Positions 1 to 64,000 of a DNA stretch of 64,000 nt are shown piece by piece. The DNA is from an uncultured Lachnospiraceae bacterium (lineage in GTDB: Bacteria; Bacillota; Clostridia; Lachnospirales; Lachnospiraceae): the NCBI GenBank assembly GCA_947632515.1, contig CANRPO010000009.1, positions 33,027 to 97,026 on the forward strand, in the 5' to 3' direction. A model generated the notes under the pieces. It searched no databases. It saw only the letters and a program-made list of their open reading frames with translations, and had not been told where the DNA came from. A program made the translations under genes and the position numbers. Each line of letters begins with the position of its first letter. The stretch's first letter is position 1.

Positions 1-156
1 TGCAGAGAGTTTGCCATGGAGACGGTGTCCATGGCCGGGGCGCTGCCCGAGCCCTTCGGTCGGGCGGCGGAGAGGGGCTTTATACAGCTTATGCCCGGCG
101 TGCACGACACGGACGGATTTTTCATTGCGAAACTGCGCAGGAGAGAACACGCATGA
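1..156 (+). CDS. rsmB: 16S rRNA (cytosine-5) methyltransferase RsmB, C-terminal end
   Basis: This is the last 51 codons of a gene that starts before the window. The visible end contains the Q-L-x-P-x-x-H-x-T-D-G-F-F-I-A-K-L pattern typical of the C-terminus of the RsmB/Sun family, which methylates cytosine 967 of 16S rRNA using S-adenosylmethionine. The stop codon overlaps the rlmN start as ATGA, so the two rRNA methylase genes are probably translationally coupled in one operon. The catalytic cysteines lie outside the window, so the assignment rests on the tail and on the neighbour. Confidence 0.8.
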   Translation, partial: CREFAMETVSMAGALPEPFGRAAERGFIQLMPGVHDTDGFFIAKLRRREHA

Positions 157-1184
157 CGGATATAAAATCGCTCGCGCTGAGTGAGCTGAAAGATGAGATG
201 GCGGCTATGGGAGAAAAGGCTTTCCGCGCGGAACAACTGTACGGGTGGATGCACAGGAAACTCGCCGTCTCCTATGAGGAGATGACGAATCTTCCGAAAG
301 CGCTTGCAGACCGCTGCAGGCAGCGGTACGAATACACTGTGTTAAAGCCGATTCTGGTGCAGGAGTCCGCCATCGACGGCACGAGGAAATATCTCTTTGG
401 ACTGGCCGACGGCAATGCGGTGGAGAGCGTTCTGATGCGCTATAAGCATGGCAACTGCGTGTGTGTCTCCTCCCAGGTCGGCTGCCGTATGGGCTGTCGA
501 TTCTGCGCCTCCACGCTGGACGGATTAGAGCGGAATCTTCGTCCTTCGGAGATGCTGGATCAGGTCTACGCCATCATGCGCCACACGGGGGAGCGGGTGT
601 CCAACGTGGTGGTCATGGGGAGCGGCGAGCCGCTTGACAACTACGACAATCTGCTGCGGTTCATCGAACTGCTCACGGACGAAAATGGGCTGCACATCAG
701 CCAGCGCAACGTCACTGTGTCCACCTGCGGACTGGTGCCTGAGATGCGGCGGCTCGCAGACAGAAAACTGCAGATCACGCCGGCGCTCTCCCTGCATGCC
801 GCGACGGACGAAAAGAGAAGAGCGCTTATGCCCATCGCCGAGCGTTACCCGTTGGAGGAGTTGATGGAGGCCTGCGCATACTATTTCGAGCAGACGGGCA
901 GACGGATCACTTTCGAGTACAGTCTGGTGAAGGGCGTCAACGATTCGGAGGAGGACGCCGGGAAACTCGCATCCCTCATCGGCCGCCTCAACTGTCACGT
1001 CAACCTGATCCCTGTCAACCCGATCAGGGAGCGCGGCTACAGACAGTCGGACAGACGGGCGGTGGAGGCATTTCGGAATCGGCTGCAAAACAGGGGGATC
1101 AATGTCACGGTCAGAAGGGAAATGGGGCGGGACATCGACGGCGCCTGCGGACAGCTGCGGCGCAGATATAGGAAGGAGACATAG
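153..1184 (+). CDS. rlmN: 23S rRNA/tRNA adenine-C2 methyltransferase RlmN (radical SAM)
   Basis: A 343-residue radical SAM enzyme that methylates A2503 in 23S rRNA and A37 in some tRNAs. The iron-sulfur cluster cysteines are C111, C115 and C118 (C-R-M-G-C-R-F-C). The glycine-rich SAM-binding segment V-V-M-G-S-G-E-P-L-D follows, and the second catalytic cysteine near the C-terminus is C332 in D-G-A-C-G-Q-L. Length and motif order match the family. It overlaps the rsmB stop by 4 bp and is followed by the phosphatase/kinase pair, the usual rsmB-rlmN-prpC-prkC-rsgA order of Firmicutes. Confidence 0.97.
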   Translation: MTDIKSLALSELKDEMAAMGEKAFRAEQLYGWMHRKLAVSYEEMTNLPKALADRCRQRYEYTVLKPILVQESAIDGTRKYLFGLADGNAVESVLMRYKHGNCVCVSSQVGCRMGCRFCASTLDGLERNLRPSEMLDQVYAIMRHTGERVSNVVVMGSGEPLDNYDNLLRFIELLTDENGLHISQRNVTVSTCGLVPEMRRLADRKLQITPALSLHAATDEKRRALMPIAERYPLEELMEACAYYFEQTGRRITFEYSLVKGVNDSEEDAGKLASLIGRLNCHVNLIPVNPIRERGYRQSDRRAVEAFRNRLQNRGINVTVRREMGRDIDGACGQLRRRYRKET

Positions 1185-1200
1185 CGCTTTTCAGATCTTT

Positions 1201-1229
1201 TTGACCTTTTACGGGCAGTGTGTTAAAAT
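1201..1229 (+). promoter_or_regulatory. Sigma-A promoter for prpC-prkC-rsgA
   Basis: TTGACC at 1201-1206 and TAAAAT at 1224-1229 are separated by 17 bp. A TGT directly before the -10 makes an extended -10 element. It lies in the gap between rlmN and prpC, so the phosphatase-kinase-rsgA group can be transcribed apart from rlmN. Confidence 0.65.
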
Positions 1230-1287
1230 ATTAAGGTTACAGGCAATATTTGGTAAGTATCGGAAACGGTAACAGGAGGAATTGACG

Positions 1288-2034
1288 GTGCTCAGAGCCT
1301 ATGCGGTAACGGATATCGGACGGAAAAGACAACTGAATCAGGATTTTATCTATCTGTCGGAGACGCCGGTCGGCAATCTGCCCAATCTCTTTATTGTGGC
1401 AGACGGCATGGGAGGACACAAGGCGGGAGATTACGCGTCCCGCTACGCGGTGGAGACTGTGGTGGAGGAGATCGGCGCGTCGTTTGAGAAGAATCCGATC
1501 AGGATCATGGGCGCGGCGATCGGCAGGGCGAACGCCCTCATACGGCAGAGAGCACGTGAGAACATAGCCTACAATGGCATGGGAACGACCATGGTGGCAG
1601 CCACATGTATCGGCAGATACCTGGAGGTGGCCAACGTGGGCGACAGCAGACTGTACGTCGTCAACGACAGGATCGAACAGATCACGGAGGATCACTCTCT
1701 TGTGGAGGAGATGGTGCGCATGGGCGGCATAGACAGGGCCTCCGCCAGGAACCATCCGGACAAGAACATCATCACGAGAGCGATCGGTGCGAGAGATTAC
1801 ATTGACGCCGACTTTTTCAACAGGGAGCTGCAGCCGGGAGATCTGGTGCTGCTGTGTTCCGACGGCCTGACGAATATGGTGGAGGACGCAGAGATCCGCC
1901 GGATTCTGACGGGGGAAGGAAGTCTGAAGGAGAGAACGGAGGAGTTGGTGGCGGCCGCCAACCGAAACGGCGGCAAGGACAATATTTCCGTGATCGTTAT
2001 CGAGCCGTTAGCAGATGAGGTGAAACATGATTAA
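1288..2034 (+). CDS. prpC: PP2C-family protein serine/threonine phosphatase
   Basis: A 248-residue PPM/PP2C phosphatase that removes phosphate from proteins modified by the kinase encoded next to it. The metal-binding motif A-D-G-M-G-G-H appears near residue 40, V-G-D-S-R near residue 112, the late C-S-D-G-L-T-N segment near 190, and G-G-K-D-N-I-S near 230, all standard for the family. I place the start at GTG 1288 because AGGAGGA at 1274-1280 is 7 bp upstream. A TTG at 1282 is in frame but too close to that site. The gene overlaps prkC by 8 bp, which implies coupled translation of the opposing enzymes. Confidence 0.95.
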   Translation: MLRAYAVTDIGRKRQLNQDFIYLSETPVGNLPNLFIVADGMGGHKAGDYASRYAVETVVEEIGASFEKNPIRIMGAAIGRANALIRQRARENIAYNGMGTTMVAATCIGRYLEVANVGDSRLYVVNDRIEQITEDHSLVEEMVRMGGIDRASARNHPDKNIITRAIGARDYIDADFFNRELQPGDLVLLCSDGLTNMVEDAEIRRILTGEGSLKERTEELVAAANRNGGKDNISVIVIEPLADEVKHD

Positions 2035-4138
2035 AATAGGTATGATGATAGGAGATCGGTACGAGATCCTGGAAAAGATCGGTACCGGCGGCATGTCAGA
2101 TGTATATAAAGCAAAAGATCACAAGCTGAACCGGTTTGTGGCGGTCAAGGTGTTGAAACAGGAGTTCGGGGAGAACGCCAACTTTGTGTCCAAATTCAGG
2201 ATCGAGGCGCAGGCGGCGGCAGGATTGATGCACCCGAATATCGTCAATGTGTACGACGTCGGCGAGGAGGGCGGCATCCACTACATTGTGATGGAGCTGG
2301 TGGAGGGCATCACCCTGAAAAAGTACATTGAGAAGAAGGCGAGACTGTCCGTCAAGGAGGCGGTCAGCATTGCGATCCAGGTGTCCATGGGGATCGAGGC
2401 CGCGCACAACCATCACATTATCCACAGGGACATCAAGCCGCAGAATATCATTATCTCCAAGGAAGGCAAGGTGAAGGTGACGGACTTCGGCATCGCCAAG
2501 GCGGCCACCAGCAACACGATCACCTCCAACGTTATGGGGTCGGTGCACTACACTTCGCCGGAGCAGGCAAGGGGCGGATACAGCGACGAGAAGAGCGACA
2601 TCTACTCGCTGGGCATCACCATGTTTGAGATGCTGACGGGCAGAGTGCCCTTCAACGGGGAGACGACGGTGGCGATCGCTATCAAACATATTCAGGAGGA
2701 GATGCCGTCGCCCAGAGAGTATGTGTCGGAAATCCCGGTCAGCGTGGAACAGATCGTGTGCAAGTGCTGTCAGAAGAGCCCGGACAGAAGGTATCAGTCG
2801 ATGGGCGAACTGATCGCGGACTTAAAACAGTCCCTGATCAATCCGGATGAGGATTTTGTCAAGCTGGTCGATCCCGACGAGGAGGCCTCCACCCGCATGA
2901 TCACGGACAGGGATATGGTGCAGATCAAGAGACAGTCTGATCACCGGGATTCCATGGATGAGGCGATGCGCCTGAAAAAGGACAGCGACCGCTTCTACGA
3001 AGACGACGAGGAGGACGAGGAGGACGACGAAGACTGGGACGACGAGGAAGACGAGGAGGATTACGATCCCAAGATGGAGAGGATCACGACGATCCTCGCC
3101 GTCGTTGCGGCGCTCTTAATCGGGTGTATTGTGATCTTCTTTGTGGGTAAGACTTTCGGCGTGTTTCAGTTCGGAGCGGACGAGGAGAACGGGACTGTCG
3201 GAGAAGAATCGGAACAGGTGGAGATGATCAGAGTAGTCGGCATGAATGTGGACGAGGCGAAACGCGCGCTCTTGGAGCTGGGACTGACGCCGGAGATCCA
3301 GTATGAAGTGAACACCAACTACGACGAAGGGACTGTTCTGCGCGCCAGCGTGCAGGACGGTCTGATGATAGACAAAAACACGGTGATCGTGATGACCGTA
3401 GCGCAGGGAGAGGACGGCGTGACGGTTCCGACAGTGACGGGCAAGTCCGAATCCGAGGCCGTCTCTGTCTTGGAGAAGGAGGGTTTCGTTGTCAGCGTGA
3501 CGCAGAGCTATGACGCCTCTGTGGAGAGCGGCTATGTCATCTCCCAGTCGCCCGAGGCGGACACCACGGCGCCGAAGGGGTCTTCCGTGACGATCCGCGT
3601 CAGTCAGGGCACGGAGGATAACAAGGTCAGAGTGCCGGACGTAGTCGGCATGACGGAGGAGGACGCCACGGTAAGTCTGGTGGAGAGCGGTCTGAGCGTG
3701 GGCACTGTCACGGAGACTCCCAACGAGGAGGTGGAGGCGGATCAGGTCTGCTACCAGAGCTATTCCGTCGGCTCTTATGTGGAGAAAGGCACGGCGGTGG
3801 ATCTGAAGGTCAGCACCGGGCCGGAGAACGTGACCTACCGCTATTCCGAAGGGATCGCCGCGCCCACGGAGGATCCCGATTATCGCGGCGGTATGACCGT
3901 AAACGTCACGCTGACGACGGCTGACGGCACGCAGCTTCTCAGCACGCAGACTTCCTCCTTTCCCGTGATGGTCAACTACACGGGGATCAAGTCGCCCGGC
4001 GGCACCGTGACATTCAGTTTTACGGTGGAGCGCGAGGCCACTACCACGACGAATCCGGAGACGGGAGAGGTGAACACCGTGGAGGCGGTCTCCGAGGAAA
4101 AGACTGTGACGAGAGAAGTCACTTTCACGCAGGAATAG
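2027..4138 (+). CDS. prkC: PASTA-domain Ser/Thr protein kinase (PrkC/StkP type)
   Basis: A 703-residue membrane kinase that senses muropeptide or lipid II through external PASTA domains and controls cell wall synthesis and spore germination. The N-terminal kinase domain (about 10-270) shows the glycine loop G-T-G-G-M-S, the VAVK-type lysine, H-R-D-I-K-P-Q-N and the D-F-G triad. A juxtamembrane stretch (about 325-345) is almost pure Asp/Glu. One membrane segment follows (about 352-375), then three PASTA repeats (about 400-600), each with the V-P-x-V/V-x-G-M pattern, and a C-terminal beta-rich domain of about 100 residues. Gene order with prpC and rsgA is conserved in Firmicutes. Confidence 0.96.
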   Translation: MIKIGMMIGDRYEILEKIGTGGMSDVYKAKDHKLNRFVAVKVLKQEFGENANFVSKFRIEAQAAAGLMHPNIVNVYDVGEEGGIHYIVMELVEGITLKKYIEKKARLSVKEAVSIAIQVSMGIEAAHNHHIIHRDIKPQNIIISKEGKVKVTDFGIAKAATSNTITSNVMGSVHYTSPEQARGGYSDEKSDIYSLGITMFEMLTGRVPFNGETTVAIAIKHIQEEMPSPREYVSEIPVSVEQIVCKCCQKSPDRRYQSMGELIADLKQSLINPDEDFVKLVDPDEEASTRMITDRDMVQIKRQSDHRDSMDEAMRLKKDSDRFYEDDEEDEEDDEDWDDEEDEEDYDPKMERITTILAVVAALLIGCIVIFFVGKTFGVFQFGADEENGTVGEESEQVEMIRVVGMNVDEAKRALLELGLTPEIQYEVNTNYDEGTVLRASVQDGLMIDKNTVIVMTVAQGEDGVTVPTVTGKSESEAVSVLEKEGFVVSVTQSYDASVESGYVISQSPEADTTAPKGSSVTIRVSQGTEDNKVRVPDVVGMTEEDATVSLVESGLSVGTVTETPNEEVEADQVCYQSYSVGSYVEKGTAVDLKVSTGPENVTYRYSEGIAAPTEDPDYRGGMTVNVTLTTADGTQLLSTQTSSFPVMVNYTGIKSPGGTVTFSFTVEREATTTTNPETGEVNTVEAVSEEKTVTREVTFTQE

Positions 4139-4163
4139 AGCCGGAAACTGACACGGAGGATGG

Positions 4164-5042
4164 ATGACAGGGAAGATTATCAAGGGCATTGCGGGTTTTT
4201 ACTATGTCCATGTGGAAGGAAAAGGCGTATATGAATGCCGGGCCAAGGGCGTCTTCAGAAACGAGAAGATCAAACCTCTGGTGGGCGACAATGTGAAGCT
4301 TGCGGTACTCGACGAGCGGGAAATGGAGGGAAATATTCTGGAGATCTTGCCGCGGGTCAGCGAGCTTTTGCGTCCTGCGGTGGCCAATGTGGATCAGGCA
4401 ATGCTCATCTTCGCAATCGTCAAACCGAACCCGAACTTCAATCTGTTAGATCGGTTCCTGATCCGCATGGAGCGTCAGAAACTGCCCGCGATCATCTGTT
4501 TCAACAAGCAGGACATCGCCTCGGACGCGGAGAAAGAGTCGCTGCGGCAATCCTATGAGACTTGCGGCTGCCGCGTGCTGTTCGTCAGCGCGCTGGAGAA
4601 TGAGGGCGTAGAGCAGATCAGAGAGCTGCTGCAGGGAAAGACCACTACGGTGGCCGGGCCCAGCGGCGTGGGAAAATCGTCCCTGATCAACCGTCTCTCC
4701 CCCGAGGCGAACATGGAGACGGGGGAGATCAGCAGGAAGATCGAGCGCGGCAGGCATACGACGCGCCACTCGGAGATCATCGCCCTCGGGAACGGCACAT
4801 ACATCGTGGACACGCCGGGATTTACCTCCCTGGACATCTCCGAGATCACCAAGGAGGAGCTGGGACAGTATTATCCGGAGTTCGCGCAGTATGAACCGCA
4901 CTGCAGATTCAGCGGATGCGCGCATATAAGCGAGCCGTCCTGCGGCGTCAAGGAGGCCGTGGAGGAGGGGAAGATCAGCAGGGTGCGCTATGAAAACTAC
5001 AAGGCGCTCTATCAGGAACTAAAGGAAGTGAGAAGGTACTAG
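4164..5042 (+). CDS. rsgA: Ribosome small-subunit-dependent GTPase RsgA (YloQ)
   Basis: A 292-residue circularly permuted GTPase that acts in late 30S subunit assembly. An N-terminal OB-fold (1-65) is followed by the permuted motif order N-K-Q-D (G4), then G-P-S-G-V-G-K-S-S (G1) and D-T-P-G-F (G3). A C-terminal zinc knuckle with C-x-F-x-G-C-x-H and a final cysteine completes the family signature. It sits 26 bp after prkC. The rpe and thiamine pyrophosphokinase genes that often follow rsgA are absent; an ABC transporter cassette follows instead. Confidence 0.97.
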   Translation: MTGKIIKGIAGFYYVHVEGKGVYECRAKGVFRNEKIKPLVGDNVKLAVLDEREMEGNILEILPRVSELLRPAVANVDQAMLIFAIVKPNPNFNLLDRFLIRMERQKLPAIICFNKQDIASDAEKESLRQSYETCGCRVLFVSALENEGVEQIRELLQGKTTTVAGPSGVGKSSLINRLSPEANMETGEISRKIERGRHTTRHSEIIALGNGTYIVDTPGFTSLDISEITKEELGQYYPEFAQYEPHCRFSGCAHISEPSCGVKEAVEEGKISRVRYENYKALYQELKEVRRY

Positions 5043-5111
5043 GACAAGCAAATGTTGACCCCGGTAACAGTGATTAGGCGGATCACATGGACCGGATCAG
5101 CATTTTAGGAG

Positions 5112-5140
5112 ACACCCTGTCGGTACGGCAGGGTGTTTTT
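5112..5140 (+). terminator. Rho-independent terminator after rsgA
   Basis: The arms ACACCCTG (5112-5119) and CAGGGTGT (5129-5136) pair around a 9-nt loop and run into a T tract. It closes the prpC-prkC-rsgA unit before the exporter cassette. Confidence 0.8.
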
Positions 5141-5155
5141 GCGTTGTCTGAAATG

Positions 5156-5194
5156 TAAGGTAAATATAAGGTCCCGGCAAGGCTCATGTAAGGT
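5156..5194 (+). promoter_or_regulatory. Three TAAGGT direct repeats on an 11-bp phase upstream of the ABC cassette
   Basis: TAAGGT occurs at 5156, 5167 and 5189. The distances of 11 and 22 bp put all three on one helical phase, the arrangement expected for an OmpR/PhoB-family response regulator bound to direct repeats. The repeats lie 40-75 bp before the first gene of the exporter. No response regulator gene is next to the cassette, so the factor would be encoded elsewhere. This is inferred from the spacing alone. Confidence 0.45.
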
Positions 5195-5230
5195 TGGTGT
5201 GATACCATAGCAGGCATAGGAGGTCTGAAC

Positions 5231-6154
5231 ATGAGCCAATATGTTATTGAAACCAAAAATCTTACAAAGCAGTACGGCGCGCAAAAAAGCGTCATCGACC
5301 TGAATATCCATGTGCAGAAAGGACGTATCTACGGTCTGCTTGGGAGAAACGGAGCAGGAAAGACGACCACCATGAAAATGCTGCTGGGACTGACCGCTCC
5401 CACCTCCGGCGAAGTGGCGATCTGGGGCAGGCCCTTAAAGGGCAATGAAAAGAAACTGCTCCCTAGGATTGGAAGTCTGATAGAGTCTCCCGGTTTCTAT
5501 CCGAATTTGACGGCTGCGGAGAATCTGCGCATCTTTGCCACTCTGCGCGGTGTGCCGGACAAAGACGCGGTGAAAGACGCTTTGGAGCTGGTGGGGCTGC
5601 CCTATGGGGACAAAAAGCTGTTTTCCCGGTATTCACTCGGTATGAAACAGCGTCTTGCGATTGCGCTTGCCGTTATGCACGACCCGGAGCTTTTGATCCT
5701 GGACGAGCCGATCAACGGGCTTGATCCTATCGGGATCGCAGAGATGCGTTCCTTTATCCGGCAGCTCTGCGACGAGAGAGGAAAGACCATCCTGATTTCC
5801 AGCCATATCCTCTCGGAAATCGCGCTGTTGGCTGACGATATAGGCATTCTTGACCACGGCGCGCTTTTGGAGGAAGAGAGTTTTACGGAGTTGGAGCAAA
5901 AGAGCAGTAAGCATATCCGCTTTACCGTCTCCGATACGGCGCGGGCGGCGAAGATACTGGAGATGCGTTTTCACGAACGGCAGTTTTCCCTACAGGACGA
6001 CCGCAATCTGCGGCTGCATAACCTTGCCATGCCTGTAGGACGGATCGTTACCGCTTTTGTGGAGAACGGTCTGGAGGTATCGGAGGTCCATACATGCGAA
6101 GAAAGCCTTGAGGACTATTTCAAGCGGGTAACGGGAGGTGAGGGGATTGCTTAA
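5231..6154 (+). CDS. ABC transporter ATP-binding protein, lantibiotic/bacitracin protection type (BcrA-like)
   Basis: A 307-residue nucleotide-binding subunit. Walker A is G-R-N-G-A-G-K-T-T (residues about 38-46), the signature is S-L-G-M-K-Q-R (in place of LSGGQ), and Walker B is L-L-I-L-D-E-P-I-N-G-L-D-P. The S-L-G-M-K-Q-R form and the roughly 80-residue C-terminal extension are typical of BcrA/NisF-like subunits of exporters that protect against lantibiotics and bacitracin. It overlaps the next gene. The substrate cannot be read from the sequence. The AT-richer composition and the position where rpe is often found suggest an acquired cassette. Confidence 0.88.
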   Translation: MSQYVIETKNLTKQYGAQKSVIDLNIHVQKGRIYGLLGRNGAGKTTTMKMLLGLTAPTSGEVAIWGRPLKGNEKKLLPRIGSLIESPGFYPNLTAAENLRIFATLRGVPDKDAVKDALELVGLPYGDKKLFSRYSLGMKQRLAIALAVMHDPELLILDEPINGLDPIGIAEMRSFIRQLCDERGKTILISSHILSEIALLADDIGILDHGALLEEESFTELEQKSSKHIRFTVSDTARAAKILEMRFHERQFSLQDDRNLRLHNLAMPVGRIVTAFVENGLEVSEVHTCEESLEDYFKRVTGGEGIA

Positions 6155-6920
6155 ACTCCTAAAATGCGAGTTTTGGAAATTGAAACGGAAAGGATTGTTA
6201 AAGGCGGCGACCGCCACAGCGTTTATTTTTCCCGCGTTGGATTCCGCGCTGATGTCTGAGGGCGGATTTTCAGATATTATTTCGGGAGTGCGGGAGGAAA
6301 GCGGTTTTATTCTGCTGATTCCCCTGTTGGTCGTTATGGCGGCAAATCTGTTCTTTGAAGAACACGACAATGATACCCTTAAAAATCTTGCCTGTATTCC
6401 TGTATCAAAAAATCAGCTTGCCACAGCAAAAATAGGTGTTCTCCTGATCTTTTCGGTATTCTATGAGTTATGCGGCTTTATCTTCGGCATGTTACTCGCC
6501 GTTTTCAAAGGCGTACCGCTGACAGATCTTGCGTCGGAGCTGCTGTTCACTCTGGGAACCGGTGTTTTTCTCACAGCCGCCGCGCTTCCCTGTGTAATTT
6601 TGGTAGTGTGGTTCAACAAAAGCTACATTATTTCTGTTATCATCGCGTTTTTTTATATGCTACTCAACTATGCGCTGCATTTGTCGGACGCCGTTATGAT
6701 GAAACCGATCGGATTTAACATTGCGACATTTCTTCCCGTACCGGTCATTTTCCGCTGGCTGTATCAATACAAGACGCCGGAGGGGAGGATACAGACAGAA
6801 TTTTTTGAACGGTTACGGCCTTATTTTGTTCCTCTGCCTGCCTGTTGTCTTATCATGGCGGCGGAGGCTGTATTATGTACGGCGCTGATCATAAAGGTCT
6901 ATCGACATCAGGAAAACTAA
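6147..6920 (+). CDS. ABC-2 type permease, lantibiotic immunity family (first subunit)
   Basis: About 257 residues with six predicted membrane helices. The N-terminus has the M-L-K-L-L-K-C-E-F-W-K-L-K form common to permeases of lantibiotic-protection exporters. I prefer TTG 6147 because GGAGGTG at 6134-6140 is 6 bp upstream; GTG at 6138 is in frame and possible. It overlaps the ATPase gene by 8 bp and is followed 15 bp later by a second permease, so the likely complex is a heterodimeric membrane domain with the upstream ATPase. Confidence 0.82.
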   Translation: MLKLLKCEFWKLKRKGLLKAATATAFIFPALDSALMSEGGFSDIISGVREESGFILLIPLLVVMAANLFFEEHDNDTLKNLACIPVSKNQLATAKIGVLLIFSVFYELCGFIFGMLLAVFKGVPLTDLASELLFTLGTGVFLTAAALPCVILVVWFNKSYIISVIIAFFYMLLNYALHLSDAVMMKPIGFNIATFLPVPVIFRWLYQYKTPEGRIQTEFFERLRPYFVPLPACCLIMAAEAVLCTALIIKVYRHQEN

Positions 6921-6935
6921 AGGAGGAGAGGTCCT

Positions 6936-7760
6936 ATGCGGGCGATCATAATAACGGAATTTCAAAAGATAAAGCGGTGTCATATTATGCTGATCGGCAT
7001 AATCGGAATGGCGCTTTCCCCGGTTCTTTCCGTAATCACACAGCAGATTTCGATTGAGGACGCTAAAATTGAGAACTTTGATTTTGCTGCCCTTTTTAAC
7101 AGTACGATCTGGAATAATGCCACGATTTTCATGCCGATCATATTTACGTTGATCGGCGGCTATCTGATAGACAGGGAATATACGGACGGCACTTTGAAAA
7201 ATATTTTTACGGTTCCCGTATCTCCTAGGAGACTGCTGACAGGAAAATTGTCTGCCATCGCATTTCTCGTTTTTGTATTAGGCGGTTATAGTTTTTTGAT
7301 AACCGCCTTAGTCGGCCTTTTGTCCGGCATCAGGGGGATTGGTCTTTTAACGCTCCTGCGCGGCGGCCTGCAAATGATCGGGATTGCCGGCGGCATTTAT
7401 ATTGTGGTCCTGCCGGTCCTTGCCTTCTGCGGCAAGAGACACGGCTCTTTTATGGGAGGCGCGGTCGTTTCCTTTGTCTTAGGATATTGCAGTATGTTTT
7501 TCAAGACAGGATCGCTCCGCCACATTTACCCGTTTTTGGCCTGTTTTACGCTTATCCGTTTTGACACGTCAACGTTTATGAATACGACGGGCGCGGCAAA
7601 TGGGATTCTCGGATTTTTCTCGCTTGCGGTCATGTTCCTGCTTGCGGTCATAATTGTCTTCCGCTCAGAGGGATATGGAATTTCCAAAGAAAAGCGCGTC
7701 CGAACAGTCGGCAGATTTTCTTTACGCCCGGCACAAAGGGACAGGCAAACTAAAAACTGA
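6936..7760 (+). CDS. ABC-2 type permease, lantibiotic immunity family (second subunit)
   Basis: A 274-residue integral membrane protein with about six hydrophobic helices and the segment D-R-E-Y-T-D-G-T-L-K-N, which matches the equivalent segment of the first permease (E-H-D-N-D-T-L-K-N). It therefore looks like a diverged paralogue forming the other half of the channel. A GGAGGAGAGG site precedes ATG 6936. The last 25 residues are basic and hydrophilic, probably cytoplasmic. No two-component system or lantibiotic structural gene adjoins it. Confidence 0.82.
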   Translation: MRAIIITEFQKIKRCHIMLIGIIGMALSPVLSVITQQISIEDAKIENFDFAALFNSTIWNNATIFMPIIFTLIGGYLIDREYTDGTLKNIFTVPVSPRRLLTGKLSAIAFLVFVLGGYSFLITALVGLLSGIRGIGLLTLLRGGLQMIGIAGGIYIVVLPVLAFCGKRHGSFMGGAVVSFVLGYCSMFFKTGSLRHIYPFLACFTLIRFDTSTFMNTTGAANGILGFFSLAVMFLLAVIIVFRSEGYGISKEKRVRTVGRFSLRPAQRDRQTKN

Positions 7761-7951
7761 AAACTGAATACAAACCCTACAATTTACTTTTGATTCTCGA
7801 TATGATATACTGTCCTAGGTGTCGTGGCGCTTTTATGGGAGAACCTTTGCTGTCAGAAGGACTTAAAAATTAGGGAAGTAAATGGTGCAGTAAATATTTT
7901 TGAAATTCAGAAAACACCCTGAAAATCGTGCGGCAATAAAATAGAGAAAGG

Positions 7952-7980
7952 CAGAAAACCTTGAAAATAAGGGTTTTCTG
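7952..7980 (+). promoter_or_regulatory. Hairpin immediately upstream of ychF
   Basis: The arms CAGAAAACC (7952-7960) and GGTTTTCTG (7972-7980) form a perfect 9-bp stem that ends 17 bp before the ychF start. No T tract follows, so a translational or RNA-stability role is more likely than termination. The ychF start has only a weak Shine-Dalgarno match (GGT). The rest of the 7761-7997 gap shows nothing else I can support. Confidence 0.4.
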
Positions 7981-7997
7981 AATAGGTATGATATATT

Positions 7998-9095
7998 ATG
8001 AAACTAGGAATCGTGGGCCTTCCCAACGTGGGAAAGAGCACCCTTTTTAATTCTCTGACGAAGGCGGGCGCGGAGTCGGCGAACTACCCGTTCTGCACCA
8101 TCGATCCGAATATCGGTATCGTGTCGGTGCCGGACGAAAGATTGAAACTCTTGGGAGATATGTACCATTCCAAGAAGGTGACGCCCGCGACCATTGAGTT
8201 CGTGGATATTGCGGGGTTAGTCAAGGGCGCGTCCAAGGGGGAAGGCCTTGGCAACCAGTTCTTAAGCAACATCAGAGAAGTGGATGCGGTGGTGCATGTG
8301 GTGCGCTGCTTTGAAGACAGCAATATCGTGCATGTGGACGGTTCCATCGATCCGCTGCGCGACATCGAGACCATCGATCTGGAACTGATCTTTTCCGATA
8401 TTGAGATTCTGGAGCGGCGCATCGCCAAGACGGCGAAAGCCGCCAAGATGGACAAGAAACCGGCGAAGGAGCTGTCGCTTTTGGAGCGGCTTAAGGAGTA
8501 TCTGGAGGGCGGCAACCTGGCACGGGGATTCGCGCCGCAGGATGAGGACGAGGAGACGCTTCTTGCGTCCTACAATCTGCTCACCTACAAGCCCGTGATC
8601 TTCGCGGCGAATGTGGCGGAGGAAGATCTGGCGGACGACGGGGCGTTCAACGAGGGAGTTGCGAAGGTGAAGAAGTTCGCGGCCGACAACGGCAGCGAGG
8701 TGTTTGTGATCTGCGCGAAGATCGAGGAGGAGATCGCGGAGCTGGACGAGGAGGAGACGGCTATGTTTCTGGAGGATCTGGGCTTGCAGGAGTCCGGCCT
8801 GCAGAAACTGATCAAGGCAAGTTACCGTATTCTCGGCCTGATGAGTTTCCTGACGGCGGGGGAGGACGAGACGAGGGCGTGGACGATCAGGATCGGCACG
8901 AAAGCGCCCCAGGCTGCGGGCAAGATCCACACCGACTTCGAGAGAGGGTTCATCAAGGCGGAGGTCGTCAATTACAGGGATCTGCTGGAGCAGGGCTCGC
9001 TCGCCGCGGCCAGAGAGAAGGGACTGGTCGGCATGGAGGGCAAGGACTATGTGGTGCAGGACGGCGACGTGATCCTGTTTAGGTTTAACGTGTAG
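7998..9095 (+). CDS. ychF: Ribosome-associated P-loop ATPase/GTPase YchF (OLA1 family)
   Basis: A 365-residue Obg-related protein that prefers ATP and associates with ribosomes. G1 is G-L-P-N-V-G-K-S-T at residues 6-14, G3 is D-I-A-G-L-V near 70, and the N-x-x-E form of G4 that gives ATP preference is seen in F-A-A-N-V-A-E-E. A TGS-like C-terminal domain ends in the family-typical D-G-D-V-I-L-F-R-F-N-V. The length is normal. It stands alone between the exporter cassette and lgt. Confidence 0.97.
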   Translation: MKLGIVGLPNVGKSTLFNSLTKAGAESANYPFCTIDPNIGIVSVPDERLKLLGDMYHSKKVTPATIEFVDIAGLVKGASKGEGLGNQFLSNIREVDAVVHVVRCFEDSNIVHVDGSIDPLRDIETIDLELIFSDIEILERRIAKTAKAAKMDKKPAKELSLLERLKEYLEGGNLARGFAPQDEDEETLLASYNLLTYKPVIFAANVAEEDLADDGAFNEGVAKVKKFAADNGSEVFVICAKIEEEIAELDEEETAMFLEDLGLQESGLQKLIKASYRILGLMSFLTAGEDETRAWTIRIGTKAPQAAGKIHTDFERGFIKAEVVNYRDLLEQGSLAAAREKGLVGMEGKDYVVQDGDVILFRFNV

Positions 9096-9170
9096 GAAAT
9101 CCGGGACATGCGGATATAGCGCGTCAAAAGTACAGTGTATGAAAGTATCGGTTCGGGCATAGAAACGGGG

Positions 9171-9189
9171 CGGGCAGGCGGCCTGCCCG
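9171..9189. other. Perfect hairpin before lgt
   Basis: CGGGCAGGC and GCCTGCCCG are 9-bp arms around one base. The structure has no T tract and ends just before the lgt ribosome binding site AAAGGAG (9190-9196), so it may shape the leader of lgt. Confidence 0.5.
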
Positions 9190-9201
9190 AAAGGAGTCAG
9201 C

Positions 9202-10083
9202 GTGCAGGAGGTTATGAACGCCGGGGACATCGCGTTCCCGCATTTGGGGATCTATCTGAATAATGTGCCTAAGAGTTTCAGCGTTTTTGGGTTCCGGATC
9301 GCTTTCTACGGGGTGATTATCGGCGTCGGCGTCCTGTGCGGCGTGCTGCTGGCGGCGCATATGGCGAAAAAGGAGAGCATGGATCCCGATATGATCTGGG
9401 ACTTTGCGATCTACGCCATTATTTTTTCCATCATAGGCGCGCGAGCCTACTATGTGATCTTTCAGTGGGATATGTACAAAAATAATCTGCTGGAGGTGTT
9501 TAATCTGCGAAACGGCGGGCTTGCCATCTACGGCGGGGTCATTGCGGCTTTTCTCACGCTCTACGTCTACACGCGCGCCAAAAAACAAAGTTTTTTGCAG
9601 ATGGTGGACGTCTGCGTGCCGGGGCTGATCTTAGGGCAGGCCATCGGCAGATGGGGGAATTTCATGAACCGGGAAGTGTTCGGCGGTTATACGGATAACC
9701 CGGTGGCGATGCGGCTGCCGATCGCGGCGGTCAGGAGCAGGGACATCACGGAGAGCGTGGCGGCGCACATAGCTGAGGGCGCCAATTATATTCAGGTGCA
9801 TCCCACTTTCCTGTACGAGAGTCTCTGGAATCTGCTGGTTCTTGTACTGATGCTCGTCTATCGCAGGCACAAGAAATTTCAAGGCGAAATATGGCTTTTT
9901 TATCTGGGCGGCTACGGGCTGGGCAGATTTTGGATCGAGGGCATCCGCACCGACCAGCTCTATCTGACAGGTACGACGATACCCGTATCGCAGCTGCTTG
10001 CCGCAGTCTGCGTGGGGGTGGCGGTGATCGCGGACATTGTCGTCAGAGTCTGTCTGCGAAGGCGTCCCAAGACGGCGGCATAG
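9202..10083 (+). CDS. lgt: Prolipoprotein diacylglyceryl transferase
   Basis: A 293-residue membrane enzyme that transfers diacylglycerol from phosphatidylglycerol to the lipobox cysteine of prolipoproteins. It has seven or so membrane helices, the N-G-G-L-A-I-Y-G-G segment and the catalytic-region signature G-R-W-G-N-F-M-N-R-E. GTG 9202 has AAAGGAG 5 bp upstream. ATG 9214 gives the more usual M-N-A-G-D-I-A-F-P N-terminus and is a fair alternative. It is followed 54 bp later by the sensor kinase. Confidence 0.95.
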   Translation: MQEVMNAGDIAFPHLGIYLNNVPKSFSVFGFRIAFYGVIIGVGVLCGVLLAAHMAKKESMDPDMIWDFAIYAIIFSIIGARAYYVIFQWDMYKNNLLEVFNLRNGGLAIYGGVIAAFLTLYVYTRAKKQSFLQMVDVCVPGLILGQAIGRWGNFMNREVFGGYTDNPVAMRLPIAAVRSRDITESVAAHIAEGANYIQVHPTFLYESLWNLLVLVLMLVYRRHKKFQGEIWLFYLGGYGLGRFWIEGIRTDQLYLTGTTIPVSQLLAAVCVGVAVIADIVVRVCLRRRPKTAA

Positions 10084-10137
10084 ACGATCCTTCGAAACGA
10101 AAATCAGACAAACAGCATAGAGAAAGGGCAAAGGAAA

Positions 10138-12450
10138 ATGAATCTATATACTTGCGTACTTTTATTCTCCGTCAGTTTTCTGGTTCTGATACAGGGGATC
10201 CAAGTGAAATGGTTCAACAACAGACACAGTAAGCACAACAGCGCTTATTTTGGCATGTGCCTTTCTACCTATGTGTGGGCGAGCTCGTTAGCCATCATGA
10301 TGTTCTGCCCGAAGAACCACAGTTTCTTCTATGCGAACGTCAGCGTGCTGGGCGCGGTCAGCTTTGTGATGTATGTGCTTGTGTTCATGCTGACTTTCTA
10401 CGAGGAGTCCGGGGCGTACAGGATGCTCCATGTGCTCTGTCCGGTTCTCGGCGTGGCGATCTGGCTGCTGCGTCTGGCGGGAAACGGATATATCATGGTC
10501 GAGACGGAGTTTGGCCTTTTCTACAAGGACAGGGTGTGCGCGGCCAATTATCTGTTCTATATCTGCATTTTCGTGATGTGTCTGATCGGTATTTTTGTGC
10601 TTGCCTATCACAGGCACAAGACCCGGCTCAAGAGGGAGAGGATCTGTCTGAATCTCTGGATCATTCTGATCGTGCTGTACAGTGTCGGCGTCAACGGCGT
10701 CAGCATGATCAACATGGGGAAGGGCATCGCGACGACGCCTTTCGAGGGCGCGGTCGGCTGCTTGGCCAATCTGAGTTTCTACTTTATCGCCAGTTATCTG
10801 GATATGCTGGAACTGCCCAAGGCAAAGGTGGATTCCTACATCACGACCTATCTGACCACGCCCGTTGTGTTCGTGGACTACACGGGCAGGATCATCTACT
10901 ACAATGAGAGTTTCCGCAGATTTTTCCATCTGGAAAATAAAGAGATCCTGGGCACGCGCCAGTTTTACAGCAATATCATCACGGAGCGTTCCGTGGACGA
11001 GGCCATCGAGCTGGTGAATTCGGAGCAGCTGTACGAGGGCGCTTTCCCGGCGAAAACTCTGGACGGCGAGAGGATGCTTGACATCCGCTATACGGTCATA
11101 CTGGACCACTTCGGGGAGACGCGCTGCGTCATGAACGTGATCAATGACGTGACGGAGGCGCAGAAACTTCTGGTGAGTCTGGAGGAGCAGACCGCGCTGG
11201 CGGAGGAGAACCGTCTGGAGGCGGAGCGGGCGAATCAGGCGAAGGGCGATTTCCTCGCCAACATGAGCCATGAGATCAGAACGCCCATGAACGCCATTAT
11301 CGGCATGAACGAGATGGTCATGCGGGAGGAGATCTCCCCCAGGGCCGCGCAGTATTCCCAGGACATCTACAACGCGGGGCAGACCCTTCTCGCGATCATC
11401 AACGATATTCTGGACTTCTCGAAGATAGAGTCCGGCAAGATGGAGATCGTTCCCGTGAGTTATGAGCTGGGCTCGCTGCTCAACGACGTGCTTAACATGG
11501 TCAACAAGAAAGTGCATGACAAGGGGCTGGAACTTGTGCCTGTCATCTCGCCTGCCATTCCGCACCAGCTTGTGGGCGACGAGATCCGCATCCGCCAGAT
11601 CATCCTGAATCTGGTGAACAACGCGGTCAAGTACACGGACAAGGGCAAAGTGACGCTCAGGGCGGAGCATAAGGCGCGCGAAGACGGCGGGATCGATCTG
11701 TGCATCGCCGTCACGGACACGGGGATCGGCATTCGGGAGGAGGATCTCGACAAACTGTTCAACAGTTTCCAGCGCGTGGATATGTCTGTCAACCGCAAGG
11801 TCGAGGGGACGGGTCTGGGACTGTCCATCACCAAACAGCTCGTGGAGCAAATGAACGGCTCCATACGGGTGGAAAGCGTCTACGGGCAGGGTTCCACCTT
11901 CAGCATCACTCTGCCGCAGGAGGTGGAGGATGAGACGCCCATCGGCGATTTCGCCGGCGCTGCCGCGAAGATGTACAAGGACAGGAAGAAGGAGGAAGTC
12001 ACGTTCACGGCTCCCGACGCGAGGATACTGGCGGTGGATGACAACAAGGTCAATCTGGTAGTGGCGAAGGGGCTGATCAAGGAGACGAAGATACAGGTCG
12101 ATTCCGCGCTGAGCGGCGCGGAGGCGTTGGAGAAGATCAGGACGCAGAAATATGATCTGATCCTGTTAGATCACATGATGCCCGGAATGGACGGCATGGA
12201 GACGCTGAAAAGAATGCGCGCGCAGGAGGAGAACATGAGCAGGGACGCGGCGGTGATCGCGCTCACGGCCAACGCGATCTCCGGCTCCAGAGAGTTCTAT
12301 CTGGCTGCCGGGTTTGACGACTACCTCTCCAAACCGATCAACGCGCAGCGCTACAAGGAGATGCTGCACAAGTATCTGCCGCCCGAGCTGGTCCGCACAC
12401 AGGAGCAGGAGGAGCCGGAGGAGTTTCTGGATATGGGCGCGGGAATCTGA
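10138..12450 (+). CDS. Hybrid sensor histidine kinase/response regulator with 7TM sensor and PAS domain
   Basis: A 770-residue membrane protein. Residues 1-220 form a 7TM histidine-kinase N-terminal domain, followed by a PAS domain (about 235-340), a short coiled coil, a HisKA domain with the phospho-acceptor box N-M-S-H-E-I-R-T-P, a HATPase with D-T-G-I-G-I and G-T-G-L-G-L, and a C-terminal receiver domain with V-D-D-N, the acceptor D in L-L-D-H-M-M-P-G-M-D-G and K-P-I-N. No output domain follows the receiver, so the signal probably passes by phosphorelay or through a separate protein. The signal is unknown. Confidence 0.92.
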   Translation: MNLYTCVLLFSVSFLVLIQGIQVKWFNNRHSKHNSAYFGMCLSTYVWASSLAIMMFCPKNHSFFYANVSVLGAVSFVMYVLVFMLTFYEESGAYRMLHVLCPVLGVAIWLLRLAGNGYIMVETEFGLFYKDRVCAANYLFYICIFVMCLIGIFVLAYHRHKTRLKRERICLNLWIILIVLYSVGVNGVSMINMGKGIATTPFEGAVGCLANLSFYFIASYLDMLELPKAKVDSYITTYLTTPVVFVDYTGRIIYYNESFRRFFHLENKEILGTRQFYSNIITERSVDEAIELVNSEQLYEGAFPAKTLDGERMLDIRYTVILDHFGETRCVMNVINDVTEAQKLLVSLEEQTALAEENRLEAERANQAKGDFLANMSHEIRTPMNAIIGMNEMVMREEISPRAAQYSQDIYNAGQTLLAIINDILDFSKIESGKMEIVPVSYELGSLLNDVLNMVNKKVHDKGLELVPVISPAIPHQLVGDEIRIRQIILNLVNNAVKYTDKGKVTLRAEHKAREDGGIDLCIAVTDTGIGIREEDLDKLFNSFQRVDMSVNRKVEGTGLGLSITKQLVEQMNGSIRVESVYGQGSTFSITLPQEVEDETPIGDFAGAAAKMYKDRKKEEVTFTAPDARILAVDDNKVNLVVAKGLIKETKIQVDSALSGAEALEKIRTQKYDLILLDHMMPGMDGMETLKRMRAQEENMSRDAAVIALTANAISGSREFYLAAGFDDYLSKPINAQRYKEMLHKYLPPELVRTQEQEEPEEFLDMGAGI

Positions 12451-12510
12451 GACAAAGGGGCTGATTCTCATGCTTTAGAAAAGATAATTTCATAGGGTCA
12501 GCGCATACAG

Positions 12511-12548
12511 GCGTATGGTACGGCGACGGGAACCATACGCTTTTTTTG
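12511..12548 (+). terminator. Rho-independent terminator after the hybrid kinase
   Basis: GCGTATGGT (12511-12519) pairs with ACCATACGC (12532-12540) and is followed by seven T. It isolates the dcw cluster from upstream genes. Confidence 0.85.
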
Positions 12549-12630
12549 CGCCTTTTTGTCGGATGATTTTTTCAAAAAAAGCGGTGTTTGCGCTTGCAAT
12601 ATGCGCCTTTATAGTATAAAATAGGTAACA

Positions 12631-12666
12631 GAGTGGTGGAAAGTGGCGGTAAGTGGTTTAAAGTGG
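12631..12666 (+). promoter_or_regulatory. MraZ operator: four RAGTGG boxes at 10-bp intervals
   Basis: GAGTGG at 12631 and AAGTGG at 12641, 12651 and 12661 recur every 10 bp, about 100 bp before mraZ. MraZ is known to bind direct repeats of this type (AAAGTG-like with 10-bp spacing) and to regulate its own operon. A TATAAAAT at 12615-12622 just upstream is a likely -10, which would place the boxes in the start region of the transcript. Confidence 0.8.
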
Positions 12667-12763
12667 AAGATATGGGACCCGATCACGGTATGCCGCCGCA
12701 GACCGTGGCAGACCACTCAGGTGTCAGGAAAGTGTACGGAAGACGCGGACAGGGTGATTGACG

Positions 12764-13195
12764 ATGTTTATGGGAGAATACAATCACACGATCGACACTA
12801 AGGGCAGGCTGATCATTCCTTCAAAGTTCAGAGAGGCGTTGGGAGACACTTTCGTGGTGACAAAGGGGTTGGATGGCTGCCTGTTCGTCTATGACAATGA
12901 AGAGTGGAAAGCGTTCGAGGAGAAACTGAAGGCCCTGCCGCTCACCAACAAGGACGCCAGAAAATTCGTGAGATTCTTTTTGGCGGGAGCGACAGAGGCG
13001 GAAGTGGATAAGCAGGGCAGGATCCTCGTGCCCAATGTACTGAGAGAATTTGCGGATCTACAGAAGGACGTGGTGCTGATCGGCGTTGCCAGCAGAATAG
13101 AGATCTGGAGCAGCGAACGTTTCGAGCAGACGGCGTCCTATGACGATATGGACGATATAGCGGAGCACATGGCGCAGCTCGGACTCGGCATCTAG
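12764..13195 (+). CDS. mraZ: Transcriptional regulator MraZ
   Basis: A 143-residue protein made of two SpoVT-AbrB-like folds, each with the D-x-x-G-R-(L/I) signature (D-T-K-G-R-L near residue 11 and D-K-Q-G-R-I near 84). MraZ oligomers bind repeats upstream of mraZ and tune the division and cell wall operon. I start at ATG 12764 (M-F-M-G-E-Y-N-H), as in homologues. A TTG six bases upstream is in frame. It heads the dcw cluster and is preceded by its operator. Confidence 0.97.
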
Positions 13196-13234
13196 CTTTG
13201 TCCGTAGGGAACGAAGAAGGATACGGAACGCGGA

Positions 13235-14173
13235 ATGGAGTTTAAACATATATCGGTCCTCTTGGAGGAGACGATAGAGCAGTTACAGGTCAGGCCGGAC
13301 GGGATCTATGTGGACGGCACGCTGGGAGGCGGCGGGCATTCTTATCACATCGCCTCCAAACTGACTGAAAAGGGCAGACTGATCGGCATCGATCAGGATG
13401 GAACAGCCATTGAGGCGGCGGCCGTCAGACTGAAACCCTATGGGGACAGGATCACGCTGATCCGCGACAACTATCGCAATGCCGGACAGGCGCTCATGCG
13501 GCTGGGCATAGAGCGCGTGGACGGCATATTGCTGGATCTGGGGGTGTCCTCCTATCAGCTTGACAATGCGGAGAGAGGGTTTTCCTACAAATATGACACG
13601 CCGCTCGATATGCGCATGGACTTGCGGCAGACGACCACCGCGGCGGATATTCTGAACGGTTACGGCGAGATGGAATTGTACCGTGTCATCAGGGACTACG
13701 GGGAAGAGCAGTTTGCCAAGAACATTGCCAGGCATATCGTGAACGCGAGGAAGGACAAGCCCATAGAGACGACGGGAGAGCTGAACGAGATCATCAAAGC
13801 GGCGATCCCGGCGAAGATGCGGGCCGGGGGAGGACATCCGTCCAAGAGAACTTTTCAGGCGATCAGGATAGAGTGCAACAGGGAGCTGGAGGTATTGGGA
13901 GAATCGCTGGATGAACTGATCGGCCTGCTGAATCCGGGAGGAAGGCTCTGTATCATCACCTTTCATTCTCTGGAAGACCGGATCGTCAAGACGGCTTTTC
14001 GGAGAAATGAAAACCCGTGCACTTGTCCGCCGGATTTTCCGGTGTGCGTGTGCGGACAAGTCTCCAGGGGCAGAGTGGTCACGAGAAAACCGATTCTGCC
14101 GACGGCGGAGGAGATCGCGGCGAACAGGAGAGCCAAAAGCGCAAAATTGAGAGTGTTTGAGAGGGGAAAGTAA
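13235..14173 (+). CDS. rsmH: 16S rRNA (cytosine-N4) methyltransferase RsmH (MraW)
   Basis: A 312-residue SAM-dependent enzyme that methylates N4 of C1402 in 16S rRNA. The N-terminal H-I-S-V-L-L-E-E, the SAM loop D-G-T-L-G-G-G-G-H, the L-L-D-L-G-V-S-S motif and the late [10 protein letters not shown] motif are all present. It is the usual second gene of the dcw cluster, 40 bp after mraZ and 6 bp before ftsL. Confidence 0.98.
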
Positions 14174-14178
14174 AAGCG

Positions 14179-14664
14179 ATGGCGACAATGCAGGGGGAAA
14201 CAAGAAGAAGACGCACGGCGGCCGGCAGAGGGCAGACGTATGTGTACGGCAATGCGGTCAGAAAGCTTGACGTGACACGGGAGATCGAGAAGAAACCGGT
14301 TAGAAAACTCAGCCGGACAGCGCGCAAGAACAGGGAGCGCGCGAAATACATGAGCGCGGGGTATGTGTTGTTCCTGAGCGCGGCGCTTGCGGTGACGGGG
14401 ATCATACTGACGGGATATATCGGTCTGCAGTCTGACATAACGAACAGCGTACAGCATATCTCCACGCTGGAGAAACAGCTGAATGATTTAAAGCTTGCAA
14501 ATGATGAGGAATATAGTAGAATAACAAGTAGTGTAAATTTGGAAGAGATCAAAAGAATCGCGATCCAGGAGCTGGGAATGCAGTATGCGGGCGAGGGGCA
14601 GATCGTCTCCTTCGCAAGCGAGAACAACGACTATGTAAAACAGATGGCTGACATTCCGAAGTAG
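14179..14664 (+). CDS. ftsL: FtsL-like septum protein
   Basis: A 161-residue bitopic protein. A basic cytoplasmic tail (1-62) precedes one membrane helix (about 63-85) and an extracellular coiled coil (about 90-140) with leucine spacing. Together with position between rsmH and the first PBP gene this identifies FtsL, which joins DivIB and DivIC in the divisome and activates the FtsW/PBP pair. FtsL sequences diverge quickly, so the call depends mainly on topology and gene order. The N-terminal tail is longer than in Bacillus. Confidence 0.85.
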   Translation: MATMQGETRRRRTAAGRGQTYVYGNAVRKLDVTREIEKKPVRKLSRTARKNRERAKYMSAGYVLFLSAALAVTGIILTGYIGLQSDITNSVQHISTLEKQLNDLKLANDEEYSRITSSVNLEEIKRIAIQELGMQYAGEGQIVSFASENNDYVKQMADIPK

Positions 14665-14696
14665 AGCGGTCAGGCGTGATGTAAGCGGGTGAGTAT

Positions 14697-16994
14697 TTGA
14701 GCGGTCGTCGGATGGAGGGCGGGAGCCCTGTCATGAAATTTACTATGAAAATGCAAAAGAAATTGCTGATACTGTTTCTCGGTATCCTGTTGGCTTTTGC
14801 AGGGCTCAGTTTCCAGCTGTACCTGATCACAAGGGACAATGGAGAAGAGTATAAAAAACAGGTATTGTCGCAGCAGGAGTACGACTCAACGACAATACCT
14901 TTTAAGCGTGGAGAGATCGTCGATTCCAACGGCACGATCCTGGCGGTCAGCAACAAAGTCTACAATGTCATACTGGACACGAAGATCTTACTGCAGAAAG
15001 AAGAGAATGTGGAACCTACGCTGACCGCGCTTAGGAAGTGTTTCAACATTGATACGAGCGAGGTGCGAAACTACATTGCCACGCATCCCGAATCCTCTTA
15101 CTATGTGATGGCGAAACGGCAGGAGTACGAGAAAGTCAGCGCTTTTCAGGAGATGGACAACGATCCTGAGACGGGGAGCGCGATCGCCGGCGTCTGGTTT
15201 GAGAGCGAGTATAAGAGAGAGTACCCGAACGGCACGCTGGCCTGCGACGTGATCGGCTTTACGACCAGCGACAATCAGGGGACTTACGGGCTGGAGGAGT
15301 ATTATAACGACACGCTCAGCGGCGTCAATGGCAGAGAGTACGGCTATTTAAACGAAGATTCGGCTTTGGAGCGCACCACCATCGCTGCGCAGGACGGCTG
15401 CAATCTGCAGCTCAGCATCGACGCCAATATCCAGAGCATCGTGGAGAAGTACCTGAAAGAGTACAACGAGGATTACAAGGATAATTACAGGCCGGGCAAC
15501 GGCGCGGAGAACGTGGGCTGTATCATCATGGAGGCCGATACGGGAAGAGTGCTCGCCATGGCCAGCTACCCGTCTTTCGATCTGAACGACACGAGAAATA
15601 CCGAGTATCTGCTCGGTATGCCGCTCGTGGACGACAAGGGCAGCCGCACGGGCGAGTATGTGACGCAGGAGATTCTGGACGAGATGGACGACGCCGCCAT
15701 GTACCAGCAGCTCAACGCGCTGTGGAAGAATTATTGTATCGTGGAACCCTATGAGCCGGGTTCCGTGGCGAAACCTTTTACGGTGGCGGCGGCGCTCGAC
15801 AGCGGCGCGATCAACGGAGACGAATCCTTCTACTGCGACGGCGGTCTGGTGGTGGTGGAGGGCGAGAAACCCATCAAGTGCCACCAGACATACGGCGACG
15901 GCCTGATCACGGTGCAGCAGGGCATCGAGCGCTCCTGCAACGTGGTGCTGATGAACGTGGCCTTTAAGCTGGGCAAGAACCGGATGGTGGACTACCAGCA
16001 TCTGTTTAATTTCGGCCTGAAGACGAACATCGATCTGGCGGGCGAGGCGCGGACGGTGACGATGGTCTACAACAAGGACACCATGCGGATCACGGAGCTG
16101 GCGACCAATTCTTTCGGACAAGGTTTCAACGCCACGATGATCCAGATGATCACCGGATTTTGCTCGCTGATCAACGGCGGGTACTATTACGAGCCCCATG
16201 TGGTCGATAAGATCACCACGGCGGACGGCGCGACCCTGGAGAATATCCAGCCGAGAGTCCTGAAACAGACGATCTCCCAGTCCACCAGCGACACGATCAG
16301 AGAGTTCTGCAACACGGTTGTGACCGGGGAAAAAGGGACGGGCAAGACGGCGAGACCGGCGGGCTATATGATCGGGGGCAAGACGGGTACGGCGGAGACG
16401 CTGCCCCGAGGCAACAATGAGTACGTCGTCTCCTTTATGGGGTACGCGCCCGCGGACGATCCGCAGATCGTCATCTATGTGGTGGTAGACAGACCCAACG
16501 TGTGGCTGCAGGACGACGCGAAACACGCCACCGGGATTGTCAGGAAGGTGCTGACGGAGGTGCTGCCCTATCTGAATATCTTCATGACGGAGGAGTTAAG
16601 CGACAAGGAGCGGGAGGAACTGGAGGAGCTGCAGATCCAGCTGAAGATGCCCGCAGATACGGACGAAGAGCAGGCCTTGGACGAGGAGGGCAACCCGATC
16701 CAACCGGAGGACGGGATGGAAGACGGCGATGGAGAAAATACGGACGAGGACGAGGGCGAGAGCGAGGAAGACAGGGAACAGCGCGAAGTCTGGAAGACTT
16801 TTCCGACAGATCCCGAAACCGGCTATCTGAAAGATCCTGCAACGGGCTATCTGTACGACCCCGAGACGGGAACGCAGATGTACGGCGGCAGCATGATCGA
16901 GGAGGAAGAGAAGGACGGCGAAGAGAACGGCGATTCGGAAGACGGGACAGCGGAAGGCGATCCCGCAAAAGATGAAGCTGAGAAAACAGAATAG
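14697..16994 (+). CDS. ftsI: Class B penicillin-binding protein (FtsI/PBP2B-like transpeptidase) with acidic tail
   Basis: A septal D,D-transpeptidase of up to 765 residues. One membrane helix (about 20-40), a PBP dimerisation domain, then the transpeptidase domain with S-V-A-K (nucleophile serine), S-C-N (SxN) and K-T-G-T. Residues 640-765 form an unusual Asp/Glu-rich extracellular tail with three D-P-(E/A)-T-G-(Y/T) repeats and no PASTA domain. The start is uncertain: TTG 14697, ATG 14712 and ATG 14733 are in frame, and ATG 14733 gives the usual basic residues before the helix. Because the second PBP gene of the cluster is interrupted, this is the likely vegetative division enzyme. Confidence 0.9.
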   Translation: MSGRRMEGGSPVMKFTMKMQKKLLILFLGILLAFAGLSFQLYLITRDNGEEYKKQVLSQQEYDSTTIPFKRGEIVDSNGTILAVSNKVYNVILDTKILLQKEENVEPTLTALRKCFNIDTSEVRNYIATHPESSYYVMAKRQEYEKVSAFQEMDNDPETGSAIAGVWFESEYKREYPNGTLACDVIGFTTSDNQGTYGLEEYYNDTLSGVNGREYGYLNEDSALERTTIAAQDGCNLQLSIDANIQSIVEKYLKEYNEDYKDNYRPGNGAENVGCIIMEADTGRVLAMASYPSFDLNDTRNTEYLLGMPLVDDKGSRTGEYVTQEILDEMDDAAMYQQLNALWKNYCIVEPYEPGSVAKPFTVAAALDSGAINGDESFYCDGGLVVVEGEKPIKCHQTYGDGLITVQQGIERSCNVVLMNVAFKLGKNRMVDYQHLFNFGLKTNIDLAGEARTVTMVYNKDTMRITELATNSFGQGFNATMIQMITGFCSLINGGYYYEPHVVDKITTADGATLENIQPRVLKQTISQSTSDTIREFCNTVVTGEKGTGKTARPAGYMIGGKTGTAETLPRGNNEYVVSFMGYAPADDPQIVIYVVVDRPNVWLQDDAKHATGIVRKVLTEVLPYLNIFMTEELSDKEREELEELQIQLKMPADTDEEQALDEEGNPIQPEDGMEDGDGENTDEDEGESEEDREQREVWKTFPTDPETGYLKDPATGYLYDPETGTQMYGGSMIEEEEKDGEENGDSEDGTAEGDPAKDEAEKTE

Positions 16995-17062
16995 ATAAAA
17001 TAAGAATAACCTCATCAAATCGGTAATAAATTATACCAATACCTTTTTGTGAGGTTTTCTGT

Positions 17063-18184
17063 ATGATGGATGAGACGCCGCATCAGCACAAAACATATCA
17101 CAGGAATAAGACCGTGACGGTGATGTTCCTCATCCTGCTTGTGTTTGCTGTGTTGATGGGGAGACTTGTATATCTGATGGTCTTTCGGTCGGAGTATTAC
17201 ACGATGCGGGCGAAACAACTGCACGAGCGGGAACGCAGCATCAAGGCGGCCAGAGGGCGGATCATAGACGCGGGCGGCAAGATCCTCGCCGACAACAAGA
17301 CGGTGTGCACCATCTCGGTCATTCACAGTCAGATCGAAGATCAGGAGAAAGTGATCGCCGTGCTCTGCAAGGAGCTGGGACTGTCGGAGGAGTATGTCAG
17401 AAAAAGAGTGGAGAAATATTCCTCCATCGAGAAGATCAAGAGTAATGTGGATAAGAGCGTGGGCGACGCGATCAGGGCATACGATCTGGCGGGCGTAAAA
17501 GTGGACGAGGACTATAAGCGATATTATCCTTACGATTCGCTGGGCTCGAAGGTGCTCGGGTTCACCGGAGGGGACAATCAGGGCATTATCGGACTGGAAG
17601 TGATCTATGAGGAATATTTGCAGGGAGAAGCGGGAACCATCTTGACGGTTACGGACGCCAAAGGAGTGGAAGTCGCTGAGGCGGGTGAGGAGCGTGTGGA
17701 GCCTGTCGAGGGAAAAGACCTGTATATCAGCATGGACATGAATATTCAAAGCTATGCCACGCAGCTCGCCTTACAGACGATGGAGACAAAACAGGCGGAC
17801 AGCGTCTCTATCCTCGTGATGAATCCGCAAAACGGCGAGATCCTCGCCATGGTGAACGTGCCTGAGTTCAACTTGAACGATCCCTACACATTGCCCGACG
17901 GTGTGGGCGGCGATGGGCTGAGCGAGGAGAAAAAGCAGGAGCTTTTGAACGGTATGTGGCGCAACGGCTGCATCAACGATACCTATGAGCCGGGCTCCAC
18001 GTTCAAGATCATCACGGCGGCGGCCGGACTCGAATCCGGCTCGGTCAAGCCCACGGACACCTTCAACTGTCCGGGCTATATTATGGTGGAGGATCGAAGG
18101 ATCAGATGTCACAAGGTGGGCGGGCACGGCACGGAGGACTTCGTGCAGGGAACGATGAACTCCTGCAAGCAGAAAGTTATGTAA
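17063..18184 (+). pseudogene. spoVD: SpoVD-like class B PBP, 5' part (interrupted at the SxN motif)
   Basis: The first 368 codons of a class B PBP, followed by five codons and a TAA supplied by the inserted element. It has a membrane helix (about 15-38), the dimerisation domain and the S-T-F-K nucleophile motif with S312 and K315. The reading breaks directly after S367-C368, so the SxN asparagine and the third active-site motif are missing and this product alone cannot be a transpeptidase. The position after ftsL and the first PBP gene is that of spoVD in Bacillus, whose product makes spore cortex peptidoglycan. The 3' part lies at 34093-34740. It may be a reversible split gene rather than a dead one. 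Confidence 0.9.
18165..18168. repeat. attL core: GCAA at the left junction
   Basis: GCAA follows the T of codon 368 (TGC). The same GCAA ends the element at 34091-34094. Using one copy to join the flanks gives TGC-AAC-CCC-GTC, which reads C-N-P-V in frame. Confidence 0.8.
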
Positions 18185-18221
18185 TATAGAGCAAAGTAAA
18201 AAAGTAGATATGATCCATTTG

Positions 18222-18246
18222 AGAACCGTTTTGCGGTTCTTTTTTT
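18222..18246 (+). terminator. Terminator just inside the left end of the element
   Basis: AGAACCG (18222-18228) pairs with CGGTTCT (18234-18240) around a 5-nt loop and is followed by a run of seven T. It lies 54 bp inside the element and would stop transcription arriving from the mraZ promoter. Confidence 0.82.
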
Positions 18247-18330
18247 GTTCCTTTTGGTTGGACAAGTATAGTATATCACAGATGAAAGAAGTTTTGAATG
18301 GAGACTTCCGGTGTATGGGAGGTGAGAAAA

Positions 18331-18474
18331 ATGCTGATGCATATCATAGCGGTATTACTGTTTTTACCCGGCAGTATCATTGCCGTTGCTAACGCAATAC
18401 GAGATGATCCGCCAATGACTATTTCAGAGAAAACTGTCAGTGCAAAAAACAGAAAGAAAAAACGGAACCGGTAA
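18331..18474 (+). CDS. Small membrane peptide, 47 residues
   Basis: The ATG at 18331 follows GGGAGGTG by 6 bp. The product has a hydrophobic helix (about residues 4-22) and then a strongly basic tail ending K-K-K-R-N-R. I do not recognise a family. It is the first gene of the element and is followed 30 bp later by parA, so it may be part of the maintenance operon. Confidence 0.5.
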   Translation: MLMHIIAVLLFLPGSIIAVANAIRDDPPMTISEKTVSAKNRKKKRNR

Positions 18475-18503
18475 AATTGTAATAATTTATGGAGGAAATT
18501 ATT

Positions 18504-19301
18504 ATGTGTAAAATTATCGCGATTGCAAATCAAAAAGGCGGGGTCGGAAAGACCACGACGGCCATCAATCTCGGCATCGGACTGACTAATAAAGGCAACC
18601 GGGTTCTTCTGGTCGATTTAGATCCACAGGGAAACGCAACACAGGGACTTGGTTTTGATGCGGATTGCCTTGATACTACTATATCTACGATTTTGAGAAA
18701 AATAATCAATAAGGACTATGCGTTTACGCATGATTTCGGTATATTGCGGCATGAAGAAGGACTCGATCTCATGCCGGCTAATATTGAGTTGTCTGTTTTG
18801 GAAACGGAGATTATCTCTCTGTTTTTCGGCAGAGAAAAGATACTGAAGACATATTTGGATATGATCCGCACGGAATATGATTATATTCTAATTGACTGTA
18901 TGCCTTCGCTCAATCTTATAGCGATCAATGCGCTGGTGGCTGCAGATGAAGTTATCATTCCGCTGCACGCACAGTATTACAGTGTGCGCGGCTTGGAACA
19001 GCTCCTGCAGACGATCAGCTCTGTGAGATCTAACGGATTGAATGAAACGCTCAGCATAGCGGGAATTTTGTATACATGCGTCAATGACAGAACGACCTCG
19101 TTTCGTGACGTGCAAAAAATTTTAAAGGATGCATATGGCGCTAACGTCAAAATATATGATAATTACATACCGCGCAGCGTCAAGGCTGAAGAGGCTCCTT
19201 CGTATGGCAAAAGTATTTATGAATATGATCTGTCGGGCAAAGTATCCTGTGCCTACGGCAAATTCACGGATGAGTTTTTGACCATGCATACAGGGAGGTG
19301 A
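18504..19301 (+). CDS. parA: ParA/Soj-type partition ATPase
   Basis: A 265-residue ParA-family ATPase. The deviant Walker A is K-G-G-V-G-K-T-T near residue 11, followed by the L-V-D-L-D-P-Q-G-N motif and the I-D-C-M-P-S-L segment. Such proteins segregate plasmids and extrachromosomal forms of ICEs. I take ATG 18504 because GGAGG at 18491-18495 is 8 bp upstream; an ATG 15 bp earlier overlaps that site. The next gene starts 5 bp after the stop and is its likely partner. Confidence 0.93.
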   Translation: MCKIIAIANQKGGVGKTTTAINLGIGLTNKGNRVLLVDLDPQGNATQGLGFDADCLDTTISTILRKIINKDYAFTHDFGILRHEEGLDLMPANIELSVLETEIISLFFGREKILKTYLDMIRTEYDYILIDCMPSLNLIAINALVAADEVIIPLHAQYYSVRGLEQLLQTISSVRSNGLNETLSIAGILYTCVNDRTTSFRDVQKILKDAYGANVKIYDNYIPRSVKAEEAPSYGKSIYEYDLSGKVSCAYGKFTDEFLTMHTGR

Positions 19302-19306
19302 TTCTG

Positions 19307-20308
19307 ATGGGCGTAAAATTCAATGTAGCAGATCTGGGAAAGACGGGACTGCTTGATCCGGAGCAGCTGGGATATCAGGATTCCATGGAGATTATCAAGG
19401 ACGAAACCCTGAAAATGCAGAAATCTTTCGTAAAGATCGGATGGTATCTGAAACATATTCGGGATAGAGAGTTGTTCAAAGAGGACGGTTATGCCAATAT
19501 CTATGAATGCGCATCGGACAGGCTGGGCTATTCGCAATCCACGACCTCAAGATTTATCAATATCTGTGAAAAGTTTTCAAAAAACCATAATTCTCCCGAA
19601 TTGGATGACCGATACGCCGGATTTGACAAGTCGCAGATGATAGAAATGCTGCCGTTAGCGCCTGACCAACTGGAAAAAGTGACGCCCGACATGACGGTAC
19701 AGCAGATCAGAAACATCAAAGACTCCGCAAGAAAAGAATCCGACGCCGTCGATCGGGAGAGCGAGGGCGTCGAAGACATCCCGGAGCAGACATCCATTGA
19801 AACGGATTTCCCGGAATATATGCCGAAACCGACCGCATTGAGACAAGCGGCCGAGCCTGTCCGAAATAAGGAAGAACCTAAACCTCCATATAACCAAGAA
19901 CCGCTCATGGAGGAATATGCGACGTCGCATAGCGATGTGACAGAGGAAAGTTCAGACACAGATGCCGGAGAATGTCAAGACGGTTCTGAACACGATGAAC
20001 TTCCGTCCTTCCATAATAATGATCAGCGTAAGGAGTGGCTTTCCAACTATAAAGCGTGGGGTCTTTGGTACAGAGATGAAAATATTGACGTGAATTATTA
20101 TAAGTTTGACTTTACAGACGGCAGGCGGCTGATCGTAGAGGAGTATCCGCAGAGGCATGTAGGATTTCCGGTATCTTCCCGTTGTATTCCTTTCTCCGAT
20201 GAAGTATTTTATCATCTGCTGGAATTTGACAAAAAATACTGCCACGCTGCTGACAGCCGGACATATCTTGTGGATTTTTTAAGGAATCTACAGAACAGTA
20301 AAAGCTAA
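19307..20308 (+). CDS. ParB-like/DUF3102-type DNA-binding partner of ParA
   Basis: A 333-residue soluble protein encoded directly after parA. The N-terminal third (about 20-115) resembles the helix-turn-helix region of proteins that sit beside ParA in Clostridia elements, with S-Q-S-T-T-S-R-F-I as the likely recognition helix. A low-complexity acidic linker follows (about 140-235). The last 90 residues form a separate domain beginning near Y-K-F-D-F-T-D-G-R-R. The classical ParB nuclease motif is not visible. A copy of the element palindrome lies inside its coding sequence at 19917. DNA binding at centromere-like sites is inferred from context. Confidence 0.7.
   Translation: MGVKFNVADLGKTGLLDPEQLGYQDSMEIIKDETLKMQKSFVKIGWYLKHIRDRELFKEDGYANIYECASDRLGYSQSTTSRFINICEKFSKNHNSPELDDRYAGFDKSQMIEMLPLAPDQLEKVTPDMTVQQIRNIKDSARKESDAVDRESEGVEDIPEQTSIETDFPEYMPKPTALRQAAEPVRNKEEPKPPYNQEPLMEEYATSHSDVTEESSDTDAGECQDGSEHDELPSFHNNDQRKEWLSNYKAWGLWYRDENIDVNYYKFDFTDGRRLIVEEYPQRHVGFPVSSRCIPFSDEVFYHLLEFDKKYCHAADSRTYLVDFLRNLQNSKS
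19917..19930. repeat. Element palindrome, copy 1 (inside the ParB-like gene)
   Basis: A perfect ATGCGACGTCGCAT core. It is the only copy in the element that lies within a coding sequence. Confidence 0.85.
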
Positions 20309-20341
20309 AATAAAGCCTATATTGCAATCGCACAATATAGA

Positions 20342-20384
20342 TTCTGCCAATTTTTCTTTCCTCCAAATCATGATATTGGCAGAA
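20342..20384 (+). promoter_or_regulatory. Hairpin with anti-Shine-Dalgarno loop upstream of the replication gene
   Basis: TTCTGCCAAT (20342-20351) pairs with ATTGGCAGAA (20375-20384). The loop holds TTTCCTCC around 20360, complementary to the GGAGGG at 20421-20426 and to the G tract at 20450-20458 that precedes the next gene. A riboregulatory role is possible but unproven. Confidence 0.45.
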
Positions 20385-20389
20385 ACAGC

Positions 20390-20418
20390 AAAAGGCAGCC
20401 ATCGTGCTGCCTTTTCTG
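20390..20418 (+). terminator. Terminator between the parAB-like genes and the replication gene
   Basis: AAAAGGCAGC (20390-20399) and GCTGCCTTTT (20406-20415) form a 10-bp stem with the T run as part of the distal arm. It can act on transcripts from either strand. Confidence 0.7.
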
Positions 20419-20464
20419 TTGGAGGGAACCAATAACGACCCTGATATAAGGGGGGGGGCACTGC

Positions 20465-21406
20465 ATGTCTACAGTATTTCGTGTTATTAAGAACGAAAAT
20501 TACACGACTCTCAGTAATTATCATTTTAAAGATCGCCGCTTGTCTTGGAAAGCGAAAGGGTTATTGTCTACCATGTTATCCCTTCCCGGTGATTGGAATT
20601 ATACGATCGAGGGACTGGCGTCTCTGTCCGATGACGGGATTAAGGCGACCAATTCCGGCCTTCGAGAATTGGAACAATGCGGCTATCTTGTCCGACGGCA
20701 ATGCAGAGACGAAAACGGTCATTACGGCGTGACGGAATATATCATTTATGAGCAGCCGCAGGAGAAATCAGGCCAAGATCCTGAAACCGGCCAAGGACTT
20801 TCTCAAGTAAATGACCTAAACAGTCAACCGTATGTCCAAAACGGACAAACGGCCGAAAACAGGGCATTTTCACCGTATGTCCAAAATCGGCAAACCGAAA
20901 AACGGCAAACCGAAAAAGGTGTGCAATTAAATACTAATATATTAAATACTAAAGAATTAAATACTTATAATATTTCCGCCTCTTCCAGAGAAACCAAGGG
21001 ACAGGAAACGAAATATGAGGGTACGGATGAGGAAGAGAAAAAGAGACTGGAACTTGACAGAACCGCGCAGTCATGTCCGAGGGAACTTGTCGAGGCTGTA
21101 TATGCGGAATATGCAAAACGCGGTAAAGATCTTCGCAATTGGATCACGGCGGCAATGTTCAGGCAGATATGTATATCTATCATGGAGAAACAGCGCCGTG
21201 AGCCGATCAGGATGCTGCCGAATCTGATTAATACATATCTTGACAATCTGATAACCGGAGCAAGGACGATAGGATGCGGCAGTTTAGGGCGTGATTCGCC
21301 GACAGCGACAAGAGGTAATCCGTTTCTGAATTTTCCGCAGAACAGTTATGACTTTTCCGAGCTTGAAAAGGAGCTGAGCTGCGCTCAGGGAGGTGAAAGC
21401 AAATGA
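20465..21406 (+). CDS. Replisome organiser/DnaD-like winged-helix protein
   Basis: A 313-residue protein with an N-terminal winged helix (about 1-95) of the type found in phage and ICE replisome organisers, containing L-S-W-K-A-K-G-L-L-S and the pattern Y-T-I-E-G-L-A-S-L. A linker (about 115-165) has short P-Y-V-Q-N-x-Q-T repeats typical of this family, followed by a DnaD-like C-terminal helical region (about 195-265). It may load the helicase for autonomous replication of the excised element. The start ATG is 6 bp after a run of nine G that serves as the ribosome binding site. Confidence 0.75.
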   Translation: MSTVFRVIKNENYTTLSNYHFKDRRLSWKAKGLLSTMLSLPGDWNYTIEGLASLSDDGIKATNSGLRELEQCGYLVRRQCRDENGHYGVTEYIIYEQPQEKSGQDPETGQGLSQVNDLNSQPYVQNGQTAENRAFSPYVQNRQTEKRQTEKGVQLNTNILNTKELNTYNISASSRETKGQETKYEGTDEEEKKRLELDRTAQSCPRELVEAVYAEYAKRGKDLRNWITAAMFRQICISIMEKQRREPIRMLPNLINTYLDNLITGARTIGCGSLGRDSPTATRGNPFLNFPQNSYDFSELEKELSCAQGGESK

Positions 21407-21426
21407 TGACACGGGCACCGTAATTT

Positions 21427-21440
21427 ATGCGACGTCGCAT
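21427..21440. repeat. Element palindrome, copy 2 (perfect, extended)
   Basis: The 14-bp core ATGCGACGTCGCAT extends to an 11-bp half-site palindrome spanning 21423-21444. It lies between the replication gene and the SpoVG-like gene. Confidence 0.9.
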
Positions 21441-21472
21441 AAATCACAAGAAGTGAAGAAAGGGAAAAGAGC

Positions 21473-22195
21473 ATGAAATATTCAATCAAAGTCAATGAAG
21501 TAACCAACAATGAAGGCAGCCTTAAAGGGTATGCCTCCGTTACATTAAACGATTCCTTTAAACTCTCCAATATCCGAATCTTTGAAAATCAGGAGACGGG
21601 AGAGCTCTTTGTGGCCATGCCGAATTATAAGACAAGCGAAGTTGGCGAGAACGGAGAGAATGTCTACAAAGATATTTTTCATCCAATCACGAAGGAATCA
21701 AGGGAAGAACTGTATGCCAACATTCTGGACACATACAGGGAGCTGCATGACCATCAGGCAGGCAGATCCCACCGTACAACGGTGAATGAGAAGGACACCG
21801 TGATGCCTGATTTTTCGGTACGCGTCACACCCTATGAACGGGAAGGCAGCAATGTGAGAGGTCTTGCGAGCATCTGTTTTGACAACAGTATTGTTGTCAA
21901 CAATGTAACTGTCAATGAGAGCAGGGATGGCAAACTGTATGTGAACATGCCGAGCTACAGATCCAGCCAGACCGATGAACACGGCAAGCCGGTGTATAAG
22001 GATTTCTGTAACCCGGTTACGGCAAAATTCCGCGAGAAACTGTATGGCGACATCATCAGTACATACCAGCAGGCGAAGGAGCAGCAGAAGGAATCGCTGA
22101 TGAACAAGCTGAATCAAAATAAGGATGCGGTCGGAGCAAGAACTTCCGGCGATAAGGATAAGACGATCGAATCTCCGGATCGCAGCGAGAGGTAA
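21473..22195 (+). CDS. Tandem two-domain SpoVG-like protein
   Basis: A 240-residue protein made of two SpoVG domains. The first (about 3-88) has N-I-R-I-F-E-N and V-A-M-P-N-Y-K; the second (about 105-190) has N-V-T-V-N-E-S and V-N-M-P-S-Y-R. Each ends with a Y-K-D-(I/F)-x-x-P-(I/V)-T block and a helix. SpoVG is a small RNA- or DNA-binding regulator of about 95 residues, so this protein is a fused duplicate. The last 35 residues are a charged tail (S-L-M-N-K-L-N...S-E-R) shared with other proteins of the element. SpoVG-like genes are common in ICE conjugation regions. Confidence 0.82.
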   Translation: MKYSIKVNEVTNNEGSLKGYASVTLNDSFKLSNIRIFENQETGELFVAMPNYKTSEVGENGENVYKDIFHPITKESREELYANILDTYRELHDHQAGRSHRTTVNEKDTVMPDFSVRVTPYEREGSNVRGLASICFDNSIVVNNVTVNESRDGKLYVNMPSYRSSQTDEHGKPVYKDFCNPVTAKFREKLYGDIISTYQQAKEQQKESLMNKLNQNKDAVGARTSGDKDKTIESPDRSER

Positions 22196-22224
22196 CCGCC
22201 GCCGGGTATGCGGCGTCGTGAAAT

Positions 22225-22238
22225 ATGCGACGTCGCAT
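22225..22238. repeat. Element palindrome, copy 3
   Basis: Perfect ATGCGACGTCGCAT core, 30 bp after the SpoVG-like stop. An imperfect half copy (TATGCGGCGTCGTG) stands directly upstream at 22207-22220, giving a double site that recurs at 27341-27372. Confidence 0.9.
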
Positions 22239-22299
22239 AAATCATTTGCCGCATGTGATAGGATATGATATATTGGTTTTGAAGAAACGGGGTCGTGAC

Positions 22300-22971
22300 A
22301 TGGACATAAAAAAATATATTTTAAGTAATCGGGAATATTTTGAGGATTTCATTACCAGAAGTACCTATCATTCAAATGCAATAGAGGGAAACACGCTTTC
22401 CTATGCGGAGACATATGCCATTCTCTTTAATGACAATGAGTTCAAGGTATCTGCAAAGCCGCGTGAAATTTACGAAGCCATCAATCATAAATATGCGCTG
22501 CATTATGTTCTGGATCAATTGGACAGGAAACTGACGGAGTCCATGATCAAGGATATTGCCATGTTGATCAATAAAAATATATCGGAAATATCCGGATACA
22601 GGACAGTTCCGGTACGGATACGCGGTTCTGAACACATTCCGACGGCTCCGTCGCAAATACCGCAGATGATGATGTACTATGTGCACAATTATAATCAAAC
22701 AGTTTTTGATGATATATTTCAGAAAATGGCTCAGATGCATCTGCAGTTTGAAAGGATTCATCCTTTTGAAGATGGAAATGGGAGAACCGGACGACTGCTG
22801 CTGAACTATGAGCTGCTGAAGAACAATATGGCGCCGCTCGTAATCCCAAAGGAGCAGCGAACGGAATATTTCCTCATGCTGGAGAAACAGGACAGCATGG
22901 AGCTGTCACAATTTTTCAGGGAATTGAGCGAACAGGAGCAGGACCGGATCGATGCGATGCCGGAGAAATAG
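22300..22971 (+). CDS. Fic-domain protein with complete active site (class II)
   Basis: A 223-residue Fic protein. The catalytic motif is H-P-F-E-D-G-N-G-R-T-G-R with the base histidine present, so AMP or another nucleotide can probably be transferred to a target hydroxyl. The N-terminal S-N-A-I-E-G-N matches the inhibitory (S/T)-x-x-x-E-(G/N) helix, so activity is probably self-restrained. I start at ATG 22300; a longer frame begins inside the palindrome but has no ribosome binding site. It lies 32 bp before a second Fic gene. The target is unknown. Confidence 0.88.
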   Translation: MDIKKYILSNREYFEDFITRSTYHSNAIEGNTLSYAETYAILFNDNEFKVSAKPREIYEAINHKYALHYVLDQLDRKLTESMIKDIAMLINKNISEISGYRTVPVRIRGSEHIPTAPSQIPQMMMYYVHNYNQTVFDDIFQKMAQMHLQFERIHPFEDGNGRTGRLLLNYELLKNNMAPLVIPKEQRTEYFLMLEKQDSMELSQFFRELSEQEQDRIDAMPEK

Positions 22972-23003
22972 CCGGTTACTGAAAAACAGAAAAGAGGCCT
23001 GAT

Positions 23004-23792
23004 ATGATAAGCAACAAATACGAGATGACAACAGAAGAGAATATCTTCTGTGCCAAGAGGATTCTTGTGGATTCCGTATATAAACAGGCAAATTTGGAAG
23101 GGATTGCCGTTACATTTGCGCAGACGCAGGATATCTTAAACAATGTGAATGTAAATGGCATTACGCCTAATGAGATCAGCAAGGTATGCTGCCTGAGAGA
23201 TGGCTGGCATTATCTGTTGGATCATCTGCATAAACCTACAGATCTGATCTTTATGGAAGAACTGCATGAATTGGTCGCAAGATTTGATGTCCCCTATCAA
23301 TATCTGGGCAGACTTCGTACTGAGGATGTCCTTATCAGCGGCACATCGTGGCGTCCGGAGATTCCGAATGCTGATAAGATTTTCAGAAGACTATCTGAAT
23401 TGGCAAAGATCACGGACGATACGGAAAGAGCTTTGTCCATAGGACTCTATATCATGCGGGCGCAGCCTTTCAAAGATGGGAATAAAAGGATAGGATCCTT
23501 TGCCATTAACAAGGAATTGATCGAAAAGGGCAGAGGGATATTTAATGTTCCTGTTGAGAGGGACGGACAGTTTAAAGCAATGCTTGTAGACTACTACGAA
23601 ACAGATAACATGGGACCTTTGAAGAAGTGGATCTATGATCATTGTCTGGACGGAACAACATTAGCACCGAAGATTGATGCAATGCCGACAAAGGAAACTC
23701 TTACTGCCCGGCTCGCAGAAAATCAAGAGAAAATACGGATGCAAGAGAGAAACGGCACGGAGCGGACAGAGCCGGATCGTGGCGACAGATGA
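23004..23792 (+). CDS. Fic/Doc-like protein with His to Gln change in the active site
   Basis: A 262-residue Fic-fold protein. The motif reads Q-P-F-K-D-G-N-K-R, so glutamine stands where the catalytic histidine is expected. The inhibitory-helix position reads Q-A-N-L-E-G instead of starting with S or T. The rest of the fold looks intact. The change suggests a lost or altered nucleotidyl-transfer activity, perhaps a regulator of its neighbour. After I-D-A-M-P-T-K, a sequence close to the end of the first Fic protein, it carries a 35-residue charged tail like those of PcfB and the SpoVG-like protein. Confidence 0.82.
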   Translation: MISNKYEMTTEENIFCAKRILVDSVYKQANLEGIAVTFAQTQDILNNVNVNGITPNEISKVCCLRDGWHYLLDHLHKPTDLIFMEELHELVARFDVPYQYLGRLRTEDVLISGTSWRPEIPNADKIFRRLSELAKITDDTERALSIGLYIMRAQPFKDGNKRIGSFAINKELIEKGRGIFNVPVERDGQFKAMLVDYYETDNMGPLKKWIYDHCLDGTTLAPKIDAMPTKETLTARLAENQEKIRMQERNGTERTEPDRGDR

Positions 23793-23814
23793 TCGGAATT
23801 GGGAGTCGTGAAAT

Positions 23815-23828
23815 ATGCGATGTCGCAT
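23815..23828. repeat. Element palindrome, copy 4 (one mismatch)
   Basis: ATGCGATGTCGCAT, 22 bp after the stop of the second Fic gene, preceded by the same GTCGTGAAAT lead as copies 3 and 5. Confidence 0.85.
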
Positions 23829-23897
23829 AATAATGTTTAAGGAGCGGTGAACAGTATTGTTTGCCGCTTTTTTAGATAGCAGAGGAGGTGGATGAAA

Positions 23898-24389
23898 ATG
23901 AGTTATCAGGAATATCTCGTACAATCAAAAGGGAGTGTGCCGCTGGAAAAATTATCAGGCATGATAGATAGGATGTATAATCCCGACGTTCTTTCGTCAC
24001 GTCACACTATTGCAACACTGCGCAATGATCTATGCAGTGATAAGGTTTTGATTTTTGGCCGGGAATGTGATATAAAACCTGTTAATTTTACGGCGGGACA
24101 ACAGTTTCTGGTCTTAACGGGTGACAGAAGGGACGGATCTACAATTTTTCCGATACATATGCGTAAATTTGTAAACGTATATCCTATGGAGACGGTAATG
24201 AACAGCCCGCAAAATAAAGGTAAAGAGTATAAACAGATTTTTGTTGATACCCCAATAAAGCCTTTGCAAATGAAAAGAGGTCTTATGGACAGACTGAATG
24301 CAAGGAAAAAAGCCGTAAATCTTTCTAAAACGAGCAAAGACAATATTCCGCAGACTAAGAAAGATGATAGGGCTGCGGAAAGGAGGTAA
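23898..24389 (+). CDS. Hypothetical conjugation-region protein with shared C-terminal tail
   Basis: A 163-residue soluble protein that I do not recognise. The centre (about 35-100) looks like a compact alpha/beta domain. The last 40 residues, from about residue 128 (G-L-M-D-R-L-N-A-R-K), match the charged tail of PcfB and the SpoVG-like protein and end in A-E-R-R. I start at ATG 23898 because AGGAGGTG at 23883-23890 is 7 bp upstream; ATG 23892 is too close. It sits directly before pcfB, with its stop 4 bp before the pcfB start. Confidence 0.6.
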   Translation: MSYQEYLVQSKGSVPLEKLSGMIDRMYNPDVLSSRHTIATLRNDLCSDKVLIFGRECDIKPVNFTAGQQFLVLTGDRRDGSTIFPIHMRKFVNVYPMETVMNSPQNKGKEYKQIFVDTPIKPLQMKRGLMDRLNARKKAVNLSKTSKDNIPQTKKDDRAAERR

Positions 24390-24393
24390 GGAT

Positions 24394-24981
24394 ATGCCGC
24401 AGGAAGTATACAGCGAGATGGAGCAGTCTCTTAAATCAGGCGGACAGTACATGGTGTCCGCCAGTATCAAGGCGTCCAAGTTCACGGTGAAGGAATTTGA
24501 CAAGCTGTGTAAATGGATCCGAAACCGCCTGTCCGACAGGAATGAATCAAAGGTCGGCAGACAGAGCCTGAAAGCACTTCTGTCACATGGCAATCAGGTC
24601 ATGGAGATGGGCGTTGCCGTGCCGGAACCTGAAGACATTGGAAAGGCAGATCCGAAACAGGAAGGCTTGAACTGGGACAAAAAGATGATCAAGGGCTTTG
24701 AGAAATACGCAGATAAGTTTGGCGTCAACTACACGATCCTGCAGGAAAAAGATAAGAACGGAGATAAGACATACCATGTATTTTTTGAGGCAAAGGACGC
24801 GGTCGCTGTATCAGAATGCCTGAAAAGCTATCTGAAGAATGACCGGATGAAACAGCAAAACCGCAGATCGCTCATGGACAGATTCCGCTCACATCAGAAG
24901 GACGTCACGGAGCGCACGGAGCACGAGCATTCCGGGGAAGACAAGATAAAGGACAAGGTGCCGCATCATGAAGAAAGATAA
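24394..24981 (+). CDS. pcfB: PcfB/DUF3801-family conjugation protein
   Basis: A 195-residue protein of the PcfB family, an accessory factor that works with the VirD4-type coupling protein PcfC in Gram-positive conjugation. The A-S-I-K-A-S-K-F-T-V-K-E-F and F-G-V-N-Y-T-I-L-Q-E segments are characteristic. The tail begins S-L-M-D-R-F-R and ends H-E-E-R. AGGAGG precedes ATG 24394, and the gene overlaps virD4 by 14 bp, as expected for proteins made together. Confidence 0.88.
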   Translation: MPQEVYSEMEQSLKSGGQYMVSASIKASKFTVKEFDKLCKWIRNRLSDRNESKVGRQSLKALLSHGNQVMEMGVAVPEPEDIGKADPKQEGLNWDKKMIKGFEKYADKFGVNYTILQEKDKNGDKTYHVFFEAKDAVAVSECLKSYLKNDRMKQQNRRSLMDRFRSHQKDVTERTEHEHSGEDKIKDKVPHHEER

Positions 24982-26836
24982 GATATTAAAGGAGATCAAA
25001 AAGCATAAAGTACAGATTATCATATTTCTTGTTTTGGCGCATTTTGAGGCAAAAGCCCTCACCCTGTATGAGATTGTTGACCATGATATTGTGTCGTTGA
25101 GTGAAAATATGGACATGCTCTGGAAATATCCGTTTCCGGATTACTCACTGATGAGATATATACTGTGCCTGGCGTTTACAGCCGGACTGTACTGGTGTAT
25201 GCTCAACAGTAATCCGCACCGCGGCAAGAAGTTCCGGCCCGGAGAAGAATACGGCGATGCGCGCTGGGGAACGACAGATGACATAGCGCCGTTCATAGAC
25301 AAGGATCCCTATCACAATATGATCTTCTCCAAAACGGAAAGACTGTCCATGAACGGACGTATGCCGGATATGGAACTGAACCGGAATAAGAATGTCTTAG
25401 TCATCGGTTCGTCCGGCGCGGGCAAGACATACGGCTATGTAAAGCCCAATATCCTGCAGATGGATTGTTCGTATGTTGTTACCGATCCGAAAGGGACTAT
25501 CGTCGCGGAATCGGGTGCTGCGTTTGCAAGGGGTTCTCCCAAGAAGGATGACAACGGCAATATTGTCCGTGACAGCCATGGGAAGATCGTCAGGGAACCC
25601 TATAAGATCAAGATCCTCAATACCATAGACTTTTCTAAATCCATGCACTACAACCCGTTTGCCTATATTCGAGAAGAGAAGGACATATTAAAACTGGCAA
25701 ACGCACTGTTTACAGCGTTAAAAAAGAAAGATGCAGGAGGCGGCAGCGACCCGTTTTGGGACGAGGCTGCCTTTTTGTGGCTCCAGGCGCACATGGGTCT
25801 GATCTGGTATGAGGCATTGCCGGAAGAGAAGAACATGAATACGCTGATCGAACTGCTCAATGCCAGCGAGGTGAGAGAGGATGATGACGAGTTTGAGAAT
25901 GCAGTGGATCTGCTCTTTAAGGATCTGGAAAAAGAAAAGGGAAGTGAGCACTTTGCGGTGCGGCAGTATAAAAAGTACAAGCTGGCCGCCGGAAAGACGG
26001 CAAAGAGTATTTTGATCACGCTCGGCTCCAAACTGTCAGCATTTGACATTCAACAGGTGCGGGACATGATGGCGGACGATGAACTGGAGTTGGACAGACT
26101 GGGTGATGAGAAGACAATCCTGTTTATCATCGTATCCGATACGGACAGGACGTTCAATTTTATTCCCGCCATGGTATATAAGCAGTTGTTTGATACTCTT
26201 GCTTACCATGCGGACAACGACTGCGGAGGCAAGCTGCCCGTACATGTACGCTGCATCATGGATGAGTTTGCCAATCTCGGCAAGATCGAAGACTGGGAGA
26301 TATTGATCTCTACGATACGAAGCAGAGAGATCTCGGCAGACATGATCCTGCAGTCCAAGGCGCAGCTTAAGAGCGTGTACAGGGACGATGCGGAAACGAT
26401 CGAGGACAACTGCGACACGACCATCTTCTTGGGAGGTAAGGGAAAGACGACGCTGAAGGACATCGAGGAGGCGCTTGGCAAGGAAACGATCGATCTGTTC
26501 ACGCACAACGATTCCAGAGGGCAGTCTTCCACATTCGGCATCAATTATAACAAAGTCGGCAAGGAACTGATGAGTGTGTTCAAACTCAATGTCATGCCGC
26601 GAAAAAAGTGCATCATCCAGCTTTCCGGAGTTCCGCCGTTCTATTCGGATAAGTACGACTTGAAGGAACATCCCAGATTCAGGATGACGGGAGATTATGA
26701 TGAACGCCTTATGTTTGATGCTAAAAGTTATCTGGCACAATACCGCCAAAGGCGCCATCTTGTGTTTAAACAAAGCGACCTGAACCGCGTCTATTATGAC
26801 TGCGGTCCGGTACCACAACAAAAAAGGACCGGTTAA
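24968..26836 (+). CDS. VirD4/TraG-type conjugative coupling ATPase (PcfC-like)
   Basis: A 622-residue type IV coupling protein. Two N-terminal membrane helices (about 15-35 and 62-80) anchor an ATPase domain with Walker A G-S-S-G-A-G-K-T and Walker B M-D-E-F-A-N-L-G-K-I. It would bring DNA or protein substrates to the secretion channel. The length is normal and no frameshift is visible, so the coupling protein has been kept while other transfer genes decayed. No VirB4 motor gene is present anywhere in the element. Confidence 0.95.
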   Translation: MKKDKILKEIKKHKVQIIIFLVLAHFEAKALTLYEIVDHDIVSLSENMDMLWKYPFPDYSLMRYILCLAFTAGLYWCMLNSNPHRGKKFRPGEEYGDARWGTTDDIAPFIDKDPYHNMIFSKTERLSMNGRMPDMELNRNKNVLVIGSSGAGKTYGYVKPNILQMDCSYVVTDPKGTIVAESGAAFARGSPKKDDNGNIVRDSHGKIVREPYKIKILNTIDFSKSMHYNPFAYIREEKDILKLANALFTALKKKDAGGGSDPFWDEAAFLWLQAHMGLIWYEALPEEKNMNTLIELLNASEVREDDDEFENAVDLLFKDLEKEKGSEHFAVRQYKKYKLAAGKTAKSILITLGSKLSAFDIQQVRDMMADDELELDRLGDEKTILFIIVSDTDRTFNFIPAMVYKQLFDTLAYHADNDCGGKLPVHVRCIMDEFANLGKIEDWEILISTIRSREISADMILQSKAQLKSVYRDDAETIEDNCDTTIFLGGKGKTTLKDIEEALGKETIDLFTHNDSRGQSSTFGINYNKVGKELMSVFKLNVMPRKKCIIQLSGVPPFYSDKYDLKEHPRFRMTGDYDERLMFDAKSYLAQYRQRRHLVFKQSDLNRVYYDCGPVPQQKRTG

Positions 26837-26858
26837 GGACCGGAGAAAAGAGGAGAAA

Positions 26859-27173
26859 ATGAAATCATTATTAGCAGGAGCAGTAATCAACACGGTAACC
26901 AAGCTGAACGCTGCAGCGACGATCGGAGCGGCGCAGATGACAGGCGTCCTTGCAGCAGGATCGGCGGACGGGCTGAAACCAATTTTTAATATTGTTGTCA
27001 TGGGTGGCGCGGGGATCCTTGCATTTAAGGGACTGGCGACGCTTGGCGAATCTCAGGGTGAACAGAGTTCGGCGCAGAAATCGCAGGCATATGGTTTTCT
27101 TGGCGGTGCAGCGATCCTTGCCGTCGGTGGCTTGGCCCTGATCGATTATCTGTTTAATTCCTTATCTGTATGA
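26859..27173 (+). CDS. Maff2-family small membrane protein
   Basis: A 104-residue protein with two hydrophobic helices (about 45-65 and 80-98) and the motif G-A-G-I-L-A-F-K-G-L. Maff2 proteins follow the coupling ATPase in many Clostridia ICEs and are probably a pilin-like or channel component comparable to VirB2. It starts 22 bp after virD4 with GAGGAG as ribosome binding site. Confidence 0.82.
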   Translation: MKSLLAGAVINTVTKLNAAATIGAAQMTGVLAAGSADGLKPIFNIVVMGGAGILAFKGLATLGESQGEQSSAQKSQAYGFLGGAAILAVGGLALIDYLFNSLSV

Positions 27174-27233
27174 ATAGTGTTTCAACAGGAAAAAATGTGC
27201 CTTTGGTAGCCTAATTATACAACCTTTTTCGTT

Positions 27234-27329
27234 ATGGACAAGCTGAACCGAAATAAGGATGCGGTCGGAGCAAGGACTTCCGGCGATAAGGATAAGACGA
27301 TCGAGACTCCGGATCGCAGCGAGAGGTAG
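27234..27329 (+). pseudogene. Duplicated 3' end of the SpoVG-like gene
   Basis: 31 codons plus stop that match the last 31 codons of the SpoVG-like gene (22100-22195) with a few changes. Similarity continues through the downstream palindrome, so about 140 bp (22100-22240 and 27234-27373) form a direct repeat about 90 percent identical. The copy has no ribosome binding site and is probably a recombination scar, though it could encode a free tail peptide. Confidence 0.75.
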
Positions 27330-27358
27330 TCACCACCAAGTATGCGGCATCGTGAAAT

Positions 27359-27372
27359 ATGCGATGTCGCAT
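27359..27372. repeat. Element palindrome, copy 5 (one mismatch, part of the 140-bp duplication)
   Basis: ATGCGATGTCGCAT, preceded by TATGCGGCATCGTG at 27341-27354 as in copy 3. Confidence 0.85.
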
Positions 27373-27429
27373 ACTAATTGTATAAGTATTTTGAAAATAT
27401 AACCCAAAATTAGAGGAGTATATTGTAGT

Positions 27430-28323
27430 ATGTTAAATGATATTCATGATTCGTTAGGTAAGTGGTGGGATGAAATTATAGGTCGTGCCGTAGAAACGGT
27501 TAAGGAAGTCCTTAGGGGCATGATAATAAAAAATATAGATCAGGCTTTTGCGAATTTTAATGATCATCTGGACAAATTCACGGACTCACTCTCCAAATCG
27601 CCGGAATCATTCAATCCAAGCGCCTACCAGACAGTGGTCGATCTTGCCCAAAATGCGATCCTGCCGGTGGGCGTCGTTATTCTGGCGTTTGTTTTTGTCA
27701 TGGAGCTGTATGAGTTCATTAAGGATACCAACAGCGGCGTCGGCGCATTCAACCAGGGAAAATACTTTGAACTGATGGCCACGACGGCGATCATGTTAAT
27801 GGTCATCACCCATGCTACGGACATCGTGCAGACGGTATTCCTGATCGGCTCCGATGCGGTGCAGAAAGCATCGGCAACGGCCTCGGTTTCTTTTCCAGAT
27901 GGATTATTGGAAAGCATCTTTGAGGAAGAAGATATGGGCGTGTTGATTAGTGCGGTAGTTACCTCTTTTATCATCAAGCTGTCCATGTATGTGTGTAATG
28001 TGGCCCTAATTCTCTGTATGTACGCGCGCATGTTTGAGATATACCTGTATATCAGCGCAGCGCCTGCGCCGTTAGCTACGCTGCAGAGCAAGGACTGGGG
28101 AGAGACCGGGAAGAATTATATCCGCGCGATCCTGGCGCTTGCGCTGCAGGCGTTCTTCATGCTGGCGATCATTGCGATCTACGGGGCAGTTCTGGGCGGC
28201 ATGAACACCTCGGGCGGCGATCTGGATTCAGTGCTGTTAGAGTGCCTGGCATTCTGTGTATTGGCGGTCCTGATGCTGTGGAAAGCCGGAGGCATATCCA
28301 AAGCAATCTTTAATGCGCACTAG
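27430..28323 (+). CDS. VirB6/TrbL-like polytopic channel protein
   Basis: A 297-residue membrane protein with five or six hydrophobic helices from about residue 70 onward and a hydrophilic N-terminus (M-L-N-D-I-H-D-S-L-G-K-W-W). In related ICEs the gene after Maff2 encodes this inner-membrane channel component. The reading frame is intact. Downstream, VirB4 would be expected but a toxin-antitoxin pair and a broken prgI are found instead. Confidence 0.8.
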   Translation: MLNDIHDSLGKWWDEIIGRAVETVKEVLRGMIIKNIDQAFANFNDHLDKFTDSLSKSPESFNPSAYQTVVDLAQNAILPVGVVILAFVFVMELYEFIKDTNSGVGAFNQGKYFELMATTAIMLMVITHATDIVQTVFLIGSDAVQKASATASVSFPDGLLESIFEEEDMGVLISAVVTSFIIKLSMYVCNVALILCMYARMFEIYLYISAAPAPLATLQSKDWGETGKNYIRAILALALQAFFMLAIIAIYGAVLGGMNTSGGDLDSVLLECLAFCVLAVLMLWKAGGISKAIFNAH

Positions 28324-28342
28324 AAGTAAGCGGCACCAGCTT

Positions 28343-28356
28343 ATGCGACGTCGCAT
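28343..28356. repeat. Element palindrome, copy 6
   Basis: Perfect core, 20 bp after the VirB6-like stop. The palindrome extends to AAAT on the right. Confidence 0.9.
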
Positions 28357-28473
28357 AAATTTCTAAAGGAGAGAAGAAAAAGTAAATAAAACACTTTTAA
28401 ATTCCTATGTTTTAGCATATAATAAAAATAGTAGTACAATGCACTACAAGAAATGTAGGAAAGGAGTGAGATT

Positions 28474-28701
28474 ATGGCTTTTTCAATCAGGCTGACAGAG
28501 GAAGAAAAATCCCTTGCGGAGAGTTATGCTAAGATTCATGCTATGTCACTGGGAGAAGCGTTTAAGAGGGCACTCTTTGAGCGCATAGAGGACGAATACG
28601 ACATAGAAATAGCAAACGAAGCTTATCAAGATTATTTAGACAGCGGTTGCAAATCTACCCCTATTGCGGAGTTTTGGAGGGAGTTAGATGATGAACTATA
28701 A
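28474..28701 (+). CDS. RelB/DUF6290-like antitoxin
   Basis: A 75-residue protein with an N-terminal ribbon-helix-helix (M-A-F-S-I-R-L-T-E-E-E) and an acidic C-terminus (F-W-R-E-L-D-D-E-L), the standard layout of a DNA-binding antitoxin. GGAAAGGAG precedes the ATG. Its end overlaps the toxin start by 14 bp. The pair would stabilise the element in its host. Confidence 0.87.
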   Translation: MAFSIRLTEEEKSLAESYAKIHAMSLGEAFKRALFERIEDEYDIEIANEAYQDYLDSGCKSTPIAEFWRELDDEL

Positions 28702-28954
28702 TGTTGAGCTGTCGGAACGTTTTAAGAAAGAATTTCGCAAATTAGACAAATATACACAGAAAATGATAAGGGCATGGATTAATAAAAATCTAGTCAGCTG
28801 TTCCGACCCTAGACAACACGGAAAGGGGTTGACGGCGAACAGGAGCGGTCAGTGGCGGTACAGGATAGGCGATTACCGTCTGATCTGTCAGATAGATGAT
28901 GGCAAGCTGGTTATTCTCGCTCTGTCCGTAGGGCATAGACGGGAAGTGTATTGA
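28688..28954 (+). CDS. RelE/ParE-family toxin
   Basis: An 88-residue toxin with the R-F-K-K-E-F-R-K-L-D-K start, the W-R-Y-R-I-G-D-Y-R-L-I-C core strand pair and the V-G-H-R-R-E-V-Y C-terminus typical of RelE-type mRNA interferases. It is translationally coupled to the antitoxin. The arginines of the Y-R-I-G-D-Y-R block are retained, so it is probably active. Confidence 0.92.
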   Translation: MMNYNVELSERFKKEFRKLDKYTQKMIRAWINKNLVSCSDPRQHGKGLTANRSGQWRYRIGDYRLICQIDDGKLVILALSVGHRREVY

Positions 28955-29075
28955 CGCTGTTGCAGGCATGCCCCAATAAGTCATTTTCCAATGGTTTTTC
29001 AACCGATAAAGAAGCGCATGGAAACAGTAAAATGTAAGCCATGCGCTTTTTGTATTTAATAAGCGGCGCCGGCTT

Positions 29076-29089
29076 ATGCGACGTCGCAT
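29076..29089. repeat. Element palindrome, copy 7
   Basis: Perfect core 25 bp before the prgI start. The lead GGC(G/A)CCGGCTTATGCG resembles copy 6. Confidence 0.9.
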
Positions 29090-29113
29090 AAATTTTTAAA
29101 GGAGGAATTTGAA

Positions 29114-29475
29114 ATGCCTTATGTAGCAATCAATAAGGATCTGACGGAAGTCCGAACAACAGTCATGTTCGGACTGACGAGAAGGCAACTGCTGTTCGGT
29201 ATTCCGGGAGTCGGGATCGGAGCGGCAGTTTTTTTCTGAGCAAGGATTACCTCGGCACGACGACGGCAAGCCTGATTTTGTTTGTCTGTGCCTGTATCCC
29301 GTTCTATCTTGCGGAGTATAAGAAGTACGGACAGTATTTTGAAAAGCTGTTTAAGAACTGGTATGAGACGCGGTTCGTCCGAAACACGGAGCGGCCGTAT
29401 ATAACGGAAGACCTATACGGCTATCTTGACCGCATGAACAGATACGAAAGCGCCGTTTTTCGCGGAGTGTTTTAA
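29114..29475 (+). pseudogene. prgI: PrgI-family conjugation protein, frameshifted at a T7 tract
   Basis: The first 41 codons (M-P-Y-V-A-I-N-K-D-L-T-E-V-R) and the remainder from about 29235 (S-K-D-Y-L-G-T-T-T-A-S) lie in different frames. Together they make a normal PrgI of about 120 residues with two membrane helices. The break is at seven T followed by CTGA; one additional T would restore the frame. PrgI is a VirB3-like channel protein. A mutation, a sequencing error, or slippage on the T run could each explain it. The virB4 gene that should follow is missing. Confidence 0.75.
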
Positions 29476-29653
29476 GTCCGCATAGGCGGGCTTGTATAAA
29501 ACACATACCGCCGTGTCCGGCAGAGAAAAAAAGCAGATGGATAAAATGTAAAGCCGGGTATGCGGTTCTTGTTAGATGTTGGAGAAGATGATAAAATTAT
29601 AAAACAGTAAAGTCCTGATACAAAGAGGGAAATATTGCAATGAGGAGGGCTGA

Positions 29654-30810
29654 ATGTCTATTTTAAATATTGTCATAACGATTATCTTAGCGTGTATTGT
29701 ATTGATTGCCTTAATAAAGTTACGATTAATATATTCGATTGCATGGCTTGCAGTCTCTTTTTTAATTGCAGAGCATAAAGAATGGGCATTACATTCATTT
29801 CTGTTTAATTCATGGCATGCGTGGGTGTGGCTTGCAATTGGTATTGCCTCGGTTACTGTTGCAATTATACAGGATGTTAAAGATATTAAAAAAAGAAAAG
29901 CAAAAAAGAGTAGTAGAGATGATGTTTATGCACAATCACAGAATTTTGATTCTGAAGCCGACCGAGTCGATCAGCTTTTTGAGAAGATTGCATCTCAGGG
30001 GAAAAATAATTTCCAGTCTACAGATACAAAAGAAAACAGAGAATTATTGCAAGAAGATGATTTAGGGACAGGAGAACTGTTGCAACCCCAATCAGATGTC
30101 ACAATCGATCATCAGGAAAATGCTGAATCAGATGCGGCAGATGACAATGGACAAGAAGAATTTCATTATTGTGATCATTTGGGGAAATTTAAAACGAAAT
30201 GGGATTATTCTCATAAGAAAAAAGATTTTTTCGATAGTAAAATAGAAAGAAAAATATTTCCGATATTAAAAACATTTATTAATAATGAATATCTTATAAT
30301 TCCGCATGCGGCTCCCGAGAGATTTTGGGTTGGAAGTGGGATGATAATTGGATTCGTACAAACAAGGTTAATAGGATGCACTTTGATTTTGTGATCTTCG
30401 AACAGTTATTCACCGATAAAATGTCGATTATGCTTTTCCCGGTACTGTTTATTGAAGTAAATGGTTCGAGTCATGAAGAGACAACTGAAGCTATAGAGAG
30501 GGATGAATTTAAACAGAAATTATTAGAACAATTTGGGTACAAACTGGCGATAATTGACGCGACAAAGACAATTCCGGACGAAGAATTAGAGCAGATGGTA
30601 GTAAAAAATATTAAAGATGCAGTGCCGAGTAGGAAAGATTATATTGTTCACTGTCCAGTGTGCAAAAAACCTATGATAGTTAAGAAAAATAAAAATCATG
30701 AGTATTTTTATGGCCATGAGTTTAAAAATTCGGAGGGAAAGTATTGCCCGGGAATAAATATATCAGATATTGCACCATTATACGATGGAATCCCAGTAGA
30801 GGGGAAATAG
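29654..30810 (+). pseudogene. DUF2726-like protein with membrane anchor and zinc ribbon, frameshifted
   Basis: Three N-terminal membrane helices (about 1-75) precede a charged linker and a DUF2726-like nuclease-fold domain beginning F-D-S-K-I-E-R-K-I-F. The frame shifts by one base near 30325-30345, in a TTTTGGG context. The second frame continues with N-R-M-H-F-D-F-V, F-I-E-V-N-G-S-S-H and a zinc ribbon C-P-V-C-K-K...Y-C-P-G. The DUF2726 fold is related to restriction endonucleases, so this may have been a defence or DNA-processing cargo gene. The composition is the most AT-rich of the element. Confidence 0.6.
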
Positions 30811-30920
30811 GGTCATAGACTAATTAAAGAAGAGGGCATTCCTCGAGTCACTCGACTTTTGGGGTGCCCTCTATATTTTTGCCAGAATTGCTATTTTGTG
30901 CAGCAATATAGCCTTTTATT

Positions 30921-31369
30921 ATTCCGGATGGTATAGAGAATCCGATAGCATTAGTTAATGACAAGGGAAGAAATACTTTAGCTATCATAAGTAAGATTAC
31001 AGATAGGCAAAATAATAATCTGCTGATTGCCCTGCAGCTTAGCAACAGAATATATGGAAATGAAATCAAAGAGATTAAAAGCATCTATGGAAAGCAGCAT
31101 TTACCGGAATATTTAATAAAGCAAAGTCCTGAAGATGTACATATATATGATAAAAAATAGCCAATACCTTGTCTCCTAGCATAGGATTCCGATTATCCCG
31201 GCCGCCGACAGATAATGGCTATGATCGAAGATTACCACACCCAAACGGGAATGTCAAGCAGCGTTCGCTTACGGACAGGCTGCATGACAAGCAGGAGTTG
31301 CTGACGAATCGGAATCAAGACGGCAAGCGGGAACAGAGCCGCACGAAAGAAGGGAAGGACGAAAGATGA
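30921..31369 (+). pseudogene. Remnant of the C-terminus of a large ICE protein (MuF-C-like end)
   Basis: An open segment (30921-31160) without a start reads I-P-D-G-I-E-N-P-I-A-L-V and I-Y-G-K-Q-H-L-P-E-Y, resembling the C-terminal MuF-C-like domain of very large ICE helicase/methylase proteins. After a frame change, 31169-31369 gives S-R-P-P-T-D-N-G-Y-D-R and then the charged tail S-L-T-D-R-L-H-D-K ending K-D-E-R, which also ends such proteins. The several kilobases that would encode the rest are gone. The match is from recall of the family and should be treated as moderate. Confidence 0.5.
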
Positions 31370-31619
31370 ATAAGATATTATCGCCCTGGAGCTTGATGAA
31401 TACCGGGCGGAGCGCTGGAGATGGAAAGGGACTCTTGGTTTCGATGCGCACATATCTGAGCGTATATTGTCAGACTATATGATCATCGAGCAGGCGGTGC
31501 GCTCAGAGATACAGCGTATGAATGAATTGATCAAAAAGAGTGAGCAGGGATGGAAACGGGAGAACGACGGCAGGCAGGAACAGAGACGGAGAGGATCGGA
31601 TCATGGGTTATGCTGTTAA
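31366..31619 (+). pseudogene. Small ICE protein, frameshifted near the start
   Basis: The ATG at 31366 overlaps the previous stop, but after four codons the coding signal moves to another frame (from 31374: D-I-I-A-L-E-L-D-E-Y-R-A-E), which stays open to 31619. The product would have about 84 residues, helical and charged. I do not recognise a function. It is another broken frame in this stretch. Confidence 0.45.
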
Positions 31620-31926
31620 ATGGAACAAACTGGATGCCGCCATTGCATTCTGTGAGGATAAGTGCAGGAAATTGAGGAAAGCATATCAGGACAGCTCCGA
31701 TGCGGAGCCGGATCCCGAAGAGATGATATTGGCGGAGACGGAGCATCTGCGTCGTGAAAATGAAGGCTTGAGGAAAAGGGAGACGCCCGTCTATTTGCTG
31801 GAAAACGGGGCAGAGCAATATTACTGTCCTGTATGCAGACAGCCGATTCCTGATCCAAACTTCAGATATTGTCCGGATTGCGGGCACAGGGTCATGCGGC
31901 ATATTCCGCTGCCCTTTGAGACGTGA
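31603..31926 (+). CDS. Small zinc-ribbon protein
   Basis: A 107-residue protein with a helical N-terminus (about 1-60) and a C-terminal zinc ribbon: C-P-V-C near residue 76 and C-P-D-C near residue 93. It overlaps the end of the broken upstream gene. Comparable small zinc-ribbon genes stand near the recombinase in Clostridia elements. No function can be assigned. Confidence 0.6.
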   Translation: MGYAVKWNKLDAAIAFCEDKCRKLRKAYQDSSDAEPDPEEMILAETEHLRRENEGLRKRETPVYLLENGAEQYYCPVCRQPIPDPNFRYCPDCGHRVMRHIPLPFET

Positions 31927-31928
31927 AT

Positions 31929-31942
31929 ATGCGACGCCGCAA
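31929..31942. repeat. Element palindrome, copy 8 (degenerate)
   Basis: ATGCGACGCCGCAA keeps the left half site and most of the right, directly after the stop of the zinc-ribbon gene, the same position relative to a gene end as other copies. Confidence 0.6.
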
Positions 31943-31972
31943 GTCGGGCTTGTGTAAGTCACAGGAAAGGAA

Positions 31973-32002
31973 GTAATATTGCCGGTCCCTTAGGAATAGA
32001 AT
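31973..32002 (+). promoter_or_regulatory. Sigma-E-like promoter upstream of the recombinase operon
   Basis: GTAATATT (31973-31980) matches the sigma-E -35 consensus KMATATT, and AATAGAAT (31995-32002) after exactly 14 bp matches five of seven fixed positions of the -10 CATACAnT. Sigma-E is the early mother-cell factor, encoded at 43173 in this window. A sigma-E promoter here would express the recombinase in the mother cell during sporulation. This is a visual match, not a tested promoter. Confidence 0.45.
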
Positions 32003-32036
32003 GGAGCAAGAACCTGTACATATGGGAAGGGGCAAT

Positions 32037-32192
32037 ATGAAAGAGAGGGATATGGAAAGCGCAAAAAAACAATTACTGCTTAATATTTCAGAGATTCTGG
32101 AACAGAGAGGGCTGATCAGCGAAGAAGAAAAGATCCGAATGCGGGATCAGATCATCAATTCCCACACAGGACGAAAAGGAGCGGTGACATGA
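32037..32192 (+). CDS. Small helical protein coupled to the recombinase; possible directionality factor
   Basis: A 51-residue charged helical protein. ATG 32037 follows GGAAGGGG; a TTG at 32001 is in frame but lies inside the putative -10. The body (Q-L-L-L-N-I-S-E-I-L-E-Q-R-G-L-I-S-E) resembles small SHOCT-like peptides often found before large serine recombinases. Its stop overlaps the recombinase start (ATGA), so the two are translated together. Recombination directionality factors of serine integrases are often small proteins encoded next to them, which makes this a candidate by position only. Confidence 0.6.
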   Translation: MKERDMESAKKQLLLNISEILEQRGLISEEEKIRMRDQIINSHTGRKGAVT

Positions 32193-34063
32193 GCCGATGT
32201 GCATATATGAAAGAGAAAGCACAGACGCCGCGCCCGCGTGTCGGTATCTACAACCGCTGTTCCACGGAAGAAGAGGCGCAGAAAAACGCCCTGGCTATCC
32301 AAGCGGCAGAAAGCCGTGAGATTGCGGCCAAGAAAGGCTGGGTGATTGCAGACCAGTACATTGAGAGCGAGTCCGGCACGTCCGTGAAGAACAGGACGGA
32401 GTATCAGCGGCTTATGGAGGACATGGAGAGAGATATATTCGACATTGTGATGATTAAGTCCATTGACAGGCTGATGCGTTCGGCGAAAGACTGGTATCTG
32501 TTCTTAAGCAGACTCACGGAGAATGATAAGCGTTTGTACATTTATATCGACGATAAGTTCTACACGCCGGATGACGGACTGATCTCAGGCATCAAGGCGA
32601 TCCTGGCGGAGGAGTTCAGCAGGGAGTTGTCGAAGAAGATCAAGAATTCCCACAGCCGCAGACAGGAGATGCACAGACAGGGAAAGGCGGCCGGACTGAA
32701 TATCTCCAGACCCATGTTCGGATGGGATAAAGCAGCGAAAGACGTTTATGTCATCAATGAGGCGGAGGCGGCGGCCTACAGGGCAGCTTTCGACATGGCG
32801 CGTTCCGGCAAGGGATTCTATATGATTGCCAATACCATGTATGACAGGGGTATCCGTTCAAAGAACGGGAAACGGATCTCTAATGTTCAGTGGCAGAAGA
32901 TGATCTATTCGCCCAGGGCGCACGGCACAATGGTTATCCATACGAGGGAATATGACTTTGAGACACACAGATTCGTTAAGGTGCCGCCTGAGGAGTGGAT
33001 CTACATAGAGAACGCGTTGCCGCCGATTGTGACGAAGGAGTATCAGGAGGCGGTCTTAAAGGAGATCGAAGGGCGGCGTATCTGCTGCAGGTTCGGGGAG
33101 TACAGGCGTGACATGTCGAATGTCGGACAGTATGATCTGTCCCGCAAAATTTTCTGCGGGATGTGCGGACAGATATATTACCGCACTTCTTTCCGATCCG
33201 GAAAGGACGGACGCAAAATTACAGAGTGGAAGTGTTCCACGGCCTTTACGTCCGGGAGAAAATCGAAAAGCCCGCAAGGCTGCGACAATATCAATCTTCT
33301 GGACGAGCAGCTTCATAAGGTGATCGAAACGGCATGCATCGAACAGTATGAGCATCTGTTTGACGCACAGCAGAATATTATAGACGAGGCAATCCAAGCG
33401 GTGAGAAAAGCATTGCAGGAGGGCACCGCAGACAAGGAACTGGAACAGTGCAGAAGGGAATATGAGAAACTGTCCCGTAGAAAAGACGTATTATTTGATA
33501 AGCTGATGAATGAGACGATTGCAGATGATGAGTTTGAGCGGTATAATCATCAGTTGGAGGAACAAATGATGCCGCTGGCGGATAAGATCAGGTCATTGGA
33601 ACAGAAAAACGATACCTACGCCGACTATGAGGAGCGGCTGGCCAAAATCAAGGAGTCATTCAATGACGGGGACATTGTCAGGCAGGCCAAAACCCAAGAA
33701 CTCATTACAAAAATTGAAAAAATAGTGGTATATTCTGACGGAAAGATCGATATAATCTTTGATAGGATCAAACTGCTTGGCATGCTGAAGATCTATGAGA
33801 CGGATATTCTGCCGGAAGAGAAAGAGGAGGATGACAGGCTGTTTAGGATCACGGCACAGTATGTACATACCGACATTTTCCGCAAGCGGAGAGAGGAATA
33901 CAACGGGAAGATACTGGAAATCCTGCAGAAGGAGCCGCTGATGACGGTTCGGGAAATAGCGGAGCTGCTCGGCGTAACATACTCCTATGCATATACTTCC
34001 GTCAAGCAGCTTAGGAAAGCCGGGAAACTGCCTGCAGACAGGCGTAAGAAACAGAACATATAA
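32189..34063 (+). CDS. Large serine recombinase (site-specific integrase/excisionase of the element)
   Basis: A 624-residue serine integrase. The N-terminal resolvase domain (about 10-155) holds the nucleophile in Y-N-R-C-S-T and the S-I-D-R-L-M-R-S segment. The recombinase domain (about 165-270) is followed by a zinc beta ribbon with C-G-M-C and downstream cysteines (about 320-365), then a coiled coil (about 390-480). After residue about 565 there is an additional helix-turn-helix region (T-V-R-E-I-A-E-L-L-G-V-T-Y) not needed by the basic fold. The frame is intact although genes just upstream are broken. The stop codon is 28 bp before the right junction, and the gene is co-oriented with spoVD. 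Confidence 0.96.
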   Translation: MSRCAYMKEKAQTPRPRVGIYNRCSTEEEAQKNALAIQAAESREIAAKKGWVIADQYIESESGTSVKNRTEYQRLMEDMERDIFDIVMIKSIDRLMRSAKDWYLFLSRLTENDKRLYIYIDDKFYTPDDGLISGIKAILAEEFSRELSKKIKNSHSRRQEMHRQGKAAGLNISRPMFGWDKAAKDVYVINEAEAAAYRAAFDMARSGKGFYMIANTMYDRGIRSKNGKRISNVQWQKMIYSPRAHGTMVIHTREYDFETHRFVKVPPEEWIYIENALPPIVTKEYQEAVLKEIEGRRICCRFGEYRRDMSNVGQYDLSRKIFCGMCGQIYYRTSFRSGKDGRKITEWKCSTAFTSGRKSKSPQGCDNINLLDEQLHKVIETACIEQYEHLFDAQQNIIDEAIQAVRKALQEGTADKELEQCRREYEKLSRRKDVLFDKLMNETIADDEFERYNHQLEEQMMPLADKIRSLEQKNDTYADYEERLAKIKESFNDGDIVRQAKTQELITKIEKIVVYSDGKIDIIFDRIKLLGMLKIYETDILPEEKEEDDRLFRITAQYVHTDIFRKRREEYNGKILEILQKEPLMTVREIAELLGVTYSYAYTSVKQLRKAGKLPADRRKKQNI

Positions 34064-34090
34064 AATGTGCTATCAAGAACAGAAATTTGC

Positions 34091-34094
34091 GCAA
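34091..34094. repeat. attR core: GCAA at the right junction
   Basis: GCAA directly precedes CCCCGTC, which continues spoVD in frame. It pairs with the GCAA at 18165-18168 as the crossover sequence. Confidence 0.8.
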
Positions 34095-34740
34095 CCCCGT
34101 CTTTATCACGGTGGGTCTGCGGATCGGCGCGCAGCGCTTTTACTCCTATTTCAGGCAGTTTGGGCTGTTAGACAAGACCGGGATCGATCTGCCGGGCGAG
34201 GCCGGGACGATCATGCACGACGTGGACAATATCGGGCCGGTGGAGTTGGCCACCATTTCTTTCGGACAGTCTTTCCAGATCACGCCGATCCAGCTGGCGG
34301 TGACGGCCTCCTCCATCATCAACGGCGGCAGAAGAGTGACGCCGCACTTTGGCGTCAGGGTGGCGGATGCGGACGGGAACAACAGCCGGACGTTCTCGTA
34401 TCCGGTCAGGGAAAATGTGGTGTCCGCGGAGACTTCCGAGACGATGCGCTACATACTGGAACAGGTGGTGGCGGAGGGCAGCGGCAAGAACGGCGCGGTG
34501 GAGGGATACCGCATCGGCGGCAAGACGGCCACCAGCCAGACGCTTCCGCGCGGGAGCGGCAAGTACATTGCCTCCTTCCTCGGTTTTGCGCCCGCGGACG
34601 ATCCCAAGGTGCTGGCGGTGGCCATCATCAACAATCCGCAGGGCACGTACTACGGCGGACAGATCGCCGCGCCGGTGGTGCGGCAGCTTTTTGAAAACAT
34701 TCTTCCATATTTGGAGGAGATGGACTATAATAAAACTTAG
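34093..34740 (+). pseudogene. spoVD: SpoVD-like class B PBP, 3' part
   Basis: 215 codons that continue the split PBP from the SxN asparagine: N-P-V-F-I-T-V-G, T-G-I-D-L-P-G-E-A, the S-F-G-Q-S block and the third motif, which reads K-T-A (K512 of the restored protein) rather than K-T-G. The end I-F(N)-x-L-P-Y-L is usual for clostridial SpoVD/FtsI proteins, and there is no PASTA domain. It has no start codon with a ribosome binding site of its own, so it should be made only after the element leaves. Restored length is about 583 residues. Confidence 0.9.
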
Positions 34741-34781
34741 AGTCTTACCAGGACAGCACAATACGCTGTCCAGGAAAGACT
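34741..34781 (+). terminator. Nested hairpin after spoVD
   Basis: AGTCTT/AAGACT forms the outer and GGACAGC/GCTGTCC the inner stem. It starts right after the spoVD stop. No clear T tract follows, so it may stabilise RNA rather than terminate. Confidence 0.45.
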
Positions 34782-34792
34782 ATGCTAAGTTT

Positions 34793-34818
34793 GCAAGAAC
34801 TAGCCAGCTAGTTCTTGC
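34793..34818. repeat. 26-bp perfect inverted repeat
   Basis: GCAAGAACTAG and CTAGTTCTTGC are 11-bp arms around CCAG. It overlaps the start of the tandem repeat array that follows. Confidence 0.85.
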
Positions 34819-35070
34819 GCAAGTATCGCCGCCTAAGAAAATCTAAATCATGTTCACAAGAATCGCAAGCGATTCTTGGCAGAATACGGCAGGCTGGTTC
34901 TTGCGCAAGTATCGCTGCCTGAGAAAATCTAATCATGTTCCCAAGAATCGCAAGCGATTCTTGGAAGAATATAGAAGACTGGTTTTTAAGCAAGTATCGC
35001 CGCCTGAGAAAATCTAAATCATGTTCCCAAGAATCGCAGGCGATTCTTGGCGGAATACGGCAGGCGATTC
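34811..35070 (+). repeat. Three tandem 85-86-bp repeats, each with a hairpin
   Basis: Units start near 34811, 34897 and 34982 and are visibly about 85-90 percent alike. Each has (G)CAAGTATCGC(C/T)GCCT, then GAAAATCTAA, then the arms CAAGAATCGC and GCGATTCTTG around two bases or none. They fill the whole spoVD-mraY gap, where murE or murF stands in some relatives. No coding potential is evident. They may be a repeat family of this species. Confidence 0.85.
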
Positions 35071-35094
35071 TCGCTATCTATATTTGGAGGGTGT

Positions 35095-36051
35095 ATGAAT
35101 GCAACGATTTTGATGTCTGTGATGTTATCCTTTGCGATCAGCGTGGCGCTGGGTCCGTTTGTGATCCCTTTTCTGCGGCGGCTGAAGGTGGGCCAGACGG
35201 AGAGGGAGGAGGGGCCTGAGAGCCATCTGAAGAAGAACGGCACGCCCACCATGGGCGGTATTCTGATCCTTGTGAGCATCGTGATCACATCCCTCTTTTT
35301 TGTGAAGGATTACCCGAGGATCATCCCGATCCTGTTTTTGACGTTGGGGTTCGGGCTGATCGGTTTTCTGGACGACTACATCAAGGTTGTGCTGAAACGC
35401 TCGATGGGACTCAGGGCGTGGCAGAAGTTTGCGCTGCAGATCGTTGTGACGGGTGTTTTTGTCTACTATCTGCTGCGCTATACGGACGTGTCGCTGGCGA
35501 TGAAGGTGCCTTTTCTCGACGGCGTTCTTCTCGATTTTGGAAAATGGAATATCCCGATCCTGTTTTTTATCGTGATCGGAACGGTCAACGGCACGAATTT
35601 TACCGACGGGCTGGATGGTCTGGCCAGTTCCGTCACGGTGCTGGTGGCGACTTTTTTCAGCGTTGTAGCCATCGGTACGGGGAGCGGCATCGAGCCGATC
35701 ACCTGCGCGGTGGTTGGGGCTTTGCTGGGTTTTCTGCTGTTTAACGTTCATCCTGCCAGCGTGTTCATGGGAGACACGGGCTCTCTGGCGCTGGGCGGAT
35801 TTGTGGCGGCGGCGGCCTACATGATGCAGATGCCGCTCTTTATCGTGATCGTGGGCTTTATCTATATGATAGAAGTGCTGTCGGTCATTCTGCAGGTCTC
35901 TTATTTTAAACTGACAGGCGGCAAAAGGATCTTCAAGATGGCGCCGATCCATCACCACTTCGAGCTGTGCGGCTGGTCGGAGACGAGAGTGGTGGCCGTG
36001 TTCTCCATCGTGACCGCGCTGTTGTGTCTGGTGGCGCTGATGGGAGTATAG
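35095..36051 (+). CDS. mraY: Phospho-N-acetylmuramoyl-pentapeptide transferase MraY
   Basis: A 318-residue polytopic enzyme that makes lipid I from UDP-MurNAc-pentapeptide and undecaprenyl phosphate. The catalytic aspartates in F-L-D-D-Y, the N-F-T-D-G-L-D-G-L motif, the G-D-T-G-S-L segment and the late H-H-H-F-E are all present. I start at ATG 35095 with GGAGGG 4 bp upstream; the earlier open frame lies in the repeat array. It is essential, and it lies downstream of the insertion. Confidence 0.97.
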   Translation: MNATILMSVMLSFAISVALGPFVIPFLRRLKVGQTEREEGPESHLKKNGTPTMGGILILVSIVITSLFFVKDYPRIIPILFLTLGFGLIGFLDDYIKVVLKRSMGLRAWQKFALQIVVTGVFVYYLLRYTDVSLAMKVPFLDGVLLDFGKWNIPILFFIVIGTVNGTNFTDGLDGLASSVTVLVATFFSVVAIGTGSGIEPITCAVVGALLGFLLFNVHPASVFMGDTGSLALGGFVAAAAYMMQMPLFIVIVGFIYMIEVLSVILQVSYFKLTGGKRIFKMAPIHHHFELCGWSETRVVAVFSIVTALLCLVALMGV

Positions 36052-36076
36052 ATTTTTGGGAAAGGCAAGAGAAGAT

Positions 36077-37456
36077 ATGGACGTGAAGGATTTACAGGAT
36101 AAGAAGGTGCTGGTCGTCGGGGCGGGGATCAGCGGCGTGGGCGCGGTGCAGGCGCTGTGCCATATCGGGGCGCGTCCCGTGCTGTTCGATGCCAACGCTG
36201 CGCTGGATCCTGAGAAGATCTGGCAGAAGTTTGCCCCCGGCGTGACGGCGGAGATGGCGTTTGGCGAGTTGCCGAAAACGCTGGAGGAGGAGACAACTCT
36301 CGTCGTGCTCAGCCCGGGCGTGCCGACGGACACGGCGTTTGTCAATGGCTTTCGCGAGAGAAATGTTCCGATCTGGGGCGAGATCGAGCTGGCATACAGA
36401 ATCGGTAAAGGGCGCGTGATCGGTATCACGGGAACCAACGGCAAGACGACGACCACCTCTCTGGTGGGCGAGATCATGGCGGCGCACTGCGGGACCGTGG
36501 ACGTGGTCGGCAATATCGGCAATCCCTATACCGTCACGGCGCTCAACACGACAGAACAGAGCGTGACGGTGGCGGAGATCAGCAGTTTCCAGCTGGAGAC
36601 AATCGAGAAGTTTACCCCTCAGGTGTCGGCGATCCTCAACATCACGCCGGATCATCTGAACAGGCACCACACCATGGAAAATTACGCGGCGGCGAAGGAG
36701 GCGGTCGCGCGCAACCAGACGGCGGAGCAGGTCTGCGTGCTCAATTACGAGAACGAATACACGCGCGATTTCGGCGAGAAACGGTGCCCCGCGCGGGTCG
36801 TATGGTTTTCCTCCGCGCGCAGGCTGGCGGACGGTTTCTACCTGGACGGGGAAGAGATCTGTCGGGCGGCAGACGGCGAAACGACGCGTCTGATGAATAT
36901 CCACGACATGAATCTGGTGGGGATCTGCAACGTAGAGAATGTGATGGCGGCGATCGCGATCACACAGGCGATGGGTGTGCCGACAGAGACGATCCTCTCT
37001 GTGGTGCGGCAGTTCAAGGCGGTGGAACACAGGATAGAGTTTGTGGCCACCAAGCGCGGCGTGGACTATTACAACGACTCCAAGGGGACGAATCCCGACG
37101 CGGCGATCCAGGGGATCCGGGCGATGGACCGGCCCACGGTTCTGATCGGCGGCGGCTACGACAAGCAGAGCGAGTACGACGAGTGGATCGAGGCGTTTGA
37201 CGGCAAGGTGAAGTGTCTGGTGCTCATCGGGCAGACGAGAGAGAAGATCGCGGACTGCGCGAGAAAGCACGGCGTACAGAATATTGTTCTGGCCGACAGT
37301 TTCGAGGAGGCTTTTGCCATCTGCGTAAGCGAGGCAAAAAGCGGGGATGCGGTGCTGCTCTCGCCGGCCTGCGCGAGCTGGGGGATGTTTCCCAACTATG
37401 AGGTCAGAGGAAAACTTTTCAAGGAACTGGTAAACCGATTGGAGGATGCGGAATAA
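36077..37456 (+). CDS. murD: UDP-N-acetylmuramoyl-L-alanine--D-glutamate ligase
   Basis: A Mur ligase of about 459 residues that adds D-glutamate to the cell wall precursor. The N-terminal Rossmann-like V-V-G-A-G-I-S-G, the ATP loop G-T-N-G-K-T-T-T, and Y-N-D-S-K-G-T-N-P-D are standard. ATG 36077 gives M-D-V-K-D-L-Q; TTG 36056 is in frame and would add seven residues. The stop abuts the ftsW start. Confidence 0.97.
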   Translation: MDVKDLQDKKVLVVGAGISGVGAVQALCHIGARPVLFDANAALDPEKIWQKFAPGVTAEMAFGELPKTLEEETTLVVLSPGVPTDTAFVNGFRERNVPIWGEIELAYRIGKGRVIGITGTNGKTTTTSLVGEIMAAHCGTVDVVGNIGNPYTVTALNTTEQSVTVAEISSFQLETIEKFTPQVSAILNITPDHLNRHHTMENYAAAKEAVARNQTAEQVCVLNYENEYTRDFGEKRCPARVVWFSSARRLADGFYLDGEEICRAADGETTRLMNIHDMNLVGICNVENVMAAIAITQAMGVPTETILSVVRQFKAVEHRIEFVATKRGVDYYNDSKGTNPDAAIQGIRAMDRPTVLIGGGYDKQSEYDEWIEAFDGKVKCLVLIGQTREKIADCARKHGVQNIVLADSFEEAFAICVSEAKSGDAVLLSPACASWGMFPNYEVRGKLFKELVNRLEDAE

Positions 37457-38635
37457 GTGGCGCAGAGGTATTCTTCCCGTAGAGGACAATCGAATAGCGA
37501 AAACTTTATGGATTACAGTCTGCTGTTTATCGTGCTGTTCCTTCTGGGATTTGGGCTGATCATGGTGTACTCCACCAGTTCCTACGAGGCCAATCTGGAT
37601 TTCGGGGATTCCGCCTACTATCTGAAAAAGCAGATGTTTGCGACGATACTGGGATTGGTCGCCATGATGATCGTGGCGAATGTCCCCTATCATTTCTGGG
37701 AACGTTTCGCGGTGATCGGCTATATGGTATCGGTGGTGCTGATCCTGCTGATCATTCCCTTCGGCCACGAGTCCCACGGCGCGAAACGCTGGCTTTACAT
37801 AGGACCGATCTCCCTGCAGCCCGCGGAGGTGGCGAAACTGTGTATGATATTGTTCCTGTCGAGCATGATCTGTACGCTGGGCAAGCGGATCAGGGGCCGC
37901 AGGGGATTCCTGTCCGTACTTCTGGTTCCGATGCCGATCGCACTCATGCTCTGGCAGATCACCAACAACCTGAGTTCCGCCATCATCGTGGTGGGGATCG
38001 CGGTGCTGATGCTGTTCGTCTCCTGCCCCGATTACAAGCGGTTTATCCTTCTGGGGCTCCTGGGTATGGCGGCCGCGGCGCTGATGGTGTTTGTCATCGT
38101 GCAGATGGCGGCGGCGCAGCCGGCCGCGGAAGAGAGCAGCGTGGGATTCAGGGGAGGGAGGATCCTGGCATGGCTCGATCCCGAGGCGTACGCCAGCGAC
38201 AAGGGGTTCCAGACCATACAGGCGCTCTACGCCATCGGCTCCGGCGGCGTGTTGGGCAAAGGGCTGGGGGCCAGCATGCAGAAACTCGGCTTTCTGCCGG
38301 AGGCGCAGAATGACATGATCTTCTCCATTATCTGCGAGGAGCTGGGACTTTTTGGAGGATTTGCCGTGATCATCATGTTTATCATGCTGATCTGGCGGTT
38401 CATGGTGATCGCCAACAACGCCCCGGACCTGTTCGGCGCTCTGTTGGTGGTGGGCGTGTTGGGGCACATCGCCATCCAGGTGATTTTAAATATCGCGGTC
38501 GTCACGAATACAATCCCCAATACGGGGATCTCGCTCCCGTTCATCAGTTACGGAGGCTCCTCGGTGATGTTCCTGCTCATAGAGATCGGGCTGGTGTTGA
38601 GTGTGGCGAGGGGGATCCGGCTCAAAGATTTGTAG
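37457..38635 (+). CDS. ftsW: FtsW/SpoVE-type peptidoglycan glycosyltransferase (SEDS family)
   Basis: A 392-residue SEDS protein with about ten membrane helices that polymerises lipid II with a class B PBP partner. Typical segments include M-V-Y-S-T-S-S-Y, the K-R-W-L-Y-I-G loop, Q-A-L-Y-A-I-G-S-G-G and P-N-T-G-I-S-L-P-F-I-S-Y-G-G. It is the only SEDS gene in the cluster, so it could pair with the vegetative PBP and, in sporulation, with SpoVD. The GTG start follows murD directly with GGAGG 12 bp upstream. Confidence 0.95.
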   Translation: MAQRYSSRRGQSNSENFMDYSLLFIVLFLLGFGLIMVYSTSSYEANLDFGDSAYYLKKQMFATILGLVAMMIVANVPYHFWERFAVIGYMVSVVLILLIIPFGHESHGAKRWLYIGPISLQPAEVAKLCMILFLSSMICTLGKRIRGRRGFLSVLLVPMPIALMLWQITNNLSSAIIVVGIAVLMLFVSCPDYKRFILLGLLGMAAAALMVFVIVQMAAAQPAAEESSVGFRGGRILAWLDPEAYASDKGFQTIQALYAIGSGGVLGKGLGASMQKLGFLPEAQNDMIFSIICEELGLFGGFAVIIMFIMLIWRFMVIANNAPDLFGALLVVGVLGHIAIQVILNIAVVTNTIPNTGISLPFISYGGSSVMFLLIEIGLVLSVARGIRLKDL

Positions 38636-38707
38636 GGACAAGATAATTTTGTCGTAAAAAGCCATATAGATAGAATAGGTCATATTTTTGGATTCGAGGT
38701 AAGGAAT

Positions 38708-39958
38708 ATGGACGCTATTCGTATCTATGGCGGCAACTGTCTTGACGGACAGACTACGATACAAGGGTCAAAAAATGCGTCGCTGCCAATTCTGGCGGCG
38801 ACACTGTTGATAGACGGCACATGTGAGATAGAGAATTGTCCGGATATTTCCGACGTCTACCATATGCAGAGACTGCTGGAAAGTCTGGGCTGTAAGGTCG
38901 AGAGAGAAGGAACGCTCGTGCGGGTGAACACGCAGGGATTTTCCGAGTGTGACATGCCCTCGGACTCGGTGTGCGTCATGCGCTCTTCGGTCATGCTTGT
39001 GGGCGCGCTGCTCGCCAGGACGGGCAAGATCTGTATGGAGTATCCGGGCGGCTGTGTGATCGGCGCGCGGCCCATCGATCTGCATTTGAGATCCCTCCGT
39101 CAGATGGGCGTCACGATCACAGAGAGCGAGGACGGTTTCTGCGCGGAGACGACGAGACTTAGAGGTGCCGTGCTGCGTCTCCCCTTCGTCAGTGTGGGCG
39201 CCACCGAGAACCTGATCCTTGCCGCTGTGCTGGCGGAGGGAGAGACGGTCATTGAGTCTGCCGCGAGAGAGCCGGAGATACAGGCGCTGTGTGATTTTTT
39301 GAGATGCGCGGGCGCGAAGATCGAGGGCGCGGGTACCGAACGGCTTGTCATTCACGGCGTGGAGAGACTCAATCCCACCGGATACCGTGTTCCGGCAGAC
39401 CGCATCGTGGCGGGGACATACCTGAGCGCATGTATGTGCGCGGGCGGACACGTCTTTTTGAAGGACGCGCCTGTGTCCCACATGGAGAGCGTTCTCGACT
39501 ATGCCGTGCGCATGGGGGCCGCGATCTCTTATGAGGCGGACGGGATCCTGGTGGCAGGCAGGGAGCATGAGAGCGCATGCGATACCGTGGTAACAGGATG
39601 TTACCCGGAGTTTCCGACGGATATGCAGTCGCTTTTCATGGTTGTCATGGCGCTGTCGGGACAGGCGGGGCGCATAGAGGAGACGGTGTTTGAAAACCGG
39701 TTCCGCATTGTGCCCGAGCTGTGCAGGATGGGCGCGGACATCACTGTGCAGGGCAATGTGGCGCACATCGGCAGGAGCGCCGGGTTTCACGGCGCGATCG
39801 TGCAGGCGAAAGAGCTGCGCGGCGGGGCGGCGCTTGTCATTGCCGCGCTGGCGGCCGACGGCACGAGCATCGTGACAAACCGCCATTATATAGACAGAGG
39901 ATATGAGGATATCGTGCTCAATCTGAGGGCTCTTGGAGCCAAGGCGGAGCTCGCCTGA
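38708..39958 (+). CDS. murA: UDP-N-acetylglucosamine 1-carboxyvinyltransferase
   Basis: A 416-residue enolpyruvyl transferase, first committed step of peptidoglycan synthesis and the target of fosfomycin. The lysine-asparagine pair in G-S-K-N-A and the fosfomycin-sensitive cysteine in G-G-C-V-I-G-A-R-P are present. Its position between ftsW and divIB, in place of murG and murB, is seen in some Clostridia. Confidence 0.96.
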   Translation: MDAIRIYGGNCLDGQTTIQGSKNASLPILAATLLIDGTCEIENCPDISDVYHMQRLLESLGCKVEREGTLVRVNTQGFSECDMPSDSVCVMRSSVMLVGALLARTGKICMEYPGGCVIGARPIDLHLRSLRQMGVTITESEDGFCAETTRLRGAVLRLPFVSVGATENLILAAVLAEGETVIESAAREPEIQALCDFLRCAGAKIEGAGTERLVIHGVERLNPTGYRVPADRIVAGTYLSACMCAGGHVFLKDAPVSHMESVLDYAVRMGAAISYEADGILVAGREHESACDTVVTGCYPEFPTDMQSLFMVVMALSGQAGRIEETVFENRFRIVPELCRMGADITVQGNVAHIGRSAGFHGAIVQAKELRGGAALVIAALAADGTSIVTNRHYIDRGYEDIVLNLRALGAKAELA

Positions 39959-40006
39959 CAGGCGGGGCGCATAACGGTATCCGGCGCGTCCATTCGAGGT
40001 TTGCGT

Positions 40007-40849
40007 ATGGCTGACGGAAGAACGGTTAAAAAAGTAAAGAGGACGAACCCGAATCTGCGGCTTGTCAAAAATAACGACATAGACAGGGGAAAGCGTAAGG
40101 ACGGGCAGAGCGAAAAGCTGCGTTTCGGCAGAAACAAGAGGGCGGCGATCCTGTCCCTTTCCCTTTTCTTTGTGTTGGCGGTTTTGGTCGGAGCGTACGA
40201 GTATATCGTGCGCAATTACACTGTCACTACAGTATATGTGGAGGGAAATGTCCACTATACCAACGAAGAGATCATGGATATGGTGATGGAGGGAAGACTC
40301 GGGCACAATTCCCTTTTCCTTGCGCTCAAATACAAGGATAAGGGGATGGAGGACATTCCTTTTATACAGGCGATGGACGTGACGATTGAGGCGAAGGATA
40401 CCATAAGGATCACGGTGTACGAGAAGGCGATGGCGGGCTATGTGTCCTATCTGGGACAGTATGTTTATTTTGACAAGGATGGGATCGTGGTGGAGACTTC
40501 CGCGGAGAAGACGGCGGGGATCCCACAGGTGACCGGGCTGCGGTTCGATCATGTGATCCTCCACGAGGCTCTTCCGGTGGAAAAACCGGAAGTGTTTCAG
40601 GAGATACTGAACATCACGCAGCAGCTCGACAAATACTCCATGAAAGCGGACAGGATCTATTTTGATCCCGACTATCAGGTCACGCTCATGTTCGGCGATG
40701 CGAAGGTGGCGTTAGGCGCAGACGATTTTATAGACGAGAAGATTATGAAATTGCAATATATTCTGCCCGGGCTGACAGGGAAAAAGGGAACTTTGGACAT
40801 GCGGGAGTACAACGAGGACATGAAATCGTACAGTTTCGAGTTGGAATAG
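40007..40849 (+). CDS. divIB: Cell division protein DivIB/FtsQ
   Basis: A 280-residue bitopic protein. A basic cytoplasmic tail (1-48) precedes a membrane helix (about 49-70) and a POTRA domain (V-T-T-V-Y-V-E-G-N-V-H-Y-T-N-E-E-I), followed by the FtsQ beta domain. It joins FtsL and DivIC in the divisome. ATG 40007 has GAGGT 6 bp upstream; the TTG at 40001 is less likely. Confidence 0.92.
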   Translation: MADGRTVKKVKRTNPNLRLVKNNDIDRGKRKDGQSEKLRFGRNKRAAILSLSLFFVLAVLVGAYEYIVRNYTVTTVYVEGNVHYTNEEIMDMVMEGRLGHNSLFLALKYKDKGMEDIPFIQAMDVTIEAKDTIRITVYEKAMAGYVSYLGQYVYFDKDGIVVETSAEKTAGIPQVTGLRFDHVILHEALPVEKPEVFQEILNITQQLDKYSMKADRIYFDPDYQVTLMFGDAKVALGADDFIDEKIMKLQYILPGLTGKKGTLDMREYNEDMKSYSFELE

Positions 40850-40925
40850 CGCGATACCGAAGTTGGATAAATATGGGAATTCGACTTGTTTTACGGCGGT
40901 TTGCCACAAAAAACAAAAAAATGGG

Positions 40926-40954
40926 TTGCGTATTTTGAAAAATAATTATATGAT
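40926..40954 (+). promoter_or_regulatory. Probable ftsZ promoter
   Basis: TTGCGT (40926-40931) and TATGAT (40949-40954) with 17 bp between them, in an AT-rich 147-bp gap before ftsZ. The -35 matches three of six positions, so confidence is limited. Confidence 0.4.
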
Positions 40955-40996
40955 AATCTATGAGAGTTTTCGGGGTATATAAAAGGAGGAATTACC

Positions 40997-42199
40997 TTGC
41001 TTGAGATTAAGTCGAACGATGCGGAGTCCGCTGCCAAGATCATCGTAGTCGGTGTCGGGGGCGCGGGCAATAACGCTGTAAATAGAATGATAGATGAAAA
41101 GATAGACGGTGTGGAGTTCATCGGTATCAACACGGACAAGCAGGCATTGCAGCTGTGCAAGGCGCCTACGCTTTTGCAGATCGGGGAGAAGTTGACCAAG
41201 GGACTTGGCGCCGGGGCCAAACCGGAGATCGGCGAGAAGGCTGCGGAGGAGAGCTCAGACGAGGTGGCTGCGGCGCTCAAAGGGGCGGACATGGTGTTTG
41301 TCACCTGCGGTATGGGCGGCGGCACAGGCACGGGGGCGGCGCCTGTTGTGGCGAAGCTGGCCAAGGATATGGGAATACTGACGGTGGGCGTTGTGACGAA
41401 ACCTTTCCGCTTTGAGGCGAAGGCTCGTATGACGAACGCCATTATGGGCATAGAGAAGATCAAGGACAACGTGGACACACTGATCGTCATTCCGAACGAT
41501 AAGCTGCTGGAGATCGTAGACAGAAGGACGACGATGCCGGACGCCTTGAAGAAGGCGGACGAAGTGCTGCAGCAGGCGGTTCAGGGGATCACGGACCTGA
41601 TCAATGTGCCTTCCGTGATCAACCTCGATTTCGCCGATGTGCAGACGGTCATGAAGGACAAGGGTATCGCGCATATCGGTATCGGTACGGGCAAAGGGGA
41701 CGACAAGGCGAACGAGGCGGTCAAGATGGCGGTGGAAAGCCCGCTTTTGGAGACGACGATCTCCGGCGCTACGCATGTGATCATCAACGTGTCGGGGGAC
41801 ATCTCTCTCGCGGATGCCAACGACGCGGCGAGCTATGTGCAGGATCTTACAGGCTCCGACGTCAATATCATTTTCGGCGCGATGTACGATGCAAACATGA
41901 CGGATACATGCAACATTACGATCATTGCCACGGGTATCGAGGAGAAGGCAAAGCAGACGTTCAAGTCCGGGTACATAATGCCTACGTCTCTGCAGGGAAA
42001 ACCGAATCTGGGAACGATGCCCAGTTCAGGGCTTGGCAATTTTGCGGTTTCGGGCGCAAAGTCCGGCGCAGCGGCGCCGGGACATGCCGGAGCGTCTCAG
42101 CAGCTTAAGACCATCGGCGGAATCAACAAGGCGCCGGACATCAAGAGTTCCGTGGAGGAGAAATCCCTGAAGATCCCTGATTTCCTGAGAAGTAAATAG
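40997..42199 (+). CDS. ftsZ: Cell division protein FtsZ
   Basis: A 400-residue tubulin-like GTPase that forms the Z-ring. The signature G-G-G-T-G-T-G-A is present near residue 110 and the T7 loop N-L-D-F-A-D near 212. A variable linker leads to the C-terminal peptide L-K-I-P-D-F-L, which binds FtsA/SepF-type anchors. The start is TTG at 40997, selected by AAAGGAGGA 6 bp upstream. No ftsA gene is present in the cluster. Confidence 0.98.
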
Positions 42200-42220
42200 T
42201 TCCATAGAAGACACGTCAGA

Positions 42221-42250
42221 CCACAGGATTGCATATCCTGTGGTTTTTTG
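42221..42250 (+). terminator. Terminator after ftsZ
   Basis: CCACAGGAT and ATCCTGTGG are 9-bp arms around a 5-nt loop, followed by TTTTTTG. It separates ftsZ from the spoIIG operon. Confidence 0.88.
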
Positions 42251-42289
42251 TTGTGAACTGTCTGGAAAAATAGCGGAAATGCTCTGCGA

Positions 42290-42324
42290 TTGTGACAAAA
42301 TATTTGTCCCGGTTTGCATATAAT
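42290..42324 (+). promoter_or_regulatory. spoIIG-type promoter with long spacer
   Basis: TATAAT at 42319-42324 is preceded by TTGTGA at 42290-42295, a spacing of 23 bp instead of 17. The Bacillus spoIIG promoter has the same oddity (22 bp) and needs Spo0A. A Spo0A box-like TGTC stretch occurs at 42259 and 42305, both imperfect. It lies just upstream of spoIIGA. Confidence 0.45.
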
Positions 42325-42348
42325 AGAGCCGAAACACGGAGGTGCGAA

Positions 42349-43161
42349 GTGTATTACAAATTATATATTGACAGCGTCTTCCTGCTGCAGATGACAAGCA
42401 ATCTGTATTTGCTGTCGCTGGCCGGACGGATCCTTGAATGTACTGCCACGCATAAGAGGATCTTTGCGGGGGCGGCCGCAGGGGCATTGATGAGCTGCCT
42501 TGCGCTCGCGACGCCGCTTGGCACGGTGGGAGTGCGGAGCTTTGTGAGCGCTGTACCTGTCAGTATGTGCATGCTGTGGACGGTCTTTCGGATCGGCCAT
42601 GGGAAAAAACTGCTCTATGCGAGCATGGTTTTCGCGGGCTGCGGCTTTTTTTTAGGCAGCGTTATGATATGGATTCTGAATCGTTTGAGAACGATTCTGA
42701 AAGGGAAATTGGGCCTGATGGTCACGCTTGCGGCGGGCTATGTGTCCTACCGCGTTTTGTCAGAGATCCTCCTGCACGTAAGACGCAGGAAAGAAAACTG
42801 TATCAGGACGGTGGAGATCCCCGTCGCGGAGTCGGGACAGGGACTCCGCGTGCAGGCGTTTCTGGACACAGGGAATCATTTGGCAGATCCGATCAGCGGG
42901 GAGCCTGTGAGCTTGGTCAGCCGGGAGTTGGCGGCGCAGCTTGCATCTGTTTTCAGGCCGGAAAAGTATCACATCATTCCTTTTCGGAGCGTGGGGAGGG
43001 ACAGGGGCGTTCTGAATGCCTATGAACTCCCTGAGCTTTTCATAGAGACAGGAGGAGGAACGCTCAGAAGGGAACATGTCATTGTCGCGGTTTGTAATAC
43101 GGGAATATCTGAGGAGAGCGTCTATCAGATGATACTGCACCCCGGGCTATTAGAAGACTAG
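42349..43161 (+). CDS. spoIIGA: SpoIIGA, membrane aspartic protease that processes pro-sigma-E
   Basis: About 270 residues: five N-terminal membrane helices (about 8-150) and a C-terminal aspartic protease-like domain with the catalytic motif F-L-D-T-G-N near residue 185. It cleaves pro-sigma-E after a signal from the forespore (SpoIIR). I start at GTG 42349 (V-Y-Y-K-L-Y-I-D), which has GGAGGTG upstream and matches the family N-terminus. sigE follows 11 bp later. Confidence 0.93.
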
Positions 43162-43172
43162 GAGGAGTAAAA

Positions 43173-43913
43173 ATGATTTTAAAAGTGGCAATTCCCGGCA
43201 AGGTTCAGTTTAAGATGGTACATAAGGATACGAGGTTCCTTATGTCGAGACAGGGAGACATTCATTACATAGGCGGAGCCGAGGTGCTGCCGCCGCCCCT
43301 TGAGACGGAGAAGGAAAATGAGATCATAAACGACCTTGGGACTGAATATGAAGACGAGGCTAAGGCAATCTTAATAGAGCATAACCTGCGGCTGGTGGTG
43401 TATATCGCAAAGAAGTTCGACAACACAGGCGTGGGCGTGGAGGATCTGATCTCCATCGGGACGATCGGACTGATCAAGTCCATCAATACCTTTAACCCCG
43501 AAAAAAATATCAAGCTGGCCACCTACGCGTCCCGCTGCATTGAGAATGAGATCCTGATGTACCTGAGAAGAAACAGCAAGCACAAGATGGAAGTGTCCAT
43601 CGACGAACCGCTCAATGTGGACTGGGACGGAAACGAACTTTTGCTGTCGGATATACTCGGCACGGACGAGGACGTCATCTACAAGGATTTGGAGAACGAG
43701 GTGGAACGCAGGCTGCTTGTCAAAGCGATCGCGAAACTGTCGGAGCGGGAGCAGACGATCATCCGCCTGCGGTTCGGGCTGGGGAGCGCCGACGGCAAGG
43801 AACTGACCCAGAAGGAAGTCGCGGAATATCTCGGTATCTCACAGTCGTATATCTCGAGGCTGGAGAAAAAGATTATGCGCAGGCTGAAAAAGGAGATGAG
43901 CAAAGATAATTGA
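43173..43913 (+). CDS. sigE: RNA polymerase sigma factor SigE (early mother cell)
   Basis: A 246-residue sigma-70-family factor. The N-terminal roughly 25 residues ([10 protein letters not shown]) are the pro-sequence removed by SpoIIGA. Region 2 ([12 protein letters not shown]) and the region 4 helix-turn-helix ([14 protein letters not shown]) are conserved. It directs early mother-cell genes, which in other spore formers include spoVD and the recombinase of the sigK intervening element. Confidence 0.97.
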
Positions 43914-43938
43914 TTTTTACGTTATAGCGTGATATGAT
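43910..43938 (+). promoter_or_regulatory. Promoter for the REC-HD-GYP-GGDEF gene
   Basis: TTGATT (43910-43915) and TATGAT (43933-43938) with a 17-bp spacer, starting at the sigE stop codon. Confidence 0.55.
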
Positions 43939-44005
43939 ATAGAAGTATATAAGCAAATCTAGCGACGCTGCAGGCAGCATAGGCAAATGTGCATGTGAGG
44001 GGCAA

Positions 44006-45997
44006 ATGAAGAAGATAATCTTGATCGTTGATGATGACAGGCTGACATTGTCGACAGCGCAAAATCTGTTGGGAGACACCTATAAGGTAGTTGCGGTCAA
44101 TTCCGGAAAACAGGCGTACAAGTATCTGGAGCGGCACACGCCGGATCTGATACTTCTGGACATCAATATGCCTGAGATCGGCGGCTTTGAGGTGATGCGC
44201 GCACTGCAGGCCGACCCGCGCTGGCGCAAAATCTCCGTTATCTTCCTGACGGCGGACAGAAGCGCCGAGACGGAGGTAGAATGTTTCCGCATGGGCGCGT
44301 GCGACTTTATCTCCAAACCGTTTGAGCCTCAGATCATGCTGAGCCGTATCAAGAGCACGATCGAGCTGGACGGCTATCGGAAGGACCTGCAGCGCAGGCT
44401 GGATGAGAAGACGAGAGAGATGGAGCGCATCACCATTCAGGCGATCATGACGGTGGCCAACACGGTGGATGCGAAGGACGATTACACCAAGGGACATTCC
44501 ATGCGGGTGGCCGCTTACGCGGAGCTGATGGCACAGAGACTGGGATGGTCCGAGGAGGACGTTCAGAATACATATTATGTGGCGATGCTGCACGACGTGG
44601 GAAAGATCGGCGTGCCGGACGCTGTGCTCAACAAGCCGTTCAAGCTGACGGATTTGGAGTTTCGGCTGATCAAAAATCACACGATCATGGGTTCGGAGAT
44701 CCTGAAAGATTTCAAGATGTTCCCCAATGTGGCTGTGGGAGCCAAGTATCACCACGAGCGCTACGATGGCAAGGGATATCCGGAAGGGCTCAAGGCGGAA
44801 TCGATTCCGCTCATTGCGAGGATCATTGCGCTGGTGGACTCCTACGACGCCATGACGAGCAACCGCGTGTACAGGCGCAGGCTCAGCGACGACATCGTGA
44901 TGCAGGAGCTGGAGAAGGGCAAGGGGAGTCAGTGGGATCCCGATCTGGTGGACATCTTTCTGGAACTGATCAAAGAGGGCGCGCTGGAGAAACAGTGGAT
45001 GCACGAGGATGAGATGGCCTCTCCGATCTTCGACAGCGAAAAGATCCTGGGGACGGCTATGGGAAGTGAGAGCATTCTGGAGGCGCCCACGGATTATCTG
45101 ACCGGCGTGATCAGCAAGCGCAAGGGCGAGCACGAGATCGCGGCCGGACTGCGGGCGGCGGGCGGCTGCCTGATGATCATCGATCTGGATCACTTTAAGC
45201 GCATCAACCAGACCCACGGACATCTGGCGGGGGATTACGCCCTGAAGATGACGGCGGACGTGCTGCGCGATGTGTGCGGCAAGGATATTGTGTGCAGGAC
45301 GGGCGGCGACGAGTTCCTCTATTTCGCGGAGGGTATGAGCAGCAGGGACGCCGCCATCAATAAGGTAAATGAGATACTGAGCGCTTTTGCCAAGAAACAG
45401 GACGAGGTGGACATTCTCAAAGAGACGCAGCTGTCCGTCGGTATCAGCCTGTCGGGCGTGGACGGGCATGAGTTTGACGAGCTGTTCCAGCGGGCGGACA
45501 AGGCGCTGTACCATGTCAAACAGAACGAGAATATCCATTACGGTTTCTATCACAGCACCGGGCTTATGCGCACGCCGGATCAGTCCAAGAGCGATCTGGA
45601 GGCGGTGGTCAATATGATCCGACAGCGCGATGAGCGCAGTGGAGCTTTTCAGGTTGACTATGCAGAATTCGGGCATATCTATGAGTTTATGAATCGCTTT
45701 TCCGAGAGAAACAGACAGGAGACGCAAATTCTGCTGTTCACGCTGTTCTCCTCGGATGGGAGCGAGATAGAGCTGGAGCGCATGGAGGTCGCCATGCAGT
45801 GCATGGAGCAGTCGATCTGCAAATCCCTGCGCGGCGTGGACGTCGGTACGAGGTACAGCAGTTCACAGTTTTTGGTGGTTCTCATGGGCACGGAGAAAGA
45901 GAATATCCGGACAGTCACCGACCGCATCATAGAGAACTATTTCAAACTGTACGGCGGCAAGGATATTACGCTCACGTTCGATATTGCGGATTACTAG
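44006..45997 (+). CDS. Response regulator with HD-GYP and GGDEF domains
   Basis: A 663-residue soluble regulator. An N-terminal receiver (1-120; V-D-D-D-R, acceptor D in L-L-D-I-N-M-P) is followed by an HD-GYP phosphodiesterase domain (about 145-330; H-D-V-G-K and R-Y-D-G-K-G-Y-P) and a GGDEF cyclase domain (about 365-515; R-T-G-G-D-E-F). No RxxD inhibitory site is seen at the normal position before GGDEF. Residues 530-663 form a third region that resembles a degenerate GGDEF-like fold. Both active-site signatures are intact, so it may make and break cyclic dinucleotides. It lies between sigE and sigG, which are normally adjacent. Confidence 0.92.
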   Translation: MKKIILIVDDDRLTLSTAQNLLGDTYKVVAVNSGKQAYKYLERHTPDLILLDINMPEIGGFEVMRALQADPRWRKISVIFLTADRSAETEVECFRMGACDFISKPFEPQIMLSRIKSTIELDGYRKDLQRRLDEKTREMERITIQAIMTVANTVDAKDDYTKGHSMRVAAYAELMAQRLGWSEEDVQNTYYVAMLHDVGKIGVPDAVLNKPFKLTDLEFRLIKNHTIMGSEILKDFKMFPNVAVGAKYHHERYDGKGYPEGLKAESIPLIARIIALVDSYDAMTSNRVYRRRLSDDIVMQELEKGKGSQWDPDLVDIFLELIKEGALEKQWMHEDEMASPIFDSEKILGTAMGSESILEAPTDYLTGVISKRKGEHEIAAGLRAAGGCLMIIDLDHFKRINQTHGHLAGDYALKMTADVLRDVCGKDIVCRTGGDEFLYFAEGMSSRDAAINKVNEILSAFAKKQDEVDILKETQLSVGISLSGVDGHEFDELFQRADKALYHVKQNENIHYGFYHSTGLMRTPDQSKSDLEAVVNMIRQRDERSGAFQVDYAEFGHIYEFMNRFSERNRQETQILLFTLFSSDGSEIELERMEVAMQCMEQSICKSLRGVDVGTRYSSSQFLVVLMGTEKENIRTVTDRIIENYFKLYGGKDITLTFDIADY

Positions 45998-46008
45998 AAG
46001 GACGGCCG

Positions 46009-46788
46009 CTACGCCGTCAGATACATGCGCATGGTTTTCAGCGCGTTTTTCTCCAGGCGGGACACCTGGGCCTGGGAGATGCCGATCTTATTGGCGACTT
46101 CCATCTGCGTCTTTCCCTCGAAGAAACGCAGGGTGATGATCTCGTGTTCCCGTTCGCTGAGCTTTTTCATGGCCTCGCTCAGCGAGATCTGCTCCACCCA
46201 GATCTCCTCGCGATTCTTCTTGTCGCTGATCTGATCCATGACGTACAGGGTGTCGCCGCCGTCGGTGTAGACGGGTTCATAGAGGCTCATGGGGGCCTGT
46301 ATGGCGTCCAGCGCGTAGACGATGTCCTCCTTGGGAATGCCGATCTCCTCGGCGATCTCTGTCACGGTGGGTTCTTTGGAGTTGACGCGGGTGAGATGCT
46401 CCCTGGCATAGATGGCCTTGTAGGCGGTGTCCTTGAGGGAGCGCGACACGCGGATGCTGTTGGCGTCCCGCAGGTAGCGTCTGATCTCTCCCACGATCAT
46501 GGGCACGGCGTAAGTGGAGAACTTGACGTTGAGCGAGCTGTCGAAATTGTCGATGGCCTTGATCAGGCCGATGCAGCCGATCTGGAACAGATCGTCCACG
46601 TTTTCGTTGCTGGAATGGAAACGCTTGATGACGCTTAAGACGAGGCGGAGATTGCCGTTGATGTACTCCTTGCGGGCATCGATGTCGCCGTCTCCGATCC
46701 GTTTGAATAATTCTTCTTTCTCCGCGTTCTTGAGGAGCGGCAGTTTGGATGTGTTGACGCCGCAGATCTCTACTTTTCCCTGTATCAT
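46009..46788 (-). CDS. sigG: RNA polymerase sigma factor SigG (late forespore)
   Basis: A sigma-70-family factor of about 259 residues. The N-terminal V-E-I-C-G-V-N-T-S-K-L-P block is diagnostic for SigG, followed by region 2 (F-S-T-Y-A-V-P-M-I-V-G-E-I) and a region 4 helix-turn-helix ending I-S-Q-A-Q-V-S-R-L-E-K. I choose the start at 46788 because AGGATGG lies 8 bp upstream and homologues start here; ATG at 46800 and 46818 are in frame. It runs opposite to sigE and converges with the REC-HD-GYP-GGDEF gene with only 11 bp between stops, leaving no room for an ordinary terminator. Confidence 0.96.
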   Translation of the reverse strand: MIQGKVEICGVNTSKLPLLKNAEKEELFKRIGDGDIDARKEYINGNLRLVLSVIKRFHSSNENVDDLFQIGCIGLIKAIDNFDSSLNVKFSTYAVPMIVGEIRRYLRDANSIRVSRSLKDTAYKAIYAREHLTRVNSKEPTVTEIAEEIGIPKEDIVYALDAIQAPMSLYEPVYTDGGDTLYVMDQISDKKNREEIWVEQISLSEAMKKLSEREHEIITLRFFEGKTQMEVANKIGISQAQVSRLEKNALKTMRMYLTA

Positions 46789-47010
46789 TTTTCTACCCAT
46801 CCTTTCCTTATATCCCAATATTCAAACGGTACCTATATTTCATCACATAAAAGAGGATGTGCGAATCACTCGGAATTATTCATAAATTATTAAGGAAAAA
46901 AATTCCTATATCGTTTTACAAAAAGCCGGTTCTCCGGTACAGTAATAGAGAGCGTCCGCGCCCGTGAAAAACAGATCGTCGGGTGCGGGACATGATGAGG
47001 TGATAAAATT

Positions 47011-47979
47011 ATGAGATGTACAAGCTGCGGCGAGCGCTTGATGGACACGGATCAATTCTGTCCGAAGTGCGGCGCTAAGGTGATCAGAGAGAAAAGGTGC
47101 CCGGAGTGCGGGGCGCTGCTGCGGGAGGGGACGAGATTCTGCCATAAGTGCGGCTGTCTTGTCTCGGATGCGGGAAACAGAACGGACGACAAGCGCAAGG
47201 TATCTCAGGAGACGCTGGATATTCCGATCGACGCGATAGAGCACAACATCCTCTCGGAGACGGCGGCGGAGATCAGGGCCGACCGCAGAGCGGAGGACGC
47301 GCCGCGCAAAAAGACTCCACAGGAAGGCGCGGCGGCTCACAGGAACACGGCTAAGAGCGCTCCTGCAAAGAGCGCGTCCGCCGGGAACAATACATCCAAG
47401 GGCACAGGCACTAGGAGCGTTTCTGCGGATAAGAATGCACACACGAAGAGCGCTGCAGTCCACAGCCCGGCGAAGAAAAATGCGGCGGCCGGCAAAAAAG
47501 CGCATTATCGTGAAAAAGAGTGGGATGAGGACGAGTGGGATGAAGACGAGGACGACTGGGACGAGGACGAAGAAGGAGTCGATGTCATCACGGTCATGAC
47601 GGCGGTCGTGGGCTGCGTGATCCTGGTGGTGGTGGCGGTGCTCGGTTATCACATGTTCCGGCAGTATATGCCAAAGGATTATGAACAGGCTGCCGAGGAG
47701 TCGCAGCAGGCTGAGGACGGCGAGGAACAGGAGCAGGCGGCGGAGCAGGGACAGTCTCTGGACGGCGACGCCGACGCGGAAAACTTTACCGTCACCATCG
47801 TGAGCAATGTCAACGTGCGCGACAACCCGAGTACGACGGGCACCAATATCCTGCAGGTGGCGAAGGAAGGGGAGGTCTATGCGGGCATCGGCCGCACGGA
47901 AGACGGCGAATGGTATCAGATCCTGCTGGAGGATGGGACCGTCGGCTATGTGTTCCACGATTACGTCACGGTGGAGTAG
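47011..47979 (+). CDS. Zinc-ribbon, single-membrane-helix, SH3-domain protein
   Basis: A 322-residue protein. Two N-terminal zinc ribbons (C-T-S-C...C-P-K-C and C-P-E-C...C-H-K-C, residues 3-50) precede a low-complexity Ala/Lys/Ser linker, a very acidic stretch with repeated D-E-D-E-W/W-D-E-D units (about 170-192), one membrane helix (about 195-217) and an extracellular bacterial SH3 domain (about 255-320; V-N-V-R-D-N-P-S). The layout suggests a cytoplasmic zinc sensor or scaffold linked to a peptidoglycan-binding domain. The acidic juxtamembrane segment resembles that of PrkC in this window. Confidence 0.8.
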   Translation: MRCTSCGERLMDTDQFCPKCGAKVIREKRCPECGALLREGTRFCHKCGCLVSDAGNRTDDKRKVSQETLDIPIDAIEHNILSETAAEIRADRRAEDAPRKKTPQEGAAAHRNTAKSAPAKSASAGNNTSKGTGTRSVSADKNAHTKSAAVHSPAKKNAAAGKKAHYREKEWDEDEWDEDEDDWDEDEEGVDVITVMTAVVGCVILVVVAVLGYHMFRQYMPKDYEQAAEESQQAEDGEEQEQAAEQGQSLDGDADAENFTVTIVSNVNVRDNPSTTGTNILQVAKEGEVYAGIGRTEDGEWYQILLEDGTVGYVFHDYVTVE

Positions 47980-48061
47980 GGTATAGCGGAAATATCAGGT
48001 ACGGAACAGGGAACCTTTTTTGGGGCGGCGCATAGAGTAATAAAAAGCCCTGAGGGTTCCT

Positions 48062-48298
48062 ATGTTATTTTCGGAGTTTAAGAAAAAGGAAGTCATCAAT
48101 CTGAAAAACTGCCAAAAGCTCGGGAAAGTGTGCGACTTTGAATTTGACGAGTGCACGGGTCAGATCTTCAAGCTGATTATTCCGGGAGAGAGCAAGTGGT
48201 GCGGTCTGTTTGGCAGTCATGACTCCGACTATGTGATCCGATATAAGGATATTAAGCAGATCGGGCCGGACATCATTATTGTGGATATTTGTATATAA
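48062..48298 (+). CDS. ylmC: YlmC/YmxH-family PRC-barrel protein
   Basis: A 78-residue small PRC-barrel protein (F-K-K-K-E-V-I-N-L, G-K-V-C-D-F-E-F-D, ending I-I-V-D-I-C-I). YlmC/YmxH proteins are conserved in spore formers and their genes often stand near sigG or in sporulation clusters. The exact function is unknown. Confidence 0.85.
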   Translation: MLFSEFKKKEVINLKNCQKLGKVCDFEFDECTGQIFKLIIPGESKWCGLFGSHDSDYVIRYKDIKQIGPDIIIVDICI

Positions 48299-48345
48299 TG
48301 TCCGGGAAAATTCACGTCGACCGCTTGGTGGTTTCCATAAAATAG

Positions 48346-48374
48346 TTGACATAATTATATAATTCCCCTATAAT
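48346..48374 (+). promoter_or_regulatory. Consensus sigma-A promoter for nrdR
   Basis: TTGACA (48346-48351) and TATAAT (48369-48374) with 17 bp between them, both perfect. It is the strongest promoter visible in the window and lies 70 bp before nrdR. Confidence 0.88.
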
Positions 48375-48443
48375 ATAAATAATCGTTGTAGTCCGACTGC
48401 ACAGGATAAGATATAAAATACCGATACTTAGGAGGTATCTCTG

Positions 48444-48896
48444 ATGAAATGCCCTTTTTGCGGCCACGAAAATACGAGAGTGATCGACAGCAGACCAGCC
48501 GAGGATAACAATTCCATTCGCAGGAGGCGTGTCTGCGACGAGTGCGACAAGCGGTTTACCACCTATGAGAAGGTGGAGACGATTCCGCTCATTATCATTA
48601 AAAAGGACAACAACAGGGAGGCGTACGACAGGACCAAGATCGAGGCGGGCGTCCTGCGCGCATGCCATAAGAGACCGATCAGCGCGGCGCAGATCAATCA
48701 GTTGATCGACGAGGTGGAGACAGAGATCTTCAACATGGAGGAGAAGGAGATCCCGAGCCAGGTGATCGGAGAGCTTGTCATGAATAAGCTGAAGGATCTG
48801 GAGGCGGTGGCCTATGTCAGATTCGCCTCCGTGTACCGCGAATTCAAGGACATCAACACCTTTATGGATGAGCTGAAAAAGGTATTGGACAAATAG
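48444..48896 (+). CDS. nrdR: Ribonucleotide reductase repressor NrdR
   Basis: A 150-residue regulator with an N-terminal zinc ribbon (C-P-F-C...C-D-E-C) and an ATP-cone domain (about 50-140). It represses nrd operons in response to ATP/dATP. The length and motifs are typical. No nrd gene is in the window. Confidence 0.97.
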   Translation: MKCPFCGHENTRVIDSRPAEDNNSIRRRRVCDECDKRFTTYEKVETIPLIIIKKDNNREAYDRTKIEAGVLRACHKRPISAAQINQLIDEVETEIFNMEEKEIPSQVIGELVMNKLKDLEAVAYVRFASVYREFKDINTFMDELKKVLDK

Positions 48897-48927
48897 AGTG
48901 GAGAGAGTCGGAAAGGCGGTGTGAGCT

Positions 48928-49329
48928 ATGGCGGTGAGCGGTATCTACGATCATGTTTCGAACGGTTACGGCGTGCGGCGGACGCAGACGCCTTACGGGG
49001 GAGATCTCAACAGAGCCGGCGCGGATAAGCGCGGGGAACAGTCCGATGCGCTAAGACAATCTGCCGATCTCGCATCTTCTGAGCTTGTCCGGGAAAAGAG
49101 CGCGGGCCGAACGGCCGACTTGGAGCAAGTGTCGCTGAAGTTCAACAGGGAGGAAAGCTTTGAGTATATCGGGACGGACAGCAGCCTTGCCTCTTTGGAT
49201 ATGCAGAGAGCGATCTCCGATATGCAAAAAGATCAGGTGCTGCGGAATTATCAGTATTTTGTCGGCAACGCAGCAGAAATATTTGACCAAACCGCATCCG
49301 GAGACGGCACGGTGATGCTGAAATCCTGA
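48928..49329 (+). CDS. Hypothetical protein, 133 residues
   Basis: A hydrophilic protein without membrane segments and with a Tyr/Gly/Ser-rich N-terminus (G-I-Y-D-H-V-S-N-G-Y-G-V) and a helical second half. I do not recognise a family. It follows nrdR by 31 bp with an AAAGGCGGTG site and ends before a strong terminator, so it probably belongs to the nrdR transcript. Confidence 0.65.
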   Translation: MAVSGIYDHVSNGYGVRRTQTPYGGDLNRAGADKRGEQSDALRQSADLASSELVREKSAGRTADLEQVSLKFNREESFEYIGTDSSLASLDMQRAISDMQKDQVLRNYQYFVGNAAEIFDQTASGDGTVMLKS

Positions 49330-49349
49330 CGGATCATGGAAATAGCAGA

Positions 49350-49380
49350 AACCCCTTGCACACACGCAAGGGGTTTTGTT
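49350..49380 (+). terminator. Terminator after the nrdR operon
   Basis: AACCCCTTGC and GCAAGGGGTT are perfect 10-bp arms around 6 nt, followed by TTGTT. Confidence 0.85.
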
Positions 49381-49444
49381 AAGATAGTAGGAGATCCGGC
49401 GGATAGAGGAGAGAGAAGAACGCGCGGTTCAGGACGGAGGGAAC

Positions 49445-49954
49445 ATGGCACTGCTGGAGCGGTTTTATCCGGACGAGTATCTGGACTCGGCATATGCGAT
49501 CGACTACGAAGGGCTGTATGAACAGGGGTATCGGGGCATTATTTTTGACATAGACAATACCTTGGTGCCGCACGGCGCGCCGGCGGACCGAAGAAGTGTG
49601 GAGCTGTTTGAGAGGCTTGGACAGATCGGATTCGAGAGCCTGCTTTTATCGAATAATAAGGAGCCCCGGGTGAAAATGTTCAACGACGAGGTGCACTCGC
49701 GCTATATCTATAAGGCGGGGAAACCGGCGGTAAAAAACTACGTCAGGGCCATGGAGCTTATGGGCACTGTGCCGGAGACGACGATGTTTGTGGGCGACCA
49801 GCTTTTCACGGACGTGTGGGGCGCGAAGAAGGCGGGCATCAGGACATGGCTGGTAAAACCGATCCATCCGAAGGAGGAGATTCAGATCGTCCTGAAACGC
49901 CGGCTGGAATGGATCGTACTGTTTTTTTATAAGAGGGCCAAAAATGGAGATTGA
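49445..49954 (+). CDS. yqeG: YqeG-family HAD phosphatase
   Basis: A 169-residue HAD IIIA-type phosphatase. Motif I is F-D-I-D-N-T-L-V-P, motif II S-N-N, and motif III/IV K-P...V-G-D-Q-L-F-T-D. YqeG homologues act on phosphatidylglycerophosphate or related substrates. It overlaps aroE by 11 bp, so it is cotranscribed with the shikimate genes, as yqeG-aroE is in Firmicutes. Confidence 0.92.
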   Translation: MALLERFYPDEYLDSAYAIDYEGLYEQGYRGIIFDIDNTLVPHGAPADRRSVELFERLGQIGFESLLLSNNKEPRVKMFNDEVHSRYIYKAGKPAVKNYVRAMELMGTVPETTMFVGDQLFTDVWGAKKAGIRTWLVKPIHPKEEIQIVLKRRLEWIVLFFYKRAKNGD

Positions 49955-50807
49955 CGGAAAGACAAGGACATGCGGGCTGTTGGGCAATCCTGTGGAGCAC
50001 ACGCTGTCCCCGATGATACATAACACACTGGCGGAGCGGCTGGGACACGATCTGGTGTACGTGCCCTTTCTCGTGGAGAAAGGCAGGCTCGGCGAGGCCG
50101 TGGCCGGCGCGGCTGCGCTACAGCTTTTGGGACTCAATGTGACGGTCCCCTACAAGAGCGAGGTGATCGCTCATCTGCGGGAGATCGACGGGCTGGCGGA
50201 GGACATCGGCGCGGTGAATACGCTGGTGCGGTGTGCGGGCGGCTACAAGGGCTACAACACGGATATGGAGGGCCTGTACCGCGCTATGGAGAGCGAGGGC
50301 ATACGGATCCGCGGCGAGTCGGTCATCCTGCTGGGCGCGGGCGGCGCCGCGCGGGCGGTGGCCTATCTGTGTGCGGTGAAGGGAGCGGACAAGGTCTGGA
50401 TGCTGAACCGCACCCTCGAAAAAGCGCGGACGGTGGCTGAGGAAGTCAACGGCAAGGTTGGAAGAGCGGTGATCTGTCCGATGAGCACTGCAGATCATAG
50501 GATGCTGCCGGAAGGTAAGTATCTGGCGATTCAGGGGACGAGCGTGGGTCTGGCTCCCAACACGGAGGATGCGGCGATCACGGACGATACTTTCTACGAG
50601 AAGATCCATACGGGATTCGATCTGATATACAGCCCGTGGGAGACGAAGTTCATGCGGCTTGTCAAAGCTCACGGCGGCGAGGCGTACAATGGATTGAAAA
50701 TGCTGCTGTATCAGGGCGTCATCGCTTACGAACTCTGGAATGACGTGCGCGTATCCGAGGAGGACGCGCAGGCAGTCTACGACAGACTGCGGGATCGTTT
50801 CAGATAG
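49944..50807 (+). CDS. aroE: Shikimate dehydrogenase
   Basis: A 287-residue NADPH-dependent enzyme that reduces 3-dehydroshikimate. The substrate-binding H-T-L-S-P-M-I-H-N, the catalytic lysine in V-P-Y-K-S, the N-T-D motif and the nucleotide loop G-A-G-G-A-A-R are in place. It is part of a three-gene shikimate run with aroK and aroQ. Confidence 0.96.
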   Translation: MEIDGKTRTCGLLGNPVEHTLSPMIHNTLAERLGHDLVYVPFLVEKGRLGEAVAGAAALQLLGLNVTVPYKSEVIAHLREIDGLAEDIGAVNTLVRCAGGYKGYNTDMEGLYRAMESEGIRIRGESVILLGAGGAARAVAYLCAVKGADKVWMLNRTLEKARTVAEEVNGKVGRAVICPMSTADHRMLPEGKYLAIQGTSVGLAPNTEDAAITDDTFYEKIHTGFDLIYSPWETKFMRLVKAHGGEAYNGLKMLLYQGVIAYELWNDVRVSEEDAQAVYDRLRDRFR

Positions 50808-50853
50808 CGTTTTCAGTGAGAAGGCAATCGATGCAAAGGAGTTGGCGACGGCC

Positions 50854-51363
50854 ATGAGAAACATTATATTGATCGGGTTTATGGGCTGCGGCAAGACGAC
50901 GGTGGGTCTGAGGCTCTCCTATCGTCTGCGCTGTCCGGTCACCGATACGGACAAGGAGATCGAGCGGGAGGAAAAACGCTCCATATCGGATATTTTTGCT
51001 GAGGATGGCGAGGCGTATTTTCGGGACAGGGAGACGGCGTGCCTGCGAAAACTTCTGCAGGAAAACGGCGGCCGCATTCTGTCGGTGGGCGGCGGCCTGC
51101 CCGTGCGAAAAGAGAACAGAGAACTGTTGCGTGAGCTGGGGCAGGTACTTTATCTGCGGGCGAGCGCGGAGACGATCTACGAGAGGCTGAAACATGACAC
51201 GACCAGACCGCTGCTGCAGGGCAGCAATCCCCGGGAGAAGATCAGGGCGCTCCTTGGCGAGCGCGACGCCTGTTATCTGGACACAGCCGATGTGGTGATC
51301 GACGTGGACGGCAAGGACTTTGAGACAATCCTTGGCGAGATAGAACAAAGCATCTCCCAATAA
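50854..51363 (+). CDS. aroK: Shikimate kinase
   Basis: A 169-residue kinase. Walker A is G-F-M-G-C-G-K-T-T, the shikimate-binding aspartate is in D-T-D-K-E-I, and the G-G-G-L motif and a lid with R-P-L-L are present. I start at ATG 50854 (M-R-N-I-I-L-I-G-F), with AAAGGAG 12 bp upstream; the longer frame overlaps aroE. Confidence 0.95.
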   Translation: MRNIILIGFMGCGKTTVGLRLSYRLRCPVTDTDKEIEREEKRSISDIFAEDGEAYFRDRETACLRKLLQENGGRILSVGGGLPVRKENRELLRELGQVLYLRASAETIYERLKHDTTRPLLQGSNPREKIRALLGERDACYLDTADVVIDVDGKDFETILGEIEQSISQ

Positions 51364-51395
51364 AACGGATTCGGCAAAAGGAGGAAGGCTGAAAG

Positions 51396-51824
51396 ATGAA
51401 ACTGCTTGTGATCAACGGACCCAATATCAATTTTCTCGGCATTCGGGAGAAGAGCGTATACGGCACGAAAAATTATGACGATCTGCTCGCCATGATAGCG
51501 GAGAAGGGAAAGAAGGAAGGCTGCAGCATCGAGGTGTTCCAGAGCAATCACGAGGGCGCCATCATTGACAGGATCCAGGACGCCTACTTTGACGGCACGG
51601 AGGGGATCGTGATCAATCCGGGCGCCTACACGCATTACAGTTACGCGATCCGGGACGCGCTGGCGAGCATCACTGTGCCGAAGGTAGAGATCCATATTTC
51701 CAATATTATGGAGCGCGAGGACTTCCGCAAGGTGTCCGTGACGGCGCCTGTGTGCGACAGACAGATCTACGGGGAAGGTCTGGAGGGGTATCTGCACGCC
51801 ATCGACTATATTCTATCGAAATAA
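51396..51824 (+). CDS. aroQ: 3-dehydroquinate dehydratase, type II
   Basis: A 142-residue type II dehydroquinase. The N-terminal N-G-P-N-I-N-F-L-G, the catalytic tyrosine in Y-G-T, Q-S-N-H-E-G and I-N-P-G-A-Y-T-H-Y-S are conserved. The G-P-N-I-N-F-L-G form differs slightly from the more common G-P-N-L-N-L-L-G. Confidence 0.96.
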   Translation: MKLLVINGPNINFLGIREKSVYGTKNYDDLLAMIAEKGKKEGCSIEVFQSNHEGAIIDRIQDAYFDGTEGIVINPGAYTHYSYAIRDALASITVPKVEIHISNIMEREDFRKVSVTAPVCDRQIYGEGLEGYLHAIDYILSK

Positions 51825-51922
51825 AAAGTTTTGCCTTTTTTCGGGAAATAGGTTGAAAAAACAGAATTTATAGTATAAACTAAGTAGGAATTATATTTGT
51901 GGAAATTTAGGAGGATTATTTT

Positions 51923-52480
51923 ATGATATCTGCAGGCGATTTCAGGAATGGTATTACCATTGAGTTTGAGGGCAACGTTTATCAGATCATTGAGTTTCAG
52001 CATGTAAAGCCCGGCAAAGGCGCCGCGTTTGTGAGGACGAAACTGAAAAACATCATCAACGGCGGCGTTGTGGAGAAAACCTTCAGACCTACAGAGAAAT
52101 GCCCACAGGCACGAATCGATAGAAAAGATATGCAGTACTTATACTCTGACGGCGATCTGTATCACTTTATGGATACGGAGACATACGATCAGATCGCATT
52201 GGACTCTGACACGGTCGGCGATTCGCTGAAGTTCGTGAAGGAGAACGATATGGTTAAGATCTGTTCCTACAACGGGAATGTGTTCGCGATTGAGCCGCCG
52301 CTGTTCGTAGAGCTTGCGATCACCGACACGGAGCCCGGCTTTAAGGGAGATACGGCCACAGGCGCGACCAAACCGGCAATCGTTGAGACGGGCGCGAAGG
52401 TCAATGTGCCGCTGTTCGTAGAGCAGGGCGAGATCATCAAGATCGACACCAGAACGGGAGAGTATCTCTCCAGAGTCTGA
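51923..52480 (+). CDS. efp: Translation elongation factor P
   Basis: A 185-residue EF-P with three beta-barrel domains that rescues ribosomes at polyproline stretches. The modification-loop region reads H-V-K-P-G-K-G-A-A, with lysine at the tip. The C-terminal [10 protein letters not shown] is standard. The gene follows aroQ but has its own AT-rich leader. Confidence 0.97.
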
Positions 52481-52514
52481 CCGACGGCATATTTACTTTA
52501 TCATGAAAGCCTAT

Positions 52515-52550
52515 AAGACAATGACGGCGCAAGTAGTCATTGTCTTTTTT
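52515..52550 (+). terminator. Terminator after efp
   Basis: AAGACAATGAC and GTCATTGTCTT are 11-bp arms followed by a T run. Confidence 0.88.
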
Positions 52551-52624
52551 GTATTGTTTTGTATAAAGTCCGCCAAATGCGGCAACCCCTTTTCTATGCC
52601 CGGAGAGAATGGGAAAGAGGGAAA

Positions 52625-53512
52625 ATGGAATATAATCAATTTGTTGAAAAGATCGTGGAACTGTTGCAGGAGAGAATGGGAGAGCAGTACCGGGTCAGGG
52701 CGAAGGATGTGACGAAGAACAACGGCGTTGTACTTACGGGGGTCGTCATGATGCGGGATTCGGATACCGTGGCGCCGACGATCTATCTGGAGGAGCCGTA
52801 CAGGCAATTCTGCGGCGGTATGGAGATCGGTCTGATCGTGGAGGACGTGGTGGATCTTTACAAGGCGCAGATGTGCAATATCGATTGGGATGCAGAGTTT
52901 TTCAAGGATTTTGAGCGCGTCAGGGAGCGGATCTTCCACAAGCTGGTGAACTACGACAAAAACAGGGCGCTGCTGGAGGATGTGCCGCATTTTCCGTGGT
53001 GCGATCTGGCGCTGGTTTTCTACTATGCGGTGGAGGAGGAAGTGTTCGGCAAAGCGTCGATTCTGATCCATAACAGTCATCTCGCCATCTGGGAGAAGAC
53101 GGCTGATGAGCTGTACAGCGTTGCCGCGGCCAATATGAGACAGCGCATGCCGGAGCTGTTGATCCCGATGGCAGAGCTGGTGAGAGAGATGACGGGGATC
53201 GAGCTCGAGCGCGCGGATGAGGTGCAGATGTACGTGCTGACCAATCAGGCCAAACTCAACGGCGCGTCCGCCATGCTCTACTCCAGAAAGATCGGCGAGC
53301 TGGCGGACAGCCTGCGGTCGGATCTGCTGATCCTGCCAAGCTCCGTACACGAAGTGCTGCTTTTGCCGGACGACAGAGACGGGGAGTATGATTTTTACAG
53401 GCGGATGGTGGAGGAGGTCAATACGACGCAGGTGGAACCTGAGGAGGTTTTATCCGGCAATCTGTATCGCTACAGCAGAGAAAAAGCAAAAATTGAGGAA
53501 ATTTTAGGTTAA
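52625..53512 (+). CDS. DUF5688-family protein
   Basis: A 295-residue soluble protein (M-E-Y-N-Q-F-V-E-K-I) similar to a Lachnospiraceae family often annotated DUF5688. It contains L-P-S-S-V-H-E-V-L-L-L-P near residue 240 and ends in a helical tail. The function is unknown. ATG 52625 is preceded by GGAAAGAGGG; the open frame extends further upstream into the efp terminator. Confidence 0.75.
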   Translation: MEYNQFVEKIVELLQERMGEQYRVRAKDVTKNNGVVLTGVVMMRDSDTVAPTIYLEEPYRQFCGGMEIGLIVEDVVDLYKAQMCNIDWDAEFFKDFERVRERIFHKLVNYDKNRALLEDVPHFPWCDLALVFYYAVEEEVFGKASILIHNSHLAIWEKTADELYSVAAANMRQRMPELLIPMAELVREMTGIELERADEVQMYVLTNQAKLNGASAMLYSRKIGELADSLRSDLLILPSSVHEVLLLPDDRDGEYDFYRRMVEEVNTTQVEPEEVLSGNLYRYSREKAKIEEILG

Positions 53513-53525
53513 ATCACTACTTTAC

Positions 53526-53555
53526 TGGACAAATGGTGCCGGCTTATGGTATGAT
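53526..53555 (+). promoter_or_regulatory. Promoter for tRNA-Arg
   Basis: TGGACA (53526-53531) and TATGAT (53550-53555) with an 18-bp spacer and TGG before the -10. Confidence 0.55.
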
Positions 53556-53597
53556 AAGCGAGATGTAACAAAATTGTAATATTTTTTGGATAAGTCG

Positions 53598-53669
53598 GCA
53601 CCCGTAGTCTAATGGATAAAACGTAGGCCTCCGACGCCTTTGATGCAGGTTCGAGTCCTGTCGGGTGCA
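53598..53669 (+). tRNA. tRNA-Arg (anticodon CCG)
   Basis: A cloverleaf can be folded by eye: acceptor GCACCCG/CGGGTGC, anticodon loop CTCCGAC (anticodon CCG, reading CGG), T arm GCAGG-TTCGAGT-CCTGT and discriminator A. The CCA end is not encoded. Two stem mismatches are visible: C-A in the D stem (GTCT/AAAC) and T-T at the top of the anticodon stem (TAGGC/GCCTT). Confidence 0.9.
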
Positions 53670-53724
53670 CTGTGCAGCTTTAAGGGCTGCTTGGGATTTA
53701 GATATTTAGGAAGGTTGTTTTTGG

Positions 53725-55077
53725 ATGAACACATCAAATAATAATATACAGGATTTTATCAGGGCGAAACTGGAAATCCTGAAGAATTGGCTGTTTCGCC
53801 ATTCCAAGGTCATTATGCCGATCGTGCTGGTGATCTGCGTGGCGGTCACGGTCGCGATCGCGATCAACGCCAACACGAAAAAGGAGACTGAGGAGGGAAC
53901 GGTAGAGGCGACAGAAGATATTGACATAGCAAACATGGCAGTCTCCGTCCCGGAGGTGCCCATGGAGAAGGATGCGGTGCCGGAGATCAATGAGCTGGTA
54001 CACACATACTATCAGGCTATGGTGGACGGGGATACTGACACCATGAGCAAGCTGATGTACAAGCTGGACGAGACAGAGATCCTCCGGGCGCAGGAGACGA
54101 GCAAGTACATCGAATCCTATCCGACTCTGGAGGTCTACACGAAGACCGGGCCGAAAGAGAACACGTACATGGTGTATGTCTATACGGAAGTTAAGTTCTA
54201 TGATTATGAGAAACCGATCCCGGGATTGACCACCTACTATGTCTGCGCGGACGAAAACGGTGATTACTACTTCAATGTGGACGGAGAAGAGGAGGATGAC
54301 GTTCGCAACTATATCCGCGAGTTGAATCTCCAGGACGATTATGTGGATCTGAACAACAAGGTAGCGGCCGCTTACAACGATATGGTTGCGGAGGATGCCG
54401 ATCTGCGTGAGTTTATCATCGATCTGAAGGCTGAGATCGACAAGAACGTGGGCGAGACGCTGGCGCGCGCGGAGGGCAGCGACACTGCCGGTCAGGACGA
54501 ACAGTCGCCCGACGCTGAGGAATCGGGGGAGGAGGAAGAACAGGAGCAGGAGGAAGAGCAGCCTGCCACGGTAGTCACGAAGGTCAAGGCCACAGATGTG
54601 GTGAATATCCGTTCTTCGGACAGCGAGACAGCGGATAAGTTGGGAAAAGCTGCTATCGGCGACGAGTTTACGCTGCTGGAGGAGAGAGCCAACGGCTGGA
54701 GCATGGTCGATTACGGCGGGAAGAACGCCTTTATCAAGAGCGAATATCTGGAGCCTTCCGAGACGATGGAGGCAAACGCCGGGGAGACGCAGGAGCGGGA
54801 AGAGCCGGAGGAGCAGAACGCGCAGACGGCCGATAACAGTACGGTCAACAGCGATTCGACCAATCATGCGGTGAACAGCGACACTGCAGCGTCCGGCACG
54901 ACTGTGACGGTCAAAGAGAATGTCCGCGTCCGCGCTTCGGCGAGCGAGGAGGGTGAGAAACTGGGAACGGCTTATGTGGGCGAGAAATTGGAAGTCATTA
55001 TGAAACAGGCCGACGGCTGGACCAGAATTAAGTACAACGGCAGAACAGCCTATGTAAAATCTGACTATGTCGAGTAG
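53725..55077 (+). CDS. Membrane-anchored protein with two SH3 domains
   Basis: A 450-residue protein with a cytoplasmic N-terminus, one membrane helix (about 29-50), an extracellular NTF2-like region (about 85-215), an acidic linker, and two SH3b domains (about 285-345 and 390-448) with V-N-I-R-S-S and V-R-V-R-A-S signatures. SH3b domains usually bind peptidoglycan, so it is likely a cell wall protein. No enzyme domain is seen. It follows the tRNA gene. Confidence 0.8.
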   Translation: MNTSNNNIQDFIRAKLEILKNWLFRHSKVIMPIVLVICVAVTVAIAINANTKKETEEGTVEATEDIDIANMAVSVPEVPMEKDAVPEINELVHTYYQAMVDGDTDTMSKLMYKLDETEILRAQETSKYIESYPTLEVYTKTGPKENTYMVYVYTEVKFYDYEKPIPGLTTYYVCADENGDYYFNVDGEEEDDVRNYIRELNLQDDYVDLNNKVAAAYNDMVAEDADLREFIIDLKAEIDKNVGETLARAEGSDTAGQDEQSPDAEESGEEEEQEQEEEQPATVVTKVKATDVVNIRSSDSETADKLGKAAIGDEFTLLEERANGWSMVDYGGKNAFIKSEYLEPSETMEANAGETQEREEPEEQNAQTADNSTVNSDSTNHAVNSDTAASGTTVTVKENVRVRASASEEGEKLGTAYVGEKLEVIMKQADGWTRIKYNGRTAYVKSDYVE

Positions 55078-55226
55078 GACAGGCTTTTTCTGCGCCCCAC
55101 GGGTCGCATAATCTGTCCGCAGGCGGCGGGGTTGTGACTAAAGAGATAAATAATGGAAATGATAAAGAGTATGGGAGAGCCCCGTGCTCTTTATTTTTTG
55201 TGGTAATTATGAGGAAGGAGACGGCT

Positions 55227-55658
55227 ATGAAACATGACGATGCAAAAATTCTGCAGGAGGTGCAGCACAATGCCGCTCTTGGCATGACGGCGCTGGACGC
55301 GATCTTGGACAAGGCGGAGAACGGCGACTTCTCCCTGCAGCTTTCCCGACAGTCCCTGCGCTATTCCGAGATACACAATAAGGCTCTCGACAAGATCCTG
55401 CAGGAAGAGGGAGACGCGCGCCGTGAGAGCAGGATCGAGGAACTTCTTCTGCGGGGAGGCATACACGCCAGCACAGCGCTGAATGTCAGCAGAGGACATC
55501 TGGCGGAGATGGTCATACAAAACAGCAGTCGGGGCATTACAAACATGTGGAAAGCGATCAAACACAACGGGCTAGCCACGGATGAGGCGGTGGAGCTGGC
55601 GCAGGAATTGGTGGCTTTCGAGCAGGAAAATATTGAACGGATGAGGGAATATCTGTAA
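55227..55658 (+). CDS. Hypothetical helical protein, 143 residues
   Basis: A soluble, largely alpha-helical protein (M-K-H-D-D-A-K-I-L-Q-E-V) with no membrane segment. The start ATG 55227 has AAGGAG 8 bp upstream. I do not recognise a family with certainty. The central segment H-L-A-E-M-V-I-Q-N-S-S-R-G-I-T and the length suggest a four-helix bundle. It stands alone between the SH3 gene and gdhA. Confidence 0.65.
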   Translation: MKHDDAKILQEVQHNAALGMTALDAILDKAENGDFSLQLSRQSLRYSEIHNKALDKILQEEGDARRESRIEELLLRGGIHASTALNVSRGHLAEMVIQNSSRGITNMWKAIKHNGLATDEAVELAQELVAFEQENIERMREYL

Positions 55659-55753
55659 CAAATTGTATACATGTATTTTTGAATATATGTATCGTTGTAC
55701 AAAATGTATAAAAATTCTTTTAAAAATTTTATGCTTTAATGTGATAAATCGTC

Positions 55754-55782
55754 TTGTGGATTTTTTCGGCGCATACTATAAT
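55754..55782 (+). promoter_or_regulatory. gdhA promoter
   Basis: TTGTGG (55754-55759) and TATAAT (55777-55782) with a 17-bp spacer, 46 bp before the start. Confidence 0.7.
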
Positions 55783-55813
55783 GAAACGTAAGCATTTTAT
55801 CTATACAAACTAA

Positions 55814-57175
<1,362 letters not shown>

Positions 57176-57185
57176 AAAAGTGAGA

Positions 57186-57216
57186 GAACCCCGAAAGCAA
57201 CATGCTTTCGGGGTTC
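57186..57216 (+). terminator. Terminator after gdhA
   Basis: GAACCCCGAAAGC and GCTTTCGGGGTTC are perfect 13-bp arms around 5 nt. Confidence 0.92.
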
Positions 57217-57272
57217 CTTATTGTCTGAATTGTTTCTAAGGTTAAGATAAAAGCACTTAAAATGCAGTAGAA

Positions 57273-57316
57273 GGTTACAAATTGGCTACGGGTTGGTTAC
57301 AGGTGGGTTACAGGGC
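57273..57316. repeat. Four tandem 11-bp repeats, probable integrase arm sites
   Basis: Units GGTTACAAATT, GGCTACGGGTT, GGTTACAGGTG and GGTTACAGGGC follow each other without gaps. They lie 26 bp beyond the end of the integrase gene, where Tn916-type integrases have DR-2 arm sites. Confidence 0.75.
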
Positions 57317-57341
57317 GCGTATAGACGGATTATAGGGCAGA

Positions 57342-58454
57342 TTATGAGGTAAATTCTGTTGGCAGCATATTGACAGCCTCTAATAGCTGCTGCAGCGTCT
57401 TTTCAGTATACACGTCCATAGTCACGTCATGGGTGCCGCCCGTTTTGAAAGCCGTTCCGGATTTGTTTGCAAGCGCATGGCCCATTATGATCTTTTTACA
57501 TATTTCGTTCATGCCGACTTGATCGGCCAGGGCCGCGAAGGTGTATCTTGTGTCATGAGGCGCATGGTTCATCTGCATCCGGGACATCAGTGTGTTAAAA
57601 TTGGAGTTATGATATACGGCTCTCGTATAATGATTGCCGTATTTATTTGTTATCAAATACTCACGGTTCTGTTCAAGCCTGTATTTCACAAGTGGAATAA
57701 TGGCATCGTGCAGCGGTACTATTCGATCTTTGCCGGCCTCCGTTTTCATGCCGCCTATCATGTATTTTTCTTCCAAATGCACATTCTCAGACTTTATCTC
57801 CAGAAGTTCCCCTGGCCGCATTCCGGTATAGATATATATTAAGATGATGTCTACGTTGTTAATTGTCCATAAAGCGTCCCATAGAGCTGCAATTTCCGCG
57901 TCAGTAAACCGTGTATGTATAGGTGTGCCGTTAGGCGCTGCCTCAAAAATCAGGTGTTGGGTAATGTCTTTATCGACATATTCGTTCATAATGGCATACT
58001 GCCACATTCCGCGCACAATCGCCCGCATATTGCCTACTGTGGTCTTTGATTTGCTGTTTTGGGCCGTAATGCATTCCTGAAGCTCTGAGGCCCTTATAGA
58101 TATGATTTTTTTGGTATGGATGGGAGCGTACATTCCAAAGGCAATATTGTAATTCTTCCATGTGGACGCTGCGGGGTTGGTTTTTAATGATTTTCTGTAA
58201 GCACACCATTTATCATATAATTCTGCAAAAGTTGGTGTATCGGCATACTTTTGATGCTCTTTGACTACCGCACCGTTGTTATATTCTGCTAAAAAAGAAA
58301 GCGCAAGTTTCTGATCCGAAAAATATGCTATATATTTTCGCTTCTTTTTGGGTATACCGTCGGACATATCCATATATGTGATGCGGACAGCATATGGTTT
58401 TCTTCTGTTTCCGGGCAGCTTAACGATGTTCCCATAACCGTTTGGTAGTTTCAT
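57342..58454 (-). CDS. int: Tyrosine site-specific integrase
   Basis: A 370-residue integrase. The N-terminal arm-binding domain (about 1-60) is followed by a SAM-like core-binding domain (about 65-165) and the catalytic domain with G-M-R-P-G-E (first Arg), H-D-T-R-Y-T-F (His-x-x-Arg), the G-H-A block and the tyrosine in M-D-V-Y-T-E. All catalytic residues appear present. It points toward gdhA with the arm-type repeats beyond its end, so the left end of the element is close by. Confidence 0.94.
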   Translation of the reverse strand: MKLPNGYGNIVKLPGNRRKPYAVRITYMDMSDGIPKKKRKYIAYFSDQKLALSFLAEYNNGAVVKEHQKYADTPTFAELYDKWCAYRKSLKTNPAASTWKNYNIAFGMYAPIHTKKIISIRASELQECITAQNSKSKTTVGNMRAIVRGMWQYAIMNEYVDKDITQHLIFEAAPNGTPIHTRFTDAEIAALWDALWTINNVDIILIYIYTGMRPGELLEIKSENVHLEEKYMIGGMKTEAGKDRIVPLHDAIIPLVKYRLEQNREYLITNKYGNHYTRAVYHNSNFNTLMSRMQMNHAPHDTRYTFAALADQVGMNEICKKIIMGHALANKSGTAFKTGGTHDVTMDVYTEKTLQQLLEAVNMLPTEFTS

Positions 58455-58462
58455 TTTGTATA

Positions 58463-58492
58463 TTTACACCTCTACTTTCGATATGTTATAAT
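58463..58492 (+). promoter_or_regulatory. Promoter for the holin-like toxin
   Basis: TTTACA (58463-58468) and TATAAT (58487-58492) with an 18-bp spacer and TGT before the -10. Confidence 0.65.
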
Positions 58493-58583
58493 TTTGCACA
58501 TGGGAAACCAGAGAGCCAAAGGCGGCTTGCCCTCCATTTCGGAGGGACTTACCCTCCAGACGAAAGAAAGGAGGGCGTTACCA

Positions 58584-58682
58584 ATGATGATGATTGCATA
58601 TGCTGACCTTGTTCAGACCGGAATATTCATTATTGCTCTCGTAGGATTGTGTTATACAATCTTCACGGGAAAACGAAAATAG
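58584..58682 (+). CDS. Putative holin-like toxin, 32 residues (type I toxin)
   Basis: A tiny hydrophobic peptide (M-M-M-I-A-Y-A-D-L ending G-K-R-K) of the Hol-Tox family of type I toxins. AAGGAGGGCG precedes the start. The leader holds CCCTCC copies (58529 and 58553) that can pair with this site, as expected for a toxin mRNA kept inactive by structure. Confidence 0.75.
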   Translation: MMMIAYADLVQTGIFIIALVGLCYTIFTGKRK

Positions 58683-58772
58683 CCGCCACTACTGCTGATA
58701 GTGACGGCTGACCCAGTATAGGGTTTAAGCTACATTAAAAGGGTAGGCCGCTTCTCTGGCTTTCCCTTTTCT
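58683..58772 (-). ncRNA. Probable antisense RNA antitoxin region of the holin-like toxin
   Basis: The 3' region has a hairpin (GCCG...CGGC, 58682-58708) and a terminator-like AAAAGGG...CCCTTTT (58737-58772) that can act on both strands. This layout commonly accompanies Hol-Tox genes, where a convergent RNA overlaps the toxin mRNA end. The exact RNA ends cannot be read from the sequence. Confidence 0.45.
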
Positions 58773-58831
58773 ATATCTTAACACGTCACAAGGCGCATAT
58801 CAAGTTTTTTCTGGATAATATCGAAAAGGAA

Positions 58832-59221
58832 TTATTTTGCCTTTGCTGGGGGGAGAGTGGTATTCTCTCTTCTTTCTTCTAAGCGTTGTTCTCGCAGGAG
58901 TTTTCGCGCTTCTCCCATGAGAATTTCTTTCCCTTCTTCATTCATTGCCTCATAATATCCAATTAAACGCGTACAATCAGGAGAAAGCGGATTATAATTT
59001 TCGCGTGTATAGGATTTATTTTTTCGATCAGCAGAAAAAAGAATATCCATGCTAATATTAAAATAATCGGCTAAATCTATAAGTGTCATTAGTGTTGGAT
59101 TTCTTTTATTGACTTCCCAAAGTGCTACTGTACTTGGACTTACTTTTAGTATTTTCGCAAGTTCTTTTTGGCTTATATTGTTTTTCATGCGATATTTAGC
59201 TATTATATGCCCCATTTCCAT
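58832..59221 (-). CDS. XRE-family regulator, copy A
   Basis: A 129-residue repressor-type protein. The N-terminal helix-turn-helix (about 5-60) contains I-S-Q-K-E-L-A-K-I-L-K-V-S-P-S-T-V. The C-terminal half is helical and ends in L-E-E-R-R-E-N-T-T-L-P-P, identical with copy B. It is a probable control gene of the element. Confidence 0.88.
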   Translation of the reverse strand: MEMGHIIAKYRMKNNISQKELAKILKVSPSTVALWEVNKRNPTLMTLIDLADYFNISMDILFSADRKNKSYTRENYNPLSPDCTRLIGYYEAMNEEGKEILMGEARKLLREQRLEERRENTTLPPAKAK

Positions 59222-59238
59222 ATCTGATTGCCCCCTAT

Positions 59239-59330
59239 ATGAATAAAAAGAGCAGGAGAAAAATGAAGGTGTATCGGGAGAACTGGTACTGTACTTTCTT
59301 TATCATATAAATCGTCTGAAAGCTATACAA
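59239..59330 (+). pseudogene. Broken duplicate of the small gene at 60434
   Basis: The segment starts A-T-G then reads M-N-K-K-S-R-R-K-M-K-V-Y-R-E like the start of the 60434 gene (M-S-K-K-S-R-K-E-M-K-A-Y-R-E), then loses frame after an extra base or two. DNA similarity continues to about 59330. Confidence 0.7.
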
Positions 59331-59392
59331 TGATATGGTCTGCTTTCGTATGTATATCTCCAATTTTATGGATTAACGCTGGCGAAAAGGAA

Positions 59393-59782
59393 TTATTTTG
59401 CCTTTGCTGGGGGGAGAGTGGTATTCTCTCTTCTTTCTTCTAATCGTTGATTTTTTAACATTTTTTTTGCTTCACCAATTAAAATATATTGATTATCTTC
59501 ATTCAAAGCAGAAAATGTATCTAACAGTATCTTGGAATTACCATTTTGAGATATTGACTTATTATATTGTTCAGATTTCAACTCGCGATCTTTTTCAAAT
59601 AATACGTCTGTACTGATACCAAAAAAATCGGCCAGAGAAATTATTCCTTCAAATGAAGGAAGTCTTTTGTTTGTTTCCCACAATCCAATAACTCCCGGAC
59701 TAACATTTAAAGCAGCCGCAAGGGATCTTTGGCTAAGTTTCGCTTTAATTCGTAAATTTGCAATAGTATGGCCTACTTCCAT
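59393..59782 (-). CDS. XRE-family regulator, copy B
   Basis: A 129-residue paralogue of copy A with its own helix-turn-helix (L-S-Q-R-S-L-A-A-A-L-N-V-S-P-G-V-I). The last 19 residues equal those of copy A, and about 60 bp at the 3' ends (58825-58885 and 59387-59447) are nearly identical, much more alike than the rest. That points to a recent local duplication or gene conversion. It is divergent from the small HTH gene at 59928. Confidence 0.88.
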   Translation of the reverse strand: MEVGHTIANLRIKAKLSQRSLAAALNVSPGVIGLWETNKRLPSFEGIISLADFFGISTDVLFEKDRELKSEQYNKSISQNGNSKILLDTFSALNEDNQYILIGEAKKMLKNQRLEERRENTTLPPAKAK

Positions 59783-59927
59783 AAAATTCTTCCTCCCACC
59801 ATTTGTAGGTTAACATAATTGGAGAATGAATTACACAAAAAATGATTTTTGCTTTCAAAACATATTGACACGCTTACAAAAGTATGTAATAATGCTTACA
59901 TAAGAAAGCAAATAAGGGGGTGAGATG

Positions 59928-60137
59928 ATGAAAAAGACCAAAAAGGTTTCTTTATGCGTTTTGCGTAAATCTAAAGGATTATCCCAAAGGGATCTTGCTG
60001 CACAGATTATGCTTTCTCCAAGTACGATAGCACAGTATGAGTTGGGTGGAAGGAAGCCTACTTTAAAAAATGCTCTTTTAATAGCGCAATTTTTCAATAT
60101 TCCTGTTGATCGCATTTCTTTTGAAACTATGAAATAA
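59928..60137 (+). CDS. Small XRE-family DNA-binding protein
   Basis: A 69-residue single helix-turn-helix protein (L-S-Q-R-D-L-A-A-Q-I-M-L-S-P-S-T-I), the size of a Cro-like regulator. It is divergently oriented from copy B, forming a lysogeny-like switch. ATG 59928 and ATG 59925 are both possible after the GGGGGTG site. Confidence 0.85.
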   Translation: MKKTKKVSLCVLRKSKGLSQRDLAAQIMLSPSTIAQYELGGRKPTLKNALLIAQFFNIPVDRISFETMK

Positions 60138-60215
60138 TAGGGAAGCATAAATAATGATCTTGCGGAATTAAGAGTCTAAAAAGGTACGAAATGTATACAG
60201 AAAGGGGCGAGGAAA

Positions 60216-60437
60216 ATGAGTAAAAGTGATGTGGAAAGGGTTAAAACAAAACAAGCCGCCGAGGAATTAAATATTGGTATAGATTCGTTGCAATATTTAA
60301 TGCAGATGGAAAAACTTCCGATTGGATTTGCATACAAAAAACCTGGCTGTAAGAGATATTTTTATGTTATATACCGAGGGTTGTTGGATCAGTATAAGAA
60401 ACAACTTGCGGATGGCACCGCGAGGATAGGGATATGA
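60216..60437 (+). CDS. Small excisionase-like DNA-binding protein
   Basis: A 73-residue basic protein with a MerR/Xis-type winged-helix start (V-K-T-K-Q-A-A-E-E-L-N-I-G). It may be the excision factor for the tyrosine integrase or another regulator. AAAGGGG precedes the start, and the stop overlaps the next start. Confidence 0.6.
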   Translation: MSKSDVERVKTKQAAEELNIGIDSLQYLMQMEKLPIGFAYKKPGCKRYFYVIYRGLLDQYKKQLADGTARIGI

Positions 60438-60631
60438 GTAAAAAGAGCAGGAAAGAGATGAAGGCGTACCGGGAACTGGTACTGTATCTTCTTTATCATA
60501 TAAAATCGCCTGAAAGTTATAAAAGGATATTCCTTTTTGTTCAGGAAGAAGTTATGAAAGAACAGAAATGTAAAGGAGGCGATGCCGTATGTGGAATTAA
60601 AACAGCTTTCGCAAGGAATCCGCAGCTTTAA
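60434..60631 (+). CDS. Hypothetical protein, 65 residues
   Basis: A basic protein (M-S-K-K-S-R-K-E-M-K-A-Y-R-E-L-V) with one amphipathic or membrane-associated helix (about 14-35). It overlaps the previous gene by 4 bp. A decayed duplicate at 59239 supports that it is a real gene. The function is unknown. Its 3' end overlaps the convergent repressor gene by 35 bp. Confidence 0.55.
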   Translation: MSKKSRKEMKAYRELVLYLLYHIKSPESYKRIFLFVQEEVMKEQKCKGGDAVCGIKTAFARNPQL

Positions 60632-61037
60632 TAATTGCAGAGCGTTCCTTATCAGAAAGCGCAAGGTATTTTTGCAGGAATTCAATATCCTTTTGGGTAA
60701 GTGAATACGCTTTTTTTAAGGCAGAAATAGCATTTTCTTTGTCACGGGGATCATGAATGTTTGGCTGAAAAATGTTATCATCACCGCCAATACCATAAAT
60801 GAGCCAGTCAAGATTTATTTTAAGGGAAATGGCAATCTGCATGAGCGTATCGATGTTGAATTCTTTCTTCTGGTTTTCCAGAAGGGACAGATAAGCCTGG
60901 CTGATTTCAACCTTTTCTGCAAACTGACTCTGTGACATGTGCAGAATGTCTTGCCGCAGATGTATGATCCGCTTAGTAAGCTGCTGTAGATCTTCGGCGG
61001 ATAGAGTATTCAAAGGGTTTAAGGAGTGGTTTTTCAT
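60597..61037 (-). CDS. XRE-family regulator with extended C-terminus
   Basis: A 146-residue regulator (M-K-N-H-S-L-N-P-L) with a helix-turn-helix at about 25-80 (M-S-Q-S-Q-F-A-E-K-V-E-I-S) and a helical C-terminus (L-S-D-K-E-R-S-A-I-I-K-A). I start at ATG 61037, with AAAGGAT upstream; an in-frame ATG at 61082 lacks a site. It diverges from the parA gene across a 300-bp gap and may control it. Confidence 0.85.
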   Translation of the reverse strand: MKNHSLNPLNTLSAEDLQQLTKRIIHLRQDILHMSQSQFAEKVEISQAYLSLLENQKKEFNIDTLMQIAISLKINLDWLIYGIGGDDNIFQPNIHDPRDKENAISALKKAYSLTQKDIEFLQKYLALSDKERSAIIKAADSLRKLF

Positions 61038-61140
61038 ATGAATTATCCTTTTGGTCGAATAAAGTATATCACGAAATATCATGGCTCATATGTTAGGCCG
61101 CTTAGTCAGGTGTATCTGACAATATATATTAAAAAGGAAA

Positions 61141-61169
61141 AGGCTTTGCTCCTGCCGAGAACAAAGCCT
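61141..61169. other. Hairpin in the repressor-parA gap
   Basis: AGGCTTTG and CAAAGCCT are 8-bp arms. On the minus strand it runs into TTTTCCTTTTT, so it could end leftward transcripts. The rest of 61038-61334 contains short inverted repeats such as GTCAG/CTGAC at 61105, which could be centromere-like sites, but nothing certain. Confidence 0.4.
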
Positions 61170-61334
61170 AGTCAATGGAAAAGGACATTCTCGTAAGTTT
61201 CCCCGCTTACTTGAAACCGATCCGCAGATACGGAAGGTTATCATGAGTATGTATCCTTATCCGGTTCGTGTATAAAATTTTAATACTTGTTTTGGAAAAT
61301 GTCAAGATAATCTAGGGAAAATGGAGGAAGAATT

Positions 61335-62138
61335 ATGGGAAAAGTAATAGCCTGCGTCAATGAAAAAGGTGGTGTCGCTAAAACCACAACGATAAAGAAT
61401 TTATCGATTGGGGTAGCGATGAAAGGATATAAAGTTTTGGTTATTGATTTGGATCCGTCTGCGGGTTTAACACGAAGTTTAGATCTTTTGCCGCCAGGCG
61501 TAGAAGGATCAATATGCGGCGTCCTCAGATTTTGTATTGAATGCGAAGATATTCCTGAAGGATTTGGCATTGTTCATAATGTTGAAGGGATTGACGCTAT
61601 TACAAGCTCTAGGGAGTTGCATGATTATGAGTCTAAACTGGCCGCTGCATATCGCAGAGAAGATATGCTGAGACGTTATATCAGCACAATTAAAGATAAA
61701 TATGATTTTATCTTTCTGGATTGTCCTGCCGGGTTGGGAATTTTTGTTGACAATGCGCTGTTTGCTGCTGATGACATTATTATTCCAACAGAGGCTAACT
61801 TTCTTGATATAGAGGCAATGCAGAACTTATTTGCTAAAATCAATATGGTCAGGAAACAAAATGGAACGGGGTGCAAGCCGGCAGTAAGCGGAATTGTATT
61901 TACTTCGGTCAGGTTGAGTACCAGAAACAATCGGCTTTTAATGGAAAAGCTGCGGCAGGATTATAAGACGGCCAATATTTTTAAGGCTTATATACCGCTT
62001 AACAGTAAGATCCCGGAATCTGATCTTGCTAAAGAGAGTATTTTTGCATATGAAAAAAACTGTACTGCAGCATTGAATTATATGAACCTTGTTGATGAAT
62101 TTTTGGAAATGGAAACGGAAGAAGTTGTCACAGATTAA
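61335..62138 (+). CDS. parA: ParA-type partition ATPase (second element)
   Basis: A 267-residue ParA protein with the deviant Walker A K-G-G-V-A-K-T-T, the I-D-L-D-P-S-A-G motif and L-D-C-P-A-G-L. It is clearly diverged from the ParA at 18504, so the two elements brought separate partition systems. GGAGGAA precedes ATG 61335. parB follows 27 bp later. Confidence 0.94.
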   Translation: MGKVIACVNEKGGVAKTTTIKNLSIGVAMKGYKVLVIDLDPSAGLTRSLDLLPPGVEGSICGVLRFCIECEDIPEGFGIVHNVEGIDAITSSRELHDYESKLAAAYRREDMLRRYISTIKDKYDFIFLDCPAGLGIFVDNALFAADDIIIPTEANFLDIEAMQNLFAKINMVRKQNGTGCKPAVSGIVFTSVRLSTRNNRLLMEKLRQDYKTANIFKAYIPLNSKIPESDLAKESIFAYEKNCTAALNYMNLVDEFLEMETEEVVTD

Positions 62139-62165
62139 GCCGGGTATCGGCAGGGAGGGTTAGAT

Positions 62166-63074
62166 ATGGCAAAGAAAAATTTGTTTGATAATCTTGAATT
62201 GACGGATAATTCCTATCTTTTAGATGAGGATATGCTTGCGGAAGAGATCAAAGCGGGGCGCAGCAAAGAGGAAACTATTTTGGTGCAGGATTTAGAGGAA
62301 TTTCCGGGGCATCCGTTTGAAGTAAATGAAGATACGGACGATTTTGAAGAATTGGTGGAGAGTATCAGGGAGAATGGCCTGATATATCCTATTCTTGTTC
62401 GCCCTGTAGGCGAAAAGTACCAGATTATATCTGGTCATCGCCGAGCAGCGGCCAGCAGAGTGGCGGAATTGAAAGAAATTCCGGCTATTATCCGTCCGAT
62501 GGACGATTATGAGGCCACTGTTTTAATGGTGCATTCAAATTTATATCGTTCAGAGGTATCTATCAAAGAAAAGGCACTTTCATACAGAATGTGTCATGAT
62601 GCGGAGAAACATCAAGGTAAACATTCCGGCGGCGACACGGCGGCAAGTCTGGGAGCAAAAGTATCTGACTCGCGTAGAAAAGTATACAGGTATATCAGAC
62701 TTTCCTATTTGGTAGATAATCTTCTGGAAAGCGTAAATCAGAAAAAACTTGCGATAAATATAGGTGTTGAATTGTCTTATCTTAAAGAGAATGAGCAGGA
62801 CATTGTTTCTTCTGTTATGGAAGGGTACGGTATAATACCTTCGCTTGAACAGGCGGAAAAGCTGCGTGAATTATCCGGCAATATAACTGAAGAGAAGATT
62901 ATTGCGATGCTTTTAGGTGACGAAAAGAAGAAATCGTCTAAAAGCAGTGTATCTTTCAAGGTAAAAGATTTACAGGATTATTTTGAGCCGGATACAGAAC
63001 CGGAAAAAATGACGGAAATTATTGTTAAATTGCTCAAATTATACCATGATGGTGCATTGGAAAGTGTTGAGTAA
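62166..63074 (+). CDS. parB: ParB-family partition protein
   Basis: A 302-residue ParB. The N-terminal nuclease-like domain (about 45-130) holds V-E-S-I-R-E-N-G-L-I-Y-P-I and the CTP-binding-region motif S-G-H-R-R-A-A-A-S. The central helix-turn-helix follows (about 150-215), then a C-terminal dimer region. The ParA/ParB order is standard. Confidence 0.93.
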   Translation: MAKKNLFDNLELTDNSYLLDEDMLAEEIKAGRSKEETILVQDLEEFPGHPFEVNEDTDDFEELVESIRENGLIYPILVRPVGEKYQIISGHRRAAASRVAELKEIPAIIRPMDDYEATVLMVHSNLYRSEVSIKEKALSYRMCHDAEKHQGKHSGGDTAASLGAKVSDSRRKVYRYIRLSYLVDNLLESVNQKKLAINIGVELSYLKENEQDIVSSVMEGYGIIPSLEQAEKLRELSGNITEEKIIAMLLGDEKKKSSKSSVSFKVKDLQDYFEPDTEPEKMTEIIVKLLKLYHDGALESVE

Positions 63075-63121
63075 GTAGATGTTTGGTTGGATTATACAGT
63101 GACAGGGAGAAAATATAGGAT

Positions 63122-63508
63122 ATGACACTTGAAAGTTTAACGTATTGCGAACAGTTGGTAATGAAGACTGTTTGGGATGCCTCTGCTGAACTTAGTTTGA
63201 TGGAAATCGTACAACGTGTAAACAGTAAGTATGATAAAGATTGGAAGCCTCAAACGGTATCTACATTTCTTGCCCGCTTGGTGCGGAAAGGGTATCTAAG
63301 GCATTATCGACAAGGGAGGCTGTTTTTCTACCAGATACTTATTTCATTGGAGGTTTACAAAGGCGAGCTGACCAGCGATTATGTAAGGTTCTGGAATCAT
63401 GACAATGCGGCAGAGTTTCTTTGTACGTTGATAAAAGCAAGACCGCTGCGACAGGATGAGATCAATAGAATACAGGATTTTATCAAAAATGTGCCGCAAA
63501 AGGAGTAA
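63122..63508 (+). CDS. BlaI/MecI/CopY-family repressor
   Basis: A 128-residue winged-helix repressor (C-E-Q-L-V-M-K-T-V-W-D, then K-P-Q-T-V-S-T-F-L-A-R-L-V-R-K-G-Y-L). No beta-lactamase or BlaR sensor gene is visible nearby, so it may regulate the following gene or the element itself. Confidence 0.87.
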   Translation: MTLESLTYCEQLVMKTVWDASAELSLMEIVQRVNSKYDKDWKPQTVSTFLARLVRKGYLRHYRQGRLFFYQILISLEVYKGELTSDYVRFWNHDNAAEFLCTLIKARPLRQDEINRIQDFIKNVPQKE

Positions 63509-63515
63509 AAAAGAT

Positions 63516-64000
<485 letters not shown>

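What the first reader, a model, noticed from the sequence alone, without database searches (positions are those of the whole stretch)
18165..34094. A 15.9-kb element splits a spoVD-type gene exactly in its SxN catalytic motif, and excision at GCAA would restore it
Seen: the 5' part ends after S367-C368 and the 3' part begins with N-P-V-F. GCAA occurs at both junctions, and a single-copy join gives TGC-AAC-CCC-GTC, in frame, with about 583 codons and all three PBP motifs. Known: sigK (skin), spsM and a few other sporulation genes carry elements that leave by serine recombinase in the mother cell. SpoVD is a mother-cell PBP for cortex synthesis. Inference: this is a spoVD intervening sequence excised in sporulation. 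I know of no described case in spoVD.
Basis: partly seen in the sequence, partly recalled or inferred. Interest (0 to 1): 0.93.

Follow-up and report, generated by a model that had tools for sequence, protein, structure and literature searches.

The report
Excisable element splitting the spoVD gene
In this bacterium a 15.9-kb DNA element splits a spoVD-type cell-wall gene exactly in its active-site motif, related elements sit in the same codon in more than thirty related bacteria while the gene halves stay conserved, and the element is predicted to cut itself out during spore formation and so restore the gene.

Summary
In detail: element 18167-34092, crossover dinucleotide AA, 583-codon gene restored in frame. 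It is not a lone accident. Of 77 genomes of the genus, 10 carry an insert in exactly this codon and 65 have an uninterrupted gene reading Asn-Ser-Cys-Asn-Pro there. In GTDB genomes 33 of 80 recombinase relatives, from several named Lachnospiraceae genera, sit beside a spoVD half cut at this codon (all 33 with >=42% identity, none of 47 at <=40%). Closed inserts run from 3.4 to 24.7 kb; cargo differs (conjugation remnants, sugar uptake, TrpX-like ABC transporter), the recombinase stays. Both spoVD halves evolve under strong purifying selection (omega about 0.04; neutrality rejected), and in most pairs compared within clade A recombinase dS is like host dS, so the split appears old and the gene still used. 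Element ends form an inverted repeat centred on AA. A conserved small ORF plus recombinase is preceded, in 20 of 33 cases, by a motif (ATA-N15/16-[CA]ATAnAnT) shared with spoVD and with the sigma-E gene spoIIIAA and found before 2 of 541 other ORFs. Best explanation: mother-cell excision, as in skin/sigK, at a target not described in the papers searched. Excision itself is unobserved.

The parts
17003..17032 (+). Sigma-E-like promoter motif of spoVD (AGAATAACC ... AATAAATT)
   Evidence: Same pattern before 82 of 89 spoVD genes, 2 of 541 other ORFs; sequence
17063..18166 (+). 5' part of spoVD-type class B PBP gene (M1 to C368; GSTFK active-site motif, first two residues of the SCN motif)
   Evidence: PF03717 and PF00905 N-terminal part; TIGR02214 300.7 bits
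18165..18168 (+). attL repeat GCAA; crossover dinucleotide AA at 18167-18168
18167..34092 (+). 15,926-bp spoVD-intervening element
   Evidence: empty sites in 65 of 77 genus genomes
18169..18192 (+). Left attP arm (inverted-repeat partner of 34069-34092)
   Evidence: 15 of 24 matches in G000; 27-element statistics
18489..19301 (+). ParA-type ATPase
   Evidence: PF13614 E 5.8e-58
20465..21406 (+). HTH_36 protein (replication-initiator-like by recall)
   Evidence: PF13730
21473..22195 (+). Protein with two SpoVG-like stretches
   Evidence: PF04026 E 8.3e-44
22225..23792 (+). Two Fic-domain proteins
   Evidence: PF02661
24968..26836 (+). T4SS coupling protein (VirD4/TraG type)
   Evidence: PF02534 E 1.7e-47
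27430..28323 (+). TrbL/VirB6-like membrane protein
   Evidence: PF19478
28474..28954 (+). DUF6290 protein and ParE-type toxin: likely a toxin-antitoxin pair
   Evidence: PF19807 and PF05016
31973..32002 (+). Sigma-E-like promoter motif GTAATATT-N14-AATAGAAT of the small ORF-recombinase operon
   Evidence: This form or a near one, with fixed spacing, in all 10 genus elements; pattern 20 of 33 vs 0.5 in shuffles
32037..32192 (+). 51-aa ORF, conserved; candidate recombination directionality factor (inferred)
   Evidence: A like ORF found by pattern upstream of the recombinase in 26 of 35 elements; no Pfam match; its stop overlaps the recombinase start (ATGA)
32189..34063 (+). Large serine recombinase, 624 aa
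   Evidence: PF00239, PF07508, PF13408
34069..34092 (+). Right attP arm
34091..34094 (+). attR repeat GCAA; crossover dinucleotide AA at 34093-34094
34093..34740 (+). 3' part of spoVD-type gene (N369 to stop; KTAT motif)
   Evidence: PF00905 positions 104-299; no hydrophobic export segment
43221..43904 (+). SigE gene of the host, about 9 kb downstream
   Evidence: TIGR02835 370.2 bits at G000:C9:76247-76930

Best explanation
A 15.9-kb element encoding a large serine recombinase splits a spoVD-type gene at the AA of its Ser-Cys-Asn codons, and it is predicted to be excised in the mother cell during sporulation, which would restore a 583-codon transpeptidase gene. Shown: the split, the in-frame join, the same-codon inserts in other species, the purifying selection on both halves, the inverted-repeat attachment site, the conserved small ORF-recombinase operon and its sigma-E-like motif. 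Inferred steps: (1) sigma-E would switch on the operon in the mother cell after asymmetric division; (2) the 51-aa protein likely acts as recombination directionality factor; (3) attL x attR recombination at AA would release a circle and join TGY-AAY; (4) spoVD, likely driven by sigma-E as well, would then be expressed for cortex synthesis; (5) since the mother cell dies, the germ line would keep the insert, which would explain why the split is inherited and the gene is nevertheless selected.
For: Same codon in 10 of 77 genus genomes, empty in 65. 33 of 80 recombinase loci from GTDB genomes lie beside a spoVD half cut at that codon: all 33 with recombinase identity >= 42%, none of 47 at <= 40%. 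Omega of the split gene 0.040 (three species), 0.042 (five), 0.045 (ten); omega = 1 rejected with 2dlnL 747, 1378, 3307; intact clades 0.025-0.035. Recombinase dS is like host (ftsI) dS in five of six clade A pairs compared (0.55/0.63, 0.66/0.64, 0.62/0.62, 1.06/0.97, 0.95/0.91) and roughly in G072-G073 (1.53/1.30); in other species recombinase and mraY distances correlate, r 0.909, n 19, p 0.0001: long vertical residence. Recombinase omega about 0.10-0.18, so it too is selected. attP inverted repeat. Sigma-E-like motif: recombinase operons 20 of 33, spoVD 82 of 89, spoIIIAA 20 of 20, other ORFs 2 of 541; the C. difficile sigma-E -35 is an ATA motif with a -10 like that of sigma-K (PMC3789822, passages). 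Sporulation genes present.
Against: No read, PCR or expression evidence. The predicted circle junction of G000 was not found in viral contigs (weak test). The motif is absent in its strict form in 13 of 33 operons, and in the genus elements its -10 begins with A, not C. In 310-nt windows, 7 of 47 relatives outside spoVD also have it against 20 of 35 in spoVD, so it does not mark spoVD elements alone. G019 is split but has no SpoIVA or SigE match. SpoIIID was not found in G000, G011, G018, G095. Omega of split genes is slightly above that of intact ones. Signs of horizontal exchange: G096-G095 recombinase dS 0.49 vs host about 1.4-2.3; G000-G019 0.86 vs about 1.1-1.8; G000-G095 recombinase dS is above host ftsI (1.59 vs 0.83). 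G028 and G077, intact, lie among G072 and G073 in the host tree. TIGR02214 (spoVD) scores lie below its cut-off.
Confidence: 0.84

Rival explanations
1. Ordinary site-specific mobile elements (ICEs and relatives) use a conserved spoVD codon as attB and simply inactivate a dispensable gene; no developmental excision.
For: The G000 element carries conjugation-type genes, G033's by eye; some recombinases moved horizontally (G096-G095); spoVD is a laboratory secondary site of ICEBs1 (PMC3715440, passages).
Against: Both halves intact and at omega about 0.04 over divergences at which the insert was, by recombinase dS, already resident in clade A; neutral model rejected; small inserts keep the recombinase operon and attachment sites; sigma-E-like motif.
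Confidence: 0.08
2. Excision is a stochastic or mobility-linked switch in vegetative populations rather than a sporulation event; enough cells carry the joined gene to keep it under selection.
For: G000 and G033 look ICE-derived; the yin element in C. botulinum was detected excised at all time points (PMC10747680, passages).
Against: Motif shared with spoVD and spoIIIAA; in most elements printed no transfer genes were seen by eye (not scanned); vegetative excision would tend to lose the element, yet it appears long inherited.
Confidence: 0.06
3. The two halves are made as two polypeptides that assemble into a working PBP; no DNA change is needed.
For: Both halves stay open and conserved.
Against: In 6 of 10 genus elements the open frame upstream of the 3' half has no start codon, and in none of the ten do the first 60 residues hold a hydrophobic segment (max Kyte-Doolittle 0.58-1.07, against 2.64 for the N-terminal anchor in three genomes), so the 3' half could hardly be exported.
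Confidence: 0.02

Closest known systems
skin elements in sigK (B. subtilis, C. difficile)
   Same: Serine recombinase in an insert that splits a mother-cell sporulation gene; recombinase (B. subtilis) or RDF (C. [quoted passage not shown]
   Different: Target is a structural cell-wall enzyme, not a sigma factor; no close phage relatives found here; found across Lachnospiraceae; excision not yet observed.
gin in gerE (B. cereus)
   Same: Non-phage element; recombinase and a small factor expressed in sporulation; crossover predicted at AA within an inverted repeat (PMC5595907: abstract, introduction, start of results, discussion).
   Different: gin has three recombinases and is reported from B. 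cereus and B. toyonensis strains; here one recombinase, with apparent residence over many species.
SPbeta in spsM, vfbin in spoVFB, vrin, yin in yabG
   Same: Same logic; SprB, required for SPbeta excision, is a 58-aa protein with a mother-cell promoter (PMC4191935, abstract and passages; vfbin and yin from PMC10747680, passages; vrin named in PMC4191935, passages).
   Different: Prophages or prophage-like; other target genes.
ICEBs1 in secondary site spoVD
   Same: A mobile element integrated in spoVD (PMC3715440, passages).
   Different: Obtained in the laboratory in strains lacking the normal attB, different integrase type (recalled), excision undetectable.

Membership tests
Developmentally excised sporulation-gene intervening elements (skin type) | Insert splits a sporulation gene; exact removal restores the frame | tested here: met
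Developmentally excised sporulation-gene intervening elements (skin type) | Element encodes a serine recombinase and has attachment sites with inverted repeat | tested here: met
Developmentally excised sporulation-gene intervening elements (skin type) | Small directionality factor | tested here: inconclusive
   Conserved 51-aa ORF by position and size only
Developmentally excised sporulation-gene intervening elements (skin type) | Recombinase or RDF under mother-cell sigma control | tested here: inconclusive
   Motif statistics only
Developmentally excised sporulation-gene intervening elements (skin type) | Excision occurs in the mother cell during sporulation | not testable with these tools
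   Needs reads, PCR or Southern blots
SpoVD | Class B PBP recognised by the spoVD_pbp model | tested here: inconclusive
   TIGR02214 is its best model with 554 bits (intact G001), above the ftsI-type neighbour's 387, but below the cut-off of 688
SpoVD | Encoded in the division cluster after an ftsI-type PBP and before mraY (names by recall), with a sigma-E-like promoter | tested here: met
Autonomous ICE | Relaxase, VirB4-type ATPase, coupling protein, integrase | tested here: not met
   Coupling protein, TrbL-like protein and recombinase present; no relaxase or VirB4 among 17 element ORFs scanned in G000; some small ORFs not scanned

The most novel reading that the evidence does not exclude
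An old, family-wide developmental DNA rearrangement of Lachnospiraceae: one lineage of serine recombinase has made a codon of spoVD its permanent home, is inherited with the host, and has turned the insert into a protected cargo locus (conjugation remnants, sugar uptake, TrpX-like transporter) that is erased from the mother cell at each sporulation; spoIIID is a second such site with an unrelated recombinase.
Probability: 0.6. Interest if true: 0.9.

Novelty: new variant of a known kind. Interest (0 to 1): 0.84.

Why it matters
Programmed genome rearrangement in sporulation is known from a few Bacillus and Clostridium genes, mostly as prophage-like inserts. Here the target is a cortex-type transpeptidase gene, the element has no close phage relatives (a pattern-limited scan of viral contigs gave three, at 25-38%), and the insert appears to have stayed through the divergence of many species with cargo exchanged around a constant recombinase operon. 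It would change gene annotation (spoVD looks broken where it is not), bear on which commensals can truly sporulate, and make testable why hosts keep such inserts. Strains named in the records, apparently isolates (Parablautia intestinalis D8-82, Lachnospiraceae bacterium 10-1, 1XD21-87 and IMSAGC_005, Roseburia hominis An869, Bacterium 1xD42-87), allow a direct test.

Tried and rejected
Prophage origin: a scan of viral contigs gave three relatives at 25-38%. Circle junction of G000 in viral contigs: none. Recent insertion with no time for decay: rejected for clade A and, less surely, G072/G073 by dS; not for G096, G033 or G019. Split two-chain PBP. A second intact spoVD: not seen. A vegetative promoter reading of the conserved motif was set aside because the spacing does not fit sigma-A (read by eye). 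IQ-TREE's report did not print omega; it was read from the checkpoint files; one value there (intact_W ftsI, omega 0.001, kappa 50) is a failed fit and was not used. The small ORF was found by a pattern in 26 of 35 elements (no chance rate was worked out; in L150 the recombinase motif used as anchor was not found); in seven more its region was located by eye to make the 33 promoter regions. The first control count for the motif (85 of 710) was inflated by spoVD genes; separate them. The motif was written after seeing recombinase and spoIIIAA sequences, so the 541-ORF background is the fairer control, and spoIIIAA is not an independent test. Among the 47 loci outside spoVD, three (L153, L164, L192) have under 400 nt after the recombinase, so a 3' half could hardly be seen there. 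The family sample scored only three candidates per genome, so 4 of 397 is a lower bound. Relatives outside spoVD were looked at briefly without finding an interrupted gene.
Full report
The observation. The 5' part of a spoVD-type class B PBP ends at Ser367-Cys368 and the 3' part begins at Asn369, 15.9 kb downstream. The element proper is 18167-34092 (15,926 bp), flanked by AA within GCAA. Joining gives TCC-TGC-AAC-CCC in frame, 583 codons. The third PBP motif is KTAT in 75 of 76 genus sequences and 23 of 23 more distant ones, so it is not a defect of this copy.

Empty and filled sites. With an intact relative as query, all 77 genomes of the genus returned by the tool were searched. In 65 the gene is uninterrupted, and all 65 read Asn-Ser-Cys-Asn-Pro with TGY-AA at the site; one of them, G084, has a second 3' fragment at a contig start. 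In 10 it is cut at this codon; in G035 the frame is broken elsewhere and contains Ns; in G025 only the paralogue was found. Junctions of all ten were read: left TGY-AA, right NGY-AA(C/T), and each would restore Ser-Cys-Asn. G033's halves lie on two contigs. Lengths of the nine closed inserts are 3,482 to 24,687 bp. Contents differ: ParA, coupling protein and TrbL-like protein in G000; by eye, a longer conjugative set in G033, ABC transporters and regulators in G072 and G073 (a GH30 enzyme of G073 by Pfam), and in G018, G019, G005 and G095 little besides the recombinase and a putatively exported protein (no Pfam match for G005's).

Beyond the genus. A profile of 27 recombinases found 80 loci in GTDB genomes (the best 80 of 154 are kept by the tool). 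All 33 have recombinase identity of 42% or more; none of the 47 at 40% or less does (three of these 47 end under 400 nt after the recombinase). Of the 25, 17 carry an ABC transporter permease and ATPase, on the opposite strand where printed, closed inserts of this kind being 4.0-5.8 kb; the binding protein of one, L141, is nearest to TrpX (232.5 bits, below the 390 cut-off). In an even sample of 397 family genomes (334 genera) four, G000 included, had a recombinase of 52% or more, all four beside the spoVD 3' half; only three candidates per genome were scored.

Age and selection. In a host tree of ftsI, mraY and murD (75 genomes) the split genes fall in a clade of five (G000, G011, G005, G018, G095), a pair (G096, G019), G072 and G073 with two intact relatives among them, and G033. 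Recombinase dS is like ftsI dS for five of the six pairs compared within the five (G000-G095 is higher, 1.59 vs 0.83), somewhat higher for G072-G073 (1.53 vs 1.30) and G096-G019 (1.13 vs 0.78), and lower for G096-G095 (0.49 vs 1.41) and G000-G019 (0.86 vs 1.27), signs of transfer. The recombinase tree also places G019 nearer to G000 than to G096. So both vertical residence and some exchange occur. The codon alignment of both halves gives omega 0.040 for three species, 0.042 for five, 0.045 for ten; omega of 1 is rejected by 2dlnL of 747, 1378 and 3307; five intact groups give 0.025-0.035. The small excess could be slight relaxation. In the distant group omega is 0.030 (5' half, 15 taxa) and 0.042 (3' half, 23 taxa), and recombinase distances follow mraY distances (r 0.909, n 19, p 0.0001). 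A gene that could never be expressed would not look like this.

Attachment sites. Ends of 27 elements form an inverted repeat centred on AA (13.96 of 24; shuffles 6.50 with sd 0.41; shifted registers 5.9-7.6). This fixes the crossover and indicates that both ends are maintained.

The operon. Upstream of the recombinase lies a small ORF, found by pattern in 26 of 35 elements, in G000 51 aa and overlapping the recombinase start. Before it, all ten genus elements have GTAATATT-N14-AATARAAT or a near form. The pattern ATA-N15/16-[CA]ATAnAnT occurs in 20 of 33 operons (shuffles 0.5), before 82 of 89 spoVD genes and 20 of 20 spoIIIAA genes, and before 2 of 541 other ORFs and 1 of 80 ORFs of other PBPs or spoVD 3' halves. 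spoIIIAA is a sigma-E operon in C. difficile and B. subtilis, and the C. difficile sigma-E -35 is an ATA motif (PMC3789822, passages); that spoVD is sigma-E-dependent in B. subtilis is recalled. Of relatives outside spoVD, 7 of 47 have the pattern in 310-nt windows, against 20 of 35 in spoVD, so sporulation control may be wider in this recombinase family.

Sporulation capacity. SpoIVA: 71 of 77 genus genomes, 9 of 10 split ones. SpoIIIAA: 20 of 20 tested. SigE: 9 of 10 split ones. G019 lacks SpoIVA and SigE matches. SpoIIID was not matched in G000, G011, G018 and G095 and is broken in G005 and G033. SpoVD is needed for cortex in B. subtilis (PMC3906833, start of abstract and passages).

Literature. 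Searches and 84 of the open PMC library gave no intervening element in spoVD; the only spoVD insertion seen is a laboratory ICEBs1 secondary site with undetectable excision (PMC3715440, passages). Subscription papers and bioRxiv preprints are largely not held, so this is a bounded statement.

Verdict. What is shown is a conserved, split, selected gene with a maintained excision system; what is inferred is that excision happens, and its time and place.

Noticed in passing
L329 (G092), L330 (G082), L294 and L295 (G033), L293 (G005): spoIIID is also split in this genus at STVH|KDVT, with a different serine recombinase next to the 3' half in G092, G082 and G033 (G092: halves 13.8 kb apart; shared TACATA; a join would give the intact reading). 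In G005 only the 5' half was found. Of 77 genomes 49 have any match; several have an intact copy plus extra 5' halves. A possible second developmental intervening site.
   Followed up: partly
G000, G011, G018, G095: No spoIIID match at all, although G095 is listed as 100% complete.
   Followed up: no
L149, L151-L161, L164-L185, L187-L199: Recombinase relatives at 34-40% lie outside spoVD, several beside an ABC transporter (nearest models SaoP/SaoA in L189) or an nrdD-like gene (by eye); 7 of 47 have the sigma-E-like motif.
   Followed up: partly
L049 end and L050 start (G033 contigs C82 and C45): The assembly breaks inside the insert where the end of an exported-protein gene seems to recur in inverted orientation (by eye); might be a variable or repeated region.
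   Followed up: no
window 17008-17056: Between ftsI and spoVD an inverted repeat (AACCTCA ... TGAGGTT) surrounds the spoVD promoter motif and looks conserved, by eye, in the 24 genomes printed.
   Followed up: no
window 21473-22195: The element encodes a protein with two SpoVG-like stretches.
   Followed up: no
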